A DNA stretch of 64,000 bases from a virus, in IMG/VR virus record IMGVR_UViG_3300031669_000002, positions 62,001 to 126,000 of that record; one strand, written 5' to 3'. The notes below the pieces were generated by a model, which searched no databases, was not told the DNA's origin, and saw only the letters and a program-made list of their open reading frames with translations. Below, piece after piece: positions 1-64,000 of this stretch. A program made the translations under genes and the position numbers. Each line of letters begins with the position of its first letter. Position 1 is the stretch's first letter.

Positions 1-665
1 TCTTTTTCTTTCTTTGCTTTAGCTTCTTTCTTTGCCTTAGCTTCATCTTTAGCTTCATAAACTGATGCTGACTCACCAACTGCTTCTTCGTCGTCGCCGA
101 AATCTTCTTCACCTTCGTCGTCGCCGAAATCTTCTTCGCCTTCGTCAGAATCTAATTCATCTTCGTCGTCGCCGTGAATGCCTGGGAATTCTTCTTCTTC
201 GTGCTCTTCACCTGCCATTAACTGGTCGAATTCTGCTTTAAGTTCGTCGATTGCATCTTCAAGATCCATAACGCGGTCTTCAATTTCGCCTTCTCCGCCT
301 AGTTCGTCTTCGTCGCCGAAATCTTCTTCACCGCCTAATTCTGCATCGTCGTCGCTAAACTCATCATCTTGACCACCTTCTTCGTCGCCAAATTCATCAT
401 CTGCGCCAAAGTCTTCTCCGTCATCTTCTTCGCCTTCGTGCATACCGTGCTCGTCGCCGTCGATAACGTCATCGTGATCTTCGATTTCGTTGCTTAGTGA
501 TTCACCACCGCGTCCGCGCTGAACTGGGAACTGGTCTTCATCAACAAGACTTTCATAAATGTCACGGGATTTTTCTACAATGATTTTGTGGAATAGTGCT
601 TTAGCTTTGGCTTCATCTGCATTAATAATGAATTCAACCAATTGCTCGAATTTATTAGCTCTCAT
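1..665 (-). CDS. 67: Acidic prohead core (scaffold) protein, gp67-like, partial
   Basis: The reading frame starts at ATG 663-665 and runs off the left edge, so the C-terminus is missing. The first 45 residues form a predicted helical head (MRANKFEQLVEFI, then DEAKAKALFHKIIVEKSRDIYESL). They resemble the start of T4 gp67 in pattern: a short helix, an ALF-type motif, then an acidic tail. After residue 60 the protein is extremely rich in Asp, Glu and Gly, with repeated units such as GEEDFGDDE, and it turns to Ala/Lys-rich sequence (EAKAKKEAKAKK) at the edge. In T4-like phages the gene after the portal encodes an internal core protein of the prohead, which is cleaved on maturation. An AAAGGAG ribosome site lies upstream, and an AGTAAATA late promoter lies at 733-740. 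The protein is longer than T4 gp67 (80 aa). The assignment rests on acidity, N-terminal pattern and gene order. Confidence 0.7.
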   Translation of the reverse strand, partial: MRANKFEQLVEFIINADEAKAKALFHKIIVEKSRDIYESLVDEDQFPVQRGRGGESLSNEIEDHDDVIDGDEHGMHEGEEDDGEDFGADDEFGDEEGGQDDEFSDDDAELGGEEDFGDEDELGGEGEIEDRVMDLEDAIDELKAEFDQLMAGEEHEEEEFPGIHGDDEDELDSDEGEEDFGDDEGEEDFGDDEEAVGESASVYEAKDEAKAKKEAKAKKEK

Positions 666-700
666 GTTTTTAAAACTCCTTTAAATTGGGTACTTCTCGC

Positions 701-720
701 CGTGACTAAAGATAGTCACG
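701..720. repeat. Intergenic hairpin (8-bp perfect stem, AAGA loop)
   Basis: CGTGACTA at 701-708 and TAGTCACG at 713-720 form a perfect 8-bp stem with a 4-base loop. It sits in the leader of the prohead core gene, between the late promoter (733-740) and the ribosome site. No U-run follows on the minus strand, so it looks like a 5' leader structure rather than a terminator. Confidence 0.6.
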
Positions 721-732
721 TTTGTATATAAC

Positions 733-740
733 TATTTACT
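733..740 (-). promoter_or_regulatory. Late promoter octamer AGTAAATA
   Basis: The minus-strand reading is AGTAAATA, about 68 bases before the start of the acidic prohead core gene. It fits the T4-type late octamer that gp55-containing polymerase recognises. One core position differs from TATAAATA. Confidence 0.5.
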
Positions 741-794
741 TAGTTATTATTAAAATGTATGATTTGGAGTGTTTTTGAGTCTATTTGATTAAAA

Positions 795-1046
795 TTACAT
801 GAATCCGCCACCAGCATCTTGGGCTGCTGGCTTATATTGCACAGAAACTTTTTTAAGTTTTTGTTCATGTTCAATTTTTCTTGTGTCGTTAAGAATTCTT
901 AACTTATTGAGTTGACCGAGAGTAAGACGAGTTTTTCTTAGATCTGATAATTTTAGAATTGATTGATCATCTTCCTCGCTAGAGTATCCTTGAGGAAGTG
1001 ACTCAATTGTGTCGCCCATTTCTGTAAGTAGCTCTGTTACGAACAT
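795..1046 (-). CDS. Small conserved protein between portal and prohead core
   Basis: This 83-residue protein lies in the gp20-to-gp67 interval, where marine T4-like phages carry a small gene of unknown function. The visible pattern is an acidic N-terminal half (GDTIESLPQGYSSEEDD), then a basic helix with SDLRKTRLTLGQLNKLRILND, and a Gly-rich end (AGGGFM). No catalytic motif is seen. The first 10 bases overlap the end of the upstream homing nuclease gene (stop at 1037). This suggests the nuclease inserted at the boundary and the gene is translated from the same message. A role in head assembly is inferred from position only. Confidence 0.75.
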   Translation of the reverse strand: MFVTELLTEMGDTIESLPQGYSSEEDDQSILKLSDLRKTRLTLGQLNKLRILNDTRKIEHEQKLKKVSVQYKPAAQDAGGGFM

Positions 1047-1762
1047 GTTTGTTCCTTAAATTTACAATTATCAAAGTGAAAACGTTGCATATTTCCCTGT
1101 GTTCCAACTTTATCACAGTGCGGACATGTACATATTTTTCTAGGAGAAAGTGTTTTACCTTTATTTGCCCCGCCGTTACCGCCAGTTCCATTTATCTTCT
1201 TAGCAAGTTTCATATTAAACTTATGTTCTTCTGTGAAAGGAGGGCGAGTTGATCCTTTGAGCTTACCTTTATTAGCCAAACCTATATTCTTTGCTCTTTC
1301 TTCGCTACAAGGACCAAACATTGGATTTTTTTCACCAGGATGACCATACTTATGTGCTCTTTCATCTACTGACATTAATTGGCACGTTTTCTTAATAGAT
1401 AATAATCTTTTTTCTTTATGTTTATCTGTCTGCGCAATACCTTTAACTGCCCCATCTAATCCGTTTTCTGGTCTCTCATTGGCCCATATCTTCTTACCAC
1501 TTTCGTTTAGTGATTTGACCACATTCCATTGGTCCGAGCACATAAGAAAAAATTTCTCTAATTCTTCTTTTTCTGTAAACAAACAATACCATAGGGTAAT
1601 GATATGTTCTTTACCGTGTTTCTTTAGGTGATCTTTCCAATAATCTCCAGAACCAGTATATTTTAACATATCAGCATGTAATTGTTGTGTTCGGCAAAGA
1701 TAAATTAATCCAGTAACCGAGTGCTGTTTAATACAAAGATACGTGTTTTTAAATTCTCGCAT
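1037..1762 (-). CDS. GIY-YIG homing endonuclease, probably inactive, with C-terminal zinc module
   Basis: The protein has 241 residues. It is related along its length to the nucleases at 28386-29141 and 63432 onward (REFxxTYL, then KYTGSGDYWKDHLKKHG, then KIWANxRPENGLDG). Those relatives carry TYLYIKRH and LYLGKT or LYFGKT as the GIY and YIG motifs. Here the motifs read TYLCIKQH and IYLCRT. The third residue of the first motif (the Tyr6 position of I-TevI) and the Gly of the second are both Cys, so cleavage activity is doubtful. Residues 213-233 form a CPHC...HFDNC zinc-finger-like module also seen in other homing genes here. A NUMOD3-like stretch (HPGEKNPMFG) lies near residue 145. A TATAAATA promoter ends only 5 bases before the ATG. 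Confidence 0.85.
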   Translation of the reverse strand: MREFKNTYLCIKQHSVTGLIYLCRTQQLHADMLKYTGSGDYWKDHLKKHGKEHIITLWYCLFTEKEELEKFFLMCSDQWNVVKSLNESGKKIWANERPENGLDGAVKGIAQTDKHKEKRLLSIKKTCQLMSVDERAHKYGHPGEKNPMFGPCSEERAKNIGLANKGKLKGSTRPPFTEEHKFNMKLAKKINGTGGNGGANKGKTLSPRKICTCPHCDKVGTQGNMQRFHFDNCKFKEQTCS

Positions 1763-1767
1763 AATGG

Positions 1768-1775
1768 TATTTATA
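1768..1775 (-). promoter_or_regulatory. Late promoter TATAAATA, 5 bases before an ATG
   Basis: Perfect T4-type late octamer on the minus strand. The spacer to the ATG at 1760-1762 is CCATT. If initiation occurs at the usual T4 distance, the mRNA would start at or next to the start codon. No Shine-Dalgarno sequence is visible. Confidence 0.75.
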
Positions 1776-1789
1776 CTCGCTTACCGAAT

Positions 1790-2362
1790 TTAGACCACGC
1801 CAGGCGGTGCTTGGCGATAAACCGCACAATTAGAAAAATGCCAGCGTTTCATTTGACTTGCTCCGCCTACTTTATTACAATGCGGACAGGTTATTTTTGG
1901 CTGTTTTTTAAATATCTTTCCTTTATTCATTTCGCCGTATGTGTTTCCAATCATCTTTTTTGCTTGGTCTAAGTTTTTTATTCCTTTGTTTGTAGGAGTA
2001 TGTCCTCTAGTAAAAGTTCCTTTATTGGGTTTACATATTCCTTTTGTATTCTTATTCCAAGGATCTTTGCCAATAGTGTGAAATTTACCATCTTGATTAT
2101 GTTGATTGTAGCTCATTGTATCATTTTTAGCATTAAGTATCTTCAGATACTTTGTTTCTAATTGCCTAATATATTTTGGTTCTCCAATAATTAATACTTC
2201 TCTTTTCCAATTTGGTCTATTTTCGAGAATCATCGGTTTAACGGTTTTACTTGAACAAAGATAACCATCTTCTGGATGACATCCCTTTCTTGTCCGTGAT
2301 CCACAATACCATTTGTTAGTTGACAATTCTGTCCATTTATATAAGTAGGCAATCGTTACCAT
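1790..2362 (-). CDS. GIY-YIG homing endonuclease with C-terminal zinc module
   Basis: The protein has 190 residues. The N-terminus has AYLYKWTELSTNKWYCGSRT, in which YLY and YCG stand for the GIY and YIG motifs, followed by the catalytic-type Arg and KGCHPEDGY. A Glu in QLETKYLK and an Asn further on fit the rest of the family's catalytic set. The middle has short NUMOD-like repeats (NKGTFTRGHTPTNKG). Residues 159-179 form the CPHCNKVG...MKRWHFSNC module. The ATG follows the portal stop codon by one base, so the gene is a 3' neighbour of the portal and probably depends on the portal message. It belongs to a different GIY-YIG subgroup from the nuclease directly downstream. Confidence 0.88.
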   Translation of the reverse strand: MVTIAYLYKWTELSTNKWYCGSRTRKGCHPEDGYLCSSKTVKPMILENRPNWKREVLIIGEPKYIRQLETKYLKILNAKNDTMSYNQHNQDGKFHTIGKDPWNKNTKGICKPNKGTFTRGHTPTNKGIKNLDQAKKMIGNTYGEMNKGKIFKKQPKITCPHCNKVGGASQMKRWHFSNCAVYRQAPPGVV

Positions 2363-2363
2363 A

Positions 2364-4076
2364 TTATGTCACTCCAGGAACACCACCACCTACAGGAGCA
2401 GTAGGCACATTTGCACCACCCTGTTCTTGTCCGACACCAGGTGCTTCACCAGGCATTTCTCCCTCACCTGGCATTGGTTCCATGTTTCCTAAGTCAGATG
2501 ATATTCCGCCAGCTGAAACGCCTACACTACGCAAGTTAGCATCTTCAGGAGTTGCAAGTTCTGTGTCGGCATGTTCTTCTGCCCACATTTGTTCGTTCTC
2601 TTGCATTTCTTCTTCAGTAAGTCCTAAGTATCTTGTTAACAAGAAACGTTTAGCTAAGTATGGAAAAGCTTCTATTTGTGTAAATGCACCAATTCTAGCT
2701 TGGTCGATTTCTGCTTGACGATACTTTGTAAAGTTTTGCGGTTCGTTGAACTTTAGATCAAATATACCAGAATCAATATTAATTCCTCTAAAACGCATGA
2801 ACAGTTTGAATTCTCTATCAAGTGATGTTGCCATTAGTCCTTGTAGGCGTTTGCAATACTGATTGAATCTCCATTCTTGAATCATTGCAATACCAACTTT
2901 ACCATCATTAAACTGTGCAGGGGAGTCGTCTGCTTGTGTAGGCAAATAGCTTGATGGAATACGCAATCCTCTAAACATTTTGTTTGTGAAGAATCTCAAG
3001 TCAGTAATTTCGCCAAGATTTTGACCACCTGCTAATATCTCTACAGATGACCCACGGCCGTTTTCTGTTTGAGGGAAGAAGAAATCTTCATTCATTGAGA
3101 TTGGGTTATAGGTTGCATCCATCATTGGCGTACCGTTTCCTGACTGTGTTGGAATACGGCGTTGATGAACTTCGTTTTTTACTCTCTCAACGAATGCCAT
3201 TGCCATGTGTGACGGCATATTTCCCACATCAATTTTAAACATACGACGTTCTGGTGCGCGTTGGATACGATAGATGATAATAGCATCTTCGATTAGTTCT
3301 TTTTGTTTGAATACTTTGAAAATTGTTTCCAGCACTGAGTTTCCAAACGGCCAAGCAATGTCGAGTCCCTCAGTGAGACTTACATGAACAACGTGCTCAG
3401 CATCTATAACTGATTCATTTTTTGATGTTGCAAATCTTGAACCGCCGCCCTGTCCTGCCACTGTTGGTGTATAAGTTCCGACTGGGCCACCAACTTGTGG
3501 GTGATTCATATAAGTGTCTGACGTAGTAACTGCTGTCACTGTTAGATTTTGTAGATTTGGGTTTAACTCTTTAAGAACATACTGCTCAGGTGACTTGCCG
3601 TCAGACTCATTGACAATAACCTTCGTAACTTTCGACATCTCTGTCCATAAAAGTTGGAATGTTTCTGGGTCACGCACAAAAACTTGATCGCCGTACTTAA
3701 TGCAGTTTCTAAATAGCTTAAAGATGCGTTTGTCAAACTGATTTAGTTTGTACCACTGACGAAGTTGCTCTTTAATTATCTTAATTTCGTTATCAGTTGG
3801 CTTTTCGTTGAACTCAATATCAAATGCTGTGCCATTTTCTATGTTTGTCTGAGTTGAGAATTCAGCTAAAATGTCTAACGCAGCATTAACTTCGCTGTCT
3901 GCATCCATCTGTTCATACTGATTATATCGCTCAATTCGGTTAGGATGACCGACATATACGTCGGGTAAGTGACTCTGATAGTTCTTAACACCGAAACTAG
4001 AAGGTGCTGAGCCGCCGTTAATCGGGCTTGATGAATCTCCGATGCTTGCTGCTCGAAAGTGCTTACGCCAAGACAT
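2364..4076 (-). CDS. 20: Portal vertex protein (gp20)
   Basis: The protein has 570 residues, close to T4 gp20 (524). It forms the dodecameric ring at one capsid vertex that initiates head assembly, conducts DNA during packaging and holds the neck. Recognisable family stretches include the N-terminal DADSEVNAALDILAEFSTQ, the NCIKYGDQVFVRDPET strand, VYRIQRAPERRMFKIDVGN (here starting IIYRIQRAP), and TDLRFFTNKMFRGLRIPSSYL with LPTQADD. The C-terminal ~60 residues are Gly/Pro/Glu-rich and probably disordered. A Gly-rich insertion lies near residues 195-215. The first 14 bases overlap the end of an HNH gene, and a homing gene abuts the 3' end, so the portal gene is flanked on both sides by mobile nuclease genes. 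Confidence 0.98.
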   Translation of the reverse strand: MSWRKHFRAASIGDSSSPINGGSAPSSFGVKNYQSHLPDVYVGHPNRIERYNQYEQMDADSEVNAALDILAEFSTQTNIENGTAFDIEFNEKPTDNEIKIIKEQLRQWYKLNQFDKRIFKLFRNCIKYGDQVFVRDPETFQLLWTEMSKVTKVIVNESDGKSPEQYVLKELNPNLQNLTVTAVTTSDTYMNHPQVGGPVGTYTPTVAGQGGGSRFATSKNESVIDAEHVVHVSLTEGLDIAWPFGNSVLETIFKVFKQKELIEDAIIIYRIQRAPERRMFKIDVGNMPSHMAMAFVERVKNEVHQRRIPTQSGNGTPMMDATYNPISMNEDFFFPQTENGRGSSVEILAGGQNLGEITDLRFFTNKMFRGLRIPSSYLPTQADDSPAQFNDGKVGIAMIQEWRFNQYCKRLQGLMATSLDREFKLFMRFRGINIDSGIFDLKFNEPQNFTKYRQAEIDQARIGAFTQIEAFPYLAKRFLLTRYLGLTEEEMQENEQMWAEEHADTELATPEDANLRSVGVSAGGISSDLGNMEPMPGEGEMPGEAPGVGQEQGGANVPTAPVGGGVPGVT

Positions 4077-4653
4077 TGTTCACTCTCCTAATTGACCTTC
4101 CTTGAGTAAAATCTTTTGGTTCTTGTCCAGGAATACACATTCTTGATACTATTCCATTATTAAACCATCTTTGTATACTTTTAGTTTTCCCCATTTTATT
4201 GCATCTTTCTTGAGTGTATGTTTTGCCTATCATTGACTTTTTAATATTTGCCGCATGTTCTTTTGTTTTTGATTTTCTCATTCTTGCTTTTGTCTCTTCG
4301 GTTTTTAATATACCTTTCTTTGAGATCGATATTTTTGCATTACGAATAAATGATCGTTCTTTATCAATGAGCAACTCTGAAAATTTTCTTCTAATCCACC
4401 CATAACTTTTGTTGTTTATTCGTGTATTTCCCATCATATGTGCTGCATATATTAGCTTTGTATGATTCGGATAAATTCTAACAAGCAATTGATGTGCTAC
4501 AAAATGCTCTTCTGGCGTTAAATTTACTATATTTTCTTTGTTATTTGAACCACCCATACATTTAGGAATAATGTGATGTTTTTCATAAGATTTCTCTAAT
4601 ATTCTATCTTTCCCTCTTTCTATCAATATATTATAGTGTGTCTGATAATTCAT
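4063..4653 (-). CDS. HNH homing endonuclease upstream of portal
   Basis: The protein has 196 residues. An HNH core is visible at about residues 20-60: KHHIIPKCMGGSNNKENIVN, then LTPEEHFVAHQLL. The paired His, the Asn and the last His fit the His-Cys-type ββα-metal site. Downstream are NUMOD3-like basic repeats (KGILKTEETKARMRKSKT, then KKSMIGKTYTQE) that bind DNA in related homing enzymes, and a tail with RWFNNG. The 3' end overlaps the portal start by 14 bases. Its own TATAAATA promoter lies 20 bases upstream with an AAGGGA ribosome site between. The 16-base palindrome ATAATTCATGAATTAT at 4645-4660 has the start codon at its centre, so initiation may be structure-sensitive. Confidence 0.9.
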   Translation of the reverse strand: MNYQTHYNILIERGKDRILEKSYEKHHIIPKCMGGSNNKENIVNLTPEEHFVAHQLLVRIYPNHTKLIYAAHMMGNTRINNKSYGWIRRKFSELLIDKERSFIRNAKISISKKGILKTEETKARMRKSKTKEHAANIKKSMIGKTYTQERCNKMGKTKSIQRWFNNGIVSRMCIPGQEPKDFTQGRSIRRVNNVLA

Positions 4654-4672
4654 GAATTATTCCCTTATGTCT

Positions 4673-4680
4673 TATTTATA
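4673..4680 (-). promoter_or_regulatory. Late promoter TATAAATA for HNH gene and portal
   Basis: Perfect late octamer on the minus strand, 19 bases before the HNH start codon. The next gene downstream is the portal, so this may be the main late promoter for gp20. Confidence 0.75.
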
Positions 4681-4682
4681 TG

Positions 4683-6800
4683 TTATGCTACTGCATGAAG
4701 GGTTTTTTCGCTAATACTTAATATTCGTTCATTAAGATCAACTAATCTTTTAAGTAACATTGTCGATTCAATTGAACTTTTTATTAGTGCTGGATCAGTC
4801 CCTTGATTATCCATTCGTTTAGTTACTTCGGCATATCCTTTTGATGTTGTATCTAATTTATCACCTTTCATTGGAACAATTGCTTCTGTTCCATGAAGTT
4901 TTTGAGCATAGCCTGATGTTGGGCCTGATGATATGCCTCCATCTGCAAAACCACCGCCTGACATTTGACTCATTAACCCTATCCCACCTGTTTCCATCAT
5001 TAGTGCTCCGGCACCAGCGCCTATTGTTGTTGCTGTTAAAGCTGCTCCGCCTGCTACCAAAGCAGTATTCATTATTGTTGTCTTGTGTGAGGAAAGCCAT
5101 CCCATAACACCGGTAGTTGTGCTTATTGTCATACCTGCTACTTTTGTTACTGCTGCACCTATATCGTTGATAGTCTGTGTTAATGCCTTAGAAAATGCTG
5201 GCAAATTATCAACTGCTATTTGCTGCATACCCATAGCAAAGTTCTGATTTGCTGCCATTAGATCAACTGCTGTGGTTCCTCCTGCTGATGCCTTAACTGC
5301 TTTTCCGTGTGCTTGCGCGGAGTTAGCTGCATTCTCTGATGCCTTAGTTGCTTTCTCTGAGAATTGTGCCGCAGTGTCCCAATATGTACCGATGATTTTA
5401 CTCATACCTTCTGCAGTTTCGCCTGTAGCAATCGACAGTGAAGTTTGACTAGCTGCATCTTTTTTAATCTGAGCCGCATTACTCATTTGAATATCCCTTG
5501 CTTTTTGTCCTGACTCAGATCCATCTTTTACTGCTTGATAGAATTCCTTGTTCGCTTTCATTATACCAGGACTTGTTGCTTGTGCCGCTGCAAGATTTGT
5601 GCTAATAACAGAACCATATTTCATCTGTTCAGCTAGTGCTTGACGTTGATCACTATTCATATTCTGTAGCATCTCATTAAACTTAATTCGATGTGCTTCG
5701 TCCATTGAGTTAAGTTTTTGCTTCATAAACAAGTTATCATTTTCTTTCTGTATCTCTGCTTGCTTGGTCTTAGCATCTTCACCTGTTATATCAGATACGA
5801 TTTTGAGGTTCTTAGCATATTCTTCAGTTTGACGAGATACTTCTGCATTACTGGCTGTTAATTTACCAGTCGGTCCCGCCATTAATGCCATAGTTTGAGC
5901 AGTTGCATCTGCTTGATCTTCCATAGACATACCTAATGCAAACATACCGTTTCGTGCTGATTCTCCGCCAGCTTGAATAGCTTTTGCCATACGTTTGCTA
6001 CCTTCGCTAACACTTAAACCTGCATTTGCAAATGCCTGTCTATTAGATGCAACCGCTTTTGTGAATTGACCCATCGTTAAACCTGCTGACTGCGATACCG
6101 ATATCATTTCTTGCATACCGCCAACATAGATTGCACCAACAGATGACATCTCCCTAAAGCCATCAAGTACCATATTGGTTTCTTTAAGCATGAAACCAAT
6201 TCCCTGTTTAGCTAATTCTGATATAGCACCACTTAGACTTCCTAGTGCTGTTGCAACAACAGAAACACCTCTACCCATTTTCGTAACATTACCATCAGCA
6301 CCTACCATCGAATGACTAAAGTCTTTCATAACACTTGACCCAGCTTGAATTCCAGCATTTGCTGTATCAATGCCAGATTCCATAAATCCCGCAGAAACGC
6401 TTAATGCGTCGCCGCCAGACAATGCTGATCTTGTCGCATTTCCGAATGCTGTAACAAATCCTTTTATTACCGCACCTGTGCTTGCCATCGAAGCTTTTTG
6501 AAATGATTCTTTTCTGGCAGCATAATATTCTTCTTTCTTCGCTTCATTTTTTGCTATAATCTTTTTCTCTATAGAAAGTCTTTCGGCATCTGTAGCAGCA
6601 TTTTTATATTCTTCCTGAAGCTCAACTATCCCATCTTGAAGCTTTTTCATTGTATCAACAGTCTTCTTATACTCTTTTTCAGAGGTTTGCATAGTCAATC
6701 CCATTTTCTTCATAAACTTGTCAAGATCTTTATAATTCTTAATCTGATTTGCCAATGCCTGATCAATGAGTGCCTGTTGTTCTGGTGTTGTATCTGTCAT
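4683..6800 (-). CDS. Tail tape-measure-like protein (gp29 role)
   Basis: The protein has 705 residues. The N-terminal 110 residues form a charged helical coiled coil (KKTVDTMKKLQDGIVELQEEYK). A long Ala/Gly/Ser/Met-rich helical region with hydrophobic patches follows (for example around residues 175-215 and 555-615). Near residues 620-650 is a signature typical of tape-measure C-termini: GGGFADGGISSGP, then LHGTEAIVPMKGD. This supports a role as tail-length ruler that is ejected or enters the envelope during infection. T4's ruler is gp29, and direct similarity to it cannot be claimed by eye. The gene is divergent from the gp26-like hub gene across overlapping late promoters. Confidence 0.82.
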   Translation of the reverse strand: MTDTTPEQQALIDQALANQIKNYKDLDKFMKKMGLTMQTSEKEYKKTVDTMKKLQDGIVELQEEYKNAATDAERLSIEKKIIAKNEAKKEEYYAARKESFQKASMASTGAVIKGFVTAFGNATRSALSGGDALSVSAGFMESGIDTANAGIQAGSSVMKDFSHSMVGADGNVTKMGRGVSVVATALGSLSGAISELAKQGIGFMLKETNMVLDGFREMSSVGAIYVGGMQEMISVSQSAGLTMGQFTKAVASNRQAFANAGLSVSEGSKRMAKAIQAGGESARNGMFALGMSMEDQADATAQTMALMAGPTGKLTASNAEVSRQTEEYAKNLKIVSDITGEDAKTKQAEIQKENDNLFMKQKLNSMDEAHRIKFNEMLQNMNSDQRQALAEQMKYGSVISTNLAAAQATSPGIMKANKEFYQAVKDGSESGQKARDIQMSNAAQIKKDAASQTSLSIATGETAEGMSKIIGTYWDTAAQFSEKATKASENAANSAQAHGKAVKASAGGTTAVDLMAANQNFAMGMQQIAVDNLPAFSKALTQTINDIGAAVTKVAGMTISTTTGVMGWLSSHKTTIMNTALVAGGAALTATTIGAGAGALMMETGGIGLMSQMSGGGFADGGISSGPTSGYAQKLHGTEAIVPMKGDKLDTTSKGYAEVTKRMDNQGTDPALIKSSIESTMLLKRLVDLNERILSISEKTLHAVA

Positions 6801-6828
6801 TTTTGAAATACCCTATGTTAATTATTGC

Positions 6829-6856
6829 TAAATACTATTGTATTACTATATTTATA
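6829..6856. promoter_or_regulatory. Divergent pair of late promoters
   Basis: On minus, TATAAATA at 6849-6856 faces the tape-measure gene (start 6800). On plus, GCTAAATA with core 6829-6834 faces the gp26-like gene (start 6867). The two octamers are less than 15 bases apart and the transcripts would overlap at their 5' ends. Confidence 0.65.
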
Positions 6857-6866
6857 GGAAAAAATC

Positions 6867-7721
6867 ATGACACAAACGGCATCTAGCAATAATCCTCTTG
6901 CAAAACACTTTAGGCAGCCTGCTATCTATATCAAACTAACTAGTGAAGGAAAATATTGGAAGGATGGCACAGTTGAATTGCCAGTAACAGGAGAAATTCC
7001 CGTATATCCAATGACAGCAAAAGATGAGATCATTCTAAGAACACCTGATGCTCTTATTAATGGTACAAGCGTTGTTAATGTAGTTCAATCATGTTGCCCA
7101 AATATTAAAAATGCATGGGCGATGCCTAGCATTGATGTTGATTCTACTCTTATAGCAATTCGAATTGCTAGTTATGGCTCAACTATGGCAATAACTGCTA
7201 AGTGCCCAAAATGCAACGAAGAGCACGATTATGATATCGATCTACAAAAAGTTTTAGGGGAAATAAGAGCACCAGACTATAGTCAGACTATTTTAACTGA
7301 TGATGGACTAATAATAAAATTTAAGCCACTTACTTATTATGAAGTATCAAAATCAGGTAATATGGTTTTTGAGGAAGAAAAACTTATTCAATCATTAGCT
7401 GACCCAGCGTTAGACGAAGATGTTCGAAAAGTAGAATTTGAAAAACACATTAAGAATATGATCGATATAAATGTTAACAATGCCACATTAGCTACAGAAA
7501 GCATACTCGCAGACGGAATGCTAATTACTGACTCTTCATTTATTAGTGATTATTACCGAAATGCCAAAAGCAGTGTACTACATCAAGTTCAAAATCAACT
7601 AAAAGAATTCGCCAAAGCGGTAGCCATCAAAGAAGAGGAAACTAAGTGCGCTTCGTGCGAAAACATATTTAAACTAGCAGTAGAGTTTGACTATACACAT
7701 TTTTTCGACAACGGCTTTTGA
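6867..7721 (+). CDS. 26: Baseplate hub subunit, gp26-like
   Basis: The protein has 284 residues. The N-terminal half resembles the T4-type baseplate protein family to which gp26 belongs: LPVTGEIPVYPMTAKDEIILRTPDALINGTSVVNVV. These proteins form part of the central hub under the tail tube. Two Cys pairs, CPKC at 113-116 and CASC at 261-264, could bind a metal or bridge the ends of the domain. T4 gp26 is shorter (208 aa). An AGGAAAAAATC leader precedes the ATG. The stop codon overlaps the TTG start of the next gene, so the two are translationally coupled. Confidence 0.75.
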   Translation: MTQTASSNNPLAKHFRQPAIYIKLTSEGKYWKDGTVELPVTGEIPVYPMTAKDEIILRTPDALINGTSVVNVVQSCCPNIKNAWAMPSIDVDSTLIAIRIASYGSTMAITAKCPKCNEEHDYDIDLQKVLGEIRAPDYSQTILTDDGLIIKFKPLTYYEVSKSGNMVFEEEKLIQSLADPALDEDVRKVEFEKHIKNMIDINVNNATLATESILADGMLITDSSFISDYYRNAKSSVLHQVQNQLKEFAKAVAIKEEETKCASCENIFKLAVEFDYTHFFDNGF

Positions 7722-7936
7722 GTTTAGATGAAGCAGGTATCATATCACTCCTTAACCGATATGATAAGGACTCAAAAGCCATAAAGGAAGAAATCTTAAG
7801 AATGTGCTGGTATATGAGAGGCAGTATATCCTATGACGATGGAATGTTACTCGGTGAACAGGAAAGAAAAATCATTAGCAAAATTATCGAAGACAACATG
7901 AAGACTACAAAAGAAAGTGGCTTGCCATTTTTCTAA
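7718..7936 (+). CDS. Small protein coupled to the hub gene
   Basis: The protein has 72 residues and starts at a TTG that overlaps the TGA of the preceding gene (TTGA), in the -1 frame relative to it. No independent ribosome site is visible, so expression should depend on reinitiation or, less likely, frameshifting. The sequence has ILRMCWYMRGSISYDDGMLL and ends ESGLPFF, a pattern I associate with short tail-assembly helper proteins, but I cannot name a family. Conservation of a long reading frame with a charged helical composition makes it a real gene. Confidence 0.65.
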   Translation: MSLDEAGIISLLNRYDKDSKAIKEEILRMCWYMRGSISYDDGMLLGEQERKIISKIIEDNMKTTKESGLPFF

Positions 7937-8616
7937 TTCAATTTCGAAGATATTCATTATAATACAAATTTCTTATACTTAATTGGTGTGCTTTGCACAC
8001 CAGCTTATTCGTTTCGCTTTCGCTTCACTCATCGCTTATTTCTTAATCAATGTGTTTTTAAAAGCATTATTTTAACTGCTTTTGCTTTTCAGGTAATTGG
8101 TATTCTGTGGAGCAATGCTCACACTTTGCCTATATAAGGCAAAGTGAAAAAGACCTGGGCATTCTGTAGGAGGTTCCCTTCACACTAAACTAAATGAGAT
8201 TTCGATAACGACTTTATCGAACGGAGGCGGTTGTCCTGTACCCCCTACTCAAGCTTTGACTGACAGCGGTAGCAGCATAACCCCTAGTTAGCGAAGTCAT
8301 ACTTGCCTGTGGTTGTATCTTTTTCTGACAGAGCCACAATCTTTTGGAATCTTACGTTAATTCCTAGTCGTGTATCACCCGAGATTATCCGACGGCCCTT
8401 CTTTCAGAGCAGACTCAACGGGGAATAGCCAACGCTACTCACACAAGGATACAAAATTTCTTACACGTTCGTTTTCAAAATTTATTTCTAAATTGTTTTA
8501 TTACCTAGAGGTGGTCTCAGTTAAGCCATGATTGATACACTGTAACAAGAAATCCATCGTTACCCTTGAGCTGCGGATAGTTCCTTGTTATCGTGTGTAG
8601 TGGTGTCCATAATGAT
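7937..8616. ncRNA. 680-base gene-free stretch with several hairpins; candidate structured RNA
   Basis: Neither strand has a frame of 60 codons, which is unusual in such a dense genome. The central part (about 8150-8460) is visibly richer in G and C than the neighbours. Hairpins seen: 7984-8002 (GGTGTGC TTT GCACACC core); 8122-8146 (10-bp perfect stem, ATATA loop); 8201-8221 (TTCGATAA, loop CGACT, TTATCGAA); 8308-8338 (7 bp including one wobble); 8346-8364 (GGAAT/ATTCC). The loop ACGACT at 8208-8213 is complementary to AGTCGT at 8366-8371, which would allow a long-range contact. The motif ATTCTGT with GGAG following occurs twice (near 8103 and 8162). I could not fit tRNA, tmRNA, RNase P RNA, group I or group II intron cores. 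Strand is undetermined. Confidence 0.45.
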
Positions 8617-9684
8617 TTATTGCGGTTTCATCTTACAGTTGTCAAAGTGGAATCTAATCATATTACCTGATCCACCTATCTTTTTACAGTAAGGGCATTC
8701 TAATTTTTTCTGTGGTCCTTTTGGTACACGCATTGCAGATTTAGTTTTCTCTGACTTTGGTTTGCCTTTTGTTGCTCTACTTATATTGGTCTTCCATTCT
8801 TGTATTTCTTCCTCAGAGGCATTTAAATACCATGCTCGACCATACATGCCATTTTCTTCGCCCGGGTGTGACATTTTTTCTTTAACTTTAATCATTTCGT
8901 CTTCGGTTAAATTAGCAAAGGGATGACGACCATACATACCATTTTCTTCGCCCGGGTGTGAACACTTTTCTTTTACTAACTGTAACTTATCTGATGATAA
9001 ATTGTCAAATGGTTTTTTGCCGAATCGCGGTGATAATTCACCTGTTTTGCCGTGCATGGGATTATTTTTACCTGCACAGTTATCCTCGATCCACTTAGTA
9101 TAGTCCTCTTTGCTCTTATTGCGTTTAGTCGGATTATTATCACCAACTTTATACTTCTGATTCCATATCTCTTTCTCATCATCTGACATCTTGTTAAACC
9201 AAAAATTGTCTTTATTTTGGTATAGTTCGGTTAATGACGTAGAGATTTTAAATTTAGTCTCTTCGCTAAGTTCGTCTGGTGGTATAAATTTAATGTTGCC
9301 AATTGCTTTATTATAGTATTTTTTGTCACCCGAACTTAGTTTTGCCCGCAATACATCTTCGTTTATTTGATACTCAATTTCTGCATAACTTAGCGAGCCT
9401 TTAGATTTATATAACGCCTCAATTAAAAAAGTAAAATTTTCTTTTCCCTTAAGTTTGATAGCATCATTAATATAATCTGAAGAACTTGTATATGTTTTCC
9501 AATCAGAATCTGATTTGATAACCTTTTTGTTTTTTCTTCCCTTAACAGTCTTGCGCTTGATTGCCCAAAATTGCTTTTTACCTATATAGTGCATTCCGTT
9601 GGTAGTATCTATAATTCGATAGATAAAACCAAACCACTCGTCGGTATTAAATTCTCCCGGATATTGCCAATGACCTAAATCCAT
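8617..9684 (-). CDS. GIY-YIG homing endonuclease with NUMOD3 repeats and zinc module
   Basis: The protein has 355 residues. The catalytic domain spans about 18-125, with FIY at 20-22, YIGKK at 33-37 and a Lys/Arg-rich insert, then YAEIEYQ supplying the Glu. Residues 190-285 hold tandem NUMOD3-type units (GKNNPMHGK, then HPGEENGMYGRHPFANL and HPGEENGMYGRAWYLN), which wrap DNA in related homing enzymes. The C-terminus has CPYCKKIG...MIRFHFDNC at 330-350. The start at 9684 is supported by a GGAG ribosome site that lies inside a 14-bp hairpin stem (see 9686-9727). The 3' side is the gene-free stretch. Confidence 0.93.
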   Translation of the reverse strand: MDLGHWQYPGEFNTDEWFGFIYRIIDTTNGMHYIGKKQFWAIKRKTVKGRKNKKVIKSDSDWKTYTSSSDYINDAIKLKGKENFTFLIEALYKSKGSLSYAEIEYQINEDVLRAKLSSGDKKYYNKAIGNIKFIPPDELSEETKFKISTSLTELYQNKDNFWFNKMSDDEKEIWNQKYKVGDNNPTKRNKSKEDYTKWIEDNCAGKNNPMHGKTGELSPRFGKKPFDNLSSDKLQLVKEKCSHPGEENGMYGRHPFANLTEDEMIKVKEKMSHPGEENGMYGRAWYLNASEEEIQEWKTNISRATKGKPKSEKTKSAMRVPKGPQKKLECPYCKKIGGSGNMIRFHFDNCKMKPQ

Positions 9685-9685
9685 A

Positions 9686-9727
9686 ATAAACTCCAGTATA
9701 AAGTATTTACCTGATACTGTAGTTTAT
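9686..9727 (-). promoter_or_regulatory. Late promoter inside the loop of an RBS-burying hairpin
   Basis: In minus-strand reading, one arm is at 9727-9714 and the other at 9699-9686. They pair over 14 bases with one A-G mismatch. The 14-base loop contains GGTAAATA (9704-9711), a late octamer. The 3' arm contains GGAG, the only ribosome site before ATG 9684. A transcript reading through from upstream would fold and hide the ribosome site. A late transcript starting about 5 bases after the octamer would lack the 5' arm and be open. T4 uses this layout for several genes, including I-TevI. Confidence 0.75.
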
Positions 9728-9784
9728 AGTGGTCTACGTGTCTTTTTGGTTCTCTTTTGTAACGGCTCAAAACGTTATGTAAAT

Positions 9785-9982
9785 TTACTGTTTCTTTGCG
9801 GCTTGTCGTGCATTCTTAGTTTCTTGAATCTCGGCACGCCGAGTTTTGGCTAATTTTGCTAAGTCGCCAAGAGCAGATCTTGCCCTAGCTGCGGAAGCGG
9901 CCACCCCCTTTTCTTCGAATTTCGAATGTTCTGACTTGTACGCTTCGATTGCGTCTAAAATTGCTTGATGAGTTGCTGACAT
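9785..9982 (-). CDS. Small basic Hc1 / histone-H1-like protein
   Basis: The protein has 65 residues. It is Ala- and Lys/Arg-rich with one continuous predicted helix: HSKFEEKGVAASAARARSAL, then GDLAKLAKTRRAEIQETKNA. The pattern of (K)G-x-x-A-A-x-x-x-R-x-x-x-x-L-x-x-L-A-K-x-x-R-x-E-I resembles the Hc1 family, DNA-condensing proteins first described in Chlamydia. This suggests DNA or RNA binding, perhaps packaged with the genome or acting on host chromatin. An AAAGGAG site lies 8 bases before the ATG. No late octamer is visible upstream. The family call is by pattern only. Confidence 0.65.
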   Translation of the reverse strand: MSATHQAILDAIEAYKSEHSKFEEKGVAASAARARSALGDLAKLAKTRRAEIQETKNARQAAKKQ

Positions 9983-10020
9983 TGTGATACTCCTTTGTTT
10001 AATGCTTTAATACTTATGCT

Positions 10021-10731
10021 CTAAATAAGAGCTGAAATTATTTTTTCTTCGTAAACGGTAAAATTAGCTAATTTGCACTTATCGAAATGATACCGTTTCA
10101 TATTACCCTTGCCGCCAGTATTGTTACAATGAGGACAAGTAACTACCTTTTGTGGACCAGCCGCTCGGTTATTTCCTTTAAGCTCCTTACTTCTAAGTTG
10201 TCTAATATAATTGGCATTATCGCCATATATTTCTTCATAAGATTTGTTTTTTCTTATGGTTGCCAAATGCTTCTTAGTGGCAGAAGTGTGTGTTTTATTA
10301 TAGAATGGATTTTTATCTCCGGAGTAATCAATATGCATTCTACCTGTTATAATATTCTTTCTTGCATTTATGCTTCGTTTCTTTCCGGTATTAGATTCTT
10401 TTCTTCTTCGTTTGGTGTCTTCGGAATCAATCCTTCCTGATCCTCCTTCACCCCCGTCAGTCTGGTTTAATAAAATACCAGTTTTTATATTTTCTCTACC
10501 ATACCATTTGATCATCCTTCGCTCTAATGCTAATGAACCGATTTCTGTTAGGCCTTGTTCAAGGAAGACTATATATTTTCTATTTTTTGGCGTATGAACT
10601 CCAACATTTCGCCGACGGTGTTCTTCGTATGCACGACCATTACAACCTTTACCAATATAATATGGTGTTCCTGCTTTTGCTGTCTTAGAGTCTTTACTTC
10701 TGAGATATGCGTAGACGTAATAAATATTCAT
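10021..10731 (-). CDS. GIY-YIG homing endonuclease with zinc module
   Basis: The protein has 236 residues. The catalytic domain has [10 protein letters not shown] and PYYIGKG at 23-29, then RAYEEH, an [11 protein letters not shown] segment with the catalytic Glu, and [10 protein letters not shown] with the Asn. It is closely related at the N-terminus to the nuclease at 16768-17484. The middle contains KSYEEIYG, a short motif common to phage homing enzymes. Residues 199-219 form CPHCNNTG...MKRYHFDKC. The gene follows gp46 on the same strand and has its own late promoter and a conserved hairpin leader shared with two other homing genes. Confidence 0.93.
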
Positions 10732-10797
10732 GCTGATATAGTCCTTTTATATTAGAGCAGTTGGGATTGCACTCCGCGAACTGCACCTTTATTTATC
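10732..10797 (-). promoter_or_regulatory. Late promoter plus conserved 5' hairpin leader (copy 1)
   Basis: GATAAATA (10790-10797) overlaps the end of gp46. Five bases later begins GCAGTTCGCGGAG. GCAGTT pairs with AACTGC (plus-strand hairpin 10757-10784). Then follow TCTAATATAAAAGGAC and TATATCAGC before the ATG. Copies stand before the genes at 16768-17484 and about 49229. The predicted transcript would begin with the hairpin. Confidence 0.75.
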
Positions 10798-12562
10798 CAT
10801 TATCTCCTACCCATGAGGTGTAACCGTTTTCCTTAATCACACGAAGTATATTAGATACGCGACTAGTTAATTCATCTTTGTGTGAGATAAGCCAAATACT
10901 CTTGTCTGTTTCTCTAACCATTCTCTTTAAAATTGACATTGAGCTTTCTACACCGCTCGAGTCCATACCAGAGTCGATAAGTTCGTCAATTATAAGCAAG
11001 TTGATTGGCTCATATAGTGATTCATAAACATCTCTAAATGCTAAAGACAGCGCCAAGATAACTCGAGTCATTTCACCTCGAGATAAATTGTCAAAGTCAA
11101 GATCTCTGCCTAATTCTTCAATCATAACAGTTAAGTCATTTTGGAACACTACCGTGTGAGGTAACCCAATCTTATCCAAGTAAGTTGATAGTCGAGAGTT
11201 TAAGTAAGTTAAATTTTGATCAATGATGCGCTTACGAATAAAGCTATCCTTGTTAGTTAGCAACTTGAGCAATAGTTCTTGATGCTCTTTGCGACGAGTC
11301 ACTTCATTGATGATAGAATAGTCAATCTCTGCCAACGCAGTAGTTTCCATTTCGTGTATCTGATCAGTGTATGGATTTTCAGTGGCAATCTTGCTTTCGA
11401 GCTGTTTCTCTAGGTGCCCAACAGTGGTCTTATGATGAGTAGCATCCTCAAACTTTTTGTATGAGGTTTTTGGTCGGTTTCCAAGTTCTCCTATCTCCAA
11501 GACTGCTTCTGTCAGACCATCAACATACGCTATAAGCTCAATGACCTTATCTCTATGCTCTTGTAGAGAGGCATTTTTTGAATCAAGAAGAAGTTGTTGC
11601 CTATCATCGTGAATGTCCTGCCCACAAGCGTGACAGGTATGATTTTCTAACTGATCAATGTCCGGCAAAAGTTTATCAATCCCCTTTTGCTCACGCTCAA
11701 GATCTTTCTTAGCCCGAGACAGCGTTGTCTCTAAGTCTGCTATGTCTTTCTGTTTCTGTAAATATTTTTCAAGTGCTTTGTGATTATCTATTTCTACGTC
11801 AATGTCAACCTTCAATAAGTCTTCAAGTTGATCTGTAAGGTCTTTGATCTCTTCTTCAAACTTCTTTTCCCATATTCTTTGACGACGACGCAAAGATTCT
11901 ACTTGCTCTTCAATTTTCTTATTAGCTTCTATTAAAGCAGCAATGCGATACTCTTCGCTTGTGATTAGATCCTTTGAAATTCTAACTTGTTCCTTAAGCG
12001 TATCTGCTTTTTCACTAAGCATCGTAATGCCAAGTAACTGTTCGATAATGCTACGCTGATCACCTGCCTTCATCTTAAGGAACGGTTCGGTGTAGGTATT
12101 CAGTGCGAGAACATGTCTGAACATATTGTGTGACATGCCAATAATTCTGTTTATCTCATGTTGTGTTTCACGAGAGTCGCCCTGTGAGTCACTATCCTTC
12201 GACTCAAACGCAACATTGCCCTTATAGAGCAACAATACGCCGGGCTTGCGGCCACGCTCAATGCGGTAGGCAATACCATTCTTCTCAAACTCAACAGTAA
12301 CTATCATACCCTTGCCGTTAGTGAGATTTATAAGATTATCTTTTTTGATATCCGATATGGCAGTCCCATATAGAGCGTAAGAGAGCGTTTGTAAGATCGT
12401 GCTTTTACCTGTGCCGTTTCTGCTACCAGCATCATCTCCGCCGAGATCTAAATTCTCACCTAAGACCAGTGTTAGGTCATTGCGGTCGAGATTGATTGCT
12501 TGTGATACGTTTCCTACAGATAGAAAATTCTTCGCTGTGATTGATTTTAGTTTCAGTGCCAA
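10793..12562 (-). CDS. 46: Recombination endonuclease subunit gp46 (Rad50/SbcC-like ATPase)
   Basis: The protein has 589 residues, close to T4 gp46 (560). It is the ATPase half of the gp46/gp47 complex that resects DNA ends for recombination-dependent replication and host DNA breakdown. Walker A is GSRNGTGKST at 46-55. Coiled-coil arms flank a zinc hook CHAC at 310-313, where two subunits dimerise. The ABC signature LSRGE is at 493-497, and Walker B LLIIDE is at about 522-527 with a downstream LISHKDE His switch. The ATG 12560-12562 lies three bases after the gp47 stop, so the pair forms an operon in the order 47-46. It is probably an early gene. Confidence 0.97.
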   Translation of the reverse strand: MALKLKSITAKNFLSVGNVSQAINLDRNDLTLVLGENLDLGGDDAGSRNGTGKSTILQTLSYALYGTAISDIKKDNLINLTNGKGMIVTVEFEKNGIAYRIERGRKPGVLLLYKGNVAFESKDSDSQGDSRETQHEINRIIGMSHNMFRHVLALNTYTEPFLKMKAGDQRSIIEQLLGITMLSEKADTLKEQVRISKDLITSEEYRIAALIEANKKIEEQVESLRRRQRIWEKKFEEEIKDLTDQLEDLLKVDIDVEIDNHKALEKYLQKQKDIADLETTLSRAKKDLEREQKGIDKLLPDIDQLENHTCHACGQDIHDDRQQLLLDSKNASLQEHRDKVIELIAYVDGLTEAVLEIGELGNRPKTSYKKFEDATHHKTTVGHLEKQLESKIATENPYTDQIHEMETTALAEIDYSIINEVTRRKEHQELLLKLLTNKDSFIRKRIIDQNLTYLNSRLSTYLDKIGLPHTVVFQNDLTVMIEELGRDLDFDNLSRGEMTRVILALSLAFRDVYESLYEPINLLIIDELIDSGMDSSGVESSMSILKRMVRETDKSIWLISHKDELTSRVSNILRVIKENGYTSWVGDNG

Positions 12563-12565
12563 GGT

Positions 12566-13582
12566 TTATAGATTCCTATAGATTGATAATAAAAGATTAG
12601 GATCATAATGTCCGTTGCTGATTGCAGCAAGTTCTTCAGATACAATTTGATCAACTGATAAGAACTCGATTGATCCTGGTTGGGTATCAGCACCCTCTAA
12701 AACTTTTTTAACGGGTAGCAGTGTTATCTCACGAAGATTGTAGGTGCTGCCAAATGTTTCTTTGATAAATGTTGCCTCCTCGTAACTGATGTCGATATCA
12801 ATATTTACCCTCACGTGCATAGTGGGTTTTAAAATAGTTTCAGCATTCTGTAAAAGATTGCTAAGATCAAATACACGATACCTCGGTTGATCAGACCACG
12901 AGAAATATTCTGGCTCTTTGCCCCACTCAAGGATCATCGCACCGCGGGCATCATCGCCGGCATCACCGTAGTTATGCGGAAAACAGTTTCCAACATAGGT
13001 AATATTTTTGCCATGCTGACGCTTATGGAAATGTCCGCTAAAGACAGAACCCATACCTGCAAAGTGGTCTTGCTGAATCTCTCCGTTGTCTGGCATCTTT
13101 ATCATTGCGTTCATGTAGAAGTGCGGCAATTCAAAGTGACCAAAGCAATACTCAGCACTAACCTTCTGAATCTTCTTGTGATCATCATGAACAAGCCATG
13201 GCATGATCGATACATCGCCTTCTTTAAAAAAATCATTGACAATGTGAATGTTGGGAATGTGCTTTGCCCACTCAACGCTTTGGACATCTCGCTTTTCACG
13301 ATAAAATAAATCGTGATTGCCCGGAATGAAAAATGTTTGTGAGAAATTCTCGCTTAGTAGTTCAAGTCCATGAACAGCATACGACATCGTTTTGAGATTC
13401 ATGCTGGCACGATTGTTATGGTAGTCGCCGAGGAACAAGCACGTCTCACACCCTTTCTCTTTGCCTAACTCTACTGCCCATTTGATAAAATTGATACAAT
13501 CATTGTTGTGGACATCGCTGTTGGACTTTAGTCCGAAGTGCAGGTCTGTGAAAACCATTGCTTTCTTAAATAGATTTGCCAT
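12566..13582 (-). CDS. 47: Recombination endonuclease subunit gp47 (Mre11/SbcD-like)
   Basis: The protein has 338 residues, matching T4 gp47 (339). All phosphoesterase motifs are present: DLHFG at 13-17, GDYHNN at 52-57, GNHD at 88-91, GHFE at 148-151 and GHFH at 183-186. These bind two Mn ions and cut DNA ends together with gp46. The C-terminal 100 residues form the capping and Rad50-binding part. The ATG is preceded by GGAAATAA. A weak host-type promoter (TTGATT, 18 bases, TAAAAT) lies at 13611-13640, in keeping with early expression. Confidence 0.97.
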   Translation of the reverse strand: MANLFKKAMVFTDLHFGLKSNSDVHNNDCINFIKWAVELGKEKGCETCLFLGDYHNNRASMNLKTMSYAVHGLELLSENFSQTFFIPGNHDLFYREKRDVQSVEWAKHIPNIHIVNDFFKEGDVSIMPWLVHDDHKKIQKVSAEYCFGHFELPHFYMNAMIKMPDNGEIQQDHFAGMGSVFSGHFHKRQHGKNITYVGNCFPHNYGDAGDDARGAMILEWGKEPEYFSWSDQPRYRVFDLSNLLQNAETILKPTMHVRVNIDIDISYEEATFIKETFGSTYNLREITLLPVKKVLEGADTQPGSIEFLSVDQIVSEELAAISNGHYDPNLLLSIYRNL

Positions 13583-13610
13583 TTATTTCCAGTCTTTAAG
13601 TTATGTTACT

Positions 13611-13640
13611 ATTTTATGCTATCTTGCCATCAAGAATCAA
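13611..13640 (-). promoter_or_regulatory. Possible sigma70-type early promoter for gp47-gp46
   Basis: Minus-strand TTGATT (13635-13640) and TAAAAT (13611-13616) are separated by 18 bases, upstream of gp47. Both boxes deviate from consensus, so this is tentative. Confidence 0.35.
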
Positions 13641-13668
13641 ACTTTTCGGCAGATCATTTGTCCAGAAT

Positions 13669-13676
13669 GCTAAATA
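13669..13676 (+). promoter_or_regulatory. Late promoter GCTAAATA, 5 bases before an ATG
   Basis: The octamer is followed by TGAAT and then ATG 13682-13684. This spacing decides the start of the P-loop gene below. Confidence 0.55.
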
Positions 13677-13681
13677 TGAAT

Positions 13682-14380
13682 ATGCTACTTTCCGAACTAG
13701 ATCAATCTCTCTTTGAGGGTATAAATGACCCACATATTTTTAAGGCTGTTTTTATTGCAGGTCCTCCCGGCGCCGGCAAGAATACAGTAATAAATCAACT
13801 TGGTTTGCCCTCATCCGGATTAAAGTTGCAAGACATTGATCATACTTTGGCATATCTTAATAAACGAAAATCTCCCGTCAATCCGAATTACGAGCGAGGA
13901 CTTAGTGTTACTTTACGCAGACAAGGTGTATTCGAAAAAGGAATGCTTGGGCTACTTATCAACACGACCGGTAGAAGTTATGATCGATTAATGGATCTGA
14001 ACAAACAACTAAAACATTCCGGTTACGATACTTTTATGGTATTTGTTGATGCTGAATACGATGTTGCATATAATCGAATACAAGACCGTCCATCATCTGC
14101 TACTAATCCAGCTGATATTGGTAGAAAGGTTGATTACGACTATTTTGTTAATGCCTTTCAAGCAACAAAGCAAAACATTGACTTCTATGCTCTTATGTTC
14201 GGAAATGACTTTTCTCTGGTTACTAACAACGTGGTAAAGGACTCTGAAGATTTGACCCCTGAACAAGAGTTTAACAAAACGCTAACTAAAACTGGCAAAA
14301 AACTGAATCACTTTCTGAGAAAGCCGTTGTCGCCAAAAGCACAGGCAATATTAAATCAAGCAACTTCTACTAAACCTTAA
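13682..14380 (+). CDS. P-loop kinase-like protein
   Basis: The protein has 232 residues from the ATG chosen here. A frame extends 22 codons further upstream, but its extra residues look random and would cross the late promoter. Walker A is GPPGAGKN at 27-34, after a hydrophobic strand (AVFIAG). Later features are LKLQDIDHTLAYL, GRSYDRLMDLNKQLKHSGYDT and MVFVDAEYDVAYNRIQDR. This order (P-loop, Asp after strand 2, then a strand with Arg-rich lid) resembles zeta-toxin or polynucleotide-kinase-like P-loop kinases. The substrate is unknown. The spacing of late octamer and ATG suggests late expression, odd for a metabolic kinase and more fitting for a virion-associated or lysis-time protein. Confidence 0.75.
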   Translation: MLLSELDQSLFEGINDPHIFKAVFIAGPPGAGKNTVINQLGLPSSGLKLQDIDHTLAYLNKRKSPVNPNYERGLSVTLRRQGVFEKGMLGLLINTTGRSYDRLMDLNKQLKHSGYDTFMVFVDAEYDVAYNRIQDRPSSATNPADIGRKVDYDYFVNAFQATKQNIDFYALMFGNDFSLVTNNVVKDSEDLTPEQEFNKTLTKTGKKLNHFLRKPLSPKAQAILNQATSTKP

Positions 14381-15842
14381 ATCCCTTAACACTTCCTGCT
14401 GGTTTTTTGATTGTGCTACCACCAAGTTCCGCTGGTTCCTTGCTTTGCCCAATATTTGGTTTAGCTATTTTCTTCTTTGTGGGAACCTTCTTTGTTGCTT
14501 TTGGCTTGTTGTTAGTTAAGAAATAACTCATGATCTGTTTTTTATAGTCGTCGACACTAACTGCAACATATTCACCTAAAATACATACTTCGTGTCCTGA
14601 TTTTAGTGCTGCAACCAAGTTAGTATTTAATAGTCCAAATTTCTTAATCATTGCAGACGCAGCAGCTTTATTAGGCGAGATTTCTTCTTTTTTCTTTATT
14701 ACTGCAATGGTCTTCTTTGCCTCTTTAACCTGAGACGAAAGTTTCTTTACTTGCGGCACAGACTGACTTAAGGTTAGGAATGCCTCAGCCGTCTCTAGCG
14801 CCACACGGTAAATTTTCTTTGTATCATCATTCCAATAATCTATATCGTCCCACTTTGACAGCAATTTACGAAATGCTTTCATTGCAGGAGATTTTTTTAG
14901 TGCCACTTTTTCAGTTTTCTCCTCGGTGTCATATATTAAATTATCTAATTCATTACCAAAGTCGTCAAAGACATCAGCAAACTCGTAGTATGCATCCTCT
15001 GGATCAAGATGATTTCTATCTACGTCTGATATACTGTTTAAAACTAGGTCTTCCTCTTTTGTTGACCACGTAAAGTTAAACCCGTCTTTAGGAAATATGG
15101 CATAGATGTCCCCGTAATTACCTGCTTGGTCCTCATCAGACGTTGTAAAAATGCTATTTGACCTTAATGCCGAAAACCCCATCATCGTAAGATACTTGTC
15201 GTAAAGTTTTTGCGCTTGTTCAGATGAGTCTTTTGTCCTTCTATTTTCACGAGGATACCCAACAAAGATTGGAGCTTGAGAGTCTCTTTGTCCACGATAT
15301 AGTATTTTTCCTGTCTCTCTAACTGCTTTCAGATATTCTCCGCAGTTTGCCTCAATATATGCAAAATATTTAAGTGTCTTTTCGTCAAAAATTGGATTAA
15401 TTTTTGCGTGTTCTTCCGCCGCCTTTTCAGCAGCTCTTGTTGCTTTCTCTTTTGCTGCATTTAGCTTTCTAATTTCTTCATTGTGGGCTGCAATCTTATC
15501 TTGTAATGCTTTAATTTGAGCCTGTTTTTCGGGCGAGGGTAGATATTTTGCTGCTGCCGCCGGATCTATTGCGATATTTGGGGTATCTATACGATAGCTC
15601 TTTCCCGGCGAGACCTTCATATTTGGTTTTAAGGTCTTAAAGTTAGGATCATACTTGCTTAACACATTGGTCAGAAATGTTATTGGGTCCTTAGCCGCAT
15701 TTGCGTTAGCAACAAGCTCCTCGACGGCCTTATTATATTCTGGACTATTAAGCCATCTATAAGTAGTCCGAAACTTATAGTTCTGAGTAATAAGGTCTAA
15801 TAGTTTTTTTGCTTCTGGTATTTTGTTGATATTGTGTGCCAT
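14370..15842 (-). CDS. Candidate ADP-ribosyltransferase, late expressed
   Basis: The protein has 490 residues. Residues 105-150 form an Ala/Glu/Lys coiled coil. A stretch at 180-270 has the order of an R-S-E type ADP-ribosyltransferase: LYRGQR (R183), then SIFTTS (230-235) with an aromatic-rich strand YGDIYAIFP, then STKEEDLVL with acidic residues 263-265. T4 carries enzymes of this activity (Alt, packaged in the virion, and ModA/ModB) that modify host RNA polymerase and other proteins. This one is not obviously their orthologue. The last 45 residues are Lys/Pro-rich (ATKKVPTKKKIAKP), possibly a DNA-binding or packaging tail. The late promoter ends 4 bases before ATG. The C-terminus overlaps the convergent P-loop gene by 11 bases. 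Confidence 0.6.
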   Translation of the reverse strand: MAHNINKIPEAKKLLDLITQNYKFRTTYRWLNSPEYNKAVEELVANANAAKDPITFLTNVLSKYDPNFKTLKPNMKVSPGKSYRIDTPNIAIDPAAAAKYLPSPEKQAQIKALQDKIAAHNEEIRKLNAAKEKATRAAEKAAEEHAKINPIFDEKTLKYFAYIEANCGEYLKAVRETGKILYRGQRDSQAPIFVGYPRENRRTKDSSEQAQKLYDKYLTMMGFSALRSNSIFTTSDEDQAGNYGDIYAIFPKDGFNFTWSTKEEDLVLNSISDVDRNHLDPEDAYYEFADVFDDFGNELDNLIYDTEEKTEKVALKKSPAMKAFRKLLSKWDDIDYWNDDTKKIYRVALETAEAFLTLSQSVPQVKKLSSQVKEAKKTIAVIKKKEEISPNKAAASAMIKKFGLLNTNLVAALKSGHEVCILGEYVAVSVDDYKKQIMSYFLTNNKPKATKKVPTKKKIAKPNIGQSKEPAELGGSTIKKPAGSVKGFKV

Positions 15843-15846
15843 ACCT

Positions 15847-15854
15847 TATTTATC
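15847..15854 (-). promoter_or_regulatory. Late promoter GATAAATA, 4 bases before an ATG
   Basis: Minus-strand GATAAATA, spacer AGGT, then ATG of the candidate ADP-ribosyltransferase. The mRNA would be nearly leaderless. The AAGG is too close to ATG for a normal ribosome site. Confidence 0.7.
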
Positions 15855-15857
15855 CTA

Positions 15858-16766
15858 CTATTCTTCGTAATGACCGCCATCGCTACCGTGACCACCTGAA
15901 CCCTGACGACTAAAACTTGGTGTCAAATCATTGATTTCGAGTATGTCATCGCGTATGTTTTGATTACGCTTCTCAATATTGAGAACACGAGTAAATGAAT
16001 TCTGCAGGGCCATCGTATAGTAAGCAAATGGGTTAGCCGAGACAGATTCGTCAAACTGCAACCCAATCTGACTTAACTGAAGCAGAGCAGTTGATTTCAT
16101 TTCGTCTACATAGGTATATCCCCGCCAATTTGATCGCGTTGCATAACGCTCACATAACTTCATATACATTAGCGCAAGTTTATTAGTGACCTTGCCGTGA
16201 TCTTTACTAAATTCCCCACGTTCTAAGTCACCTACCCAATGACTTTTGCCGACACAAACCGATTCCCCTGTAGCATCTACAATAAAATGCTGAAACGGTT
16301 GAAAATTAACCTTAACATATTTTACTGGGGCAACAATTGCAACAACTAGTTCCTCATCCTCAAAAATATCAACCGAGTCATCGATGACTAAGCCTTTAGA
16401 TTTTTTGGTTTTCGCCGCTTTGGGTATAGCTGCTGGCGCCTCTGGGATATGATCCCAAGTCATTAGTCGAAAAACTACATCTTGATCGCTTATTGTTGCA
16501 GGATCAACTGCAACCGAATCAGCTTTAACTTTTTTGCCTAATGCTCCGGCAGCATCTACGGCAAGCTTTGTAAGGCGATCAGCCCTAGCAATTTTTGCTT
16601 CAGATTTTTCTCCGCCCTTCATTAGCTTGGGTATTTCCCCCAAACTTCTAATAATAACGTCATAGTCGCTATATTTTGGGTCAGCATAACTGCAATATGA
16701 GACTTTGCTCTTGTGTATCTCTTTTAGAATGTCTTTATTGTTTAAATAATTTTGAACACGGGCCAA
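15858..16766 (-). CDS. 55: Late transcription sigma factor gp55-like
   Basis: The protein has 302 residues from a TTG start (16764-16766) with AGGAG seven bases upstream. T4 gp55 has 185 residues. The N-terminus (VQNYLNNKDILKEI) matches the T4 start pattern (YVNNKELLQAI). The C-terminal half has the sigma-like core: KVTNKLALMYMKLCERYA, WRGYTYVDEMKSTALLQL, ANPFAYYTMALQNSFTRVLN, then IEKRNQNIRDD. About 140 residues in between, Ala/Lys-rich and with a predicted beta part (PVKYVKVNFQPFQHFIVD), have no T4 counterpart. gp55 directs host RNA polymerase to TATAAATA promoters, and such octamers are abundant here. The TTG start overlaps the upstream homing gene stop region (TAAATTG). Confidence 0.9.
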   Translation of the reverse strand: MARVQNYLNNKDILKEIHKSKVSYCSYADPKYSDYDVIIRSLGEIPKLMKGGEKSEAKIARADRLTKLAVDAAGALGKKVKADSVAVDPATISDQDVVFRLMTWDHIPEAPAAIPKAAKTKKSKGLVIDDSVDIFEDEELVVAIVAPVKYVKVNFQPFQHFIVDATGESVCVGKSHWVGDLERGEFSKDHGKVTNKLALMYMKLCERYATRSNWRGYTYVDEMKSTALLQLSQIGLQFDESVSANPFAYYTMALQNSFTRVLNIEKRNQNIRDDILEINDLTPSFSRQGSGGHGSDGGHYEE

Positions 16767-16767
16767 T

Positions 16768-17484
16768 TTATTTCTCCTTTTTTCTTTCGTGTGCTGCTCT
16801 TCTTGCCTCTGACCACGGTTTCCCCTTATTGGGAGACGGTTGCCCTATTCTCTTTAATGCATTTACCTGATTTGCTTTCTTCAGATTTGCGATCCATTCG
16901 TCATTAAATGGTGCTCTTGCTTTTCCTTGTTGCCGATTAACAAGTGACTTTTTGCGACGTAATGCTTCTTCTTTACCGTAAATCTCCTCCCAGGTCTTAC
17001 CCTTCTTAGCGAGTGACTGTAATTCCCTCGCTTTATCATCTCTTTTCTTACCCGAATTTGAAATACCGATTTTAATTTTGGTTTCTTCCAGACACGGTTT
17101 CCTCTCTCTATTCTTAGCAGCAATAGATCTTTTCTTACGAGTTTCGTCTGATTCGTTACGTTTAGCTGCGGCCATTTTTTCTCGTGTTTCTTTTGATGGG
17201 TTCCGTAGTCCTTCTCCGCCATCTGTTTTATTATTAAGGATTCCGGTCCCTATATCTTTTCTTCCATAGTCTGATATTAGGCATGTCTCTATGAATAGCG
17301 CCATATCCTCAGACAGATTAGTATATAAAAATTGAATAAATGACTTATCTGTGGGAACAGGAGCATTCCTATGATCTTCGTTGATCCTATTATTCTTCCC
17401 TTTACCGATATAGTATGGTGTTCCTGCTTTTGCTGTTGCGGAATCTTTACTTCTTAGATACGCATAGACATAATAAATATTCAT
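16768..17484 (-). CDS. GIY-YIG homing endonuclease
   Basis: The protein has 238 residues from ATG 17482-17484. The frame opens further upstream, but that part is the conserved untranslated leader, and the relative at 10021-10731 starts with the same [21 protein letters not shown] motifs are VYAYLRS and PYYIGKG. Glu lies in ALFIETCLISDYG and Asn in ILNNKTDGGEG. Basic helices and KTWEEIYGKEEALRRKK follow, then a NUMOD3-like end (IGQPSPNKGKPWSEARR). Unlike its relative it lacks the CPxC...HFDNC module. It sits directly upstream of gp55. Confidence 0.92.
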   Translation of the reverse strand: MNIYYVYAYLRSKDSATAKAGTPYYIGKGKNNRINEDHRNAPVPTDKSFIQFLYTNLSEDMALFIETCLISDYGRKDIGTGILNNKTDGGEGLRNPSKETREKMAAAKRNESDETRKKRSIAAKNRERKPCLEETKIKIGISNSGKKRDDKARELQSLAKKGKTWEEIYGKEEALRRKKSLVNRQQGKARAPFNDEWIANLKKANQVNALKRIGQPSPNKGKPWSEARRAAHERKKEK

Positions 17485-17553
17485 GCTGATGTCCCCTTGG
17501 ACAGTAGAGCAGTTGGATACTGATAATATCGCGAACTGCATATCTTATTTATC
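17485..17553 (-). promoter_or_regulatory. Late promoter plus conserved 5' hairpin leader (copy 2)
   Basis: GATAAATA (17546-17553), then after 6 bases GCAGTTCGCG. GCAGTT pairs with AACTGC (17509-17514 with 17534-17539). The loop differs from copy 1, while CTCTA and CATCAGC before ATG are kept. The ribosome site reads AAGGGGAC. Confidence 0.7.
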
Positions 17554-17627
17554 CGAGAAACGTATATTCAGATAATTAACAACTCTGGCCATATTGGCTC
17601 CTTATAATGTAAGCACATAATAACATT

Positions 17628-17635
17628 AATAAATA
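17628..17635 (+). promoter_or_regulatory. Late promoter AATAAATA of the baseplate operon
   Basis: The octamer is followed by CATAATATCAAGG, the same 13 bases that follow the late promoter of the gp6 gene at 24182. AAGGGG serves as ribosome site before ATG 17660. Confidence 0.65.
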
Positions 17636-17659
17636 CATAATATCAAGGGGTTATAAAAA

Positions 17660-18505
17660 ATGTCTAGCTTATTAGGTCTCACTGGTTTAACGACTATTGC
17701 CACTAGCGGAGTAAATAGTATCAATTCGGTAGGTCAATCGCTTGCCAATACACTCGATCCAAGCAACATAAGAAAAATGGCTGCTGGATTAGGCATAATG
17801 AGTGCCCAAGGACCGTCAAATAACCCTGCCGCAAAATGGGTCGATACTGGAGTAAGTGGTTCGTCTGCCGAAAACACAGACTGGAGAATAAAGGTATCGC
17901 TTGCTAAATCAGCTGACATCTTTTATTTAGCGACGGCAACCGGCGATGATCCTGGAATTTTATCACCCCTCAATGCAACAGGCGGAGTTGTGTTTCCTAT
18001 TACGCCTACATTGCAGATTACGAATACTGCGAGATATACTTCTTCACCTCTTACCCATAGCAATTACGCAATGCAGTTTTATGAAGGAAGTGAGGCAGGT
18101 TCAATTATGTTAAACGGGGAATTCCCAATCCAAACTATTGCAGAGGGACAATATCTACTAGCAGCCATTTATTTTTTTAGAGCATCTACAAAAATGTTTT
18201 GGGGAAATGAAGGTTTGGCTGGATCTCCTCCGCCAATGGTATTTTTAAGTGGGTACGGAGATTACTACTTCCCTAATGTTCCGTGCGTAGTAACAAACTT
18301 TATGCACACGATGCCAGAAAACGTAGATTATATTGATATACCAGTAAAGAGCAACAGCAATATGAAACTTGCTGGTTCGACTAGATTGCCACTGCAAAGT
18401 ACATTGCAGGTAACATTGCAACCAATATACAGTAGAACAAGTTTGACCAAATTTAAACTGACAGATTTTGCAGCAGGAAAAATGATCGGTGGAGGATTCA
18501 TGTAA
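17660..18505 (+). CDS. Baseplate tail-tube cap protein, gp48/gp54-like
   Basis: The protein has 281 residues. The body has NYAMQFYEGSEAGSIMLNGE, then EGQYLLAAIYFFRASTKMFWG, then VPCVVTNFMHTMPENVDYID. The C-terminus has STLQVTLQPIYSRTSL. The sequence of an energy-of-fields layout (tested angle strand, long helix with Arg, then FPNVPCVVTNF and LPLQSTLQVTLQP) is typical of baseplate cap or hub proteins that join tube to baseplate. In T4 these are gp48 and gp54; I cannot choose between them by eye. The stop codon overlaps the ATG of the next gene. It is the first gene of an operon of hub and wedge proteins. Confidence 0.6.
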   Translation: MSSLLGLTGLTTIATSGVNSINSVGQSLANTLDPSNIRKMAAGLGIMSAQGPSNNPAAKWVDTGVSGSSAENTDWRIKVSLAKSADIFYLATATGDDPGILSPLNATGGVVFPITPTLQITNTARYTSSPLTHSNYAMQFYEGSEAGSIMLNGEFPIQTIAEGQYLLAAIYFFRASTKMFWGNEGLAGSPPPMVFLSGYGDYYFPNVPCVVTNFMHTMPENVDYIDIPVKSNSNMKLAGSTRLPLQSTLQVTLQPIYSRTSLTKFKLTDFAAGKMIGGGFM

Positions 18506-18807
18506 TGACAGCAGTTTATTCAAAATCAAGTCCATACTCTAGTACAGGTCTTTATGGTCAATTCTTAGACATAATGACCAATCGTCCAATAAGTAAGTTA
18601 CCTAGCGACAAGCTATACACTATAGATAGAGTATATAATCTTCGTCCAGATCTACTTGCCTATGATCTATATAAGAATGCCGCACTGTGGTGGGTCTTTG
18701 CACAGAGAAATCCAAATGTACTTAAAGATCCGTTGTTTGATTTTGCAGTAGGTACGTCGATCTATCTGCCAACGATGGCAACATTAATATCTGACTTAGG
18801 ATTATAA
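18505..18807 (+). CDS. gp53-like baseplate wedge protein with LysM-type core
   Basis: The protein has 100 residues. It has the pattern DKLYTIDRVYNLRPDLLAYD, LYKNAALWWVFAQRNPNVLKD and PLFDFAVGTSIYLP, as in small baseplate proteins with a LysM-like fold, including the gp53 family. These bind at the wedge-hub boundary in contractile tails. It overlaps both neighbours by one base (TAATG and TAATG arrangements), so translation is coupled. It is shorter than T4 gp53 (196 aa). Confidence 0.72.
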   Translation: MTAVYSKSSPYSSTGLYGQFLDIMTNRPISKLPSDKLYTIDRVYNLRPDLLAYDLYKNAALWWVFAQRNPNVLKDPLFDFAVGTSIYLPTMATLISDLGL

Positions 18808-21419
18808 TGTCAACGATTAGTCAGATAGATACTCTTAACCGTCAGATAACTGCATCGATGCAAATACAACAGCAATCAACTGTTGTACTTAACAGCTTAC
18901 CTCTAGGGTCATCTGAAAGAGACGCACAGCAAATCATAGTAGATAAAAATACAGCTGACTTACAGTCTTTGTTAGATTTTAGAAAAAGTTTAACAGGCGT
19001 TGGTTATCAAGTAAAACCAAGTGAGGCAAATGCAGGCCAGCCTAGTATTCCTACAAATAACCAATCTATTGGCATACAGAAAATAGTTCCTATTGGAGAA
19101 TCAGCATATCCTAATGTATTACATGACTATGCATCGTATTCTTATAATATAAGTTTGCACACTATATCGATTGAAAAGTATAATAGCTTTTCTGCTCATC
19201 CGAAGACAGGGTACACGCCAGATGCAAACAGTGTTTTAATTGCATCTGCCGGAAGATGGGATAATACAGATAGACGAAACAATCACTTTAAAGATGCTGA
19301 CTTTTTCTTCGATAAAATGACGTTTGAAACCGTTATAGGTAGCACAGAGTATGCACAGAATTCAAATGTTTTAGCAATTGATTTTACTATAATTGAACCA
19401 TACGGAATGACATTAGCAAATAGATTACTTGATCTAGCCTCAGATTACAGTAAAGTCAAAGACAACAAAAGTATTCAAGACAATGTTTTTCAATTGCCGT
19501 ATCTACTTCAGATTGATTTTTTCGGAGTAGGAAACGACGGAATATCAAAGCAAATAGAGAATGTCTCAAAATATATTCCTATTCAAATCATTAGCGCAAA
19601 ATTTAAGGTTTCACTTAGCGGTTCACAGTGGGATTTTACGGCAGTTCCATATAATCACCAGGCATTCACTGATACAGTTGGTTCTACGCCAATGAAGTGT
19701 CAAGTATATGCAAATAGTATTAAAGACTTCTTTGCTGCGGTACCGACAGGCACAGCTTCAGTGGCAGCTTTTAGTCAAAACGCAGTAAATGCAGCATCTA
19801 CTATATTTAACCAAAAAGAAGTTGACCAGAGTGCTGCCCGCATCAAACTACACAAAGATCTTGCTTCGCATTATAGAACTGCACCAGAAGATCAAGTACA
19901 GGAAAAGGTTGCAATAAATCAAATAAGCACGTTAGTTAAACAAAGTAGTTACCCTACCGCAGTTAATCTCTGGCATCAAGTAAACCAAAAAATTGGTGCA
20001 TGTAAAATTGCCGATGAGTTTGCATTTACAATTGACCCGCTAATAATTAATGCACAGTTTCAGCCCAAAGAGTTGGTGTCAATTACTAGTCTGGCAATGT
20101 TGAAGGGCAACACAGATCAAGCAAACCTATTTGCTCAGTCGGGACAAGTAACTAATATGGATGATAGCAATCACCCGGTTGTTGTAACAACTATTAATCA
20201 AGGAACATCAATACTCAATGTGATTAATACTGCTATGCTTAATACTGACTACGTTCATAGTCAGATAATTGATCCAACACACGATACCAATATCACAGTA
20301 GAAAAAATGAAATCGTTTTTAGAAAAACCTCTTAACTGGTATCACATTGTTCCAAGTGTTAAGATTTTGGGATATGATACTATTAACAATCGATATGCTA
20401 AAAAAATTACATATAATATACAGCACAAGATATTATACCAAGATAAAGATAAGAATAGCTATCAGGGTCAACCTGCGGTGATTGCTAAAGATTATGAATA
20501 TATCTTTACCGGAAAAAATAACGATATACTTAACTTTGATTTAGATTTTAACTCGCAATTTTTTATAGTCAATGTCGCAAACCCATCTAATGCAGATGTT
20601 AATTCAGCCGCCCCTGCATCTGCTGCGACGCCGTCGCAGCAGTTGCTAAATCAGGATGCTAATAAGGTATTAACATCTGCACAAGTAGCATCTATTTTAA
20701 ATGATGTTCGCGCAAACGGCAGATCAGAACTAAAGCCTAAGGTTCACCTAGTAGCTGCTATCCCCACAACCTCAGCAACTCGAGGAGGAAAAGCAGAAAT
20801 GGTTAAACAGCTAGAAAGAAATATTTTATCTACTGTAGCAGGAGATCTTCTTAGTGTAACTCTAAAAATTATAGGAGATCCAGATTTTATTAAGCAGGAT
20901 GATATATTTTTTACTTTACAAGATATGAAATCTCAAACTAGAGTAGATGTAAACGGAACAAAATTTACAGACAACAGAAAAACACCAAACGGAAGTATAG
21001 CAACCGATCTCGAAGATTTATTTGTTAGACTAACATTTAAAACTGCGTCTGACTATGATATAAACGGGTTGGCAATACCAAAAGATTCTACTACGAACAA
21101 GTATGCATCTAGCATGTTTTCTGGACTATATAAGATAACAAAAGTTAATAACTATTTTACAAATGGAAGATTTGAACAAGAGTTACACTTATATCATTAT
21201 AATTTACAACCTACACCTGGAGTAAGTACGGGTGCAGATCAAACACAATCATCAAATAGAGAATCTTCAGTAAAGAAAATATCAAACGGTGCAATAATTG
21301 GAGCACCGGCATCTAAGTTGCCAGCAACAGATACTATTAATTCTAATTTTTCAATTACTGGAAGAGGCGGAGTAGTAGCTATCCCAGCATCAACTACTAC
21401 TAATATAACTAAACTTTAA
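18807..21419 (+). CDS. Large baseplate hub protein (gp27-like role)
   Basis: The protein has 870 residues. The N-terminal 60 residues are a Gln-rich coiled coil. The middle contains long beta segments (YNISLHTISIEKYN, MTFETVIGST, VLAIDFTIIEPYG). The end has IGDPDFIKQDDIFF, then SGLYKITKVNNYFTNGRFEQ, then ELHLYHYNL. The last pattern (G-x-Y-x-V, a strand, then G-x-F-x-Q-x-L) is characteristic of hub proteins that carry the spike, such as gp27 and gpD relatives. Position directly before the gp5-like spike gene fits. It is more than twice the length of T4 gp27 (391 aa), so other domains have been added. The assignment is by context and C-terminal pattern. Confidence 0.6.
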   Translation: MSTISQIDTLNRQITASMQIQQQSTVVLNSLPLGSSERDAQQIIVDKNTADLQSLLDFRKSLTGVGYQVKPSEANAGQPSIPTNNQSIGIQKIVPIGESAYPNVLHDYASYSYNISLHTISIEKYNSFSAHPKTGYTPDANSVLIASAGRWDNTDRRNNHFKDADFFFDKMTFETVIGSTEYAQNSNVLAIDFTIIEPYGMTLANRLLDLASDYSKVKDNKSIQDNVFQLPYLLQIDFFGVGNDGISKQIENVSKYIPIQIISAKFKVSLSGSQWDFTAVPYNHQAFTDTVGSTPMKCQVYANSIKDFFAAVPTGTASVAAFSQNAVNAASTIFNQKEVDQSAARIKLHKDLASHYRTAPEDQVQEKVAINQISTLVKQSSYPTAVNLWHQVNQKIGACKIADEFAFTIDPLIINAQFQPKELVSITSLAMLKGNTDQANLFAQSGQVTNMDDSNHPVVVTTINQGTSILNVINTAMLNTDYVHSQIIDPTHDTNITVEKMKSFLEKPLNWYHIVPSVKILGYDTINNRYAKKITYNIQHKILYQDKDKNSYQGQPAVIAKDYEYIFTGKNNDILNFDLDFNSQFFIVNVANPSNADVNSAAPASAATPSQQLLNQDANKVLTSAQVASILNDVRANGRSELKPKVHLVAAIPTTSATRGGKAEMVKQLERNILSTVAGDLLSVTLKIIGDPDFIKQDDIFFTLQDMKSQTRVDVNGTKFTDNRKTPNGSIATDLEDLFVRLTFKTASDYDINGLAIPKDSTTNKYASSMFSGLYKITKVNNYFTNGRFEQELHLYHYNLQPTPGVSTGADQTQSSNRESSVKKISNGAIIGAPASKLPATDTINSNFSITGRGGVVAIPASTTTNITKL

Positions 21420-21429
21420 AGGCGATAGA

Positions 21430-23553
21430 ATGTCAATAGATAAGCGAGCAGGAACAAAGATACCATCCTTTGCTGACAAAGATAGAGTTGCAGGATATAA
21501 GAGAGACGTCGGTCCCTATATTGGTATAGTCAAAAGTAACGCAGACTCTACTAGAGCAGGTAGACTACAAGTTTTTATTCCAAATTTTGGCGGAGTAGAG
21601 ACTGATTCGTCACATTGGATTACTGTTGGATACGCCAACCCATATATGGGAGCAGCAAGATCACCATCAGTGACGACTATCAGATCACCAGACAATAGTT
21701 ACGAGACAGTTAATCATTCATATGGAATGTGGTTCACACCGCCTGATATCGGCAATCAAGTACTGGTTATCTTTATTGACGGGGACACAAATCACGGATA
21801 CTGGTTTGCGTGTATCATGCCAGACCTAAGTCACTGGGCGATACCAGGACAAGCAGGAGCTGATAATTTAGAAACACCATTAGATTCTAGTTTAGCACAG
21901 GCACTTACAAACCCGCCATATCCGTCTGTAGAGTTTAACGAAACAAACGAAACACTTCAACAAAAATGGGCAAACTTCCTGCAGATCAATAAAGTTATTC
22001 ACGAGGACCAAGTCAAGGTATTGCTTAATCAAGGACTCGAGGACGATAAAATTCGAGGTGTTGTAACAAGTAGTTCTCAAAGAGAAAGTCCAAGCAAAGT
22101 ATTTGGAATTAGCACGCCCGGAGAAGATGGCCCAAAAACAGATCAAACAACCGGGCAAGTAACTACTCGAAAAGGCGGCCACACGTTTGTTATGGATGAC
22201 GGTAACCACGCAGTTGCTGGTGCAGATTCTCTTATCAGATTACGCACAGCAGGTGGACATCAAATCTTAATGAACGACCAGCAAGATGTGATTTATATTG
22301 GAACATCAAGTGGCTCTAATTGGATGGAATTTGATAAAGAAGGAAAAATGTATGTATATTCTAAATCAGATATATCTCTAAGAACAGAGGGTAGCTTCAA
22401 TCTTCACGCAGACAAAGATATTAATATGAATGCAGGTGGAAATATTAGTATGTGGGCAAAGAATACTATCAAAGAGCAAGCATCAACGATTAATATCAAA
22501 GCAACGGCAGATTTAGGGATGTATGGACAAAAAGTGGGTCTTGGATCAGGTAGTACATTAAATATGTCAGCAGCAACCGACGGCGGATTCTTAGCAGGCG
22601 GTAACTTAACCTTCTTCGGAAATATGCTTTATCTAAATACTAGTAAGCCGCCAACTGTTGCTGCACCAGCAAATATTCCGGTCGTGTCGCACCCAGATGC
22701 AACAACTAAATCATTTGGCCCATACGCGAAATGGGGAGCAACAGGAAAAGTATCTACTACAATACCAACACCTATTCCGACGCACGAACCATTTACTCCT
22801 TCTGGAAGGCCACGAGGAACGTCGACCGGAGCAATATCAAAAACACCAAGATCATCGCGACCTATTGCACCAACTCCTGTACCAATAGTTTCCCCGACAA
22901 CAGGCGTTCCTGGCGGGCAACCTGGACCCATTAATGCAGTAACAGCAGGACTAGATTCAGCACGAGTTCTAAAGCCATCAAATCCTGGACTAAAAACACA
23001 ACCTCCAGAAACTTCGGGGCTAGGTACACTGTCAGCGGCACAATTGACTGCACTTAAGGCACAGATTGCGAAATCAGAGTCTAACTTTAACTATCAAGCC
23101 GTAAATAGCATCTATTATATGGGTAAGTACCAATTTGGATACGAGGCGCTGATTACATTTGGATATGCTAAACCAAATACCACATCCAACTACCAACTTG
23201 CATCAGACGGAAACGGCGTGTATTGGACCGGAAAAGACGGTATAACTAGCGCAGCACTTTGGCTAACCTCACCCGACATACAAGAAAGCGCAATGAATGA
23301 TCTATTACAGCAAAATTATACCTACCTATCATCTCACAGGGACTTAAACGGCAACCCCGTAATAGATGCTAGTTCATCGCCAGCTGATGTAGCCGGCAAA
23401 TTAGCAATCTGTCACCTTCTAGGTGGACACGCCTGCGTTAAATGGACAGACGGTCAGAATTCGGGAGAAGATGCGTACGGTACAACAGGAACAACGTATT
23501 ATAATTTAGGTGTTTATGCAATCGACGTAATTGCACCGACCTTAACAGCATAA
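21430..23553 (+). CDS. 5: Baseplate spike / tail lysozyme, gp5-like
   Basis: The protein has 707 residues. Residues 25-150 form the gp5/VgrG OB-fold: YIGIVKSNADSTRAGRLQVF, then WFTPPDIGNQVLVIFIDGD. Residues 235-400 have the repeated beta-helix pattern of the needle (SDISLRTEGSFNLHADKDIN, MNAGGNISMWAKN). A Pro/Thr-rich linker follows at about 415-530. The C-terminal 165 residues look like a lysozyme or transglycosylase domain: AQIAKSESNFNYQAVN with a candidate catalytic Glu near 548, then GKYQFGYEALI. In T4 gp5 the lysozyme lies between OB-fold and needle; here it lies after the needle. The protein punctures the envelope and digests peptidoglycan locally. Confidence 0.88.
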   Translation: MSIDKRAGTKIPSFADKDRVAGYKRDVGPYIGIVKSNADSTRAGRLQVFIPNFGGVETDSSHWITVGYANPYMGAARSPSVTTIRSPDNSYETVNHSYGMWFTPPDIGNQVLVIFIDGDTNHGYWFACIMPDLSHWAIPGQAGADNLETPLDSSLAQALTNPPYPSVEFNETNETLQQKWANFLQINKVIHEDQVKVLLNQGLEDDKIRGVVTSSSQRESPSKVFGISTPGEDGPKTDQTTGQVTTRKGGHTFVMDDGNHAVAGADSLIRLRTAGGHQILMNDQQDVIYIGTSSGSNWMEFDKEGKMYVYSKSDISLRTEGSFNLHADKDINMNAGGNISMWAKNTIKEQASTINIKATADLGMYGQKVGLGSGSTLNMSAATDGGFLAGGNLTFFGNMLYLNTSKPPTVAAPANIPVVSHPDATTKSFGPYAKWGATGKVSTTIPTPIPTHEPFTPSGRPRGTSTGAISKTPRSSRPIAPTPVPIVSPTTGVPGGQPGPINAVTAGLDSARVLKPSNPGLKTQPPETSGLGTLSAAQLTALKAQIAKSESNFNYQAVNSIYYMGKYQFGYEALITFGYAKPNTTSNYQLASDGNGVYWTGKDGITSAALWLTSPDIQESAMNDLLQQNYTYLSSHRDLNGNPVIDASSSPADVAGKLAICHLLGGHACVKWTDGQNSGEDAYGTTGTTYYNLGVYAIDVIAPTLTA

Positions 23554-23556
23554 ATA
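23549..23556 (+). promoter_or_regulatory. Late promoter CATAAATA, 5 bases before an ATG
   Basis: The octamer overlaps the stop codon of the gp5-like gene. The spacer TAGAT leads to ATG 23562. No ribosome site is visible. Confidence 0.65.
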
Positions 23557-23561
23557 TAGAT

Positions 23562-23789
23562 ATGACTACATACACCTTTCAATCAACATATGATGATAAA
23601 GTTAAAATGTCAGATATTTGGGAAATAACTTCTTTAACTGGGCAAGTTGTTCAAACCAATGATCTGAAACAATTCTGTAATTTAAATCAGTTATCTCTTA
23701 AAATGATGTATAGAATTTCTAATACAGTTAGAATTCATAGAGGTTTTACCTGCGAGAATTTAACTAAAAAACGAAGAGAAAAAGAGTGA
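23562..23789 (+). CDS. Stand-alone NUMOD1-like DNA-binding protein
   Basis: The protein has 75 residues: IWEITSLTGQVVQTNDLKQF, then CNLNQLSLKMMYRISN and HRGFTCENL. This is the pattern of the helix-turn-helix module found at the C-terminus of HNH and GIY-YIG homing enzymes (strand-turn-strand, N-L-x-x-F-C-x-x-x-x-L, then a basic helix and GW/GF). No nuclease domain is attached, so it may be the remnant of a homing gene or a free-standing DNA-binding protein. It lies between two baseplate genes, with its own late promoter, and its stop overlaps the GTG start of gp25 (GTGA). Confidence 0.7.
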   Translation: MTTYTFQSTYDDKVKMSDIWEITSLTGQVVQTNDLKQFCNLNQLSLKMMYRISNTVRIHRGFTCENLTKKRREKE

Positions 23790-24148
23790 GTACATACTAC
23801 GGTTTTTCAACAATAGGGAAGAAGAAGAAATTTGCAGTCAATGACTTTGACTTGGTAAAGACAGACCTATACAACTATTTGAATACTCGTAAAGGCGAAC
23901 GAGTAATGAACCCAGATTTTGGAACAATCATCTGGGGACTATTATTTGAACCACTGACACCAGAAGTAAAAAATGCAATGATGGAAGACATTACCTCAAT
24001 TGTTTCCTATGACCCTAGAATCGTAACCAACCAAATTACGCTCTCAGAATACGAACACGGCATACAGATTATGATAGAACTAACCTACGTAGAAACAAAT
24101 CAAACCGATACACTTAAACTCACCTTCGACAAAAACGCTTCCAAATAG
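23786..24148 (+). CDS. 25: Baseplate wedge protein gp25
   Basis: The protein has 120 residues; T4 gp25 has 132. It starts at GTG, which overlaps the previous TGA. The gp25 family pattern is clear: VKTDLYNYLNTRKGERVMNP, DFGTIIWGLLFEPLTPE, then VSYDPRIVTNQI. gp25 is the core of the wedge-sheath junction that triggers sheath contraction, and its fold resembles a lysozyme without enzymatic function here. It precedes gp6 as in many T4-like phages. Confidence 0.95.
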   Translation: MSTYYGFSTIGKKKKFAVNDFDLVKTDLYNYLNTRKGERVMNPDFGTIIWGLLFEPLTPEVKNAMMEDITSIVSYDPRIVTNQITLSEYEHGIQIMIELTYVETNQTDTLKLTFDKNASK

Positions 24149-24173
24149 CATTAAATTAACTGTTAATTTCTAA

Positions 24174-24207
24174 CATAAATACATAATATCAAGGATTACA
24201 TATTATG
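24174..24207 (+). promoter_or_regulatory. gp6 late promoter joined to a start-codon hairpin
   Basis: CATAAATA (24174-24181) is followed at once by CATAATAT (24182-24189), a loop CAAGGATTAC carrying the ribosome site, and ATATTATG (24200-24207), which includes the ATG. In a read-through message the start codon is in an 8-bp stem. A late transcript starting about 5 bases after the octamer would lack most of the 5' arm. Confidence 0.65.
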
Positions 24208-27200
24208 CCAACAACCGGTCGTCAGAATTCTCTATTAGTTAACCAAGATTGGACGAGAATATACACAACGTTTAAAAATGCAGATTTCACGTCGTACGAT
24301 TTCGAAACATTACGAAAGACAATGATTGATTACTTGCGTCTTTACTATCCAGAAGACTTTAACGACTACGTAGAATCAAGTGAATTTATTGCGCTAATCG
24401 ATCTTATTGCCTTTATGGGGCAGAGCCTGGCTTTCCGCACAGACATAAATGCCAGAGAAAACTTCTTAGATACAGCTGAACGCAGGGATAGCATTCTAAA
24501 GTTAGCTCGCCTTATTAGCTATAATCCAAAACGAAACATTCAGTCATCTGGGCTTCTTAAATTTACGTCCGTTTCAACTACAGAGACGTTGACAGACTCA
24601 AACGGTCTTAACTTGGCAAATACTCCAATTTCCTGGAATGATGTTACTAATTACAACTGGCAAGAGCAATTCAACGTCGTACTTAATGCAGCATTTATTG
24701 ACAGTCAAGTTGTAGGGAAACCGGGCAACACTCAAACAATTAACGGTATTGAGAATAGCGAATATTCGATTAATACTACTGCAAGTCAGATTCCTGCCTT
24801 CCCATTCTCAGCTACAGTACAAAATTCTACAATGAATTTTGAGGCAGTTAGTGCGACAAGTACAAATCAACCTTATATCTATGAAGTTGCTCCGGCGCCT
24901 GTTAGTAGATTTAATGTTTTATATCGAAACGATAATCAAGGTAATGGAAGTATCAACACTGGATTCTTTTTATATTTCAAGCAAGGATCATTGCAAAGCT
25001 CGGATTTTAGTATAACAGATGCAATCCCAAATAGAGTACTAAGCGTAGGATACAATAACATTAATAACTCAGACGTGTGGTTGTATGATCTAAATACAAG
25101 TCTCATTGAGCACAATCTTTGGACATCGGTGCCGGCAGTGGCAGGTATCAATGTCATCTATAACCAGCAATCAGATAGAAATCTATATCAAGTTACTACG
25201 ACTGCGGGCGACCAAATCAATTTGGTATTTGGAGACGGATCATTTGCAAACGTGCCGCAAGGAAACTATAGATTATATTTTAGAACTAGTAATGGTCAGA
25301 CATATAAGATCACGCCCGATGAAATTCAGAATACATCAATTGCTATAAATTATGTTTCACGTGCAGGAAATGTTGAGACATTAACAATTCGCGCATCGTT
25401 GAACTATACAGTAACAAATGCTACAGTCGCCGAGTCAATAGATGACATTCGTCAAAAAGCTCCGCAGCAATATTACACACAGAATAGAATGATTACGGGT
25501 GAAGATTATAATATCTTCCCTTATACTTCATTTTCGGACATTTTAAAAGTTAAAGCATTAAACAGAACAAGTAGCGGAGTTAGTAGATACATTGACGTTA
25601 GTGATACAAGCGGAAAGTATTCTAGTACAAATATATTTGCCCAAGATGGATATCTTTACAGTAACAATACCCAATCTACCTTAAACATTACATTTAAGAG
25701 CACTTCTAATATTCAACAATTAGTGCAAGATGATCTAACTACAATCCTAAATTCAAAAGAAATGGAACACTTTTACTTTGACAGTGTTCAGCGCATCGGA
25801 ATGATAGAATCATCCCCATATAACCTAACAAATGTAGCCTGGCATTTAAGTTCACTGATGACAAATAGTGCTACGGGATATTTTACGTCATCTAACGGCA
25901 ATCAAATTATACAGGTTGGGTCGGCTCCTGGCGGCCCTGGCGGCAACACAAAATACATTGATAATGGCGCATTGCTTAAATTTTCTGCAGCGATAGATCC
26001 TACTACAGCATATTTTAATGCACAAAACCAAATAGTTCAAGGAACACCTTCTAATCCGGGCGATCAACAATTCTTGTATGCAACTGTAATGCAAGTTATT
26101 GGATATGGTACGAACGGAGGAGTAGGAAATTTTGCTGACGGCACAGGTCCTGTAATATTAAGTCAGAATATTCCATCTGCAGCACAGCTATACGAAGTCA
26201 TCCCAGTATTCAATAATAGTCTAACGTCTCAGAATATGTCAGACATAACAAATAAGATCCTAGTTAACAATAGTTTTGGTTTACGTTATGATCCACTTGT
26301 ACTAACTTGGTCAATCGTGCTTGATGCAAACACTGATTATACATCATCGTTTTCGTATGCACACGCAGGAGATAACTCTAGTGGGCACTTAGACGCTAGT
26401 TGGCTAGTACGATTCCAATATAACATAGATGGAAGTTATACTATAATATGGAGAAGTCTATTTTATGTTTTTGGTAGCCAGCTAGAAACTACTTTCTACT
26501 TTGATCCAAAGGTTAAGGTATTTGATAGCTCGACTGGTTTGACCATAAGAGACGTTATTAAAGTCTTAAAAGTTAATCCTCAGCCAGTGCCAAATTCTCG
26601 TTATTCACTTGGTCTTGATTATTCGTGGAACGTATATTCTAACATTGTGGGAATTGACGGATTCCAAGATCAGCATAACGTATTGGTTACTTTCACCGAC
26701 ACGAATGCCGACGGTGTGCCAGACAACCCAGACATCTTTCGCGAACTAGTAAACCAAACGTATGTTCCGTCAACTAATGGCACATACCCCTATATATTTC
26801 TGCAACAAGATACAACATACGGCGGATTTATTTCGTATCTTCCAATAACGGCAAGCTCTATAGTAACTATCTATGGACTTAAGGTAGACATCATACCTAA
26901 CTTACAGCTTTATAACAATGGGCAGGTTTTCTTTGCAACAGATCCAAGAGATCTTGGATTTTATCAATTGGCAATAACAAACGGAAAGTATAACTTGATT
27001 CAAGTGTATAACTATTTGGTACAGTACGGTAGACAGGATTTATATTTTCAATACCGCCACAACAGCCCAAATTATCGTCGTATAGATCCAAGCCCAAATA
27101 ACATCATTGATCTTTATTTGCTTACCAATGCATACGCGCTTGATTATACAAAATGGATTCAGGACTCAACGAATACTGTGGTTGAGCCAACTCCTCCAAC

Positions 27201-27693
27201 TACAGATGAGCTGAGCTTGAGCTACGGCACCTTAAATAATTCAAAAGCAATCAGTGACACTATTATTTTTAATAGTGCAGTCTTCAAGCCATTGTTTGGA
27301 AATAAGGCAAATCCTGCATTACAGGCAACCTTTAAGGTAGTTAAGAACGCGGCATTAAATATCAGTGATAACGATATCAAAACGAGCGTTATTTCTGCAA
27401 TAAACACATATTTTGCAATCAATAACTGGGATTTTGGAGAGGCATTTTATTTCAGTGAGTTGAGCGCATACTTGCATACAGCACTTTCTCCAAACGTATC
27501 GTCGATAATAATCGTGCCAACGAATCCTAATGCAATGTTTGGTAGCCTGTATCAAGTAAATGCAGAAGCCAATGAGATTATGGCTAGTGCAGCAACAGTA
27601 AATAATGTAGAGATTATTTCTGCTATTACTGCTTCTCAAATCAATGCTAACTTGGCAAGCGCCAACAGCATTGTTCTTGGAACAGTGATTTAA
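24205..27693 (+). CDS. 6: Baseplate wedge protein gp6
   Basis: The protein has 1162 residues against 660 in T4. The N-terminus is diagnostic: NADFTSYDFETLRKTMIDYL, RLYYPEDFNDYVESSEFIAL, FMGQSLAFRTDINARENFLD and ERRDSILKLARLISYNPKR. GEDYNIFPYTSFSDILKVKA in the middle is also typical. gp6 dimers form the ring of the baseplate inner part that changes shape on contraction. The additional ~500 residues are mainly beta-rich inserts (for example 540-720). The gene is monocistronic late by its promoter; a minus-strand module follows. Confidence 0.95.
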   Translation: MPTTGRQNSLLVNQDWTRIYTTFKNADFTSYDFETLRKTMIDYLRLYYPEDFNDYVESSEFIALIDLIAFMGQSLAFRTDINARENFLDTAERRDSILKLARLISYNPKRNIQSSGLLKFTSVSTTETLTDSNGLNLANTPISWNDVTNYNWQEQFNVVLNAAFIDSQVVGKPGNTQTINGIENSEYSINTTASQIPAFPFSATVQNSTMNFEAVSATSTNQPYIYEVAPAPVSRFNVLYRNDNQGNGSINTGFFLYFKQGSLQSSDFSITDAIPNRVLSVGYNNINNSDVWLYDLNTSLIEHNLWTSVPAVAGINVIYNQQSDRNLYQVTTTAGDQINLVFGDGSFANVPQGNYRLYFRTSNGQTYKITPDEIQNTSIAINYVSRAGNVETLTIRASLNYTVTNATVAESIDDIRQKAPQQYYTQNRMITGEDYNIFPYTSFSDILKVKALNRTSSGVSRYIDVSDTSGKYSSTNIFAQDGYLYSNNTQSTLNITFKSTSNIQQLVQDDLTTILNSKEMEHFYFDSVQRIGMIESSPYNLTNVAWHLSSLMTNSATGYFTSSNGNQIIQVGSAPGGPGGNTKYIDNGALLKFSAAIDPTTAYFNAQNQIVQGTPSNPGDQQFLYATVMQVIGYGTNGGVGNFADGTGPVILSQNIPSAAQLYEVIPVFNNSLTSQNMSDITNKILVNNSFGLRYDPLVLTWSIVLDANTDYTSSFSYAHAGDNSSGHLDASWLVRFQYNIDGSYTIIWRSLFYVFGSQLETTFYFDPKVKVFDSSTGLTIRDVIKVLKVNPQPVPNSRYSLGLDYSWNVYSNIVGIDGFQDQHNVLVTFTDTNADGVPDNPDIFRELVNQTYVPSTNGTYPYIFLQQDTTYGGFISYLPITASSIVTIYGLKVDIIPNLQLYNNGQVFFATDPRDLGFYQLAITNGKYNLIQVYNYLVQYGRQDLYFQYRHNSPNYRRIDPSPNNIIDLYLLTNAYALDYTKWIQDSTNTVVEPTPPTTDELSLSYGTLNNSKAISDTIIFNSAVFKPLFGNKANPALQATFKVVKNAALNISDNDIKTSVISAINTYFAINNWDFGEAFYFSELSAYLHTALSPNVSSIIIVPTNPNAMFGSLYQVNAEANEIMASAATVNNVEIISAITASQINANLASANSIVLGTVI

Positions 27694-27897
27694 TTAAGAT
27701 TTAATCTTGAGCGGCCCGGTAGGAAAAGTGTTAGGTTCACGTTCAGCGCGGTCAACCCACTTGCGCCTCGGTGTAGACTTCGCTACTTTATGACCTGACT
27801 CAAATCCTTCAGCAAAATAGCTCTTGAGAATATGATAAAGCGGATATGACTCGGTCATATTTGGGTATGTTTTTTTGAATGCATCGTCTACTGTCAT
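27694..27897 (-). CDS. Small early protein, unknown
   Basis: The protein has 67 residues from ATG 27895-27897, which overlaps the stop of the upstream gene (TAATG). The frame extends upstream across that gene, but there it reads as shadow sequence. It has FKKTYPNMTESYPLYHILKS, YFAEGFESGHKVAK and a basic end. No known family is recognised. The base composition is richer in G and C than the flanking gp6 gene. Confidence 0.7.
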   Translation of the reverse strand: MTVDDAFKKTYPNMTESYPLYHILKSYFAEGFESGHKVAKSTPRRKWVDRAEREPNTFPTGPLKIKS

Positions 27898-27898
27898 A

Positions 27899-28255
27899 TT
27901 ATGCAACTTTCTTAAAATAGCCGTAGGGCAGACCGTAATTGTGGCAGAAGAAGTCGGGATCACCAAACACATACTGATCATTTTCAGCTTCGAAAATCCA
28001 ACGGATTGCGGTCTCACGATCTTTAGCGCCAGTCGCAATAATATCAGCCAGCTTGGCCTCGAACCGAGCAATGGCTTCCTTCTCGAATTCTTCACGCTGA
28101 CGCTCGCCCTCGTTCATCGTGGCGACCAGCGAATCCCAGTGACGCTGTTTCTCGTCAGGAGTAAGCGAATCCCAGTAAGCGAAACCAGCTTCTCCGGGGC
28201 GACAGCCATATGCATCTTTATGAAGATCGCTGTAGATTTCGTCATCGTAAGCCAT
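27899..28255 (-). CDS. Conserved phage hypothetical protein, early
   Basis: The protein has 118 residues: SDLHKDAYGCRPG, then FAYWDSLTPDEKQRHWDSLV, then a long Glu-rich helix (EGERQREEFEKEAIARFEAK) and CHNYGLPYGYFKKVA. A start with D-x-Y/H-K-x-x-x-G-x-R-P is familiar from small hypothetical proteins spread through many tailed phages; function unknown. It has a strong AAGGAG site and a near-consensus host-type promoter. G+C content is clearly higher than that of the surrounding late genes, which suggests separate acquisition. Confidence 0.85.
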   Translation of the reverse strand: MAYDDEIYSDLHKDAYGCRPGEAGFAYWDSLTPDEKQRHWDSLVATMNEGERQREEFEKEAIARFEAKLADIIATGAKDRETAIRWIFEAENDQYVFGDPDFFCHNYGLPYGYFKKVA

Positions 28256-28286
28256 TTGTATTGCTCCTTAACTAACTTATAGAGCT

Positions 28287-28314
28287 ATTATACGCTTTTT
28301 AACCGAAAAGTCAA
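28287..28314 (-). promoter_or_regulatory. Sigma70-type early promoter (TTGACT, 16, TATAAT)
   Basis: Minus-strand TTGACT at 28309-28314 and TATAAT at 28287-28292, spacer 16 bases. It drives the two minus-strand genes 27899-28255 and 27694-27897, an early module set among late genes. Confidence 0.85.
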
Positions 28315-28348
28315 GCGAAATTTCATTAAATTACTAGTTTATTTCTCG

Positions 28349-28356
28349 CATAAATA
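28349..28356 (+). promoter_or_regulatory. Late promoter CATAAATA
   Basis: Stands 29 bases before the homing gene at 28386 and, by read-through, before the 4902-aa gene. Confidence 0.7.
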
Positions 28357-28385
28357 CTTAATAACAAAGACATTTTAGGCAAACA

Positions 28386-29141
28386 ATGACCACAAAGACG
28401 ACAACAATAGATTTTTTACCTACTTATCTTTATATTAAACGACACCCTGTTACTGGATTATTGTATTTAGGCAAGACATCTGGATCAGAACAATACTTGC
28501 TTAAAGAATATTTGGGATCAGGCAATTATTGGGAAGATCATTTAAGAATACACGGTGAAGAAAATATAGAAACTCCGTGGTATTGTTTATATACAGAAAA
28601 AGAAGAATTGGTTAGGTTCGCATTGATGTTGTCTGAACAGATGAATATTGTAAAGGTTAAAGATGAAAATGGTAAAAAGATATGGGCAAACCTAAGACCT
28701 GAAAATGGATTAGATGGAGGAGTTAAAGGTGTTAAATGTGGACCACAGTCAGAATCACATAAGATTAACAATGCAGCAGCTAGAAAAGGGAATAAATATG
28801 GCCCACAAAAACTCCCAAGGAAAGCAGAACATAGCGCCAATATTAGTAGTTCTAACTTAGGCAAGAGTAGAAATAAAGGAGTAAAACAATCACTAGATCA
28901 CGCCAGCAAAACAGCAGCCAAAAAAGGAAATACTTATGGAAAAGCAAATAAAGGACAAATTCCTTGGAATAAAGGAATAAAGATCCAATATAAGCCACAA
29001 TCTGCAGAAGTAATAGAAAATCGAACCGGCAAAAAGCGAGGCAAATATAAAGAACTAATTTGTCCACAATGTGCTAAGGTGGGTCACGGCGGCGCAATGA
29101 AACAACATCACTTTGATAATTGTAAAAAGAAAACATTATGA
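28386..29141 (+). CDS. GIY-YIG homing endonuclease with zinc module
   Basis: The protein has 251 residues. Motifs are TYLYIKRHPVTG and LYLGKTSG, then EYLGSGNYWEDHLRIHGEEN, TEKEELVRFA with the Glu, and IWANLRPENGLDGG with the Asn. This copy has all expected residues, unlike its relative at 1037-1762. The middle is basic with NUMOD3-like GNTYGKANKGQ and PWNKG units. Residues 226-246 form CPQCAKVG...MKQHHFDNC. The TGA stop overlaps the ATG of the next gene (ATGA), so it is placed tightly between gp6 and the giant gene without disturbing either. Confidence 0.92.
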   Translation: MTTKTTTIDFLPTYLYIKRHPVTGLLYLGKTSGSEQYLLKEYLGSGNYWEDHLRIHGEENIETPWYCLYTEKEELVRFALMLSEQMNIVKVKDENGKKIWANLRPENGLDGGVKGVKCGPQSESHKINNAAARKGNKYGPQKLPRKAEHSANISSSNLGKSRNKGVKQSLDHASKTAAKKGNTYGKANKGQIPWNKGIKIQYKPQSAEVIENRTGKKRGKYKELICPQCAKVGHGGAMKQHHFDNCKKKTL

Positions 29142-32100
29142 TCATAAAAACCTTGTCGTACCTGCCCTTAATATTCCAGACTCCTGCCAATCAGAAGTTC
29201 TTGAACGCAACCCTGGACCAGCTAGTTACACAACCTGATTTTAAACGCGTCGATGGCTACATAGGTCGAAAATTTGCGCCAACATATCGCGCAGGCGACA
29301 ACTATGTTCCTGAACCAACAGCAGAGCGTCAAAACTACCAGCTTGAACCAAGTGTAGTTAGTTTAGATATCAACGGCGAGACACAATTTTTTAGCACATA
29401 TACTGATCTATTACAGCAGATAGAATATTATGGTGGTATAACGAATAACCACACACGGTTATTCGATCAAGAATCATATACGTTTGATGGCAAGATTGAC
29501 TTTGATAAGTTTGTAAACTTCAGTGAATACTATTGGTTACCAACTGGGCCAGATCCAGTAAACGTATATTCGGTTTCGTCTAACCTAAGACAAACATTTG
29601 ATATTACTCGTAACCTGGCAGTTAATGCTTACACTATTTCCGGATTTAACAATTCCCCAAATCCAGAAATTATTCTAGCGCGAGGAGGAGTATATCAGTT
29701 TGTAGTAGATCAGCCAGGATTTAACTTTTGGATTCAAACTGACATAGGTACATCCGGCACAAAACTAACTCAGCCAAATATTAGCACACGTCAAATTCTT
29801 GGAGTAGATAATAACGGAACAGATAATGGAACAGTTACTTTTACCGTTCCGCAAGCCGACGCACAAGATGGCTTTATAACTATGCCGCTAGTGCAGTCGA
29901 TAGATTTTGCAACAAATCTACTATACTCTGACATACAAGGTAAGAACCTAGCAACATTTGCTGGCATTGACGGAGTAAGCAGCAATCTACCAGGAAAGTA
30001 TTTAATTTTTACATCAAATGATACAAATGCTTCAAATTGGGGAAACACAGATCCGTCACATTGGAACGGAATTTGGCAAATACAGCTTTCCGGAGCAAAT
30101 ATTAACTTGGTATGGATAAAAGATATCCCAGTAGGAGAAAAAGTTTTTATTAAGTCAGGAAGCACTTATGTAAACTTAGAATTCTATAAGATTACTACTG
30201 GTCAATTAGAACAAGTACCTCCGGCCTCTGCTTCGCTTAATATATTGTACTATGCTGACTCGACAAATCCAGGGTTTTACGGCACTATTCGAGTAGTTGA
30301 TCCGTTAACATTTCAAATTGATGTAGAGACTGAGATATTAGGTAAGCAGTCATACACTAGCCCAAACGGCGTCGTATTTACTAACGGATTAAAGATAACA
30401 CTCAACAACACAGTTACTCCGGCATCTTATGCAGGAAATACATATTATGTTGAAGGTGTTGGTTCAAGCATTAAATTATTGCCAGTAGACTTATACGGCG
30501 GCACATCAACACTTGATTATATTGTGATTAATAGGTCAAGCATTGATGGCAATAGCTGGTCTAAAACTAACTCTTGGTTTCACTCTGATGTAATTGCTGC
30601 AACGTCAACATATAATAATACTGTTCCGCTATTAGATCAACTTACTAGAGCATCAAGGCCAATTATTGAATTTAGTCCTAATCTACAACTTTTCAATTAT
30701 GGACGAGTTGAGAAACCATATGTAAACATATTAGACTTTACTTCTACCGATGCTTTTACTCAAGTGCAAGGGTCTGTTCTTTTTGATCCTGCTGTATATA
30801 AAACAGGCGAAACAATAATTTTTGCCGCCGATCAAGACCCAAATGTTAAAAATAAAATTTATAACATTGATATTGCAACTATTGCGGGCGGGGCATACAC
30901 TGTTTCTGAGTCGTCGCCTACAGCTATTGGTTCTCTTGTTGCAGGCGAAACGTATGTTATTGATATCTTAGGAACTACAAATTGGGCAGCCGTCGGTGCC
31001 GCCGTTCCGACACCTGGTATTCCGTTTGTTGCGACTGGACCAGGAACCGGTACAGGTATTGCTTATCACATTATCTATACTCGCCCAGGACATTTTGTTA
31101 GCGGGCAAACATATCAGATTACAGATGTCGGTACAATGAACTGGTCTCTTCTTGGCGTAAGTTCGCCAACAGTTGGTTTACAATTTATTGCATCTTTTAT
31201 AGGTAACGACGCAACAACGGGAACAGGCGCAGCACAGTTCGTAACACAACCAGAATCATTTATAAATTTAACAGAAGTATTAAACGGTGACGTGTTAGCA
31301 TATGATGTTGTTATACCAAATACGGGTATGCTAGTAAAACTAAACCCATCTAATAACTCACAGTTCGATACAAATACATCATTCAGAACAATTGATTATT
31401 CGTTGCTGCCAGCAGATATCGGAACACTATCATTGACTACTGTTAATGGTTACGGTACGGCAGGAACACTAATCAAAGGGTATCAGTATGAAATTAAGTA
31501 TGCGGGCACAACTGATTTTACATTATATGGTTCACCAGATAATTTAGTTGGCACTATTTTCACTGCAACAAATACTAACCTACCAACTACTGGTCAGCAA
31601 ACAGGCATTGCACAACTTTTAAATATAGTAGATTCTGGTTTTGTGTCGGGAAAGAGCTATTGGTTCAATGGAATCAATTGGGTTCAATCGCAGCAAAAGA
31701 CTTCTACAAATCAGTCGCCATTGTTTGATATAGTAGACAATAATCTTATTAGTCTTGGAGATCCAACTATTTATTATGCAACCTCGTTTAAAGGTTGCCC
31801 TATCTTCACATACTTACAGGGGACAGGAACAGCAGACCCAGCATTAGGATTTCCGATATCATATAGAAATATTAACAATGTAGGAGATATTGAGTTTACT
31901 AATAATTATGACACTGATACTTTTAACCAACTTGTTGGATTAACTACGGTTACGAATAATGTCAACTCTGGTTTTATACCAGTTATTGTTGATCGAACCA
32001 CAATAATCAAAGAGAATATGTGGGTTAAGAAATTTGAGAACTCTAAGCAGTATCAAATATTCTCAGCAGTATATGACGGATCTACATCAAACTTTCAGAT

Positions 32101-35100
32101 TGATATTTTACCTGACCAGTCACAGTTTATTCCTAATCTAAAAGTATATGTCAATAGTATTGAACTAGTGTCAACTTCTTATTCTATTACTACTGTAGGT
32201 ATAGTAAACTACTTGACAATTTCGTCAACACTTTCCGTAGGCGACGAGATTGATATATTAATCTACTCAGCTACGCAGGTATCAACTGCTGGGTACTATG
32301 AAATACCAAGTAACTTGGATTACAATGCACTAAATGAAAATTTTACAGTGCTTACGCACGGACAGTTTAGAAATCACGTAGCAACCATTGCGTCTAATAC
32401 TACAGAGATATTAGGCAAGGTTCCAGGACAAAGCAATCTTAGAGATCTATCAGTTAAAACTTTTGGTGGAAGTATTTTACAACATAGTTCTCCGTTAATC
32501 TATAGCGAACTATTCTTGCTTAATAAAGACTTAAACTTTATGGATGCGAGTACCTACGTCCAACTAGAATATAATAGATTTAAGAACAAATTCTTAGAAG
32601 CGTTCCCATCAGTAGTAGATGCCGGAATTTTAGACCCCGCAGTCGCAGTGGATACTATTCTGCTACAGTTGAATACAGTAAAGAATGACAAATCGCCGTG
32701 GTACTACAGCGATATGGTACCTTACGGTGGAAACAAAGTAACGACTACATACACTGTATTAAATGTAGATATAACTGCTTATGAAATCGCAAGTATCTTC
32801 AATGACAATATATTAGGCAATAAGGCTATTTTAGTGTATCTGAATGGTAGTCAGCTAGTAAAAGGCATCGACTTTACTTTTGACCAAACTCGCCCCGCAA
32901 TCAATTTTATTAAATTGCTTAACTATGGCGACACAATAACTATCAATACATACAGCAATACAGATGGTAATTTTATACCAGAGACTCCAACAAAACTTGG
33001 TCTATATCCAAAGTTTACGCCAGAAAAGTTTGTGGATAGCTCGTATCAATCATCTCCTATAGTAATTCGCGGCCACGACGGAAGCATTACGCCGGCATTT
33101 GGGGATATGCGCGATGAACTACTATTGGAACTTGAAAAGCGTATCTACAACAATATCAAAGTAGAATACACTACTTCAAAGTTTGATCTGTTTAAATTTA
33201 TCCCAGGTAAATTTCGCGAAACAGAATATACTAAGGCAGAGTTTGACCAAATCTTATCTAGAAGCTTTATGGAATGGATAAGCAACAACAGAACTGATTA
33301 TTCAGATAATCAGTGGTTCCAGAGCGGCAACCAATGGTCATGGACATATAGTAGCTTCAAAGATAAAATAGATGGCTCTTATCTTCCTGGATATTGGAAG
33401 GGAATTTACAAATATTTCTACGACACAGATGCACCTCATCTAAGAGCATGGGAAATGCTTGGATTTAGTGAAATGCCAGATTGGTGGATAGACACTTATG
33501 GTCCAGCACCTTATACGGCAGGAAACAAAGTTCTATGGGATGATCTAGAATCAGGAACTATTGTACAAGGCACAAGAGCAGGAACATACTCACAGTATGC
33601 TCGCCCAGGACTGAGCACAGTGATACCAGTTGATGTTTATGGAAACTTATTATCACCTAACGAATTTTTAGTAACTGGATTTAACGGGTCAACTGTTGAC
33701 GATACTTTTGTGTTTGGAGATAACGGCCCAGTTGAGAATGCATGGAGAACAAGCAGCCATTATCCTTTTGCAGTACAACGAGCAATTGCTCTAATGAAAC
33801 CAGCGTTATATTTTGCACAGCTTGCTAACGTTCAAGACTATAGTAACACAAACGAATTAGGTCAATGGCTTTTCGTAGATAACAATCGTCGAATCACGTT
33901 AAAAACACTTGAGGTAAATGGCGAAGTTATTACGCCGTTAACTGCTACAGCTATTAACCCAACAGGATCAATATTAAGACAGGCAGGATACCTGAACTGG
34001 ATAAGCGACTATGTTGCTGGATACGGAGCATCCAGCCCAACCATGATACACAGTTATCTCGATACTCTTAGTGTTAAGTTAGGATATAGAGCTGCCGGTT
34101 TTACCGACCAGTCATTTATTTCTATCTTTGCAGATCAAGCAAGTCCTAATAGCACAAATAAATCAATTGTTATTCCAAACGAGAACTACCAAGTCTACGT
34201 CCATAAATCAGCTCCTATATCAAGTATAGTATATAGTGCTGTAATAATTGAAAAAACTCCTAGAGGATTTTCTGTAAGCGGCTATAGTACAGAGCAGCCA
34301 TACTTTACTATAATTCCAAGTAACCCAAACAACAATTTTTACACAATCTCGGCTGCAGGGCTAACGGGTGTAATATATAATGACTATCAACCGTTAACCA
34401 TTACAGTGCCGTATGGTCACGAGTTTGTAAATAAGCAGCAAGTAGTTGACTTCTTAACAAGCTACGGCAGATATCTAATTTCTCTTGGGTTTACTTTTAC
34501 CGAAGTAGATCCTGATTTACAGATCGCAAAAGATTGGATTTTAGCCGCAAAAGAGTTCCTAACATGGACACAGCAAGGTTGGGCAGTAGGCAATATCATC
34601 GTAGTTAGTCCAATATCTAATTCTATATCACTTACTGTTAATAATGGTGTAGTAGATGAAATTACAAATTTTCCAAATGGATCTAAAGTAATGGATGTTG
34701 GCTTTAATGTTATTAAGTCTAATCTGTTTACTGTTATAAGAGACACAAGCGAGTTTAACCTAACAACTGCTGCACCAAACATTACAATTGGATTGCTTGA
34801 TGTTGATGTAGTTCAATATGAAAATGCATTAATTTTTGATAACACCACAGTCTTCAATGATGTCATCTACGCTCCGGAATTAGGAAACAGGCAGTACCGA
34901 TTAAAATTAATTGGTGATGTAACAAGTTCTTGGACTGGAGAATTTAATCCTCCAGGACTTATTTACAGTAATCCATCTGTACAGGCATGGCAGCAAGGGA
35001 AAGATTACCGCCAAGGAGATATTGTAGGGTATAACAACTTTCTTTATTCTGCATTGCAGGACATCGATGCAACCAACACATTTAACTACTCTTACTGGGC

Positions 35101-38100
35101 ACAGTTAGATCAAGCAGCATTCAAAACAGGAATGTTGCCTAACTTATCATACAATGCATCTAAGTTTTTAGATATGTATGATGTTGATAACCAAGTTGCA
35201 GATCAAAACATAAACGAATATGCAATGGGATTAATCGGATATCGAGATAGAGATTATTTAACACAGCTCAGAGTAGATACTACTTCTCAAGTTAAATTTT
35301 ATCAAGGTTTTATTCGTGATAAAGGAACAAAGAATGCAGTTAATGCATTAGCAAGTGCTACCTTTGAGAACCTGAACGGCACACTAAACTTTTATGAAGA
35401 GTGGGCATTTAGGGTAGGTAACTATGGGTCAACATTGAGCAATCAATTCTTAGAGGTTCAACTATACGATAATCTTTATAAATATGATCCGATGTCTTTT
35501 GCTTTGTTGAATAATAATGAAACAACAACTGATACGGGTGTAGTTGGTGTGTATGAAAGCGACTTATATAAAAAACCACTTACTTTTACACCCGCAATAA
35601 TTGAGAATAGATCACCAGAGTCAATCTATTCCAGCGACATAGCATCAGCAGGATATGTTAACCTAAACGACGTTGATGCAACAGTGTTTGATATAACAGA
35701 TGCTGCTTCATTGAATGCATTAGTGCCGTCGATTAGTACAGGTTTCAAATTATGGGTAGCAAAAGATAACACTAGTAACTGGAATGTTTATAGATTAGCA
35801 GAAGCATTGGCTAAAGTTATTGATGTATTATACCAATTGAATAACTTTGCTTTGTTTACAACAAGCACGACTCATGGGTTAGTTGCAGGTGATATATTCG
35901 TAGTTAAGGGATTCTCAAGTCTTGTTGATGGATTTTACACGGTAATACGATCAGTTGATGACCAAACAAATAATATCTATACCTTATTTGTTGCAATAAC
36001 AGATAGTTTAAATGCAGCACTTATCGTTACCCCAGAGATTACGGGCGACGGAAACATGTTTAATCTAAGTAGCATGAGAGTTAAATATCAGACTAATATA
36101 TTAGATATAACTCCGGGACTAGGTTGGATAAACAACGATAAGGTATGGATCGACACCAATGATGCAAACTCAAACTGGGCAGTATATCAGAAAACAGACC
36201 CATGGAACTTCGTTGATGCATTAGCACTATACTCCACGCAGATCACAGCAAATGCATTAGTGGGATCTTCAATTGCATCAACGTCTGATGGTCTACTTGT
36301 TGCCATTGGCGCACCAAGTAGTAATTTATTACCAAATGATGGTTCAATAAAAATCTTTACAAGAACACTTGCGGGCAATTATATTCCCGGCAATTCTATA
36401 AATCCTTCTCTATCGCCTAACAGACCATTTATTTCGAATATTACTTTATATAACATACCGTATCTTGGTTCGCCAATACCAGGTACCGCACCATTTAAGT
36501 TAAGTCTGAGTAATCTAGGATTCACTCCAAATCCATTAAACATAGTAACTGTGGTGTGGGATGATATTTGGGTTCCTGGGCTTGTGCCAGATAGCTTATC
36601 TAACCCTGCAGGAATAGGCGTACCATTAATTTCAGGAATACAAAACGACTATGTTATCACATATAACGATCCTGACCCACTATTTTTAGGTCAGACTACA
36701 ATAACTTTTAGAAATAATCCTACATTGCACGGGGCAGCGAGTTCGCTTCGATTTAGACTTGCTGAGGTAGAACCAGAAAAATTTGGTGAATCTCTTGATA
36801 TAAAACAAAATACAATTGCAGTAGGTTCTCCGGGATATAGAGGTGCTGGTCCAAATGAAGGAAGAGTTGCAATCTATAACATCGATTCAACCGGTACTAT
36901 CTCAATGACTCAAAGTATAGATCCAGAATTGTTGAATGCTACCTATAACACTCTTGCTACATATCAATATATTGCAACAGACGATCTTTTTGGTAGTTCT
37001 GTGTCACTAAGTGATGATGCACAGTGGTTATTTGTTGGGTCTCCACACTCACAGTGGAACGGGATTATTGGGTCTGTTTATGCATTTGCTCTTAAAGATA
37101 TCACGTCATCAACACAGACTATTACAACAAGCGGAAATATTACTACTTACCCACTAACGATATCTAATATTAGCAATCAATTAGGCATAACTGTATTGAA
37201 TCAGTTTTACAGTTTAATACCAAACGTCGATTATGTCATTGATATAAACGCAAGCACTATTACGTTTACAAAGAATCCCGCAGGAAAAATTTATCAAGTA
37301 AATCAGGGCCCATATTACGATTTTAATTCGGTTATTGCGCCAAATGATGGTGATTTAGGGGATCAATTTGGATCAGTAGTTAAGTCTCAAGCAGATGGTC
37401 GATATGTAGTAGTTGGAGCTAAGAACAAAACAATAAATGCTCAAGCATCTGTTGGTCAAAGTTATCTATTTACGCGAAGCGTACAAGATATAATTGGTGA
37501 TGGCATAACTTCTTCATTTAACCTGTATCAAGTACCAAACACTCAATCAAATGCTTATGCCTCAACATACTCATTGAGCGGGCAAGAATACACCCAAGTG
37601 TTAGATACAAATACTAGCGTATCTACATACAACCTGACATTTACTGCAAACACAGATGCGATTATTACAGTAACTCCAAATGTTCCGCCAGCATTAAGCT
37701 ATACAATTGATTATAGTACAAACCAGATTATATTTAATACAAATCCGGGTAACATTCAATGCAATATTACTCAGACTATAACATCTACCTATAATTTTGT
37801 ACCTAATGTTACGCCAAATGTTTATTTAAGTGGTAGCACAATAAGTTTTGGCGCAGCTCCAGGAAAGAATTTAGTGCTGCATGTAGAGCTAAACAATTTT
37901 AGTCAAATTCAAACATTTAATTCTAATAATGCACTTCTACTAGATAGCGGAGCAAACTTTGGTAATGCTGTTACCCTATCTTCTACGCTTGATGAAGTTT
38001 TTGTAGGGGCAACCGGAAGCACTTCACAAGATGGTAGAGTCTTTAGATTTACTAATCCAAGTATCACATACAATACAATATTACTTGATTTGGTTCCTAC

Positions 38101-41100
38101 TGCATCAAATATTATTATTAATAACAAGTTTATTGACTTAACTAGCGCCAATGCGAATGTTTATGCAATTTTGTCGACTATTACTAGTGCTAACATTGTT
38201 GGATTATCAAGTTCGATTGAAGGAAATGCAATTAGATTGACCTATAACTCTACAAAAGCCAACGATAGTCTTACCGTATTAGAAACTAACACAGCAGGCG
38301 AAATAGTTTCATTGGGCTCGCCGCTGATCAATACTCAAACTCTTGTTCATCCTGTAATAAGTCAGTATATTTTTAGCAATAGTCAGTTTGGTAGCACACT
38401 TGCATATGATAATGTTTCTGGTACACTAGTTGCGGCTGCATCAAACTCGCCTACAATTGAGAATTTCCAGCTTGACGGGTTTAGCACAACATTTGACGGC
38501 AACTCAACAAGAATATTTGATAAGTTAGACAACACTGGTGCAGTATATGCATTTGAAGAATTATATAATCCACTTAATTCGATTGATGTTCCGTCAAAGT
38601 TTATCTTTACTCAATCGTTCGCGCCAGCAAGCTTAGTAGCAAACATTAATTTTGGCTCGGCGATTGCAATGAACTACAACTCAATATTCATCGGTGCGAA
38701 TAATGCAGATGTTACGCCAGTAGATGCACTTGGTGTGACGGGTAATATAGTACCAAGAGCTGGAAATGTATTTTATTACAGTAATCCAACAGTTACATCA
38801 GCGTGGGGACAAATTCGTCAAGAAGCACCTAAGGTGGATCTTGCTAGTGTCTCAAGAATATTCCTATACGATAGAACATCGCAGGCTATATTATCATCGT
38901 TAGATTATATTGATCCAGCAAAAGGTAAAATTTTGGGTGCTGCTGAACAAGATATTACATTCAAATCAGCGTTTGATCCTGCAAAGTATAATGTAGGCAC
39001 AAATGCTAACACGTCAGTCAGACAAAATTATCATTGGGGGAAAACCCAGGTAGGACAGATATGGTGGGATCTATCTAAGGTACAGTATATAGACTACGAG
39101 CAAGACACACTAAGTTATCGAATTAAGAATTGGGGTTCTTTATTTCCAGGATCTACTATTGAGATAAATGAGTGGGTAGAAAGTAGTGTGTTGCCATCTC
39201 AATATTCGGGAGACGGAACAGTAAAGTATCCAGATAATAGCGCGTATGTTCAATCGACCATGCTAAATTCATCAACTGGCTTTATTGTAACAACCTATTA
39301 TTATTGGGTAACAAATAGAACTACGCTTGACCCTAGTTTAACTTTTAGACGATCAACTGCACTGACTATTGCAAATATGATTAAGTCTCCGGCAACACAG
39401 GGAATACCGTACGCAGCAATCATACAAGATAATGCTCTTGCTATGTATAGCGCAAACCAGTATTTGAATGCAGATAGAACAATCATGCATATAGACTACG
39501 AGAAGTTAGCAAATGAAAATATTATTCACAATGAGTATGAGTTGATACAAGAAAACTCGCCTAATGCAATAATACCATCAGACATAGTAAGCAAACTTAT
39601 TGATAGTCTTACTGGTGCTGATGCATTTGGTAACCCTGTACCAGATGTACAACTTGGTGTAGCAGAACGCTACGGCATAACTATCAGACCAAGACAGACG
39701 ATGTTCATTGACAATCTGACTGCAACAAAAAATATGGTAGAGTTCGCAAATACAGTATTCTTAACATTGCCGGTCGTCGAAGAATTTGATCTAACTAACT
39801 TGTATCTTTCAGATCCTGTTCCAGTTACTTGGGGTAATTTATATCCTGTTGCTTGGAAGATTAATACTCAATATGTAGCAGATGAACTAGTATCGTACAA
39901 CGGAAAAACTTACCTAGTTAAATTTGACCTTAATTCGGGAACATATTTTAATGCTCCGTATTATGCCGAAACAATATTGCCTGATGTATCAGTGTCTACT
40001 CCGATTGAGCTTACCTACTTAGATACCTCGTTGTTGTCTATACATCAAGTTATATTAGTAGAACAAGACTCAAATTACAATAATGGTTGGTCTCTATATC
40101 AATTAGGTATCAATAGAACATTTACTGTTATTAGAACAGAGACATATCAAACTTCTAACTACTGGAGCAAAGTAGACTGGTTTGATTCTACATATGACCC
40201 AACCATTAAACCTACCCATACAGTCGGAACTATTCCTGACATTGGAAATCTAACTTTAGTAAGCGGCGACACAGTATGGGTCTTAAATAACGGCGCAGGA
40301 CTATTCATTGTTTATAAAGTAAACACAGATTTGAGTTTATCACTAGTCGGACTACAACAAGGAACAATACAGCTTAGTGATGCACTATGGAATCACGCTG
40401 CCTACGAAATCGGCTTTGATAACGATAGATTTGATACTGTTAAGTTTGACCTAAACCCAACAACAGAGTTTAGAAATATTCTTTATGCTCTATATAACAA
40501 TATCTTTACAAATAGTCTTGCGGGCGAGTTTAACAATATGTTCTTCATATTGCTTAATTATATTCTTTCTGAACAGAGAACAATTGACTGGGCAATTAAG
40601 ACAAGCTTTGTTTCTGTGTTGCACCAACTTCGTAAACTACTGCAATATCCGAACTATATTGAAGACAACCAAACTTATTATCAGAGCTATATCGACGAAG
40701 TTAAACCTTATCGAACAACAATTCGCGAATATGTCATTGACTATCAAGGCGATGACCTAGTAAGAGTTCACCCAACTGACTTTGATTTGCCACCATATTT
40801 TGACACAGAGTTTAATATGTGGCGTAGTCCCAACGGAGAACACGCTAAGGATACATTGATTTTGTCTACTTATCCGCAGTATGCTGATTGGAATGCAAAT
40901 CATACATATTCTATTGGTAACGTGGCAATAATATCTGGCGGAATAGGATATACAGATCCGCCTGAAATTATAGTAGAAGGCGGAGGTGGTACAGGTGCAA
41001 TACTTCAATCTTCAATAGATTTAAACGGAATAGTAAAGTTTATCAAGGTTGTTAAACCGGGATATGGATATACGACCACGCCGACACTACTAGTAAGAGG

Positions 41101-43846
41101 AAATGGAGTAGATTCGACCGGCGCACAAACATGTAGATTATATCCGCTACTGTCAAATACTTTAGTTAGGGGTATGAACACATCAATTAAATTTGATAGA
41201 GTATCATATTCATCAACTGTCAAACACTGGGCAAAAAATATTACTCTCAACGGAGGAGACATAGTATCATACAACGGCGCAGTTTATACAGTTAATGGAA
41301 ATTCCTCAATTACGACAGGTGTTGTGTTTGAGTTATCTAATTACACACCAACTTCAATAGATACGCTTAACGCAGCAGATAGAGTTAATGCATTCTACGC
41401 GCCGACAGAAGGAATGCCACCAAACATACTATCTAATCTCTTTACTGGTATTGATTATTCTGGAGTCATTGTTGACGGTACAGACTTTGTTCACTATGTT
41501 GACGCAAACGGAATTGAATACACAGTTGATGCACACGGTAATAAATTACCACTTGATTCTAATATCCAGAGTTATTTTGGAGATTCCTTACTAGGAACTA
41601 GACCTCAAGATATTAATATCGACGGCGGACACTTCATTGATACTTGGAATAGTCATGCGCCAGAAGAGCTAGTACCAGGCAGAGTATTTGATACATTAGA
41701 TATTAAGGTATTTACTGCTAACTTGGCTGCCGGACCAACATACTCCGATTCAGTTGGTTACAGAATGTCTAAAGCAATGACAGTAGAATCAAATACTACA
41801 ATAGATGCTTTATTAGCAGTACCGACAACATTTGATACGAATACAACGACACTTGATTTTATAAATCTTGAACTAGCCTGGGAATTTAAACGTATATCAG
41901 CAGCATTGACTACGACACTGGCAAAAGATTTATTCTTAGTTGAGACTGTAGATAAATTACTTGTAGGTGATTCATATACTATTACCTCAGTTGGCAATAC
42001 AGACTTTATCGCATTGGGTGCAGCAAGTAACACTGTCGGAGAAGTATTTACTGCTAACACCGGCATAGTCAACGTGGGAAATCTTGTTTCTGGAATGAGC
42101 TATAAAATTTCAAGCTTAGGCAATACTGATTTTACTTTATCTGGTGCAACAAGTGTTTCTGCTGGACACTTTAATTCTAATACTTATATTATTGAGTCGT
42201 CGGGAGACACCGACTTTATATCTCTTGGTGCAATGGACAACTTACCCGGAACAGTATTTACATACACCGGTGAGTTCTCTACACCTAAAGAATTACTAAA
42301 TGGAAACACATACATCATTAGTCAAACTGGAACAACCGACTTTGTTGCTCTGGGTGCATCAGCAAGTATAGTTGGGCTTCCGTTTATTGCAAATACATCG
42401 GCTATAGTTAATGCAGGAAATCTTACCATTGGTAAGACATATAGTATTATTTCTGCCGGTAATACAGACTTTGTTGCTCTTGGTGCAGCAAGATCTACTA
42501 CAGGAGAATTATTTACCTACGGAGATCAAAAAGTTAATGCAGGTTCTCTTGTAATAAACAAGAATTATGCAATCACTAGTGTCGGTAATACAGACTTTGT
42601 TGCTCTTGGTGCAGCAACTAACACTGTCGGAGAAGTATTTACTGCTAACATCGGCATAGTCAACGCAGGTTCGATTGGGGTTAATACTGCATATAGAATC
42701 ACAGTGCAGGGAAATACTGACTTTGTTGCTCTTGGTGCAGCAACTAACACTGTCGGAGAAACATTTGTATATCAACAAGTTCCAGTCACAGCTGGAAGTT
42801 TTGTAATCGGAAAAACATATACAATCATTAATCCGGGAAATACAGATTTTACTTTAATAGGATCATCAAGTAACTTAGTAGGTACATCTTTTGTTGCTAC
42901 AGGTACAGGAAATGTAGGAGAGACTGGCGTAACACTTGGACCAAGGATGTTAAGAGCAGGATCATTTGTGGTAGGTAAGGCGTATATTATCGTATCTCTG
43001 GGGAATACTGATTTCACTGCGGCTGGTGCATCTTCTAACACAGTAGGAACATCTTTTTTCGCAATAAATGCAGGTGTTGGTACAGGATCAGTTGATCCAA
43101 ATACTGGTTCAGGAATAGTAGACCCAAGTGCAGGTACAGGCATAGCTGATCCTAATTCGGGAACAGGAATAGTAGATCCATTTAACGGTTCCGGCATTGC
43201 AAGTGGACCAATGATCGCTGTCACTTCAAGTTTATTTACTGTAGGAAAGACATACAAGATAAGTTATCCAGGAACGACCGACTTTGTTGCATTAGGCGCA
43301 GCAAGTAACACTGTCGGAGAAGTATTTACTGCTTCCTCAACTGGAACAGGAACAGGAATAGTAGATCCAAATATAGGTACAGGAACTGCATATATTAGAG
43401 AATTTGTTGCTACTTCTTCAGGGTCAGGAACTGGATTAGTTGCTGTTGCAGGAAACGGAACAATATCGCCTATGCAAATTCACGTAACTAACGGCTCTAA
43501 CCTATATTATCCAAATCCACTAAGACAGTCCCCGGGTATTGTTTATATCAATAGTGAGAAGATTATTTATTGGGGATTAGATGCAACTGCGGGAATAATT
43601 ACAAACTTCCGTCGAGGAACATGGGGTACAGGATCAGAGGACTTCTATCCAGCAGGAACGGCGGTAGTTGATGCAAGCGTAAGTCAATTGATTCCAGGAA
43701 ATACACTAACAACATCGTGGCTTGATCTGGCAATTTCCCCTAATCCGCCAGCCGTAATATTAGAAGGAAACGGTTTATTAGCAAGCAGCACGCCACAGGC
43801 ACTCTTCTTGCAATCAAGTCCGGTAAATTTGCCAAGCTTACCCTAA
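29138..43846 (+). CDS. Giant virion structural protein, 4902 aa, with beta-propeller and repeat domains
   Basis: This is the longest gene in the window. The N-terminus (LPLIFQTPANQKFLNATLDQ, then VDGYIGRKFAPTYRAG and FDKFVNFSEYYWLPTGPDP) looks like a conserved attachment domain. Position after gp6 matches gp7 in T4, but similarity to gp7 (1032 aa) is not visible. Residues about 2365-3215 hold seven FG-GAP-like blades (FGESLDIKQNTIAVGSPG, FGSSVSLSDDAQWLFVGSP, FGNAVTLSSTLDEVFVGAT), separated by DYxIxxxxxxITF beta modules. Carbohydrate-binding-like W...Y..G..V.Y.g..Y units occur at several places. Residues about 4269-4755 hold ten GNTDF repeats. It probably forms a baseplate-attached arm or fibre that binds the cell surface. 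Confidence 0.85.
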   Translation: MIIKTLSYLPLIFQTPANQKFLNATLDQLVTQPDFKRVDGYIGRKFAPTYRAGDNYVPEPTAERQNYQLEPSVVSLDINGETQFFSTYTDLLQQIEYYGGITNNHTRLFDQESYTFDGKIDFDKFVNFSEYYWLPTGPDPVNVYSVSSNLRQTFDITRNLAVNAYTISGFNNSPNPEIILARGGVYQFVVDQPGFNFWIQTDIGTSGTKLTQPNISTRQILGVDNNGTDNGTVTFTVPQADAQDGFITMPLVQSIDFATNLLYSDIQGKNLATFAGIDGVSSNLPGKYLIFTSNDTNASNWGNTDPSHWNGIWQIQLSGANINLVWIKDIPVGEKVFIKSGSTYVNLEFYKITTGQLEQVPPASASLNILYYADSTNPGFYGTIRVVDPLTFQIDVETEILGKQSYTSPNGVVFTNGLKITLNNTVTPASYAGNTYYVEGVGSSIKLLPVDLYGGTSTLDYIVINRSSIDGNSWSKTNSWFHSDVIAATSTYNNTVPLLDQLTRASRPIIEFSPNLQLFNYGRVEKPYVNILDFTSTDAFTQVQGSVLFDPAVYKTGETIIFAADQDPNVKNKIYNIDIATIAGGAYTVSESSPTAIGSLVAGETYVIDILGTTNWAAVGAAVPTPGIPFVATGPGTGTGIAYHIIYTRPGHFVSGQTYQITDVGTMNWSLLGVSSPTVGLQFIASFIGNDATTGTGAAQFVTQPESFINLTEVLNGDVLAYDVVIPNTGMLVKLNPSNNSQFDTNTSFRTIDYSLLPADIGTLSLTTVNGYGTAGTLIKGYQYEIKYAGTTDFTLYGSPDNLVGTIFTATNTNLPTTGQQTGIAQLLNIVDSGFVSGKSYWFNGINWVQSQQKTSTNQSPLFDIVDNNLISLGDPTIYYATSFKGCPIFTYLQGTGTADPALGFPISYRNINNVGDIEFTNNYDTDTFNQLVGLTTVTNNVNSGFIPVIVDRTTIIKENMWVKKFENSKQYQIFSAVYDGSTSNFQIDILPDQSQFIPNLKVYVNSIELVSTSYSITTVGIVNYLTISSTLSVGDEIDILIYSATQVSTAGYYEIPSNLDYNALNENFTVLTHGQFRNHVATIASNTTEILGKVPGQSNLRDLSVKTFGGSILQHSSPLIYSELFLLNKDLNFMDASTYVQLEYNRFKNKFLEAFPSVVDAGILDPAVAVDTILLQLNTVKNDKSPWYYSDMVPYGGNKVTTTYTVLNVDITAYEIASIFNDNILGNKAILVYLNGSQLVKGIDFTFDQTRPAINFIKLLNYGDTITINTYSNTDGNFIPETPTKLGLYPKFTPEKFVDSSYQSSPIVIRGHDGSITPAFGDMRDELLLELEKRIYNNIKVEYTTSKFDLFKFIPGKFRETEYTKAEFDQILSRSFMEWISNNRTDYSDNQWFQSGNQWSWTYSSFKDKIDGSYLPGYWKGIYKYFYDTDAPHLRAWEMLGFSEMPDWWIDTYGPAPYTAGNKVLWDDLESGTIVQGTRAGTYSQYARPGLSTVIPVDVYGNLLSPNEFLVTGFNGSTVDDTFVFGDNGPVENAWRTSSHYPFAVQRAIALMKPALYFAQLANVQDYSNTNELGQWLFVDNNRRITLKTLEVNGEVITPLTATAINPTGSILRQAGYLNWISDYVAGYGASSPTMIHSYLDTLSVKLGYRAAGFTDQSFISIFADQASPNSTNKSIVIPNENYQVYVHKSAPISSIVYSAVIIEKTPRGFSVSGYSTEQPYFTIIPSNPNNNFYTISAAGLTGVIYNDYQPLTITVPYGHEFVNKQQVVDFLTSYGRYLISLGFTFTEVDPDLQIAKDWILAAKEFLTWTQQGWAVGNIIVVSPISNSISLTVNNGVVDEITNFPNGSKVMDVGFNVIKSNLFTVIRDTSEFNLTTAAPNITIGLLDVDVVQYENALIFDNTTVFNDVIYAPELGNRQYRLKLIGDVTSSWTGEFNPPGLIYSNPSVQAWQQGKDYRQGDIVGYNNFLYSALQDIDATNTFNYSYWAQLDQAAFKTGMLPNLSYNASKFLDMYDVDNQVADQNINEYAMGLIGYRDRDYLTQLRVDTTSQVKFYQGFIRDKGTKNAVNALASATFENLNGTLNFYEEWAFRVGNYGSTLSNQFLEVQLYDNLYKYDPMSFALLNNNETTTDTGVVGVYESDLYKKPLTFTPAIIENRSPESIYSSDIASAGYVNLNDVDATVFDITDAASLNALVPSISTGFKLWVAKDNTSNWNVYRLAEALAKVIDVLYQLNNFALFTTSTTHGLVAGDIFVVKGFSSLVDGFYTVIRSVDDQTNNIYTLFVAITDSLNAALIVTPEITGDGNMFNLSSMRVKYQTNILDITPGLGWINNDKVWIDTNDANSNWAVYQKTDPWNFVDALALYSTQITANALVGSSIASTSDGLLVAIGAPSSNLLPNDGSIKIFTRTLAGNYIPGNSINPSLSPNRPFISNITLYNIPYLGSPIPGTAPFKLSLSNLGFTPNPLNIVTVVWDDIWVPGLVPDSLSNPAGIGVPLISGIQNDYVITYNDPDPLFLGQTTITFRNNPTLHGAASSLRFRLAEVEPEKFGESLDIKQNTIAVGSPGYRGAGPNEGRVAIYNIDSTGTISMTQSIDPELLNATYNTLATYQYIATDDLFGSSVSLSDDAQWLFVGSPHSQWNGIIGSVYAFALKDITSSTQTITTSGNITTYPLTISNISNQLGITVLNQFYSLIPNVDYVIDINASTITFTKNPAGKIYQVNQGPYYDFNSVIAPNDGDLGDQFGSVVKSQADGRYVVVGAKNKTINAQASVGQSYLFTRSVQDIIGDGITSSFNLYQVPNTQSNAYASTYSLSGQEYTQVLDTNTSVSTYNLTFTANTDAIITVTPNVPPALSYTIDYSTNQIIFNTNPGNIQCNITQTITSTYNFVPNVTPNVYLSGSTISFGAAPGKNLVLHVELNNFSQIQTFNSNNALLLDSGANFGNAVTLSSTLDEVFVGATGSTSQDGRVFRFTNPSITYNTILLDLVPTASNIIINNKFIDLTSANANVYAILSTITSANIVGLSSSIEGNAIRLTYNSTKANDSLTVLETNTAGEIVSLGSPLINTQTLVHPVISQYIFSNSQFGSTLAYDNVSGTLVAAASNSPTIENFQLDGFSTTFDGNSTRIFDKLDNTGAVYAFEELYNPLNSIDVPSKFIFTQSFAPASLVANINFGSAIAMNYNSIFIGANNADVTPVDALGVTGNIVPRAGNVFYYSNPTVTSAWGQIRQEAPKVDLASVSRIFLYDRTSQAILSSLDYIDPAKGKILGAAEQDITFKSAFDPAKYNVGTNANTSVRQNYHWGKTQVGQIWWDLSKVQYIDYEQDTLSYRIKNWGSLFPGSTIEINEWVESSVLPSQYSGDGTVKYPDNSAYVQSTMLNSSTGFIVTTYYYWVTNRTTLDPSLTFRRSTALTIANMIKSPATQGIPYAAIIQDNALAMYSANQYLNADRTIMHIDYEKLANENIIHNEYELIQENSPNAIIPSDIVSKLIDSLTGADAFGNPVPDVQLGVAERYGITIRPRQTMFIDNLTATKNMVEFANTVFLTLPVVEEFDLTNLYLSDPVPVTWGNLYPVAWKINTQYVADELVSYNGKTYLVKFDLNSGTYFNAPYYAETILPDVSVSTPIELTYLDTSLLSIHQVILVEQDSNYNNGWSLYQLGINRTFTVIRTETYQTSNYWSKVDWFDSTYDPTIKPTHTVGTIPDIGNLTLVSGDTVWVLNNGAGLFIVYKVNTDLSLSLVGLQQGTIQLSDALWNHAAYEIGFDNDRFDTVKFDLNPTTEFRNILYALYNNIFTNSLAGEFNNMFFILLNYILSEQRTIDWAIKTSFVSVLHQLRKLLQYPNYIEDNQTYYQSYIDEVKPYRTTIREYVIDYQGDDLVRVHPTDFDLPPYFDTEFNMWRSPNGEHAKDTLILSTYPQYADWNANHTYSIGNVAIISGGIGYTDPPEIIVEGGGGTGAILQSSIDLNGIVKFIKVVKPGYGYTTTPTLLVRGNGVDSTGAQTCRLYPLLSNTLVRGMNTSIKFDRVSYSSTVKHWAKNITLNGGDIVSYNGAVYTVNGNSSITTGVVFELSNYTPTSIDTLNAADRVNAFYAPTEGMPPNILSNLFTGIDYSGVIVDGTDFVHYVDANGIEYTVDAHGNKLPLDSNIQSYFGDSLLGTRPQDINIDGGHFIDTWNSHAPEELVPGRVFDTLDIKVFTANLAAGPTYSDSVGYRMSKAMTVESNTTIDALLAVPTTFDTNTTTLDFINLELAWEFKRISAALTTTLAKDLFLVETVDKLLVGDSYTITSVGNTDFIALGAASNTVGEVFTANTGIVNVGNLVSGMSYKISSLGNTDFTLSGATSVSAGHFNSNTYIIESSGDTDFISLGAMDNLPGTVFTYTGEFSTPKELLNGNTYIISQTGTTDFVALGASASIVGLPFIANTSAIVNAGNLTIGKTYSIISAGNTDFVALGAARSTTGELFTYGDQKVNAGSLVINKNYAITSVGNTDFVALGAATNTVGEVFTANIGIVNAGSIGVNTAYRITVQGNTDFVALGAATNTVGETFVYQQVPVTAGSFVIGKTYTIINPGNTDFTLIGSSSNLVGTSFVATGTGNVGETGVTLGPRMLRAGSFVVGKAYIIVSLGNTDFTAAGASSNTVGTSFFAINAGVGTGSVDPNTGSGIVDPSAGTGIADPNSGTGIVDPFNGSGIASGPMIAVTSSLFTVGKTYKISYPGTTDFVALGAASNTVGEVFTASSTGTGTGIVDPNIGTGTAYIREFVATSSGSGTGLVAVAGNGTISPMQIHVTNGSNLYYPNPLRQSPGIVYINSEKIIYWGLDATAGIITNFRRGTWGTGSEDFYPAGTAVVDASVSQLIPGNTLTTSWLDLAISPNPPAVILEGNGLLASSTPQALFLQSSPVNLPSLP
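30930..31600 (+). repeat. Three dispersed G-T-x-x-F/W repeats in the giant gene
   Basis: Within the N-terminal fifth of the giant protein, three units resemble the C-terminal GNTDF array: ETYVIDILGTTNWAAVGA, QTYQITDVGTMNWSLLGV and YQYEIKYAGTTDFTLYGS. They are more diverged than the C-terminal units. Confidence 0.7.
36220..38800 (+). other. Seven FG-GAP-like blades, predicted integrin-type beta-propeller
   Basis: Seven segments share the pattern F-G-x-x-(V/L)-x-(hydrophobic), then hydrophobic-V/I-G-(A/S)-(P/N), then G-x-(V/A)-(Y/F)-x-(F/Y). They begin near 36229, 36770, 36985, 37350, 37945, 38380 and 38640. The first blade has VGSSIASTSDGLLVAIGAP and the last FGSAIAMNYNSIFIGAN. Seven is the number that closes an integrin-alpha-type propeller. 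Extra beta modules are inserted between several blades. Confidence 0.65.
41945..43370 (+). repeat. Ten tandem GNTDF repeats near the end of the giant gene
   Basis: The unit is about 38-45 residues: G-K-x-Y-x-I-x-x-x-G-N-T-D-F-x-x-L-G-A-x-x-N-T-V-G-E-x-F-x-A. Several copies are nearly identical in DNA too: AATACAGACTTTGTTGCTCT occurs at about 42461, 42587 and (as AATACTGACTTTGTTGCTCT) 42713, and AACACTGTCGGAGAAGTATT recurs at about 42029, 42620 and 43308. Between the last units lies a short run of D-P-x-x-G-x-G-I repeats (about 43080-43200). Confidence 0.85.
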
Positions 43847-43852
43847 TTAAAG

Positions 43853-43860
43853 GATAAATA
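43853..43860 (+). promoter_or_regulatory. Late promoter GATAAATA, 5 bases before an ATG
   Basis: Spacer ATACT to ATG 43866. It also serves the following fibre genes. Confidence 0.7.
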
Positions 43861-43865
43861 ATACT

Positions 43866-44039
43866 ATGACCAATATATTAAAAGACACAGAAAAAGACAC
43901 AAAGAATCCTCCGCTTAGGGAAGTCATTGACCATAAATCAGAGAAAACCCCCGACGATGCAGCAGGATTGCATGTTGAGGCTAAATTTAGAATATTTGAG
44001 CCTGTATCTAATAAAACAATAGTAGAGGGAAAAGGATAA
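43866..44039 (+). CDS. Small protein of 57 aa preceding the fibre genes
   Basis: The protein has 57 residues: MTNILKDTEKDTKNPPLREV, then DDAAGLHVEAKFRIFEPVSN. The stop overlaps the next ATG (TAATG). The segment GLHVEAKFRIFEP resembles the start of the next gene product (IEGHVKIHNPESGE), so it may be a short N-terminal duplication of that protein or a small partner in the same complex. No family is recognised. Gene reality is supported by the promoter, the coupling and the intact frame. Confidence 0.7.
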   Translation: MTNILKDTEKDTKNPPLREVIDHKSEKTPDDAAGLHVEAKFRIFEPVSNKTIVEGKG

Positions 44040-44641
44040 TGGCTTCAGTTAATATTAAAATAGAAGGACACGTCAAGATACATAACCCAGAATCTGGAGA
44101 AATCTTCGTTGATAAAAATAATGCTATTCATTATGAAAACATGTCTCAGGCATTGGCTTACGGAGTATCAAATTCAGGCCAAAATTATATATACGAGATG
44201 CACTTTGGAAATGGCGGTACGTCGATAGACCCAACAGGCGTTATTAGTTACTTGCCTCCGAATACCACGCAGCAGAATGCCCAACTATACAACGATACAT
44301 ATTATAAGATAGTTAACAATACAAGTCTTCTTAATACAGATCCTCTCCGTAACAAAATAACAGTTCTGCATACTAGCGGCACAACATATACAGATATTTT
44401 AGTATCGTGTCTATTAGATTACGGTGAACCAAACGACCAACAGCATTTTGACAATAGCCAAAATTTAAGTGGTGCCTATGTATTTGACGAATTAGGACTA
44501 AAAGGATACCCACTAAGTGGGGTATCCGGAACTGGTCCGTTGCTTACTCATGTTATTTTCCATCCTGTTCAGAAAGCATTAAATCGATTAATACAGGTGG
44601 ATTACACAGTTAGAATTTCTGCTCTAACTAACTTATCTTAG
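44039..44641 (+). CDS. Virion structural protein of the fibre operon
   Basis: The protein has 200 residues: KIEGHVKIHNPESGEIFVDK, NNAIHYENMSQALAYGV, YEMHFGNGGTSIDPTGVISY, then YTDILVSCLLDYGEPNDQ. The FGNGGTSIDPTG-ITYLPPNT pattern is one I know from marine T4-like phages next to baseplate and fibre genes; its exact role is not established here. It is likely a fibre-attachment or baseplate-edge protein. Confidence 0.65.
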   Translation: MASVNIKIEGHVKIHNPESGEIFVDKNNAIHYENMSQALAYGVSNSGQNYIYEMHFGNGGTSIDPTGVISYLPPNTTQQNAQLYNDTYYKIVNNTSLLNTDPLRNKITVLHTSGTTYTDILVSCLLDYGEPNDQQHFDNSQNLSGAYVFDELGLKGYPLSGVSGTGPLLTHVIFHPVQKALNRLIQVDYTVRISALTNLS

Positions 44642-44652
44642 GCAGCTAACTT

Positions 44653-46254
44653 ATGACAACTTACGTTATATCACACACAAACGGCACAATTTATACTACT
44701 CTAGCCACGGGGGTCGTAGATACTAACTTGGGTATATCATTGCTAGGACCAAACTATGTTGGTTACGGGCAATCGATTGCCAATAACTTTATACGGTTAC
44801 TAGAAAACCAAGCAAATAATACACCTCCTACATTTCCTATAACAGGTCAACTGTGGTACGACACATCTCCATTTTCTAACGGCGGGCAAGTACTAAAGTT
44901 CTGGGACGGCACAAAGTTTAAACCAGTATCAAGCAGTGAGCTAGGAACTTCGCCGCCGCCAGCACCATTAAATGGCGATCAATGGTGGGACACCGCAAAC
45001 GATCAATTACATATTTGGAATGGCGCATCTTGGATGCTTGTGGGTCCGGGGTATAGGAACGGAGCAGGGGAAGGAATTTCTGGACTATCTAATACTCTTT
45101 TGCCGTTGGCTGACACTAATTCTCAGTTACATATTACTGGAAATCTTCAATTAAACGCAAAGACAGTTGCATTAATAAGCAATGATGCATATACTTTGTC
45201 TACTCCTATTTCGGGAATTACTTCGGTGCTTCCGGGCATTAATCTTGCACCAGGAACAGTCATTAATGGTACGTCAACTAATGCACAACAACTTGGTTCT
45301 TACCCAGCATCAAACTATGTAAGAAACGACTCATCAGGAATAATATCTGCAAGTTTAGCAGTAACAGGCAGTCTTACAATTGGAAGTACGTCGCCTACTA
45401 TAATTTACTCTGATTTATCTAATGCTCAATACATTGGCTCATCTTCTGCCATTACTCTTGTTTCTGGTAATGCTTCTATTACTGCAAACTCAAGTGCTAA
45501 CACTATTACCATTAGTAATGAACCAACAGTATCCAATTCGGTAGCAACGAAAAATTACGTAGACTCTCAAGATTCAGCAGTAATTGCTTCTGCAAAAGCA
45601 TATACAGATAGTAACGTATCTACATTACTGGGTTCTACTAATGTAAATACTATTACTAACCTGGCATTACTATCAACAGCTATTAATAATGACCTTACAT
45701 TTTCAAACAACGTATATACTGCGATTGGATTCAAATCTGATATTACTAACCCAACATTTAAAGGTAATGTAAATGTCATTGGTTCAATCTTACCAACTGC
45801 CAATATCTCAAGCGATATAGGTTCTACTGGATATAATTTCCGTCATATATATAGTCAAGCAATTAGCTCGACCTTTGCTGACTTGGCAGAAAAGTATGAT
45901 GCAGATAAACAATATGAAGCAGGTACTGTTGTGGTATTTGGTGGAGACAGTGAGGTTACCGTGAGTGCAACGTACTGTGATTCTAGAATTGCTGGCATCG
46001 TGTCAGAAAATCCAGCATATACTATGAATGATGCGTCGACTGGCATTCCAATTGCTCTAACAGGAAAAGTATTTTGTAAGTTTGTTGGTCCTGTTAAGAA
46101 GGGAGATATTATTGTTAACTCGTCGCGAGCAGGTGTTGCCACGACGCTTTCCGATAAAACACTTTGGACTCCTGGGTGCGTAATAGGCAAAAGTTTAGTA
46201 GATGATACAAATCATGGTCTGCGTAATATTATGATCTCAGTTGGACGATTTTAA
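44653..46254 (+). CDS. Tail fibre-like protein with WWDT modules and ADLAEKY C-terminal domain
   Basis: The protein has 533 residues. The N-terminal 130 residues have ISLLGPNYVGYGQSIANNFI, then two modules GQLWYDTS...LKFWDGTKFKPV and GDQWWDTANDQLHIWNGASW. A Ser/Thr/Asn-rich beta shaft follows. The end has STFADLAEKYDADKQYEAGT, VVVFGGDSEVTV, IAGIVSENPAYTMN and VKKGDIIVNSSRAGVA. This is the C-terminal domain common in phage fibres and related to Peptidase_G2-type domains, which act in trimer maturation. It is a receptor-binding candidate. Confidence 0.82.
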   Translation: MTTYVISHTNGTIYTTLATGVVDTNLGISLLGPNYVGYGQSIANNFIRLLENQANNTPPTFPITGQLWYDTSPFSNGGQVLKFWDGTKFKPVSSSELGTSPPPAPLNGDQWWDTANDQLHIWNGASWMLVGPGYRNGAGEGISGLSNTLLPLADTNSQLHITGNLQLNAKTVALISNDAYTLSTPISGITSVLPGINLAPGTVINGTSTNAQQLGSYPASNYVRNDSSGIISASLAVTGSLTIGSTSPTIIYSDLSNAQYIGSSSAITLVSGNASITANSSANTITISNEPTVSNSVATKNYVDSQDSAVIASAKAYTDSNVSTLLGSTNVNTITNLALLSTAINNDLTFSNNVYTAIGFKSDITNPTFKGNVNVIGSILPTANISSDIGSTGYNFRHIYSQAISSTFADLAEKYDADKQYEAGTVVVFGGDSEVTVSATYCDSRIAGIVSENPAYTMNDASTGIPIALTGKVFCKFVGPVKKGDIIVNSSRAGVATTLSDKTLWTPGCVIGKSLVDDTNHGLRNIMISVGRF

Positions 46255-46263
46255 GGATAATAA

Positions 46264-47565
46264 ATGTCATACAATATAACTTTAAGTGATGGATCCAAAT
46301 TAACAACGGTTTTTGATGGAACAACCGACACTACTAGCACGAGTATAACTTTAATTGGCAAAAACTTTGCTGGGTACGGACAGTTTCTAAATGAAAACTT
46401 TGTTGAAATGCTGGAGCATTTCTCAAACTCAGTTTCGCCATCAAACCCACTACAAGGGCAGATATGGTGGAATTCTAATACAAAAACATTACAGGTTTGG
46501 ACAAGCACTCAATGGAAGAGTGTATCAAGTACAACAACTTCAGCCACCGCGCCAATCTCTCCAAATTCTGGAGATCTATGGTGGGACACTGTTAATCAAC
46601 AACTCAAAGTATGGAACGCAGCATCAAACTCGTGGGTGGTAATTGGCCCAGCATATAGCTCGTCTCAAGGATTAACAGGAGCGGTGGCCGCAGTAGTATA
46701 TGATACTCCACAAAATAATAAACACGTGGTTGTTGAGTTTTATGTAGGCGGATATATTTTAGCAATTTTAAGCGGTGCGCCAAATGATCCGTCTGCAAAC
46801 GGCTCATATACATTAGCATCTCCTATTAGCGGGTTTGATTACATTAATCCAGGATTAAATCTATCAAGCATTAACGAACTGAAATATAACGGTGATGCAA
46901 GTAATTCGTTGCATTTTGGTCCGTCAGGATCAGCAATATCATATTCGCAGTATTTAAGAAGCGATATAGACGGAACACTTAATGGTAACTTAACTATTTC
47001 CCCCATAAGTATTACTGGTTCAAATCTAGTTATTTCGGGAACAAATGCCTCGTCTATTAGCATTGCAGATACTACTCCTGGTTCTAATGTAATATTCTCA
47101 GTTAATACTGGAGCAGGCCAACAAACAGTCCTTACATTAGATGCAACTTCGTCAGTAGCCACTGTTTCAAATATCACAAGTGCATCTCCTGGCACAAGCG
47201 TAGTCAATAAGAATTATGTCGATAATAATTCTTATCAAGGTTCAATAGTAAGCACAAAATCATCAAATGTTATTGTGTCGTCCTCAATGGTCACGATTGC
47301 TAATATTTCCTCATCATATTCGTCGGCGGAGTTTCTAATTCAAACCACTAGTTCAACGGGTAACGTTCAGTTATCGAAAGTTCTTGCTATTAGTAATAAT
47401 GGAAATAGTTATTCTACTGAATACGGTACAATAACAAACGGGACTAACCCCGCAGCAGTTTTTTCGACTACTATTTCTAACGGGGCATTACAGTTAGTAG
47501 CAACCCCGTCTGTCGGTGCAGGGCAAGTAACATATAAAGTAAATATTACAGCAGTAACACAATAA
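46264..47565 (+). CDS. Tail fibre-like protein, paralogue of the preceding gene
   Basis: The protein has 433 residues. The first 135 residues are parallel to the previous gene: SITLIGKNFAGYGQFLNENF, then GQIWWNSNTKTLQVWTSTQW and GDLWWDTVNQQLKVWNAAS. The remainder is a Ser/Thr/Asn-rich beta shaft. It lacks the ADLAEKY domain and ends with an unrelated beta domain. The shared N-terminus suggests that both proteins bind the same site on the virion and differ in the distal part, as after duplication and domain exchange. Confidence 0.8.
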   Translation: MSYNITLSDGSKLTTVFDGTTDTTSTSITLIGKNFAGYGQFLNENFVEMLEHFSNSVSPSNPLQGQIWWNSNTKTLQVWTSTQWKSVSSTTTSATAPISPNSGDLWWDTVNQQLKVWNAASNSWVVIGPAYSSSQGLTGAVAAVVYDTPQNNKHVVVEFYVGGYILAILSGAPNDPSANGSYTLASPISGFDYINPGLNLSSINELKYNGDASNSLHFGPSGSAISYSQYLRSDIDGTLNGNLTISPISITGSNLVISGTNASSISIADTTPGSNVIFSVNTGAGQQTVLTLDATSSVATVSNITSASPGTSVVNKNYVDNNSYQGSIVSTKSSNVIVSSSMVTIANISSSYSSAEFLIQTTSSTGNVQLSKVLAISNNGNSYSTEYGTITNGTNPAAVFSTTISNGALQLVATPSVGAGQVTYKVNITAVTQ

Positions 47566-47598
47566 TAAAAATTTAACTGGGGAAAGGGAACCGGTCAT

Positions 47599-48363
47599 AT
47601 GACAAACACTACATCAAAATTTAATGCAAGGAACGGACTTACAGTGGGCTCGCCGCCTGTTGATGTCGTATCTGCTATCGGCGATATATCAATAACCGGC
47701 AATGTTACAGCTTATAACATAACATCTACTGGCACAGTAACATTATCGGGTAGCCTGGTCGCTCCAGGAACAATGACTGCGGGTTCTGGATTTATCGGCA
47801 CGGCAAGCAATGCAACGAGTATATATGGTGGGATATCAGGAGCAATACCGTATCAAACTGCCGCTAATACAACCGCCTTTTCTCCAGCAGGCACTGCTGG
47901 GTATGCACTAATCTCAGGTGGTTCTGCCGCACCTAGTTGGTCTTTTTTAAACTCAATACCGCTTGTTGCGCCGGGTGGCTATAACTTAGTTGCCACCGCA
48001 GCAAAACAGTGTCCGGGAAATGTAATGGGAGAGATATATAATTTTAGAATAGGTCAAACGGGAACTTATACATTTGGCACTTATGTATATTCAAATGCTC
48101 ATTGGATGTATGCACAGATTTATAAAAACGGTGTCGCTTATGGTCCATTTCATACCCTAGTTGGTGGTGGGGCTGGTAACGTTAGAACAGCTACTTATTA
48201 CGACAACTTAGCATTTAATTTAGGAGATACTGTTCAGATATTTGGAGAAAATGTTCAAGGAGGCGATTATCCTTACACTGAAAGACTAACATTTTACATT
48301 TATGCAGATAATCATTCAATCTTAGTTGGTCCAAGTGCTCTTGGGATAGGAGTTCGTTTATGA
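47599..48363 (+). CDS. Short tail fibre-like protein
   Basis: The protein has 254 residues. The N-terminal half is repetitive Gly/Thr/Ser-rich beta sequence (ISITGNVTAYNITSTGTVTL). The C-terminal half looks like a compact beta domain (RIGQTGTYTFGTYVYSNAHW, RTATYYDNLAFNLGDTVQIF) with aromatic-rich strands suitable for sugar binding. AAAGGGAACC lies upstream. The next start overlaps its stop (TTATGAG). Confidence 0.72.
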   Translation: MTNTTSKFNARNGLTVGSPPVDVVSAIGDISITGNVTAYNITSTGTVTLSGSLVAPGTMTAGSGFIGTASNATSIYGGISGAIPYQTAANTTAFSPAGTAGYALISGGSAAPSWSFLNSIPLVAPGGYNLVATAAKQCPGNVMGEIYNFRIGQTGTYTFGTYVYSNAHWMYAQIYKNGVAYGPFHTLVGGGAGNVRTATYYDNLAFNLGDTVQIFGENVQGGDYPYTERLTFYIYADNHSILVGPSALGIGVRL

Positions 48364-48722
48364 GCTATTACATTACAATTGATTCAACAAGTCGTATTAC
48401 TGGTCTTTACACTAATGAACCTGGATATCCAGATTTACCAAGTAATCCAATACTAATAAGTGATACAGATGCAGAGACACTAAAAGCGGGGTTTACTGAA
48501 TTTGCGTATGTAAATAACGCAGTAGTTTCTTCTCCTTTATCTGCAGAAGCAAAAACTTACAGTTATGTAGAAGATAGAGCAGCAGCATATCCGCCCATAC
48601 AGGACTACATAGATGGTATTGTTAAGGGAGATACTGCACAGGTTCAGACCTACATAAATGCTTGCTTTGCAGTTAAAGCAAAGTACCCTAAGCCTAAACA
48701 GCCGCCCCGTCGCTTAAAGTAA
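48360..48722 (+). CDS. Fibre-assembly-like protein (XkdW/Tfa type tail)
   Basis: The protein has 120 residues. The C-terminal part has VEDRAAAYPPIQDYIDGIVK and TYINACFAVKAKYPKP. A R-A-x-x-Y-P-x-(I/M)-x-(E/D)-x-(L/I)-D motif is common in small proteins at the end of phage tail-fibre operons, including XkdW and fibre-assembly chaperones. It probably helps fold or cap the preceding fibre. It overlaps the preceding gene by four bases and the convergent Nudix gene by nine. Confidence 0.68.
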   Translation: MSYYITIDSTSRITGLYTNEPGYPDLPSNPILISDTDAETLKAGFTEFAYVNNAVVSSPLSAEAKTYSYVEDRAAAYPPIQDYIDGIVKGDTAQVQTYINACFAVKAKYPKPKQPPRRLK

Positions 48723-49163
48723 TTTTTCTAGAGTAGCGATCTTATCAATGATGACTTTGAATTTGAAAGTTCGCCAAACTCCAGGAATTAACGGTTTGGG
48801 ATGATCGATGAGGTTAGTCCAAGCATACCCGCGATGTTCGTCATTAAGTGTAGGAATAAATTCATCGTCGACTGATATCAAAAAAGTATAATAGACAAAC
48901 GTGTGGTTGTCAGAAGTAAAGGTTTCAATTGGTATTGTTTTTCTCTGACTTAGATCAACTCTAGTCTCTTCAATAATTTCGCGATATAGGGCCTCAGTTA
49001 TCCGTTCCCCCTCATTAATTTTTCCGCCCGGAATTCCCCAACTACCAGAATACTTTGCACCATCCCGCAGTAGGAATAGATACCGCTTAGTGTTTTTGGC
49101 ATAAACGAGAGCACCAGCTGCTTCTAATAGGTCTTTTTTCTTAATATCTTCCATAATTTGCAT
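48714..49163 (-). CDS. Nudix hydrolase
   Basis: The protein has 149 residues from ATG 49161-49163. Further upstream the frame opens only with a TTG inside the leader of the divergent homing gene, and an alternative ATG lies three codons downstream. The Nudix box is complete: G47, E53, R61-E62-I-I-E65-E66 in the order G-x5-E-x7-REUxEE. It hydrolyses a nucleoside diphosphate linked to another group. Substrates in phages include (d)NTPs, ADP-ribose, Ap4A and NAD-capped RNA; T4 NudE acts on ADP-ribose and related dinucleotides. The specific substrate cannot be read from the sequence. A role in handling ADP-ribose next to a possible ADP-ribosyltransferase is only a conjecture. Confidence 0.93.
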   Translation of the reverse strand: MQIMEDIKKKDLLEAAGALVYAKNTKRYLFLLRDGAKYSGSWGIPGGKINEGERITEALYREIIEETRVDLSQRKTIPIETFTSDNHTFVYYTFLISVDDEFIPTLNDEHRGYAWTNLIDHPKPLIPGVWRTFKFKVIIDKIATLEKLL

Positions 49164-49228
49164 AAATAGTAATGTAGTTCGCGGAGCAGCAACTCCCAAC
49201 TACTCTAACATAAAAGGACTATATCAGT
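49161..49228 (+). promoter_or_regulatory. Late promoter plus conserved 5' hairpin leader (copy 3)
   Basis: CATAAATA (49161-49168), five bases, then GTAGTTCGCGGAG. GTAGTT (49174-49179) pairs with AACTAC (49198-49203). The other two copies have GCAGTT and AACTGC, so both sides of one base pair have changed together. TCTAACATAAAAGGAC and TATATCAGT follow, almost identical to copy 1. Confidence 0.8.
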
Positions 49229-49929
49229 ATGTGTATTTATTGTGGTCCACTAAGTATCGAAACATTTATAAGAAACATTACGGCGCAATACCAAACGATT
49301 CTGATGGACGAACCTATGATATACACCATATTGATGGAAATCATTCAAATAATGCACCAGAAAATTTAAAAGCAGTAACTATCCAAGAACATTATGATAT
49401 TCATTATTCTTGTGGTGACTGGGCTGCTTGTTTGAGATTATCGGCAAGAATAAATTTGAATCCTGCCAGAATTAGCGAGTTAGCCAGAAAAAATTCTTTA
49501 GAGAGAGTTGCTAACGGAACACATAATTTTTTAGGTGGAGAAATTCAACGAGAATCTACTAGAAGATACGTAGCAGAGGGAATACATAATTTCTGCAGGA
49601 GATCGGACGGAACAAGTTTAACATTAGATAGAGTTGTAGATGGCACTAATCCATTTTTAGGTCCAGAAAACAATAGAAAAAGAATAGAGGATGGATCTCA
49701 TCATTTTTTACGCAGTAATCTATCCGAAGTTACTTGTCCTTATTGTGGTAAAATAGGCAAGCAAAACATGAAAAGATATCATTTTGATAATTGTGTGGAA
49801 AATCCTAAATCAACCCGCCAGAAAGTTACAAGTCATCAACGAGGGAAAACATATGAAGAACTTTATGGAATAGAAAAAGCATTAAAATTAAAGAAAGCAA
49901 AACAAGGAAGACCAAAAACTAGCACTTAG
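49229..49929 (+). pseudogene. HNH homing endonuclease gene with probable 5' frameshift, plus zinc module
   Basis: The conserved leader points to ATG 49229, which opens MCIYCGPLS and then ends after 45 codons. The nuclease is encoded in another frame, open from GTG 49231: KYRNIYKKHYGAIPNDSDGR, then YDIHHIDGNHSNNAPENLKA and EHYDIHYSCGDWAACL. The HNH residues (HH, N, H) are intact. MCIYCG is a typical start of this HNH family, so a single lost base near 49255 probably separates the start from the body. Alternatively GTG is used and the N-terminus differs. The C-terminal part has CPYCGKIG...MKRYHFDNC and KTYEELYGIEKALKLKK. Expression is uncertain. Confidence 0.75.
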
Positions 49930-49935
49930 ATTTAA

Positions 49936-51339
49936 TCACTTCAGTGTCGACAGAACTATCGTCCACTGTTCCGGATCGTATCTCCCCTCTATTGCTCTTG
50001 TCCACATCTGGTTTGTTGGTAGCCATTTGAATTGAAGTCCTGATTTTAAGTTACTAACGTATTTAACGCTCGTGGCCGAGGCTGCCACAAAAGATACAAA
50101 CCAACTAGTACCATCATATTCGATTATATCGTTTTCTTTGGCAACCAATGATCCCCATGCTTGCGGCGCATTTCCTGCAGAAGTATTGGCGGACCCAATA
50201 TCGTTAAGTATTAGATATCGTGTGCCAACAGATACATTTAAAAATGTAGTATCTACTGGCATGTTAAATGGATCAATAATTGCATTTACTGGCAAAAACG
50301 AGTTTGTTGGTATCGAATCTAAATTTGTAGAAAATAGCAGTAGAGAAGAATCAGTTGGATGATATGATACTGTTCCTGCCACAACTCCTCCGCTCGGTTG
50401 AGATAGTTGAACTTGAGATGTGCCGTTTTGTAATGCCAGTCCATATGTATCTATTAATGTTTTCCAAGAATCAACTGAGCTACTTGGTTCGACGATTGTG
50501 CCATCTACCGTCTCAGTGATTATTGATGTTTGTCTAGTTAATTTTAATGTGTTACCATAAAACACAACACCGTAGTTCATTGGTGTCATTGCTCTTTGTG
50601 ACAACAGGAATTCTATCGGAAGATCTATTAGATTATCTGCAAGATTACCGTTTGCATCATAGAGACTACTTACCATCTTTTGCACTACTCCAAGTCGCAA
50701 TACCTTAGCAGGCATACTAATCCAAATTGGCAATTCAAATGTCATCGTTGCGATATCAATTGAGTCACTGTTCATTTGCGGAATTGACCGCGAGGTCCAT
50801 ACTGTACTTTTTAGTTGAATTGCGCTAAGACTTGTCCAATCAAGATAGTTATCTGTATTTTGTATTTCAAAGTCAGGATTAAATATTGCACCAATCTGCT
50901 CTAATATCTGTAATTTTTGTTCTTTGTTACTTGTCCAAATATCCAACTTTAGTGTCAGTTTATATGGAACCGGCATAGGACGCTCAATAGTAAATGAATT
51001 TCCTTGATCGTTCCCCCATGTATTACTTGCAGAATCATATGATCGTTCTCTAATGTTGATTTTACCAATAAAAGTTGGATCTTGTAAACGATCTCGATCA
51101 TAGTCAAACCCACTAATATACGCGGCCATAGATGGAACAGTAGGCAAGGCATTTTCGCTGCCACCTGTGATTGCTGCCATTGTTTGACGAGATGGGTCTC
51201 CGTAATAAACAGGAACTGTTTGATATGCAATAATACCTTGAGAATCTTTACCAAACTCAACTTGAAAATGGCTCATTATTCTAATGAACTGTGAAAGGAA
51301 TCTTCTGCATTGACCTGAATAAAAAAATGACTGTGCCAT
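49936..51339 (-). CDS. 15: Tail completion / sheath stabiliser gp15
   Basis: The protein has 467 residues; T4 gp15 has 272. The gp15 pattern is present: SFFYSGQCRRFLSQFIRIMS, then VPVYYGDPSRQTMA, PSMAAYISGFDYDRDR, RPMPVPYKLTLKLDIWTSNK and EQIGAIFNPDFEI. gp15 forms the ring at the top of tail tube and sheath that joins the tail to the neck. The C-terminal ~190 residues (from about 270) are an added beta-rich part with LPTNQMWTRAIEGRYDPEQW at the end. It follows gp14 on the same strand, 11 bases downstream. Confidence 0.93.
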   Translation of the reverse strand: MAQSFFYSGQCRRFLSQFIRIMSHFQVEFGKDSQGIIAYQTVPVYYGDPSRQTMAAITGGSENALPTVPSMAAYISGFDYDRDRLQDPTFIGKINIRERSYDSASNTWGNDQGNSFTIERPMPVPYKLTLKLDIWTSNKEQKLQILEQIGAIFNPDFEIQNTDNYLDWTSLSAIQLKSTVWTSRSIPQMNSDSIDIATMTFELPIWISMPAKVLRLGVVQKMVSSLYDANGNLADNLIDLPIEFLLSQRAMTPMNYGVVFYGNTLKLTRQTSIITETVDGTIVEPSSSVDSWKTLIDTYGLALQNGTSQVQLSQPSGGVVAGTVSYHPTDSSLLLFSTNLDSIPTNSFLPVNAIIDPFNMPVDTTFLNVSVGTRYLILNDIGSANTSAGNAPQAWGSLVAKENDIIEYDGTSWFVSFVAASATSVKYVSNLKSGLQFKWLPTNQMWTRAIEGRYDPEQWTIVLSTLK

Positions 51340-51350
51340 TGAGTTTCCTG

Positions 51351-52751
51351 TTAGTAGTCAGCTTTAGGACGCAAAGCTTGATCTAGTGATTGTCTTTCTG
51401 GTACTACATCTCCATTAGCAAGAGTAAGCGTATTTGTGTCATTGATAAAACGATTACGCCATGTTTGATTATTTGGATCTCCTGGAGTAAGATTAGTTCT
51501 AACGTTGTCTTCCATCTTAACCCATTTGATTCCGTCAAACCTAAATAAACGGTTAGGCAAATAATCCAATCTTAGGAAGTAGTCTCCCATATTTGGGATT
51601 GCTGGGAAAGAAACACCAGCATTTACAGCAAGCCCATCTGGGGCTAATCCATCTCCGCTCAAGTAGCCCTTAGGATTCATCTCTGGTGTTGGACTATAAG
51701 ATCCCTGATCAGATGTTAACTCAGAGTCGCTTGTATCGGTTTGGTCATCTCCTGTCAGTATATCTGTTGCAGCTACTCCATTCTCATCTACATGCGGCGC
51801 ATAAATCTTACTTACATCATAACCACTCTTCGGAACATCATAGGTTGCTTGAGAAATAATCGCTTCGTTTATATCCATAAACTTCTGATATGTGCTAATA
51901 ATGTTAGATATTGGCGTAGTATTTGCTGTCACATTTCCTGCTGTGCCCATTGGACCAGAAGTGTCTAATACTGCGATATTATTAAGAACATCTTTGTATT
52001 CTTGACTATCTACTAATGGACTAAGTTTTGCTCTCCATAAATGAGGATACCAAGTTGGGCTAAATCCTTCAGTTGCCCAAGAACAATCTCCTACAACATA
52101 AAATCGTTTTAACGCTGTTTCGGCGTCTATCGCATAATCATCTTTAAGATGTAAAAATTCAAGCACGTCTCCGTTCATAACACGACGAGACAAAATATCA
52201 ACCATATCGTTATGGTGGAATGTCATTACTATTGTGCCGGTTTGTAAGAATAAGCCAAATTGTGTTAGGTCAAAGTCGTTGTCTTGCCTTTGATATGATC
52301 CACGCATAACATATACATCTGGATCATATTTACGATCACGATTTTCTAAAAATAGTATATCTTGTATTGTTGTTGGTGTAGGGTTTGGATTAGCTGGCTT
52401 GGTTGCATCGCTACTAAAACCGACCTGCGTATTTGCCGGTAATACTGCTGTAGTAGGAATAGACAACGTAACTGATGTGGGGCTAATACTTGACACAGTA
52501 GCACCAACAGGAATATTTGTGCCGTAAGCAAAATCTCCGATATTGATACCGGATGTAGATGGGAATGTCAGTGGGCTGATAGTAGCTGCTTGAGTGACAG
52601 AAGTTACTACTTGCGTTCCTTGAGGAATCGGCCCAAGATACTTGTGGACAAGTATTTCTGTTGATCCCATTCTAAACATTTCAGAGATAGTTTTGTCGAA
52701 GAACTTATAGTCCTTTCCCTTTTCCTGCTTCCATAAGCTTATTTTAGCCAC
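51351..52751 (-). CDS. 14: Neck protein gp14
   Basis: The protein has 466 residues from a GTG start (52749-52751) with AGGAA upstream; T4 gp14 has 256. Recognisable parts are MGSTEILVHKYLG near residue 28, then IQDILFLENRDRKYDPDVYV, MRGSYQRQDNDFDLTQFGLF, and GDVLEFLHLKDDYAI. gp14 helps seal the filled head for tail joining. Residues about 45-130 are an inserted Ser/Thr/Pro-rich beta domain (GINIGDFAYGTNIPVGATVS), splitting MGSTEILVHKYLG from the rest. The C-terminal ~190 residues are also added. The gene is divergent from the early operon. Confidence 0.92.
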   Translation of the reverse strand: MAKISLWKQEKGKDYKFFDKTISEMFRMGSTEILVHKYLGPIPQGTQVVTSVTQAATISPLTFPSTSGINIGDFAYGTNIPVGATVSSISPTSVTLSIPTTAVLPANTQVGFSSDATKPANPNPTPTTIQDILFLENRDRKYDPDVYVMRGSYQRQDNDFDLTQFGLFLQTGTIVMTFHHNDMVDILSRRVMNGDVLEFLHLKDDYAIDAETALKRFYVVGDCSWATEGFSPTWYPHLWRAKLSPLVDSQEYKDVLNNIAVLDTSGPMGTAGNVTANTTPISNIISTYQKFMDINEAIISQATYDVPKSGYDVSKIYAPHVDENGVAATDILTGDDQTDTSDSELTSDQGSYSPTPEMNPKGYLSGDGLAPDGLAVNAGVSFPAIPNMGDYFLRLDYLPNRLFRFDGIKWVKMEDNVRTNLTPGDPNNQTWRNRFINDTNTLTLANGDVVPERQSLDQALRPKADY

Positions 52752-52777
52752 GATTGCGTTCCTGTAAGTGTATGATG

Positions 52778-52785
52778 TATTTAGT
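52778..52785 (-). promoter_or_regulatory. Late promoter ACTAAATA for gp14-gp15
   Basis: Minus-strand ACTAAATA, 26 bases before the GTG of gp14, back-to-back with the early promoter at 52797. Confidence 0.6.
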
Positions 52786-52796
52786 GAAAATTTCGG

Positions 52797-52825
52797 TTGA
52801 CAAACGAGTTAAATGAGTGTATAAT
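52797..52825 (+). promoter_or_regulatory. Consensus sigma70 early promoter (TTGACA, 17, TATAAT)
   Basis: TTGACA at 52797-52802 and TATAAT at 52820-52825 with a 17-base spacer, a perfect host-type promoter. It drives the operon of small genes from 52855 to 55236. Confidence 0.95.
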
Positions 52826-52854
52826 GTTTGTATTAAGTAATAAACTGAGAATAT

Positions 52855-53058
52855 ATGACTGAAATTAAACACTCCGTTACTATTAACTCTACCCGAGATT
52901 ATTGGGCAATGTTTCGTTGGTGCGAGGAATATGCAGGAAAAAAGAAGGTAGACTGGAAGATTCGCGTTAAGTATCGTGGCGGTATTGTTCCCGCAGAAAC
53001 TATATTTTTCTTTGCTGAAGAATCAATGGCAACATTGTTTACGCTAAAATGGATATGA
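52855..53058 (+). CDS. Small early protein, F/EDA-LK family member 1
   Basis: The protein has 67 residues: RDYWAMFRWCEEYAGKKKVD, then FFFAEESMATLFTLKWI at the C-terminus. The C-terminal motif (hydrophobic strand, acidic turn, A-T-(L/M)-F-x-L-K) recurs in other small proteins at 53328, 54794, 55030 and 57871. First gene after the early promoter. Function unknown; the pattern suggests a ferredoxin-like strand-helix unit, which is an inference. Confidence 0.75.
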   Translation: MTEIKHSVTINSTRDYWAMFRWCEEYAGKKKVDWKIRVKYRGGIVPAETIFFFAEESMATLFTLKWI

Positions 53059-53321
53059 TCATAAAAACTGCAATGGACTGGGATAGTGTATCAGATGGCC
53101 TGCTTCGTCAGATATCAACCATCAAAAATGGCAGGAAAAGAATGGAGGCAAGCAAAGTTCTTGCCAACATCGAGGGAATGATAACAAAACTGAGCCAACT
53201 GGAGCTTCAAGCCCGTCGATCGTCCTCACACAGCCCGAGACTGGTTAACGAACAGCTTGACATTATCAATCAATCTGTGCTAGAATTAGAACAATGGATT
53301 ACTCTTCTCCTTCTCTTATGA
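53049..53321 (+). CDS. Small early helical protein, unknown
   Basis: The protein has 90 residues with predicted helices throughout (DGLLRQISTIKNGRKRMEAS, KVLANIEGMITKLSQLELQA). The end, LEQWITLLLLL, is hydrophobic. An ATG two codons later (53055) could be the start. It overlaps the previous gene by ten bases. No family is recognised. Confidence 0.6.
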   Translation: MDMIIKTAMDWDSVSDGLLRQISTIKNGRKRMEASKVLANIEGMITKLSQLELQARRSSSHSPRLVNEQLDIINQSVLELEQWITLLLLL

Positions 53322-53327
53322 GGTGGT

Positions 53328-53612
53328 ATGATACAAGACAACGTAGTAAAATATTTAATCATGCCGCACAAGGTATCTCTGACGGCATTAGCGTTTAATA
53401 TGGAGTGGTTTACACAAGGACGAATATTTACAGAATATGAAAAATGGTGCCGACAAACTGTTGGCCCAGACAACATAGATTGGTGCAGGACTATTGGCCC
53501 AGACAAGGTAGATTGGTGCAGGACAAGGACAAGGCTTGGCAATACGGTGACAATGACCTTTCATTTCAAACGAGAAGAAGACGCAACAATGTTCGCGCTA
53601 AAATTTTTGTAA
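53328..53612 (+). CDS. Small early protein with internal tandem repeat, EDA-LK family member 2
   Basis: The protein has 94 residues. After an N-terminal part with FNMEWFTQGRIFTEYEKWCR comes a duplicated unit, VGPDNIDWCRT and IGPDKVDWCRT, from a 33-base tandem repeat. The C-terminus FHFKREEDATMFALKFL matches the other family members. The duplication adds 11 residues and keeps the frame. AGGTGGT before the ATG is a good ribosome site. Confidence 0.75.
   Translation: MIQDNVVKYLIMPHKVSLTALAFNMEWFTQGRIFTEYEKWCRQTVGPDNIDWCRTIGPDKVDWCRTRTRLGNTVTMTFHFKREEDATMFALKFL
53461..53526 (+). repeat. 33-base tandem repeat, two copies
   Basis: Copies at 53461-53493 and 53494-53526 start TTGGCCCAGACAA and share TAGATTGGTGCAGGAC. 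They differ at four positions or so. The repeat is inside a coding region and codes for an 11-residue unit. Confidence 0.9.
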
Positions 53613-53627
53613 TAACAGGAGAACAAA

Positions 53628-54797
53628 ATGGCAAAATTAGTGGGAATTAAACTTCCAAAACCAAAGAAAGAAAAGAAAATTTCTACAAGTGTGCTTGAAG
53701 AAAAGCATGTAGGTTCAGAACCAAAGTGGGACACTGAGCGAGCTAAAAAGTTTGAGAAAGATGTGTTTGAACACAATCTTCGTGCAAGCTTCCGCTATTA
53801 CAATTATTTCTACAGCCAAAAAGACTTGAAGAAGCATGTCGTAGCGTGGGCACAGAAGAATATGGATCTGGATGCAAAAACGCTATCGCTGTATATCGCA
53901 TCGAGCGCAGAAGCCACACCAATGACCGTATGCAGCTTGGTTAAGGCAGAGGCAGTTGGTATGCCAATGCTTAAAAAATATAAAGAATACATCACAAAAA
54001 GCATTCTGAATGCAATTGAAGAAACAAAATCAGAGCCGGCAGTTGTAGAGAAGGTTGTTGCAAAGACTGTTGCTCCTACTATTCAGGACAGATTAGCAGA
54101 AAAGACATCGGAGATCATCGGCGATCTTGAAGTTGAAGTCGACAATGCGTTTCTTAAGAAGCCAACAGGAAGTCCATACGACATCATCACCGCTAAAAAC
54201 TTGGCACACGCCCAAGTCGGCAAAGTTCGCGAGCATTTCCAAAAGCAGATTGATGAACTTAGCGAACTTGTTGCCGGTCAAGACGAACAGTTAAACGAAT
54301 CATACGGCTTTCTGAAGAATTCGGACATCAAACGCATCGGAGCATTTTATGTCAAACTGCTCGCTGATCTTGATAGCTACAGCACCGTCAAGAAAGCGAC
54401 AAAGAAACTGAAAATCAAACGACCACAAAACAAAGACAAGCTCGTCGCTAAAGTTCAGTATCTCAAAGAAAGCAAAGTTCTAAAGCTTGTTAGTGTTCCG
54501 CCAGCAGATATTATTGGCGCACAAGAGCTTTGGGTGTATCATACGAAACACAAAAAGTTGGGAAAGTATGTTGCCGACGATCATAGTGTATTGGGAGTTA
54601 AGGGAACAACTCTTACAGGATTTAGCGAATCAAAGTCGATGCAGAAGACTTTGCGTAAGCCAGAAGAACAGCTCGCCGCATTTATGAAGGCGGGCAAAGT
54701 TCAGCTGAGAACATTTCTTAAAGATATTAAAGCAGTTGAGACAAAGCTGACCGGCAGGTTAAACGCAGACACGTTGCTATTAAAAATCGAGAAATGA
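53628..54797 (+). CDS. Conserved early protein of T4-like phages, unknown function
   Basis: The protein has 389 residues. The N-terminus is Lys-rich (KLPKPKKEKKIS). The next 80 residues are helical (RAKKFEKDVFEHNLRASFRY, YNYFYSQKDLKKHVVAWAQK). A later part has FLKNSDIKRIGAFYVKLLAD, RPQNKDKLVAKVQYLKES and LWVYHTKHKKLGKYVADD, and it ends with KTLRKPEEQL and FLKDIKAVETKLTGRL. I know similar long conserved hypothetical proteins from marine T4-like phages but no function for them. Codon use is richer in G and C than in the late genes. The AGGAG ribosome site is strong, so it may be abundant early. Confidence 0.8.
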   Translation: MAKLVGIKLPKPKKEKKISTSVLEEKHVGSEPKWDTERAKKFEKDVFEHNLRASFRYYNYFYSQKDLKKHVVAWAQKNMDLDAKTLSLYIASSAEATPMTVCSLVKAEAVGMPMLKKYKEYITKSILNAIEETKSEPAVVEKVVAKTVAPTIQDRLAEKTSEIIGDLEVEVDNAFLKKPTGSPYDIITAKNLAHAQVGKVREHFQKQIDELSELVAGQDEQLNESYGFLKNSDIKRIGAFYVKLLADLDSYSTVKKATKKLKIKRPQNKDKLVAKVQYLKESKVLKLVSVPPADIIGAQELWVYHTKHKKLGKYVADDHSVLGVKGTTLTGFSESKSMQKTLRKPEEQLAAFMKAGKVQLRTFLKDIKAVETKLTGRLNADTLLLKIEK

Positions 54798-55033
54798 ACG
54801 AGTATTTAATTGTCGTGCCGATAAAAGAGGATACTGGTCCAGAACAGTTTCGCCACGACATATTTAAATACTATGTTTCTGGAATACTTGATGACTTGGA
54901 TATAGCGACGAGAAAGCTTTTTTGCTATACTTCTGATAGTCAGAGTTGGGTTATTTTCTGCTCTCCTGAACAAATAACCATGCTTGTTCTTCAGCTGGGT
55001 GCAACGATTGTTAGAACTACAGTTAAAATATGA
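54794..55033 (+). CDS. Small early protein, EDA-LK-like family member 3
   Basis: The protein has 79 residues, starting with ATGA overlap to the preceding gene. C-terminal WVIFCSPEQITMLVLQLGAT resembles the motif in the neighbouring small genes (strand, acidic turn, T-M-L-x-L-x). N-terminal YLIVVPIKEDTGPEQFRHDI. Function unknown. Confidence 0.65.
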   Translation: MNEYLIVVPIKEDTGPEQFRHDIFKYYVSGILDDLDIATRKLFCYTSDSQSWVIFCSPEQITMLVLQLGATIVRTTVKI

Positions 55034-55236
55034 GATATCGCATTGCCTTCCCCACACTAACTTCTGCAGATGAGGAGGAGCAGATTCTCCTCGATTTAGG
55101 CATAAATCAATATATTAAGTGGTCTCTTTCATACTGGAATATCACTTGTTCTCCAGAGATATTAACGATGCTAATATTAAAATATGATATTTCATATTAT
55201 GATTTGTCAAGAGTAAGTCCGGAGAACTATCTCTAA
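55030..55236 (+). CDS. Small early protein, EDA-LK-like family member 4
   Basis: The protein has 68 residues. It overlaps the previous gene by four bases (ATGA). ITCSPEILTMLILKYDISYY parallels member 3 and suggests a tandem duplication. It is the last gene before the late promoter of gp13. Confidence 0.65.
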   Translation: MRYRIAFPTLTSADEEEQILLDLGINQYIKWSLSYWNITCSPEILTMLILKYDISYYDLSRVSPENYL

Positions 55237-55237
55237 G

Positions 55238-55271
55238 CATAAATAGTAGTATTACACCAAGGAATACTACT
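55238..55271 (+). promoter_or_regulatory. gp13 late promoter overlapping a leader hairpin
   Basis: CATAAATA (55238-55245) runs into AGTAGTATT (55245-55253). A loop ACACCAAGG with the ribosome site follows, then AATACTACT (55263-55271), directly before ATG 55272. Early read-through from 52797 would carry the full 9-bp stem. A late start about five bases after the octamer removes most of its 5' arm. Confidence 0.65.
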
Positions 55272-56072
55272 ATGAGCGGACCAGGACTTACACCAGTTGA
55301 CCCAAACCCAAGCCAACTAGAAACAATATCCAGAGCACATTCTGACATTATTGAATACACAAAAGCTCGCTTGGGCGATTCAATGATTGATGTTGACCTC
55401 GATAAAGGTGACTATGAAGTAGCCATCAAGCAGGCTCTACTTAGATATCGCCAAAGAGCAGAAAGGTCGGTTGAAGAATCATTTGCTTTCTTAGATTTGG
55501 TTCCCGACACGCAAGAATACTTCTTACCTAAAGAAGTTATGTCAGTAAAGCAAATATTCCGTCGTGGACTTGGTGGACTCGCCAATGCAACACAGTTTGA
55601 ACCGTTTAGCTCGGGGTTCTTAAATACCTACATGTTGGTAGCTGGTCGTGTTGGCGGACTTACCAATTACGAATTATTCGTAGACTATCAAAAGCTAACA
55701 ATGACGATGTTTGGTGGCTATATCACATTTAACTACAACGATGCGACTAAAAAGCTGGTTATTCACCGTCGTATGCCAGGTGAATATGAAGTAGAATCGG
55801 TTATGCTTTGGATCTATAACTACAAGCCAGATCAAGTTATTCTCAATGATTACAAGGCTTTTCCGTGGATTCAAGATTACGCTTATTCACTGTGCAAACA
55901 CATGTTAGGCGAAGCGCGTGAAAAATATGCAACAATCAACGGCCCACAAGGCGGATCATCGTTAAACGGGACCGCAATGAAGACTGAAGCCAAAGCAGAG
56001 ATGGATCAGTTGATTGTAGACTTAGGACAATATGTTGATGGATCGGCACCAATGTCATTTTTGATCGGGTAA
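55272..56072 (+). CDS. 13: Neck / head-completion protein gp13
   Basis: The protein has 266 residues; T4 gp13 has 309. The pattern is TKARLGDSMIDVDLDKGDYE, VAIKQALLRYRQRAERSVEE, SFAFLDLVPDTQEYFLPKEV, MSVKQIFRRGLGG and MLWIYNYKPDQVILNDYKAF. This matches neck or head-completion proteins of marine T4-like phages, which bind below the portal after DNA packaging. The gene is late by its promoter and follows the early operon on the same strand. Confidence 0.85.
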   Translation: MSGPGLTPVDPNPSQLETISRAHSDIIEYTKARLGDSMIDVDLDKGDYEVAIKQALLRYRQRAERSVEESFAFLDLVPDTQEYFLPKEVMSVKQIFRRGLGGLANATQFEPFSSGFLNTYMLVAGRVGGLTNYELFVDYQKLTMTMFGGYITFNYNDATKKLVIHRRMPGEYEVESVMLWIYNYKPDQVILNDYKAFPWIQDYAYSLCKHMLGEAREKYATINGPQGGSSLNGTAMKTEAKAEMDQLIVDLGQYVDGSAPMSFLIG

Positions 56073-56094
56073 TCTTTCGTAGTAGGATAACCAG

Positions 56095-56102
56095 CATAAA
56101 TA
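56095..56102 (+). promoter_or_regulatory. Late promoter CATAAATA, 5 bases before an ATG
   Basis: Spacer AGAGT to ATG 56108, with no ribosome site in between. Confidence 0.7.
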
Positions 56103-56107
56103 AGAGT

Positions 56108-56932
56108 ATGAAAACAATACTCTTAAATATAATTAACGCTGATACTTCTTATAACAAGAATGCTACTCGATATCTCTATAAAACCCACCCGGACTTATGG
56201 AAGCAGGTAGTAGAAACTACTTGCTTTTTGCCAGAATCGGCGTTAGCCAAACAGCGAGTTTGGCACATTCTCAATGAGATATATGATATACCTAGATGTC
56301 CGATAACCGGAGAAGAAGTTAAGTGGTTTTGTAACAGATATTTGGGCACCGCAAATGTATCGGCCAGAACAACACTATTAAACAAATCTGGAAAACTAAA
56401 CAATCGATCAGAAGAAACTAATAAAAAACGATCAGACTCTAATAGAAAAACTGCTGAGGATGGATTAAGAAAGCCCTCTACTATTTCTGAAGAGACAATA
56501 AGACTTCGCACAGAAAAAGCCAAAGAGACTTGTTTAGAGAAGTATGGCGTAGATAACATAAGAAAGTTGCCTGCTATTATAAAGAAAATACAAAAGAAGA
56601 AATATGACTGGCATATTGCCAATGGTGGCACACCAAGAGAACAGAGACCGCTTAAAGATTTGTATTATGATGCAGTAAATAGATTCACCAAAGAAAGTTG
56701 GGTAAATTACTTCGACAAGATCAACCCTCAACGACTAAATCGTTCTGAGTTTCCGCTTGATCACATCTATAGCATTCACCAAGGATTTATGAATAATATT
56801 CCTCCATATATTATTGGACATTGGACTAACTTGCGTATTATCACGCTAATAGAAAACTCATCAAAGGGAAAACGATGCAGCAAGTCTCAAGAAGCATTGT
56901 TCAAAGATTTTTTTGCCAACATAGGTAAATAA
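56108..56932 (+). CDS. Putative HNH-type homing endonuclease
   Basis: The protein has 274 residues. The C-terminal core has FPLDHIYSIHQGFMNNIPPY, then IIGHWTNLRIITLIENSSKG. The Asp-His pair, the Asn-Leu-Arg and the final Asn fit a ββα-metal nuclease as in phage homing genes of this type. The N-terminal 130 residues have CPITGEEVKWFCNRYLGTAN and a basic region with NUMOD-like features; LEKYGVDNIRKLP is a common target-recognition motif. It lies between gp13 and a conserved small gene. Confidence 0.78.
   Translation: MKTILLNIINADTSYNKNATRYLYKTHPDLWKQVVETTCFLPESALAKQRVWHILNEIYDIPRCPITGEEVKWFCNRYLGTANVSARTTLLNKSGKLNNRSEETNKKRSDSNRKTAEDGLRKPSTISEETIRLRTEKAKETCLEKYGVDNIRKLPAIIKKIQKKKYDWHIANGGTPREQRPLKDLYYDAVNRFTKESWVNYFDKINPQRLNRSEFPLDHIYSIHQGFMNNIPPYIIGHWTNLRIITLIENSSKGKRCSKSQEALFKDFFANIGK
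56926..56931 (+). promoter_or_regulatory. Late promoter core (GG)TAAATA, 5 bases before an ATG
   Basis: The core lies in the last codons of the homing gene. Spacer ATTAT to ATG 56937. Confidence 0.5.
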
Positions 56933-56936
56933 TTAT

Positions 56937-57320
56937 ATGAGAGCAAAAGAATTTATAACTGAAGGTGGAACAGGATCGTTGGCACCAGGAGTTGCAGATG
57001 CTCTTCCCGCAACTTGGGTCCTACCTGACCTTAAGAGCCAAGACCCCTACTTACAGTATCGCTTTGGTTTAGCACTTGCCGCAGCAAGAGCGCAAGCAGC
57101 CGGTGAAGTATCTTACGCAGACGAAAGCATGTTTGGTGAGAAAATGGTTGTGATGGCCTATACACCAGAAGAAGAAAAAACACTCAATATGGCATTAGCT
57201 ATGTATGGTAAAAATAATGCAAGCCAACTCATATCTACTCGCAGTTCATCAGAGGCAAGCGATGTTCAAAAACATTCACCGGTAGCAAATATCAATCCGA
57301 AACGCAAAATCACATATTAA
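56937..57320 (+). CDS. Conserved small protein next to gp13
   Basis: The protein has 127 residues. The start MRAKEFITE and the pattern DLKSQDPYLQYRFGLALAAA with VVMAYTPEEEKTLNMALAMY are familiar from small proteins near the neck genes of marine T4-like phages. No function is known. The basic amphipathic N-terminus could be a capsid-targeting segment, which is only an inference. The gene was probably separated from gp13 by the homing gene insertion. Confidence 0.75.
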   Translation: MRAKEFITEGGTGSLAPGVADALPATWVLPDLKSQDPYLQYRFGLALAAARAQAAGEVSYADESMFGEKMVVMAYTPEEEKTLNMALAMYGKNNASQLISTRSSSEASDVQKHSPVANINPKRKITY

Positions 57321-57329
57321 CCAAAAACC

Positions 57330-57358
57330 TTGCTTTATCCTATCTAATCCTGTATTAT
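57330..57358 (+). promoter_or_regulatory. Sigma70-type early promoter (TTGCTT, 17, TATTAT)
   Basis: TTGCTT at 57330-57335 and TATTAT at 57353-57358. It lies just before the nucleotide-metabolism genes. The -10 box ends six bases before ATG 57365, so the message may be nearly leaderless or start inside the gene. Confidence 0.6.
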
Positions 57359-57364
57359 GGATAT

Positions 57365-57874
57365 ATGAAAAATCAACGATGCCTTTATATAGATATGGAC
57401 GACGTAGTTGCTGACTGGAATAAAGAAGCTCGCCGCTACTTAAAAAGAACTTGGGAATCCGGTGTATGGATACCAGAATCCGAATGGCAAAATTTAGAGG
57501 ATCATAAAAGATTCTATCGAGACTTACCTCTTATGGAAGGCGCCGAAGAGCTAATTGCGTGGGCAAGAACATTTACTGAGAAGAATAACATGCATTTGGC
57601 TTTCCTAACCGCATTGCCTAAAAACAACAAGATGCAATATGCAAGCTATGATAAGTTTCTTTGGGCACAAGAGCGTTTCCCAAATATTCCTGTATTCTTT
57701 GGCCCATACTCACACGACAAACACCATCACTGTCAACCGGGTGACATTCTAATCGACGACCGCACTTCAAACTGTGTAGAATGGCGACTTGTCGGAGGGA
57801 TAGCTCATCAATACACAACATGGGAGAAATGTAAAGAATGGATCTTCCATAATTTGGACAATACAATAAAATGA
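57365..57874 (+). CDS. 5'(3')-deoxyribonucleotidase (HAD family)
   Basis: The protein has 169 residues. HAD motif I is YIDMDDVVADW (nucleophile D10, general acid D12). A Thr in FLTALPK fits motif II, and DILIDDRTSN fits motif IV. W-x-x-L-E/D and LPLMEGAEELI are typical of the NT5C type, which dephosphorylates deoxynucleoside monophosphates. Together with the dNMP kinase two genes downstream, it may adjust the dNTP pool. The TGA stop overlaps the next ATG (ATGA). Confidence 0.88.
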   Translation: MKNQRCLYIDMDDVVADWNKEARRYLKRTWESGVWIPESEWQNLEDHKRFYRDLPLMEGAEELIAWARTFTEKNNMHLAFLTALPKNNKMQYASYDKFLWAQERFPNIPVFFGPYSHDKHHHCQPGDILIDDRTSNCVEWRLVGGIAHQYTTWEKCKEWIFHNLDNTIK

Positions 57875-58185
57875 GAATAACTTATATTGGTCCACCATTA
57901 GGAACTTCTGCTTGGGATAACACTATTATATTCGACGACGAGTTTGATAATGGGCTTGATATGGATAGTATGTGCTGTTGGGTTAGCAATACATTTAAGG
58001 AGAATTTTATTATCCTTGAGTATAGTGAGAAGAGCATCGCAGGAGGATGCTTAGATAATGCTAAAGCGTGGAATGACGGATATGATAGCGATAGGTATAT
58101 ACTAATAGATAGATGGGAATTACGCTGCTCGTCAGAAGATGCAACCTTATTTCTACTAAAATACTCAAACAAGGAATCAGCATGA
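57871..58185 (+). CDS. Small early protein, EDA-LK family member 5
   Basis: The protein has 104 residues. It has TYIGPPLGTSAWDNTIIFDD, a middle with MCCWVSNTFKENFIILEYSE, and the family end RWELRCSSEDATLFLLKYSN. The stop overlaps the dNMP kinase ATG (ATGA), so it sits between two nucleotide enzymes in a coupled operon. Function unknown. Confidence 0.75.
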   Translation: MRITYIGPPLGTSAWDNTIIFDDEFDNGLDMDSMCCWVSNTFKENFIILEYSEKSIAGGCLDNAKAWNDGYDSDRYILIDRWELRCSSEDATLFLLKYSNKESA

Positions 58186-58796
58186 TTATCAGTCTAAGTG
58201 GTTTGATAGGAAGTGGCAAGGACACGGTGGCAGAAATGCTGGTAGAACAACACGGATTCACGCGAGACTCATTTGCAGGAACACTCAAAGATGCAGTATC
58301 CGCAATCTTCGGATGGAATAGAGAGATGCTTGAAGGTAAGACCAAGGAAGCAAGGGCACAACGAGAAATAGTTGACCCGTGGTGGTCTGTTCGTCTTAAT
58401 AACCCAGAATTATCGCCAAGATGGATTCTCCAACATTTTGGCACAGAGGTCTGCAGAACACATCTTCACACTGATATCTGGGTTGCCAGTCTCGAAAACA
58501 AACTACGAAATCTAACTGAGGGAAATATTGTCATCAGTGATGCGCGGTTCACTAACGAACTCGATATGCTCAAAAATGCAGGAGCGCAGATGATATGTGT
58601 ATCTCGAGGACCAAAGCCGTTTTGGTGGAATACGGCAATTCAAGCTCATACTACGCCCGAAGCAATGGCCAAAATGATTGCACTTGATATACACAAAAGC
58701 GAGTGGGATTGGGCAGATTATAACTTTGACCTACATATCAATAATAACAAAAGCCTAGTTGAGTTAGAACAAACCGTCGATCTTTTAGTAGATTAA
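58182..58796 (+). CDS. 1: Deoxynucleoside monophosphate kinase (gp1-like)
   Basis: The protein has 204 residues from ATG 58182. The frame extends upstream through the preceding gene but the P-loop must lie near the start. P-loop is SGLIGSGKDTVAEML, with G-S-G-K at 10-13. DSFAGTLKDAVSAIFGWNRE, ILQHFGTEVCRTHLHTDIWV and NIVISDARFTNELDML are typical of T4 gp1-type kinases, which phosphorylate dNMPs for DNA synthesis. T4 gp1 has 241 residues. The C-terminus overlaps the convergent HNH gene by four bases. Confidence 0.93.
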   Translation: MIISLSGLIGSGKDTVAEMLVEQHGFTRDSFAGTLKDAVSAIFGWNREMLEGKTKEARAQREIVDPWWSVRLNNPELSPRWILQHFGTEVCRTHLHTDIWVASLENKLRNLTEGNIVISDARFTNELDMLKNAGAQMICVSRGPKPFWWNTAIQAHTTPEAMAKMIALDIHKSEWDWADYNFDLHINNNKSLVELEQTVDLLVD

Positions 58797-59146
58797 AAAT
58801 CAGGAGTTAACTTTTCTCTGCCGTCTGGCTTCCATCCTAAACTACTATACTGAATTTCAATCGCACAATTAGCACAAATCGTCTTTAAGTTAAACCAATC
58901 ATTATTAGCAGAATTGCCATCTAGGTGGTAGACTGCTGACTGTTCCGTGTGTTTAAATCTAAATCCACACTTCTCGCATTTATCCTTCTTCTTATATCCT
59001 GTTCTTAGCCATCCTGCCGGAAGAGGTTTCTTCTTCTTTCGATAACATTGGTCACACTTATTTCGGTAATATGTCTTACCGTATTTAATATAATTTACTG
59101 CTACGGGTTTAACGTGACAGCAGGGACATAGTTTACGCTCTAGCAT
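58793..59146 (-). CDS. Small HNH endonuclease with zinc ribbons
   Basis: The protein has 117 residues. Four Cys pairs are visible: CPCC near residue 7, CDQC near 31, CEKC near 57 and a final CANC near 91. The HNH part has YHLDGNSANNDWFNLKTICA. The H-x-D-G-N...N...C pattern matches short HNH proteins common in T4-like phages. ACTAAATA lies four bases before the ATG. It is convergent with the dNMP kinase. Confidence 0.82.
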   Translation of the reverse strand: MLERKLCPCCHVKPVAVNYIKYGKTYYRNKCDQCYRKKKKPLPAGWLRTGYKKKDKCEKCGFRFKHTEQSAVYHLDGNSANNDWFNLKTICANCAIEIQYSSLGWKPDGREKLTPDF

Positions 59147-59150
59147 ATAG

Positions 59151-59158
59151 TATTTAGT
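59151..59158 (-). promoter_or_regulatory. Late promoter ACTAAATA, 4 bases before an ATG
   Basis: Minus-strand octamer with spacer CTAT to ATG 59144-59146. Its upstream edge touches the palindrome at 59159-59182. Confidence 0.6.
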
Positions 59159-59182
59159 GAAGGCACTTTATAAAGTGCCTTC
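59159..59182. repeat. 24-base perfect palindrome
   Basis: The arms GAAGGCACTTTA and TAAAGTGCCTTC are exact reverse complements. As RNA it folds to a 10-bp stem with a four-base loop TATA. It lies between divergent late promoters. It could be a bidirectional terminator or an operator. A T-rich run (CTGTTTTTG) comes 8-16 bases later on plus. Confidence 0.8.
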
Positions 59183-59208
59183 TACGGCGCCTGTTTTTGC
59201 CATAATGG

Positions 59209-59216
59209 CATAAATA
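59209..59216 (+). promoter_or_regulatory. Late promoter CATAAATA for homing gene and tail sheath
   Basis: Lies 47 bases before ATG 59264. TTAGGAGAG is the ribosome site. As no other octamer lies before the sheath gene, this is probably the sheath promoter too. Confidence 0.7.
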
Positions 59217-59263
59217 TTACTAACAAGTAATTTAACTATTACACACCAATTTTAGGAGAGACA

Positions 59264-59950
59264 ATGCTATATCATTTTACATATAAGACAACAAACACAA
59301 TTAATGATAAGTCTTATTATGGAAAACATTCAACCACTAATCTAGAGGATGGATATCTGGGATCAGGACTAAATCTATCTCGTGCGATTAAAAAATATGG
59401 TAGAGAAGTATTTACAACTGAAATTCTCTTCTTTTATGAAAACACAGAAGAGTTAAACAATGCCGAAAAAGAATTAATTACCGAAGAGATGATCAACTCT
59501 AATACGACATATAATATTGCAGTTGGCGGCCAAGGAGGAAATCTGGGATTGTTAGTTAATAAGAAAATATCTCAAAAAACTAAAGGAGTTAAAAAAGGGC
59601 CATGTTCAGACACACATAGAAAAAATATGAGACTTGCTAAACTTGGGTATGTCTTCTCAGACGAAAGTTTAAAGAGAAGATCTACCACAGTCAAAGAAAA
59701 AAATGCAAAATTGACTAGACGTGAAAAAGCAATCGGTTCAAGATCTTCAGGAGAAAAGAATGGATTTTATAATAAATCACACTCTGCTGAATTTAAAGAA
59801 AATCAAAGAAATCGTTTATTGACTCGTTCTATTCCAATAAGTGCTAAATCAGTCACTATTAACGGGATAACTTATTCAATGATGATGACAGCAATGAAAG
59901 AACTTGGCGTCAATAGACGCACACTACTTAAATTAATAGGAGAAAAATAA
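59264..59950 (+). CDS. GIY-YIG homing endonuclease with NUMOD1-type end
   Basis: The protein has 228 residues. FTYKTTN and SYYGKHST form the GIY and YIG motifs (5-7 and 18-20), followed by NLEDGYLGSG, AIKKYG, a Glu in NNAEKELI and NIAVGGQGGN with the Asn. The middle has NUMOD3-like SGEKNGFYNKSHS. The end, ISAKSVTINGITYSMMMTAM and NRRTLLKLIGEK, is a NUMOD1-type helix-turn-helix. It lacks the CPxC...HFDNC module. The stop overlaps the sheath ATG (TAATG), so insertion keeps sheath translation coupled. Confidence 0.92.
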   Translation: MLYHFTYKTTNTINDKSYYGKHSTTNLEDGYLGSGLNLSRAIKKYGREVFTTEILFFYENTEELNNAEKELITEEMINSNTTYNIAVGGQGGNLGLLVNKKISQKTKGVKKGPCSDTHRKNMRLAKLGYVFSDESLKRRSTTVKEKNAKLTRREKAIGSRSSGEKNGFYNKSHSAEFKENQRNRLLTRSIPISAKSVTINGITYSMMMTAMKELGVNRRTLLKLIGEK

Positions 59951-62900
59951 TGCTAGTATCCCCAGGACAAGAAATCACTATTATTGACGACAGTCAATAT
60001 GTTTCATCAAGCGTAGGAACCGTTCCTTTTATCTTACTTGCAACAGCACAAGATAAGACATTCCAAGGACTTCCAGCAGCATATACATCTAAAGCAAATG
60101 CAGGACAACTATTGTCTTTTAGCAGTCAGCGTGATATGATTACTAATCTTGGTTATCCACTATTCAAACAAAGCTCGGCAGGAACACCGCTAAACGCATA
60201 TGAAACAAACGAATATGGTTTAATGGCTGGTTACAGTGCAATGGGCGTAAGCAATAAGTCATACGTTATTCGTGCTGACATTGACCTAGCTCAACTAGAA
60301 GGAACAGCAGTTCGTCCAATAGGGTTACCATTGAATGGAACAATGTGGTTAGATACTGCTGATTCAACTTGGGGAATTTATGAATGGAATGCAACTACGC
60401 AAAGTTATGTAAATCGTATTCCGTTAGTTATAACTGATCCTACTGAAGTATCTGGTACACCGCCATTGCCACTGCCATCAATTGGGTCAATTGATTCTTA
60501 TGCAGTTATTGCGTTATCAGCTACAGCAACAACATCAGCATATAATAACATTTGCTACAAAGGGTCTGATAATCAATGGACGCATGTTGGTAATCCAGCA
60601 GCGCCTGAATCACCATCTTGGCAAAATGAATGGCCAGCAGTTACTGGCAATGTTGCCGCTGTTGGTGGCAACTTTACCGGACTCACTACTCAAACTCTAG
60701 TATTAAATAATGTTATAATTACTGCTATCTCAACAAGTTTAACCAACACAGTACAACAAATTAATACTGCTGGAATTACCGGAGTATCAGCAGCAGCAGT
60801 TAACAATCAACTTGCATTATATGCAACATCAGTTGCAACTAACGGAGAAGTTACTATTGCTGCAAACTCAACAGCACTGTCGACTTTGGGATTAACTTCC
60901 GGAACCTATGCAGCGCCAGCAATTCAATACGGTAGCTATGTTTCTGTACCAGACTGGAGGAGCACAGATGCAACTCCTCGTCCTACTGGAAGCGTTTGGT
61001 TCAAAACCTCTACATTAGGAAGCGGCACAAACTTTGTTCTTAAAGAATTTAACGCAAACAATGATGCTTGGACATCAATCGCTACACCAATTTACGCAGA
61101 CGATGCAGATGCAATCTATAACTTAGATCCAACTGCTGGCGGAAGCAACATTCAAGCAGGAACAGTGTATGTTCAGCAAGATGCACTATTTGGTGGCAGT
61201 ACTACTGTTGGCACAGGATCATTCCTTTTCTTAGATAGAACAACACAGGGCGCATTAACTATAACTGGCTCAAACACTTCGCCGACATTTAATAACACAG
61301 TTGATAATATTACTGTGTCGGTAACACAGGTTGGAGTTGCTGGTTGGTTAACTGCAACAGCAAACATATCTGGCAATACTGCTCAGGCTTTTGTAAGCAC
61401 AATATCGTCGCTTAATCTGCCATACTTAGTTGCTACTGTTACTGGAACTGGCGCAATTTCATTATCACATGCTGCGGGTGGTTCAATTAAGCTTTCACAA
61501 ACAGGATTAAGTGACACATTAGCAAAAGCAGGATTTATTGGTGCAACTGGTGTTACATTAATACCAGGCACATCTGCCCCTCAATATCTGGCAAGTAACT
61601 TTACTAAGTTGTTATACACTGCTCAGTCACTGACTCCGTATACTGCACCTGCAGATGGAACGCTATGGTTCTTTAATAGTCCACTTGATGTAGATATTAT
61701 GGTTAATGACTTAGGTGGATGGAAAGGATATAAGAATGTTACTCTTGATGCTAGAGGATATAATTTATCTAATACAGACCCACTTGGACCAATTATGTCG
61801 CCTACTGCACCAATTACGCAAACAGACAATACTCCATTGGTTCCAGGAGATTTATGGGTTAACACAGGCGAATTAACTAATGCTCCTGTTATTTCAAGAT
61901 ATACAGGTACTTCGTGGTCTTTGATCAATAATGCAGACTCTGTTGATCAAAACGGTATTGTATTTGCTGATGCACGTTGGGACACAACTGGAACAACTGA
62001 TCCTGTAGCTGGAAACTATCCATCAATAGTAGCATTGCAGTCAAGCAACTACCTTGATATAGATGCACCGGATTATCGCTTGTATCCACGAGGCACGTTA
62101 TTGTTTAACCTACGTCGTTCAGGATATAACGTTAAACACTTTGTGGCAGACTATTTTAATACTACTGCATTTTCGGTAGCTGGTTGGACTGCAACTACCG
62201 CCTACACAGCTGGAACAAAGGTGGTGTATGAAGGCGTTATTTACGTTGCAGTAACAAGCTCGACTAACCAAACACCGTTAGCAAATCCAACGTATTGGGC
62301 AACATTAGAATCAGCAACTTGGGTTACCTCAAGCGGCCTACAAAATAATGGCGCACCATATATGGGTGCAGGTGCTCAACGCGCAATGGTAGTTAAAGCT
62401 CTTAAAGCAGCAATTGATGGTAGCGACACATTACGTGAAGAAAGCTTCCAATTCAACTTAATTACTTGCCCAGGATATCCAGAATTGATTCCTGATATGG
62501 TTAATTTGAATAATGATCGTAAGAACACTGCTTTCGTTATCGGCGACACCCCAATGCATTTGGCAGCAAACGGAATAGATGTTACAAATTGGTCAACCGA
62601 TGCAAACGGAGACGGACTAGCAACAGCAGATCCATACATGGGTGTTTACTATCCATCAGGTTTAACTACAGACTTGTCAGGCAACAACATTGTTGTGCCA
62701 CCAAGCCACATGGTTCTTCGTGCTGCTATTAAGAGCGATAACGTATCGTATCCGTGGTTCGCTTTTGCAGGAACACGTCGTGGTTTAGTTGACAACTGTT
62801 CAGACATTGGATATGTTGATGCTAACTTAGGTGAGTTTGTACGCAACGGTATTAACCAAGGGATGCGTGATACTCTTTATCCATTAGCAATTAACCCAAT

Positions 62901-63294
62901 TACGCTTTTAAGTGGTGTTGGTCTTACTATTTTTGGTAACAAGACTCGTGTTGGTGTAGCTAGTTCATTAGATCGAGTTAACGTAGCTCGCTTAGTTAAT
63001 TACATTCGTACTATCCTTGCTTCGGTCGGTAATGCATACTTATTTGAACCAGACGATAAGACTACTTGGGATTCAATTGCACAGGTTATCTCAAGTGCAA
63101 TGAATGACCTAGTAACAAAACGTGCAATTTATGACTATGCTGTTGTTTGTGATTCATCTAACAATACACCACAGCGTATTGCCAATAACGAGCTGTATGT
63201 GGATATAGCCATTGAGCCAGAAAAGGATGTTGAATTTATCTATATTCCAATTCGCTTAATGAATCCAGGCGCAATTGCTTCTGGCGGCAAATAA
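59950..63294 (+). CDS. 18: Tail sheath protein gp18
   Basis: The protein has 1114 residues against 659 in T4. The N-terminus (SPGQEITIIDDSQYVSSSVG, TVPFILLATAQDKTF, then SYVIRADIDLAQLEG) and the C-terminal third (MVVKALKAAIDGSDTLREES, FQFNLITCPGYPELI, NRVARLVNYIRTIL-like VNVARLVNYIRTILASVGNA, EPDDKTTWDSIAQVISSAMN, PEKDVEFIYIPIRLMNPGAI) are clear sheath signatures. The middle has about 400 extra residues. It contains four G-x-(L/M/V)-W modules (near residues 128, 346, 569 and 632) and a carbohydrate-binding-like unit near 743-790 (TTAYTAGTKVVYEGVIYVAV). These would lie on the outer surface of the sheath. Confidence 0.97.
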   Translation: MLVSPGQEITIIDDSQYVSSSVGTVPFILLATAQDKTFQGLPAAYTSKANAGQLLSFSSQRDMITNLGYPLFKQSSAGTPLNAYETNEYGLMAGYSAMGVSNKSYVIRADIDLAQLEGTAVRPIGLPLNGTMWLDTADSTWGIYEWNATTQSYVNRIPLVITDPTEVSGTPPLPLPSIGSIDSYAVIALSATATTSAYNNICYKGSDNQWTHVGNPAAPESPSWQNEWPAVTGNVAAVGGNFTGLTTQTLVLNNVIITAISTSLTNTVQQINTAGITGVSAAAVNNQLALYATSVATNGEVTIAANSTALSTLGLTSGTYAAPAIQYGSYVSVPDWRSTDATPRPTGSVWFKTSTLGSGTNFVLKEFNANNDAWTSIATPIYADDADAIYNLDPTAGGSNIQAGTVYVQQDALFGGSTTVGTGSFLFLDRTTQGALTITGSNTSPTFNNTVDNITVSVTQVGVAGWLTATANISGNTAQAFVSTISSLNLPYLVATVTGTGAISLSHAAGGSIKLSQTGLSDTLAKAGFIGATGVTLIPGTSAPQYLASNFTKLLYTAQSLTPYTAPADGTLWFFNSPLDVDIMVNDLGGWKGYKNVTLDARGYNLSNTDPLGPIMSPTAPITQTDNTPLVPGDLWVNTGELTNAPVISRYTGTSWSLINNADSVDQNGIVFADARWDTTGTTDPVAGNYPSIVALQSSNYLDIDAPDYRLYPRGTLLFNLRRSGYNVKHFVADYFNTTAFSVAGWTATTAYTAGTKVVYEGVIYVAVTSSTNQTPLANPTYWATLESATWVTSSGLQNNGAPYMGAGAQRAMVVKALKAAIDGSDTLREESFQFNLITCPGYPELIPDMVNLNNDRKNTAFVIGDTPMHLAANGIDVTNWSTDANGDGLATADPYMGVYYPSGLTTDLSGNNIVVPPSHMVLRAAIKSDNVSYPWFAFAGTRRGLVDNCSDIGYVDANLGEFVRNGINQGMRDTLYPLAINPITLLSGVGLTIFGNKTRVGVASSLDRVNVARLVNYIRTILASVGNAYLFEPDDKTTWDSIAQVISSAMNDLVTKRAIYDYAVVCDSSNNTPQRIANNELYVDIAIEPEKDVEFIYIPIRLMNPGAIASGGK

Positions 63295-63314
63295 GTTTCC
63301 TTGGAATGGGAAGG

Positions 63315-63334
63315 GTAGGGCAGAAATGCCCTAC
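63315..63334 (+). terminator. Hairpin after tail sheath, probable terminator
   Basis: GTAGGGCA, loop GAAA, TGCCCTAC: an 8-bp perfect stem with a GNRA tetraloop, 20 bases after the sheath stop. The following TTAATTAA is only weakly U-rich, so termination may be partial or the hairpin may protect the 3' end. Confidence 0.65.
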
Positions 63335-63391
63335 TTAATTAACTACACAGATAATAGTTTTACCAAAAGTCGAAAGATTTTTGTTTCGATA

Positions 63392-63399
63392 GATAAATA
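63392..63399 (+). promoter_or_regulatory. Late promoter GATAAATA
   Basis: Lies 32 bases before the GTG start of the last homing gene. AAGGAGA follows as ribosome site. Confidence 0.7.
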
Positions 63400-63431
63400 T
63401 TAGTATAGAAGTAAAGTTTAAGGAGAATTGG

Positions 63432-64000
63432 GTGAGGGAGTTTAGACCAACATACTTATATATCAAGAGGCATAAGATAACCGGTAAGCTGTATTTCGGT
63501 AAAACATCTAATGGCTACGAAGAAATGCTTGCATATTTAGGTTCAGGTACTGTTTGGAATCGGCATATTAACAAGCACGGAATAGAGCATGTAGAAACTA
63601 TTTGGTTTTGTTTATATTATAATAGAGAAGATTGTAAAGAGTTTGCTGAGTGTTTTTCTGAACAAGAAAAGATAGTTGAATCAAAAATCTGGGCGAATTT
63701 ACGTCCTGAGAATGGCATCAATGGTGGCGGGACAAAAGGCGAGGGATTCGGTAGAAAACAATCTGCTGAGACTAAGGCCAAACGGTCAGCGGCGATGTTA
63801 GGAAACACAAATTTTAAATTTAGAAAAAACTTTGATCGAGCACCAATTTCAGAAAATCATAAAGAAAGAATAGCAAAAGCACAAACAGGTAAGAAGCAGT
63901 CTGCAGAAACTATAGCAAAAAAGATAAAGAAGCAAACTGGTCAAAAAAGAACAGAAGAAACAAAGAAAAATATGAGGAAACCAAAGTATTCAAATAAAAA
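63432..64000 (+). CDS. GIY-YIG homing endonuclease, partial (cut by window end)
   Basis: At least 189 residues from GTG 63432, with AGGAGA five bases upstream. The start is supported by the match of VREFRPTYLYIKRH to MREFKNTYLCIKQH in the gene at 1037-1762. Motifs are TYLYIKRHKITG and LYFGKTSNG, then AYLGSGTVWNRHINKHGIEH, a Glu in CFSEQEKIVE and IWANLRPENGINGG. NUMOD3-like basic repeats follow (GRKQSAETKAKRSAAMLG, TGKKQSAETIAKKIKK). The C-terminal part, where a zinc module would be expected, is outside the window. Confidence 0.9.
   Translation, partial: MREFRPTYLYIKRHKITGKLYFGKTSNGYEEMLAYLGSGTVWNRHINKHGIEHVETIWFCLYYNREDCKEFAECFSEQEKIVESKIWANLRPENGINGGGTKGEGFGRKQSAETKAKRSAAMLGNTNFKFRKNFDRAPISENHKERIAKAQTGKKQSAETIAKKIKKQTGQKRTEETKKNMRKPKYSNK

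Follow-up and report, generated by a model that had tools for sequence, protein, structure and literature searches.

A conserved 79-bp cassette at the start of phage homing endonuclease genes with a predicted structured RNA on the opposite strand

How invading homing endonuclease genes avoid harm to their phage is an open question, to which sense-strand hairpins and autorepression in T4 are the known answers. In the stretch of viral DNA analysed here (64,000 nt, referred to as the window) three such genes share a leader, which an initial annotation had described as a late promoter followed by a single 5' hairpin of the mRNA. We asked how widely this leader occurs, on which strand its structure is selected and what it might do for the genes behind it.

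The leader in the window and in other phages

All three leaders were found at the annotated positions, namely 10732–10797 (minus strand), 17485–17553 (minus strand) and 49161–49228 (plus strand). They share the order ATAAATA, a spacer of 5–6 nt, G(C/T)AGTTCGCG, a variable loop, AACT(G/A)C, TCTA, a ribosome site, CAG(C/T) and ATG. The compensatory change reported for the stem is real: its second pair reads C-G in the first two copies and T-A in copy 3. The combination AGTTCGCG-N6-30-AACT matches four times in the window (the three leaders and one unrelated place) compared with 0.13 matches expected in shuffled sequences, and a covariance model run on the whole record of 177,974 nt recovered these three copies alone (E 1e-16 to 4e-12). 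The nuclease genes behind the leaders belong to different families, GIY-YIG relatives in copies 1 and 2 and HNH_3 in copy 3, in agreement with the annotation:

10021–10731, minus strand: GIY-YIG/NUMOD3 homing endonuclease gene of copy 1, 236 aa, directly after an SbcC/gp46-like gene
16768–17484, minus strand: GIY-YIG-type homing endonuclease gene of copy 2, 238 aa
49231–49929, plus strand: HNH_3 homing endonuclease gene of copy 3, GTG start

The endonuclease of copy 2 gave no Pfam match and was assigned to the GIY-YIG type by its similarity to copy 1 and relatives. In the annotation the shared leader ends in ATCAGYATG. The leader ATG is indeed present, but in copy 3 (position 49229) it is out of frame with the HNH gene and reads MCIYCGPLSIETF... 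Since the HNH frame is open from the GTG at 49231, this gene either uses GTG or is frameshifted. In comparison to its homologues (MCIYCGT..KYR) the stretch 49229–49929 (plus strand) looks frameshifted near codon 7; a protein identical to the HNH protein of copy 3 is present in another locus (L153).

The phage has a T4-related layout, with an SbcC/SbcD (gp46/gp47-like) pair, a late sigma factor gene and tail sheath genes, and several of its structural genes have a TAAATA hexamer about 30 nt ahead of them. The homing endonuclease gene of copy 2, which bears its own late promoter, is the immediate upstream neighbour of the late sigma factor gene, and both are read in the same direction (15858–17484, minus strand). 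A further homing-endonuclease-like gene at 8617–9684 (minus strand) carries no cassette and matches PHROGs 7363 and 314 as well as 447 ("NAD synthetase"). We also noticed an open frame of 4902 aa at 29138–43846 (plus strand) with an FG-GAP repeat and a carbohydrate-binding module CBM_5_12, a 1114-aa sheath-domain protein at 59950–63294 with a weak CBM_5_12 match, and a weak match to hammerhead HH9 at 60750–60811 (minus strand; 26 bits, gathering threshold 52, E 0.033) that is probably due to chance.

Outside the window, a degenerate pattern of the leader matched at least 119 stretches in viral contigs, and among those listed nearly all showed the narrow spacing and the flanks of the originals. 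When 30 records, some of them close relatives, were searched as a whole, the cassette was present in 26 with about 147 copies in total. Jumbo phages have up to 16 copies, a number reached in a 360-kb contig, and a contig of 142 kb has 12. The 360-kb phage contig (G005) also encodes a permuted tmRNA (L417:935–1154, minus strand; Rfam RF04321, 87 bits, gathering threshold 47). In loci fetched by protein similarity alone we found the cassette at 66 of 80 for the GIY-YIG query and at 55 of 80 for the HNH query, and the match stops just inside the gene. Three cultured phages carry one copy each: Rhizobium phage RHph_I1_18, Variovorax phage V45v66 and Pseudoalteromonas phage XG4. Near and distant DNA searches of cultured phages returned the Rhizobium copy only (E 0.7), the other two having been reached through protein neighbours. 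A pattern scan of bacterial genomes gave two matches, neither of which scored with the covariance model. The Rfam 15 covariance models, among them those of known nuclease-associated RNAs, showed no match to the leader at E ≤ 5 in the window or at E ≤ 1 in 11 further loci, and we found no description of the cassette in open-licence papers.

The genes behind the leader were classified for 100 copies fetched by the leader itself, giving NUMOD3 (35), HNH (13), HNH_5 (10), HNH_3 (7), GIY-YIG (4), SegE (3) and others. Nearly all recognisable families were those of homing nucleases, with one T4-type terminase, and 184 of the 196 downstream proteins fell into one similarity cluster. The claim that the leader is independent of the nuclease family was borne out, as it precedes GIY-YIG, HNH_3, HNH_5, SegE and DUF723-like genes. 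In the terminase case (L280:132–1900) the cassette stands before the gene of the large subunit, with the sense promoter present and the second hexamer described below, TATTTA, absent; perhaps it is a remnant left after loss of an endonuclease gene. Taken from sequence comparison, the cassette is a 79-bp element conserved ahead of homing nuclease genes, with a 55-bp core that in the consensus begins at the predicted sense +1 and ends with the last base ahead of the start codon.

The strand of the conserved structure and a second promoter

The single 5' hairpin of the initial annotation had to be extended: the lower hairpin is present, and so is a second helix, which holds the ribosome site in its loop and has the conserved CTA...CAG as its base. 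Further covarying examples exist in quantity. In 37 gap-free aligned copies both sides of a helix pair had changed in 96 cells, compared with 24 in shuffles and no more than 16 when the partners were slid, and wider sets contain lower-stem variants such as GAGAGC, GCGATT, GTTGGT, GACAGT and GCTAAT together with their complements. The parts that stay fixed are, read on the sense strand, two bulged C around a G-C/A-T pair, the CTA...CAG helix base and two hexamers. In 112 of 112 rows neither bulged residue varies, unlike the stems and loops.

A true RNA helix tolerates G·U pairs. On the mRNA strand the helices contain A·C in 127 cells and G·T in 3, compared with 350 and 250 in shuffled columns. 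Left out of this count are one loop-closing pair and the invariant position A46·C64, at which 146 of 147 rows have A·C. As the rows are related, the counts are not independent, but at almost all helix positions A·C is more frequent than G·T. Since an A·C read from one strand corresponds to a G·U in its complement, the pattern places the selected structure opposite the gene. Read as antisense, 702 of 703 cells are standard pairs (99.9%) versus 644 in sense (91.6%). Pairing rules of the sense strand had been used to build the first alignment, a bias against the antisense result. Free folding of the antisense alignment gave exactly two hairpins separated by one base, at -20.5 kcal/mol versus -14.3 kcal/mol for the sense strand. 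Folded singly, 153 of 174 copies were more stable as antisense than as sense (z -2.05 vs -1.26), and the hairpin around the ribosome site (hairpin A) had a median probability of 1.00 in antisense and 0.71 in sense. The invariant A46·C64 and the frequent C48·A62 weaken this hairpin on the sense strand, and in the antisense RNA each of them is a G·U pair. On held-out copies the scores of the antisense and the sense covariance models are about the same, so that the strand is decided by the wobble pattern and the folding only. Both indicate that a structured RNA is selected on the strand opposite the nuclease gene.

In T4, where gp55 recognises TAAATA, late transcription starts 6 nt downstream of the promoter hexamer. 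In 163 of 196 copies the sense spacing is TAAATA-N5-G, which puts the predicted sense start on the first base of the hairpin, as the annotation had expected. By this spacing, by the hexamers ahead of other late genes and by the late sigma factor gene, the TAAATA of the cassettes is of the T4 late promoter type, its starts being predicted. A late-promoter hexamer in reverse orientation, TATTTA, is conserved just downstream of the start codon. It lies at an offset of 5, 3 or 4 from the start codon in 142, 20 and 10 of 175 genes, respectively, and thus occurs in all three frames; its distance to CAGC is 5 in 149 of 191 copies and 4–6 in 179. In the main frame, isoleucine at codon 3 is encoded by ATT in 128 of 129 cases, compared with 42% elsewhere in the same genes, and threonine at this codon by ACT in 12 of 12. 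Because TATTTA persists in each of the three frames and also at a synonymous position, the constraint acts on the base sequence and not on the protein, and amino-acid conservation could be ruled out as its cause. Two of the 196 copies had been dropped for want of a TATTTA-like hexamer, and TACTTA or some other variant takes the place of TATTTA in as many as about 10% of copies. Rhizobium phage RHph_I1_18 has retained both hexamers. In Variovorax phage V45v66 a TATTTA is situated about 12 nt further in; in Pseudoalteromonas phage XG4 neither hexamer is recognisable and the structure is retained.

When the 6-nt rule is applied to both hexamers, the two predicted starts hit the ends of the same core, one at base 1 of the lower stem and the other at the base beside the start codon. 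The conserved TATTTA marks a putative promoter that faces the promoter of the nuclease gene. For the three copies in the window the following features are predicted, with the antisense +1 placed by the promoter rule and the RNA by the covariance and strand analysis:

10790–10796, minus strand: sense late promoter ATAAATA of copy 1; read in reverse, it forms the end of the antisense U-rich tail
10720–10726, plus strand: antisense late promoter ATAAATA of copy 1, which is TATTTAT in the first codons of the endonuclease
10732–10796, plus strand: predicted antisense RNA of copy 1, +1 at 10732 (model match 10720–10796)
10733–10755, plus strand: hairpin A of copy 1, its loop being an anti-Shine-Dalgarno sequence
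10757–10784, plus strand: hairpin B of copy 1, with two bulged G
10785–10796, plus strand: antisense U-rich tail of copy 1
17546–17552, minus strand: sense late promoter ATAAATA of copy 2
17473–17479, plus strand: antisense late promoter ATAAATA of copy 2
17485–17552, plus strand: predicted antisense RNA of copy 2, +1 at 17485 (model match 17473–17552), with hairpin A at 17486–17507, hairpin B at 17509–17539 and tail at 17540–17552
49162–49168, plus strand: sense late promoter ATAAATA of copy 3
49234–49240, minus strand: antisense late promoter ATAAATA of copy 3
49162–49228, minus strand: predicted antisense RNA of copy 3, +1 at 49228 (model match 49162–49240), with hairpin A at 49227–49205, hairpin B at 49203–49174 and tail at 49173–49162

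A candidate antisense control and its alternatives

We consider it likely that the 79-bp cassette is a portable sense/antisense expression unit, in which a cis-antisense RNA holds translation of the endonuclease down. The TAAATA late promoter would start the endonuclease mRNA at the first base of the 55-bp core, and the reverse TATTTA promoter inside the first codons would start an antisense RNA of about 55–65 nt beside the start codon. This RNA is predicted to fold into two hairpins. The loop of hairpin A would display the complement of the Shine-Dalgarno sequence; behind hairpin B, with its two invariant bulged G, would come a U-rich tail, which occupies the site of the sense promoter and is where the transcript probably ends. 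About 5 of 8 bases of the tail are U in the position table, and a terminator scan, which disallows bulged stems, did not flag this moderate U-rich tail. As the antisense RNA is complementary to the entire 5' UTR, it should pair with the mRNA. Pairing may begin at the ribosome-site loop and block translation, perhaps with cleavage by RNase III, so that nuclease output would stay low, and a low dose would presumably be of benefit. A block of translation is the most likely outcome. The conserved A·C positions would leave the ribosome site of the mRNA loosely folded and the antisense hairpin firm.

Copies within one genome are diversified. The longest stretch shared between them has a median of 7–9 nt and long identical stretches are rare, which suits pairs acting on their own gene; sharing of one antisense RNA among the copies of a genome was rejected on the same observation.

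The initial annotation had proposed that the 5'-terminal hairpin of the mRNA stabilises the late transcript or regulates translation, a reading that can be extended by TATTTA-TAAATA pairing in read-through RNA that would hide the start codon. It draws on the predicted sense +1, which in most copies is the base that opens the lower stem, on the good folding of the lower hairpin on the sense strand also, on TAAATA/TATTTA pairing being kept in more than 88% of cells at each inner position, and on the T4 switches, which share its logic (PMC2988022, PMC3014915). However, the wobble pattern is opposite to that expected of a sense RNA, the antisense pairing, the antisense fold and the reverse promoter all argue against the mRNA hairpin as the selected structure, and the ribosome-site hairpin is weak on the sense strand. 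The mRNA is still able to form the lower hairpin because it is the complement of the antisense RNA. The outer TAAATA/TATTTA stem shows no compensatory change, has a mean probability of about 0.15–0.3 and does not reduce the accessibility of the start codon in predicted folds at 37, 20 or 10 °C; as a means of hiding the start codon it was therefore rejected. Selection of a sense hairpin is in our view quite improbable. Still less credible, to the point of being very improbable, is a DNA-level element such as a cruciform or recombination end by which endonuclease genes are moved or exchanged. The element is bounded by inverted TAAATA/TATTTA ends and common to unrelated nuclease genes, as such a role would have it, yet the ribosome site and the start codon belong to its core, and a DNA hairpin, being identical on both strands, would not produce the asymmetry of A·C and G·T.

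A somewhat better candidate, although we still hold it to be unlikely, is that the antisense RNA is made and acts otherwise: in trans on other RNAs, by binding a phage protein through the bulged G, or solely through transcriptional interference between the convergent late promoters. Protein recognition would suit the invariance of the bulged residues next to variable stems and loops, and promoters facing each other at about 70 bp would interfere. Against this stands the placement of the RNA, which in nearly all copies covers exactly the 5' UTR and the ribosome site of the gene to which it belongs; the diversification within genomes, too, fits pairing in cis better than one common target. If interference were all, conserved hairpins would be needless.

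With repression in cis as the preferred reading, the copies would probably, if with slightly less confidence than for the unit itself, make up a large undescribed class of cis-antisense RNAs in environmental phages, one RNA per homing endonuclease gene and up to 16 per genome. Each would have its late promoter concealed among the first codons of the gene and would be folded with the help of G·U pairs that keep the ribosome site of the mRNA open; within a genome the copies would have diversified into separate pairs, and the cassette would be swapped between unrelated nuclease families. Portable antisense control, if true, would be a second solution to the problem of harm, used by several nuclease families, and would help to explain how genomes tolerate more than 10 homing genes. 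The cassette could also serve as an RNA marker for homing genes in metagenomes.

Comparison with known systems

In type I toxin-antitoxin systems (hok/Sok and others) a cis-encoded antisense RNA covers the translation initiation region of a potentially harmful gene. The cassette differs in that it belongs to a homing nuclease, with no toxin and no known post-segregational role. A phage antisense RNA opposite a homing endonuclease gene is found in CfrI of cyanophage S-PM2, which is about 225 nt long, links psbA and the endonuclease gene and occurs at a single locus (PMC2984593). The cassette, in contrast, is 79 bp long, lies at the 5' end of the nuclease gene and in the window is not beside psbA; at the loci tested in four cyanophages other than S-PM2 we found no match to it.

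Hairpins in T4-type phages combine, like the cassette, an RNA structure with a late promoter at the start of a homing endonuclease gene. On the sense strand they hide the ribosome site of I-TevI, I-TevII, I-TevIII, segB and Aeh1 mobE and form in early and middle read-through RNA only (PMC2988022). The structure of the cassette, by contrast, is antisense, and in the predicted sense fold neither ribosome site nor start codon is hidden: by fold prediction, accessibility of the start codon and the Shine-Dalgarno sequence is equal in read-through and late RNA. An arrangement resembling the T4-type switch, with the late promoter within an inverted repeat, was noticed in Synechococcus phage S-SRM01 (L358:1401–1471), where GTGTTCGCA ... 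TATAAATA ... TGCGAACAC precedes an endonuclease-like gene annotated as "translation initiation factor 2".

Nearest in its predicted working principle is RNA-OUT of IS10/Tn10, a likeness of layout only, with no sequence relation or family membership claimed. RNA-OUT is a 69-nt hairpin antisense RNA whose promoter faces the transposase promoter; it ends in the transposase promoter region, is complementary to the translation initiation region and keeps the nuclease of a mobile element low (PMC5006887). Unlike RNA-OUT, the cassette serves several unrelated nuclease families, and its copies in a genome have diversified instead of being identical. Pairing of RNA-OUT involves its first 35 nt, whereas the antisense RNA of the cassette would cover the whole 5' UTR; it has two predicted hairpins instead of one, and both promoters of the cassette are of the phage late type. 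As in RNA-OUT, the antisense RNA would cover the ribosome site and the start region, and its predicted end lies inside the sense promoter.
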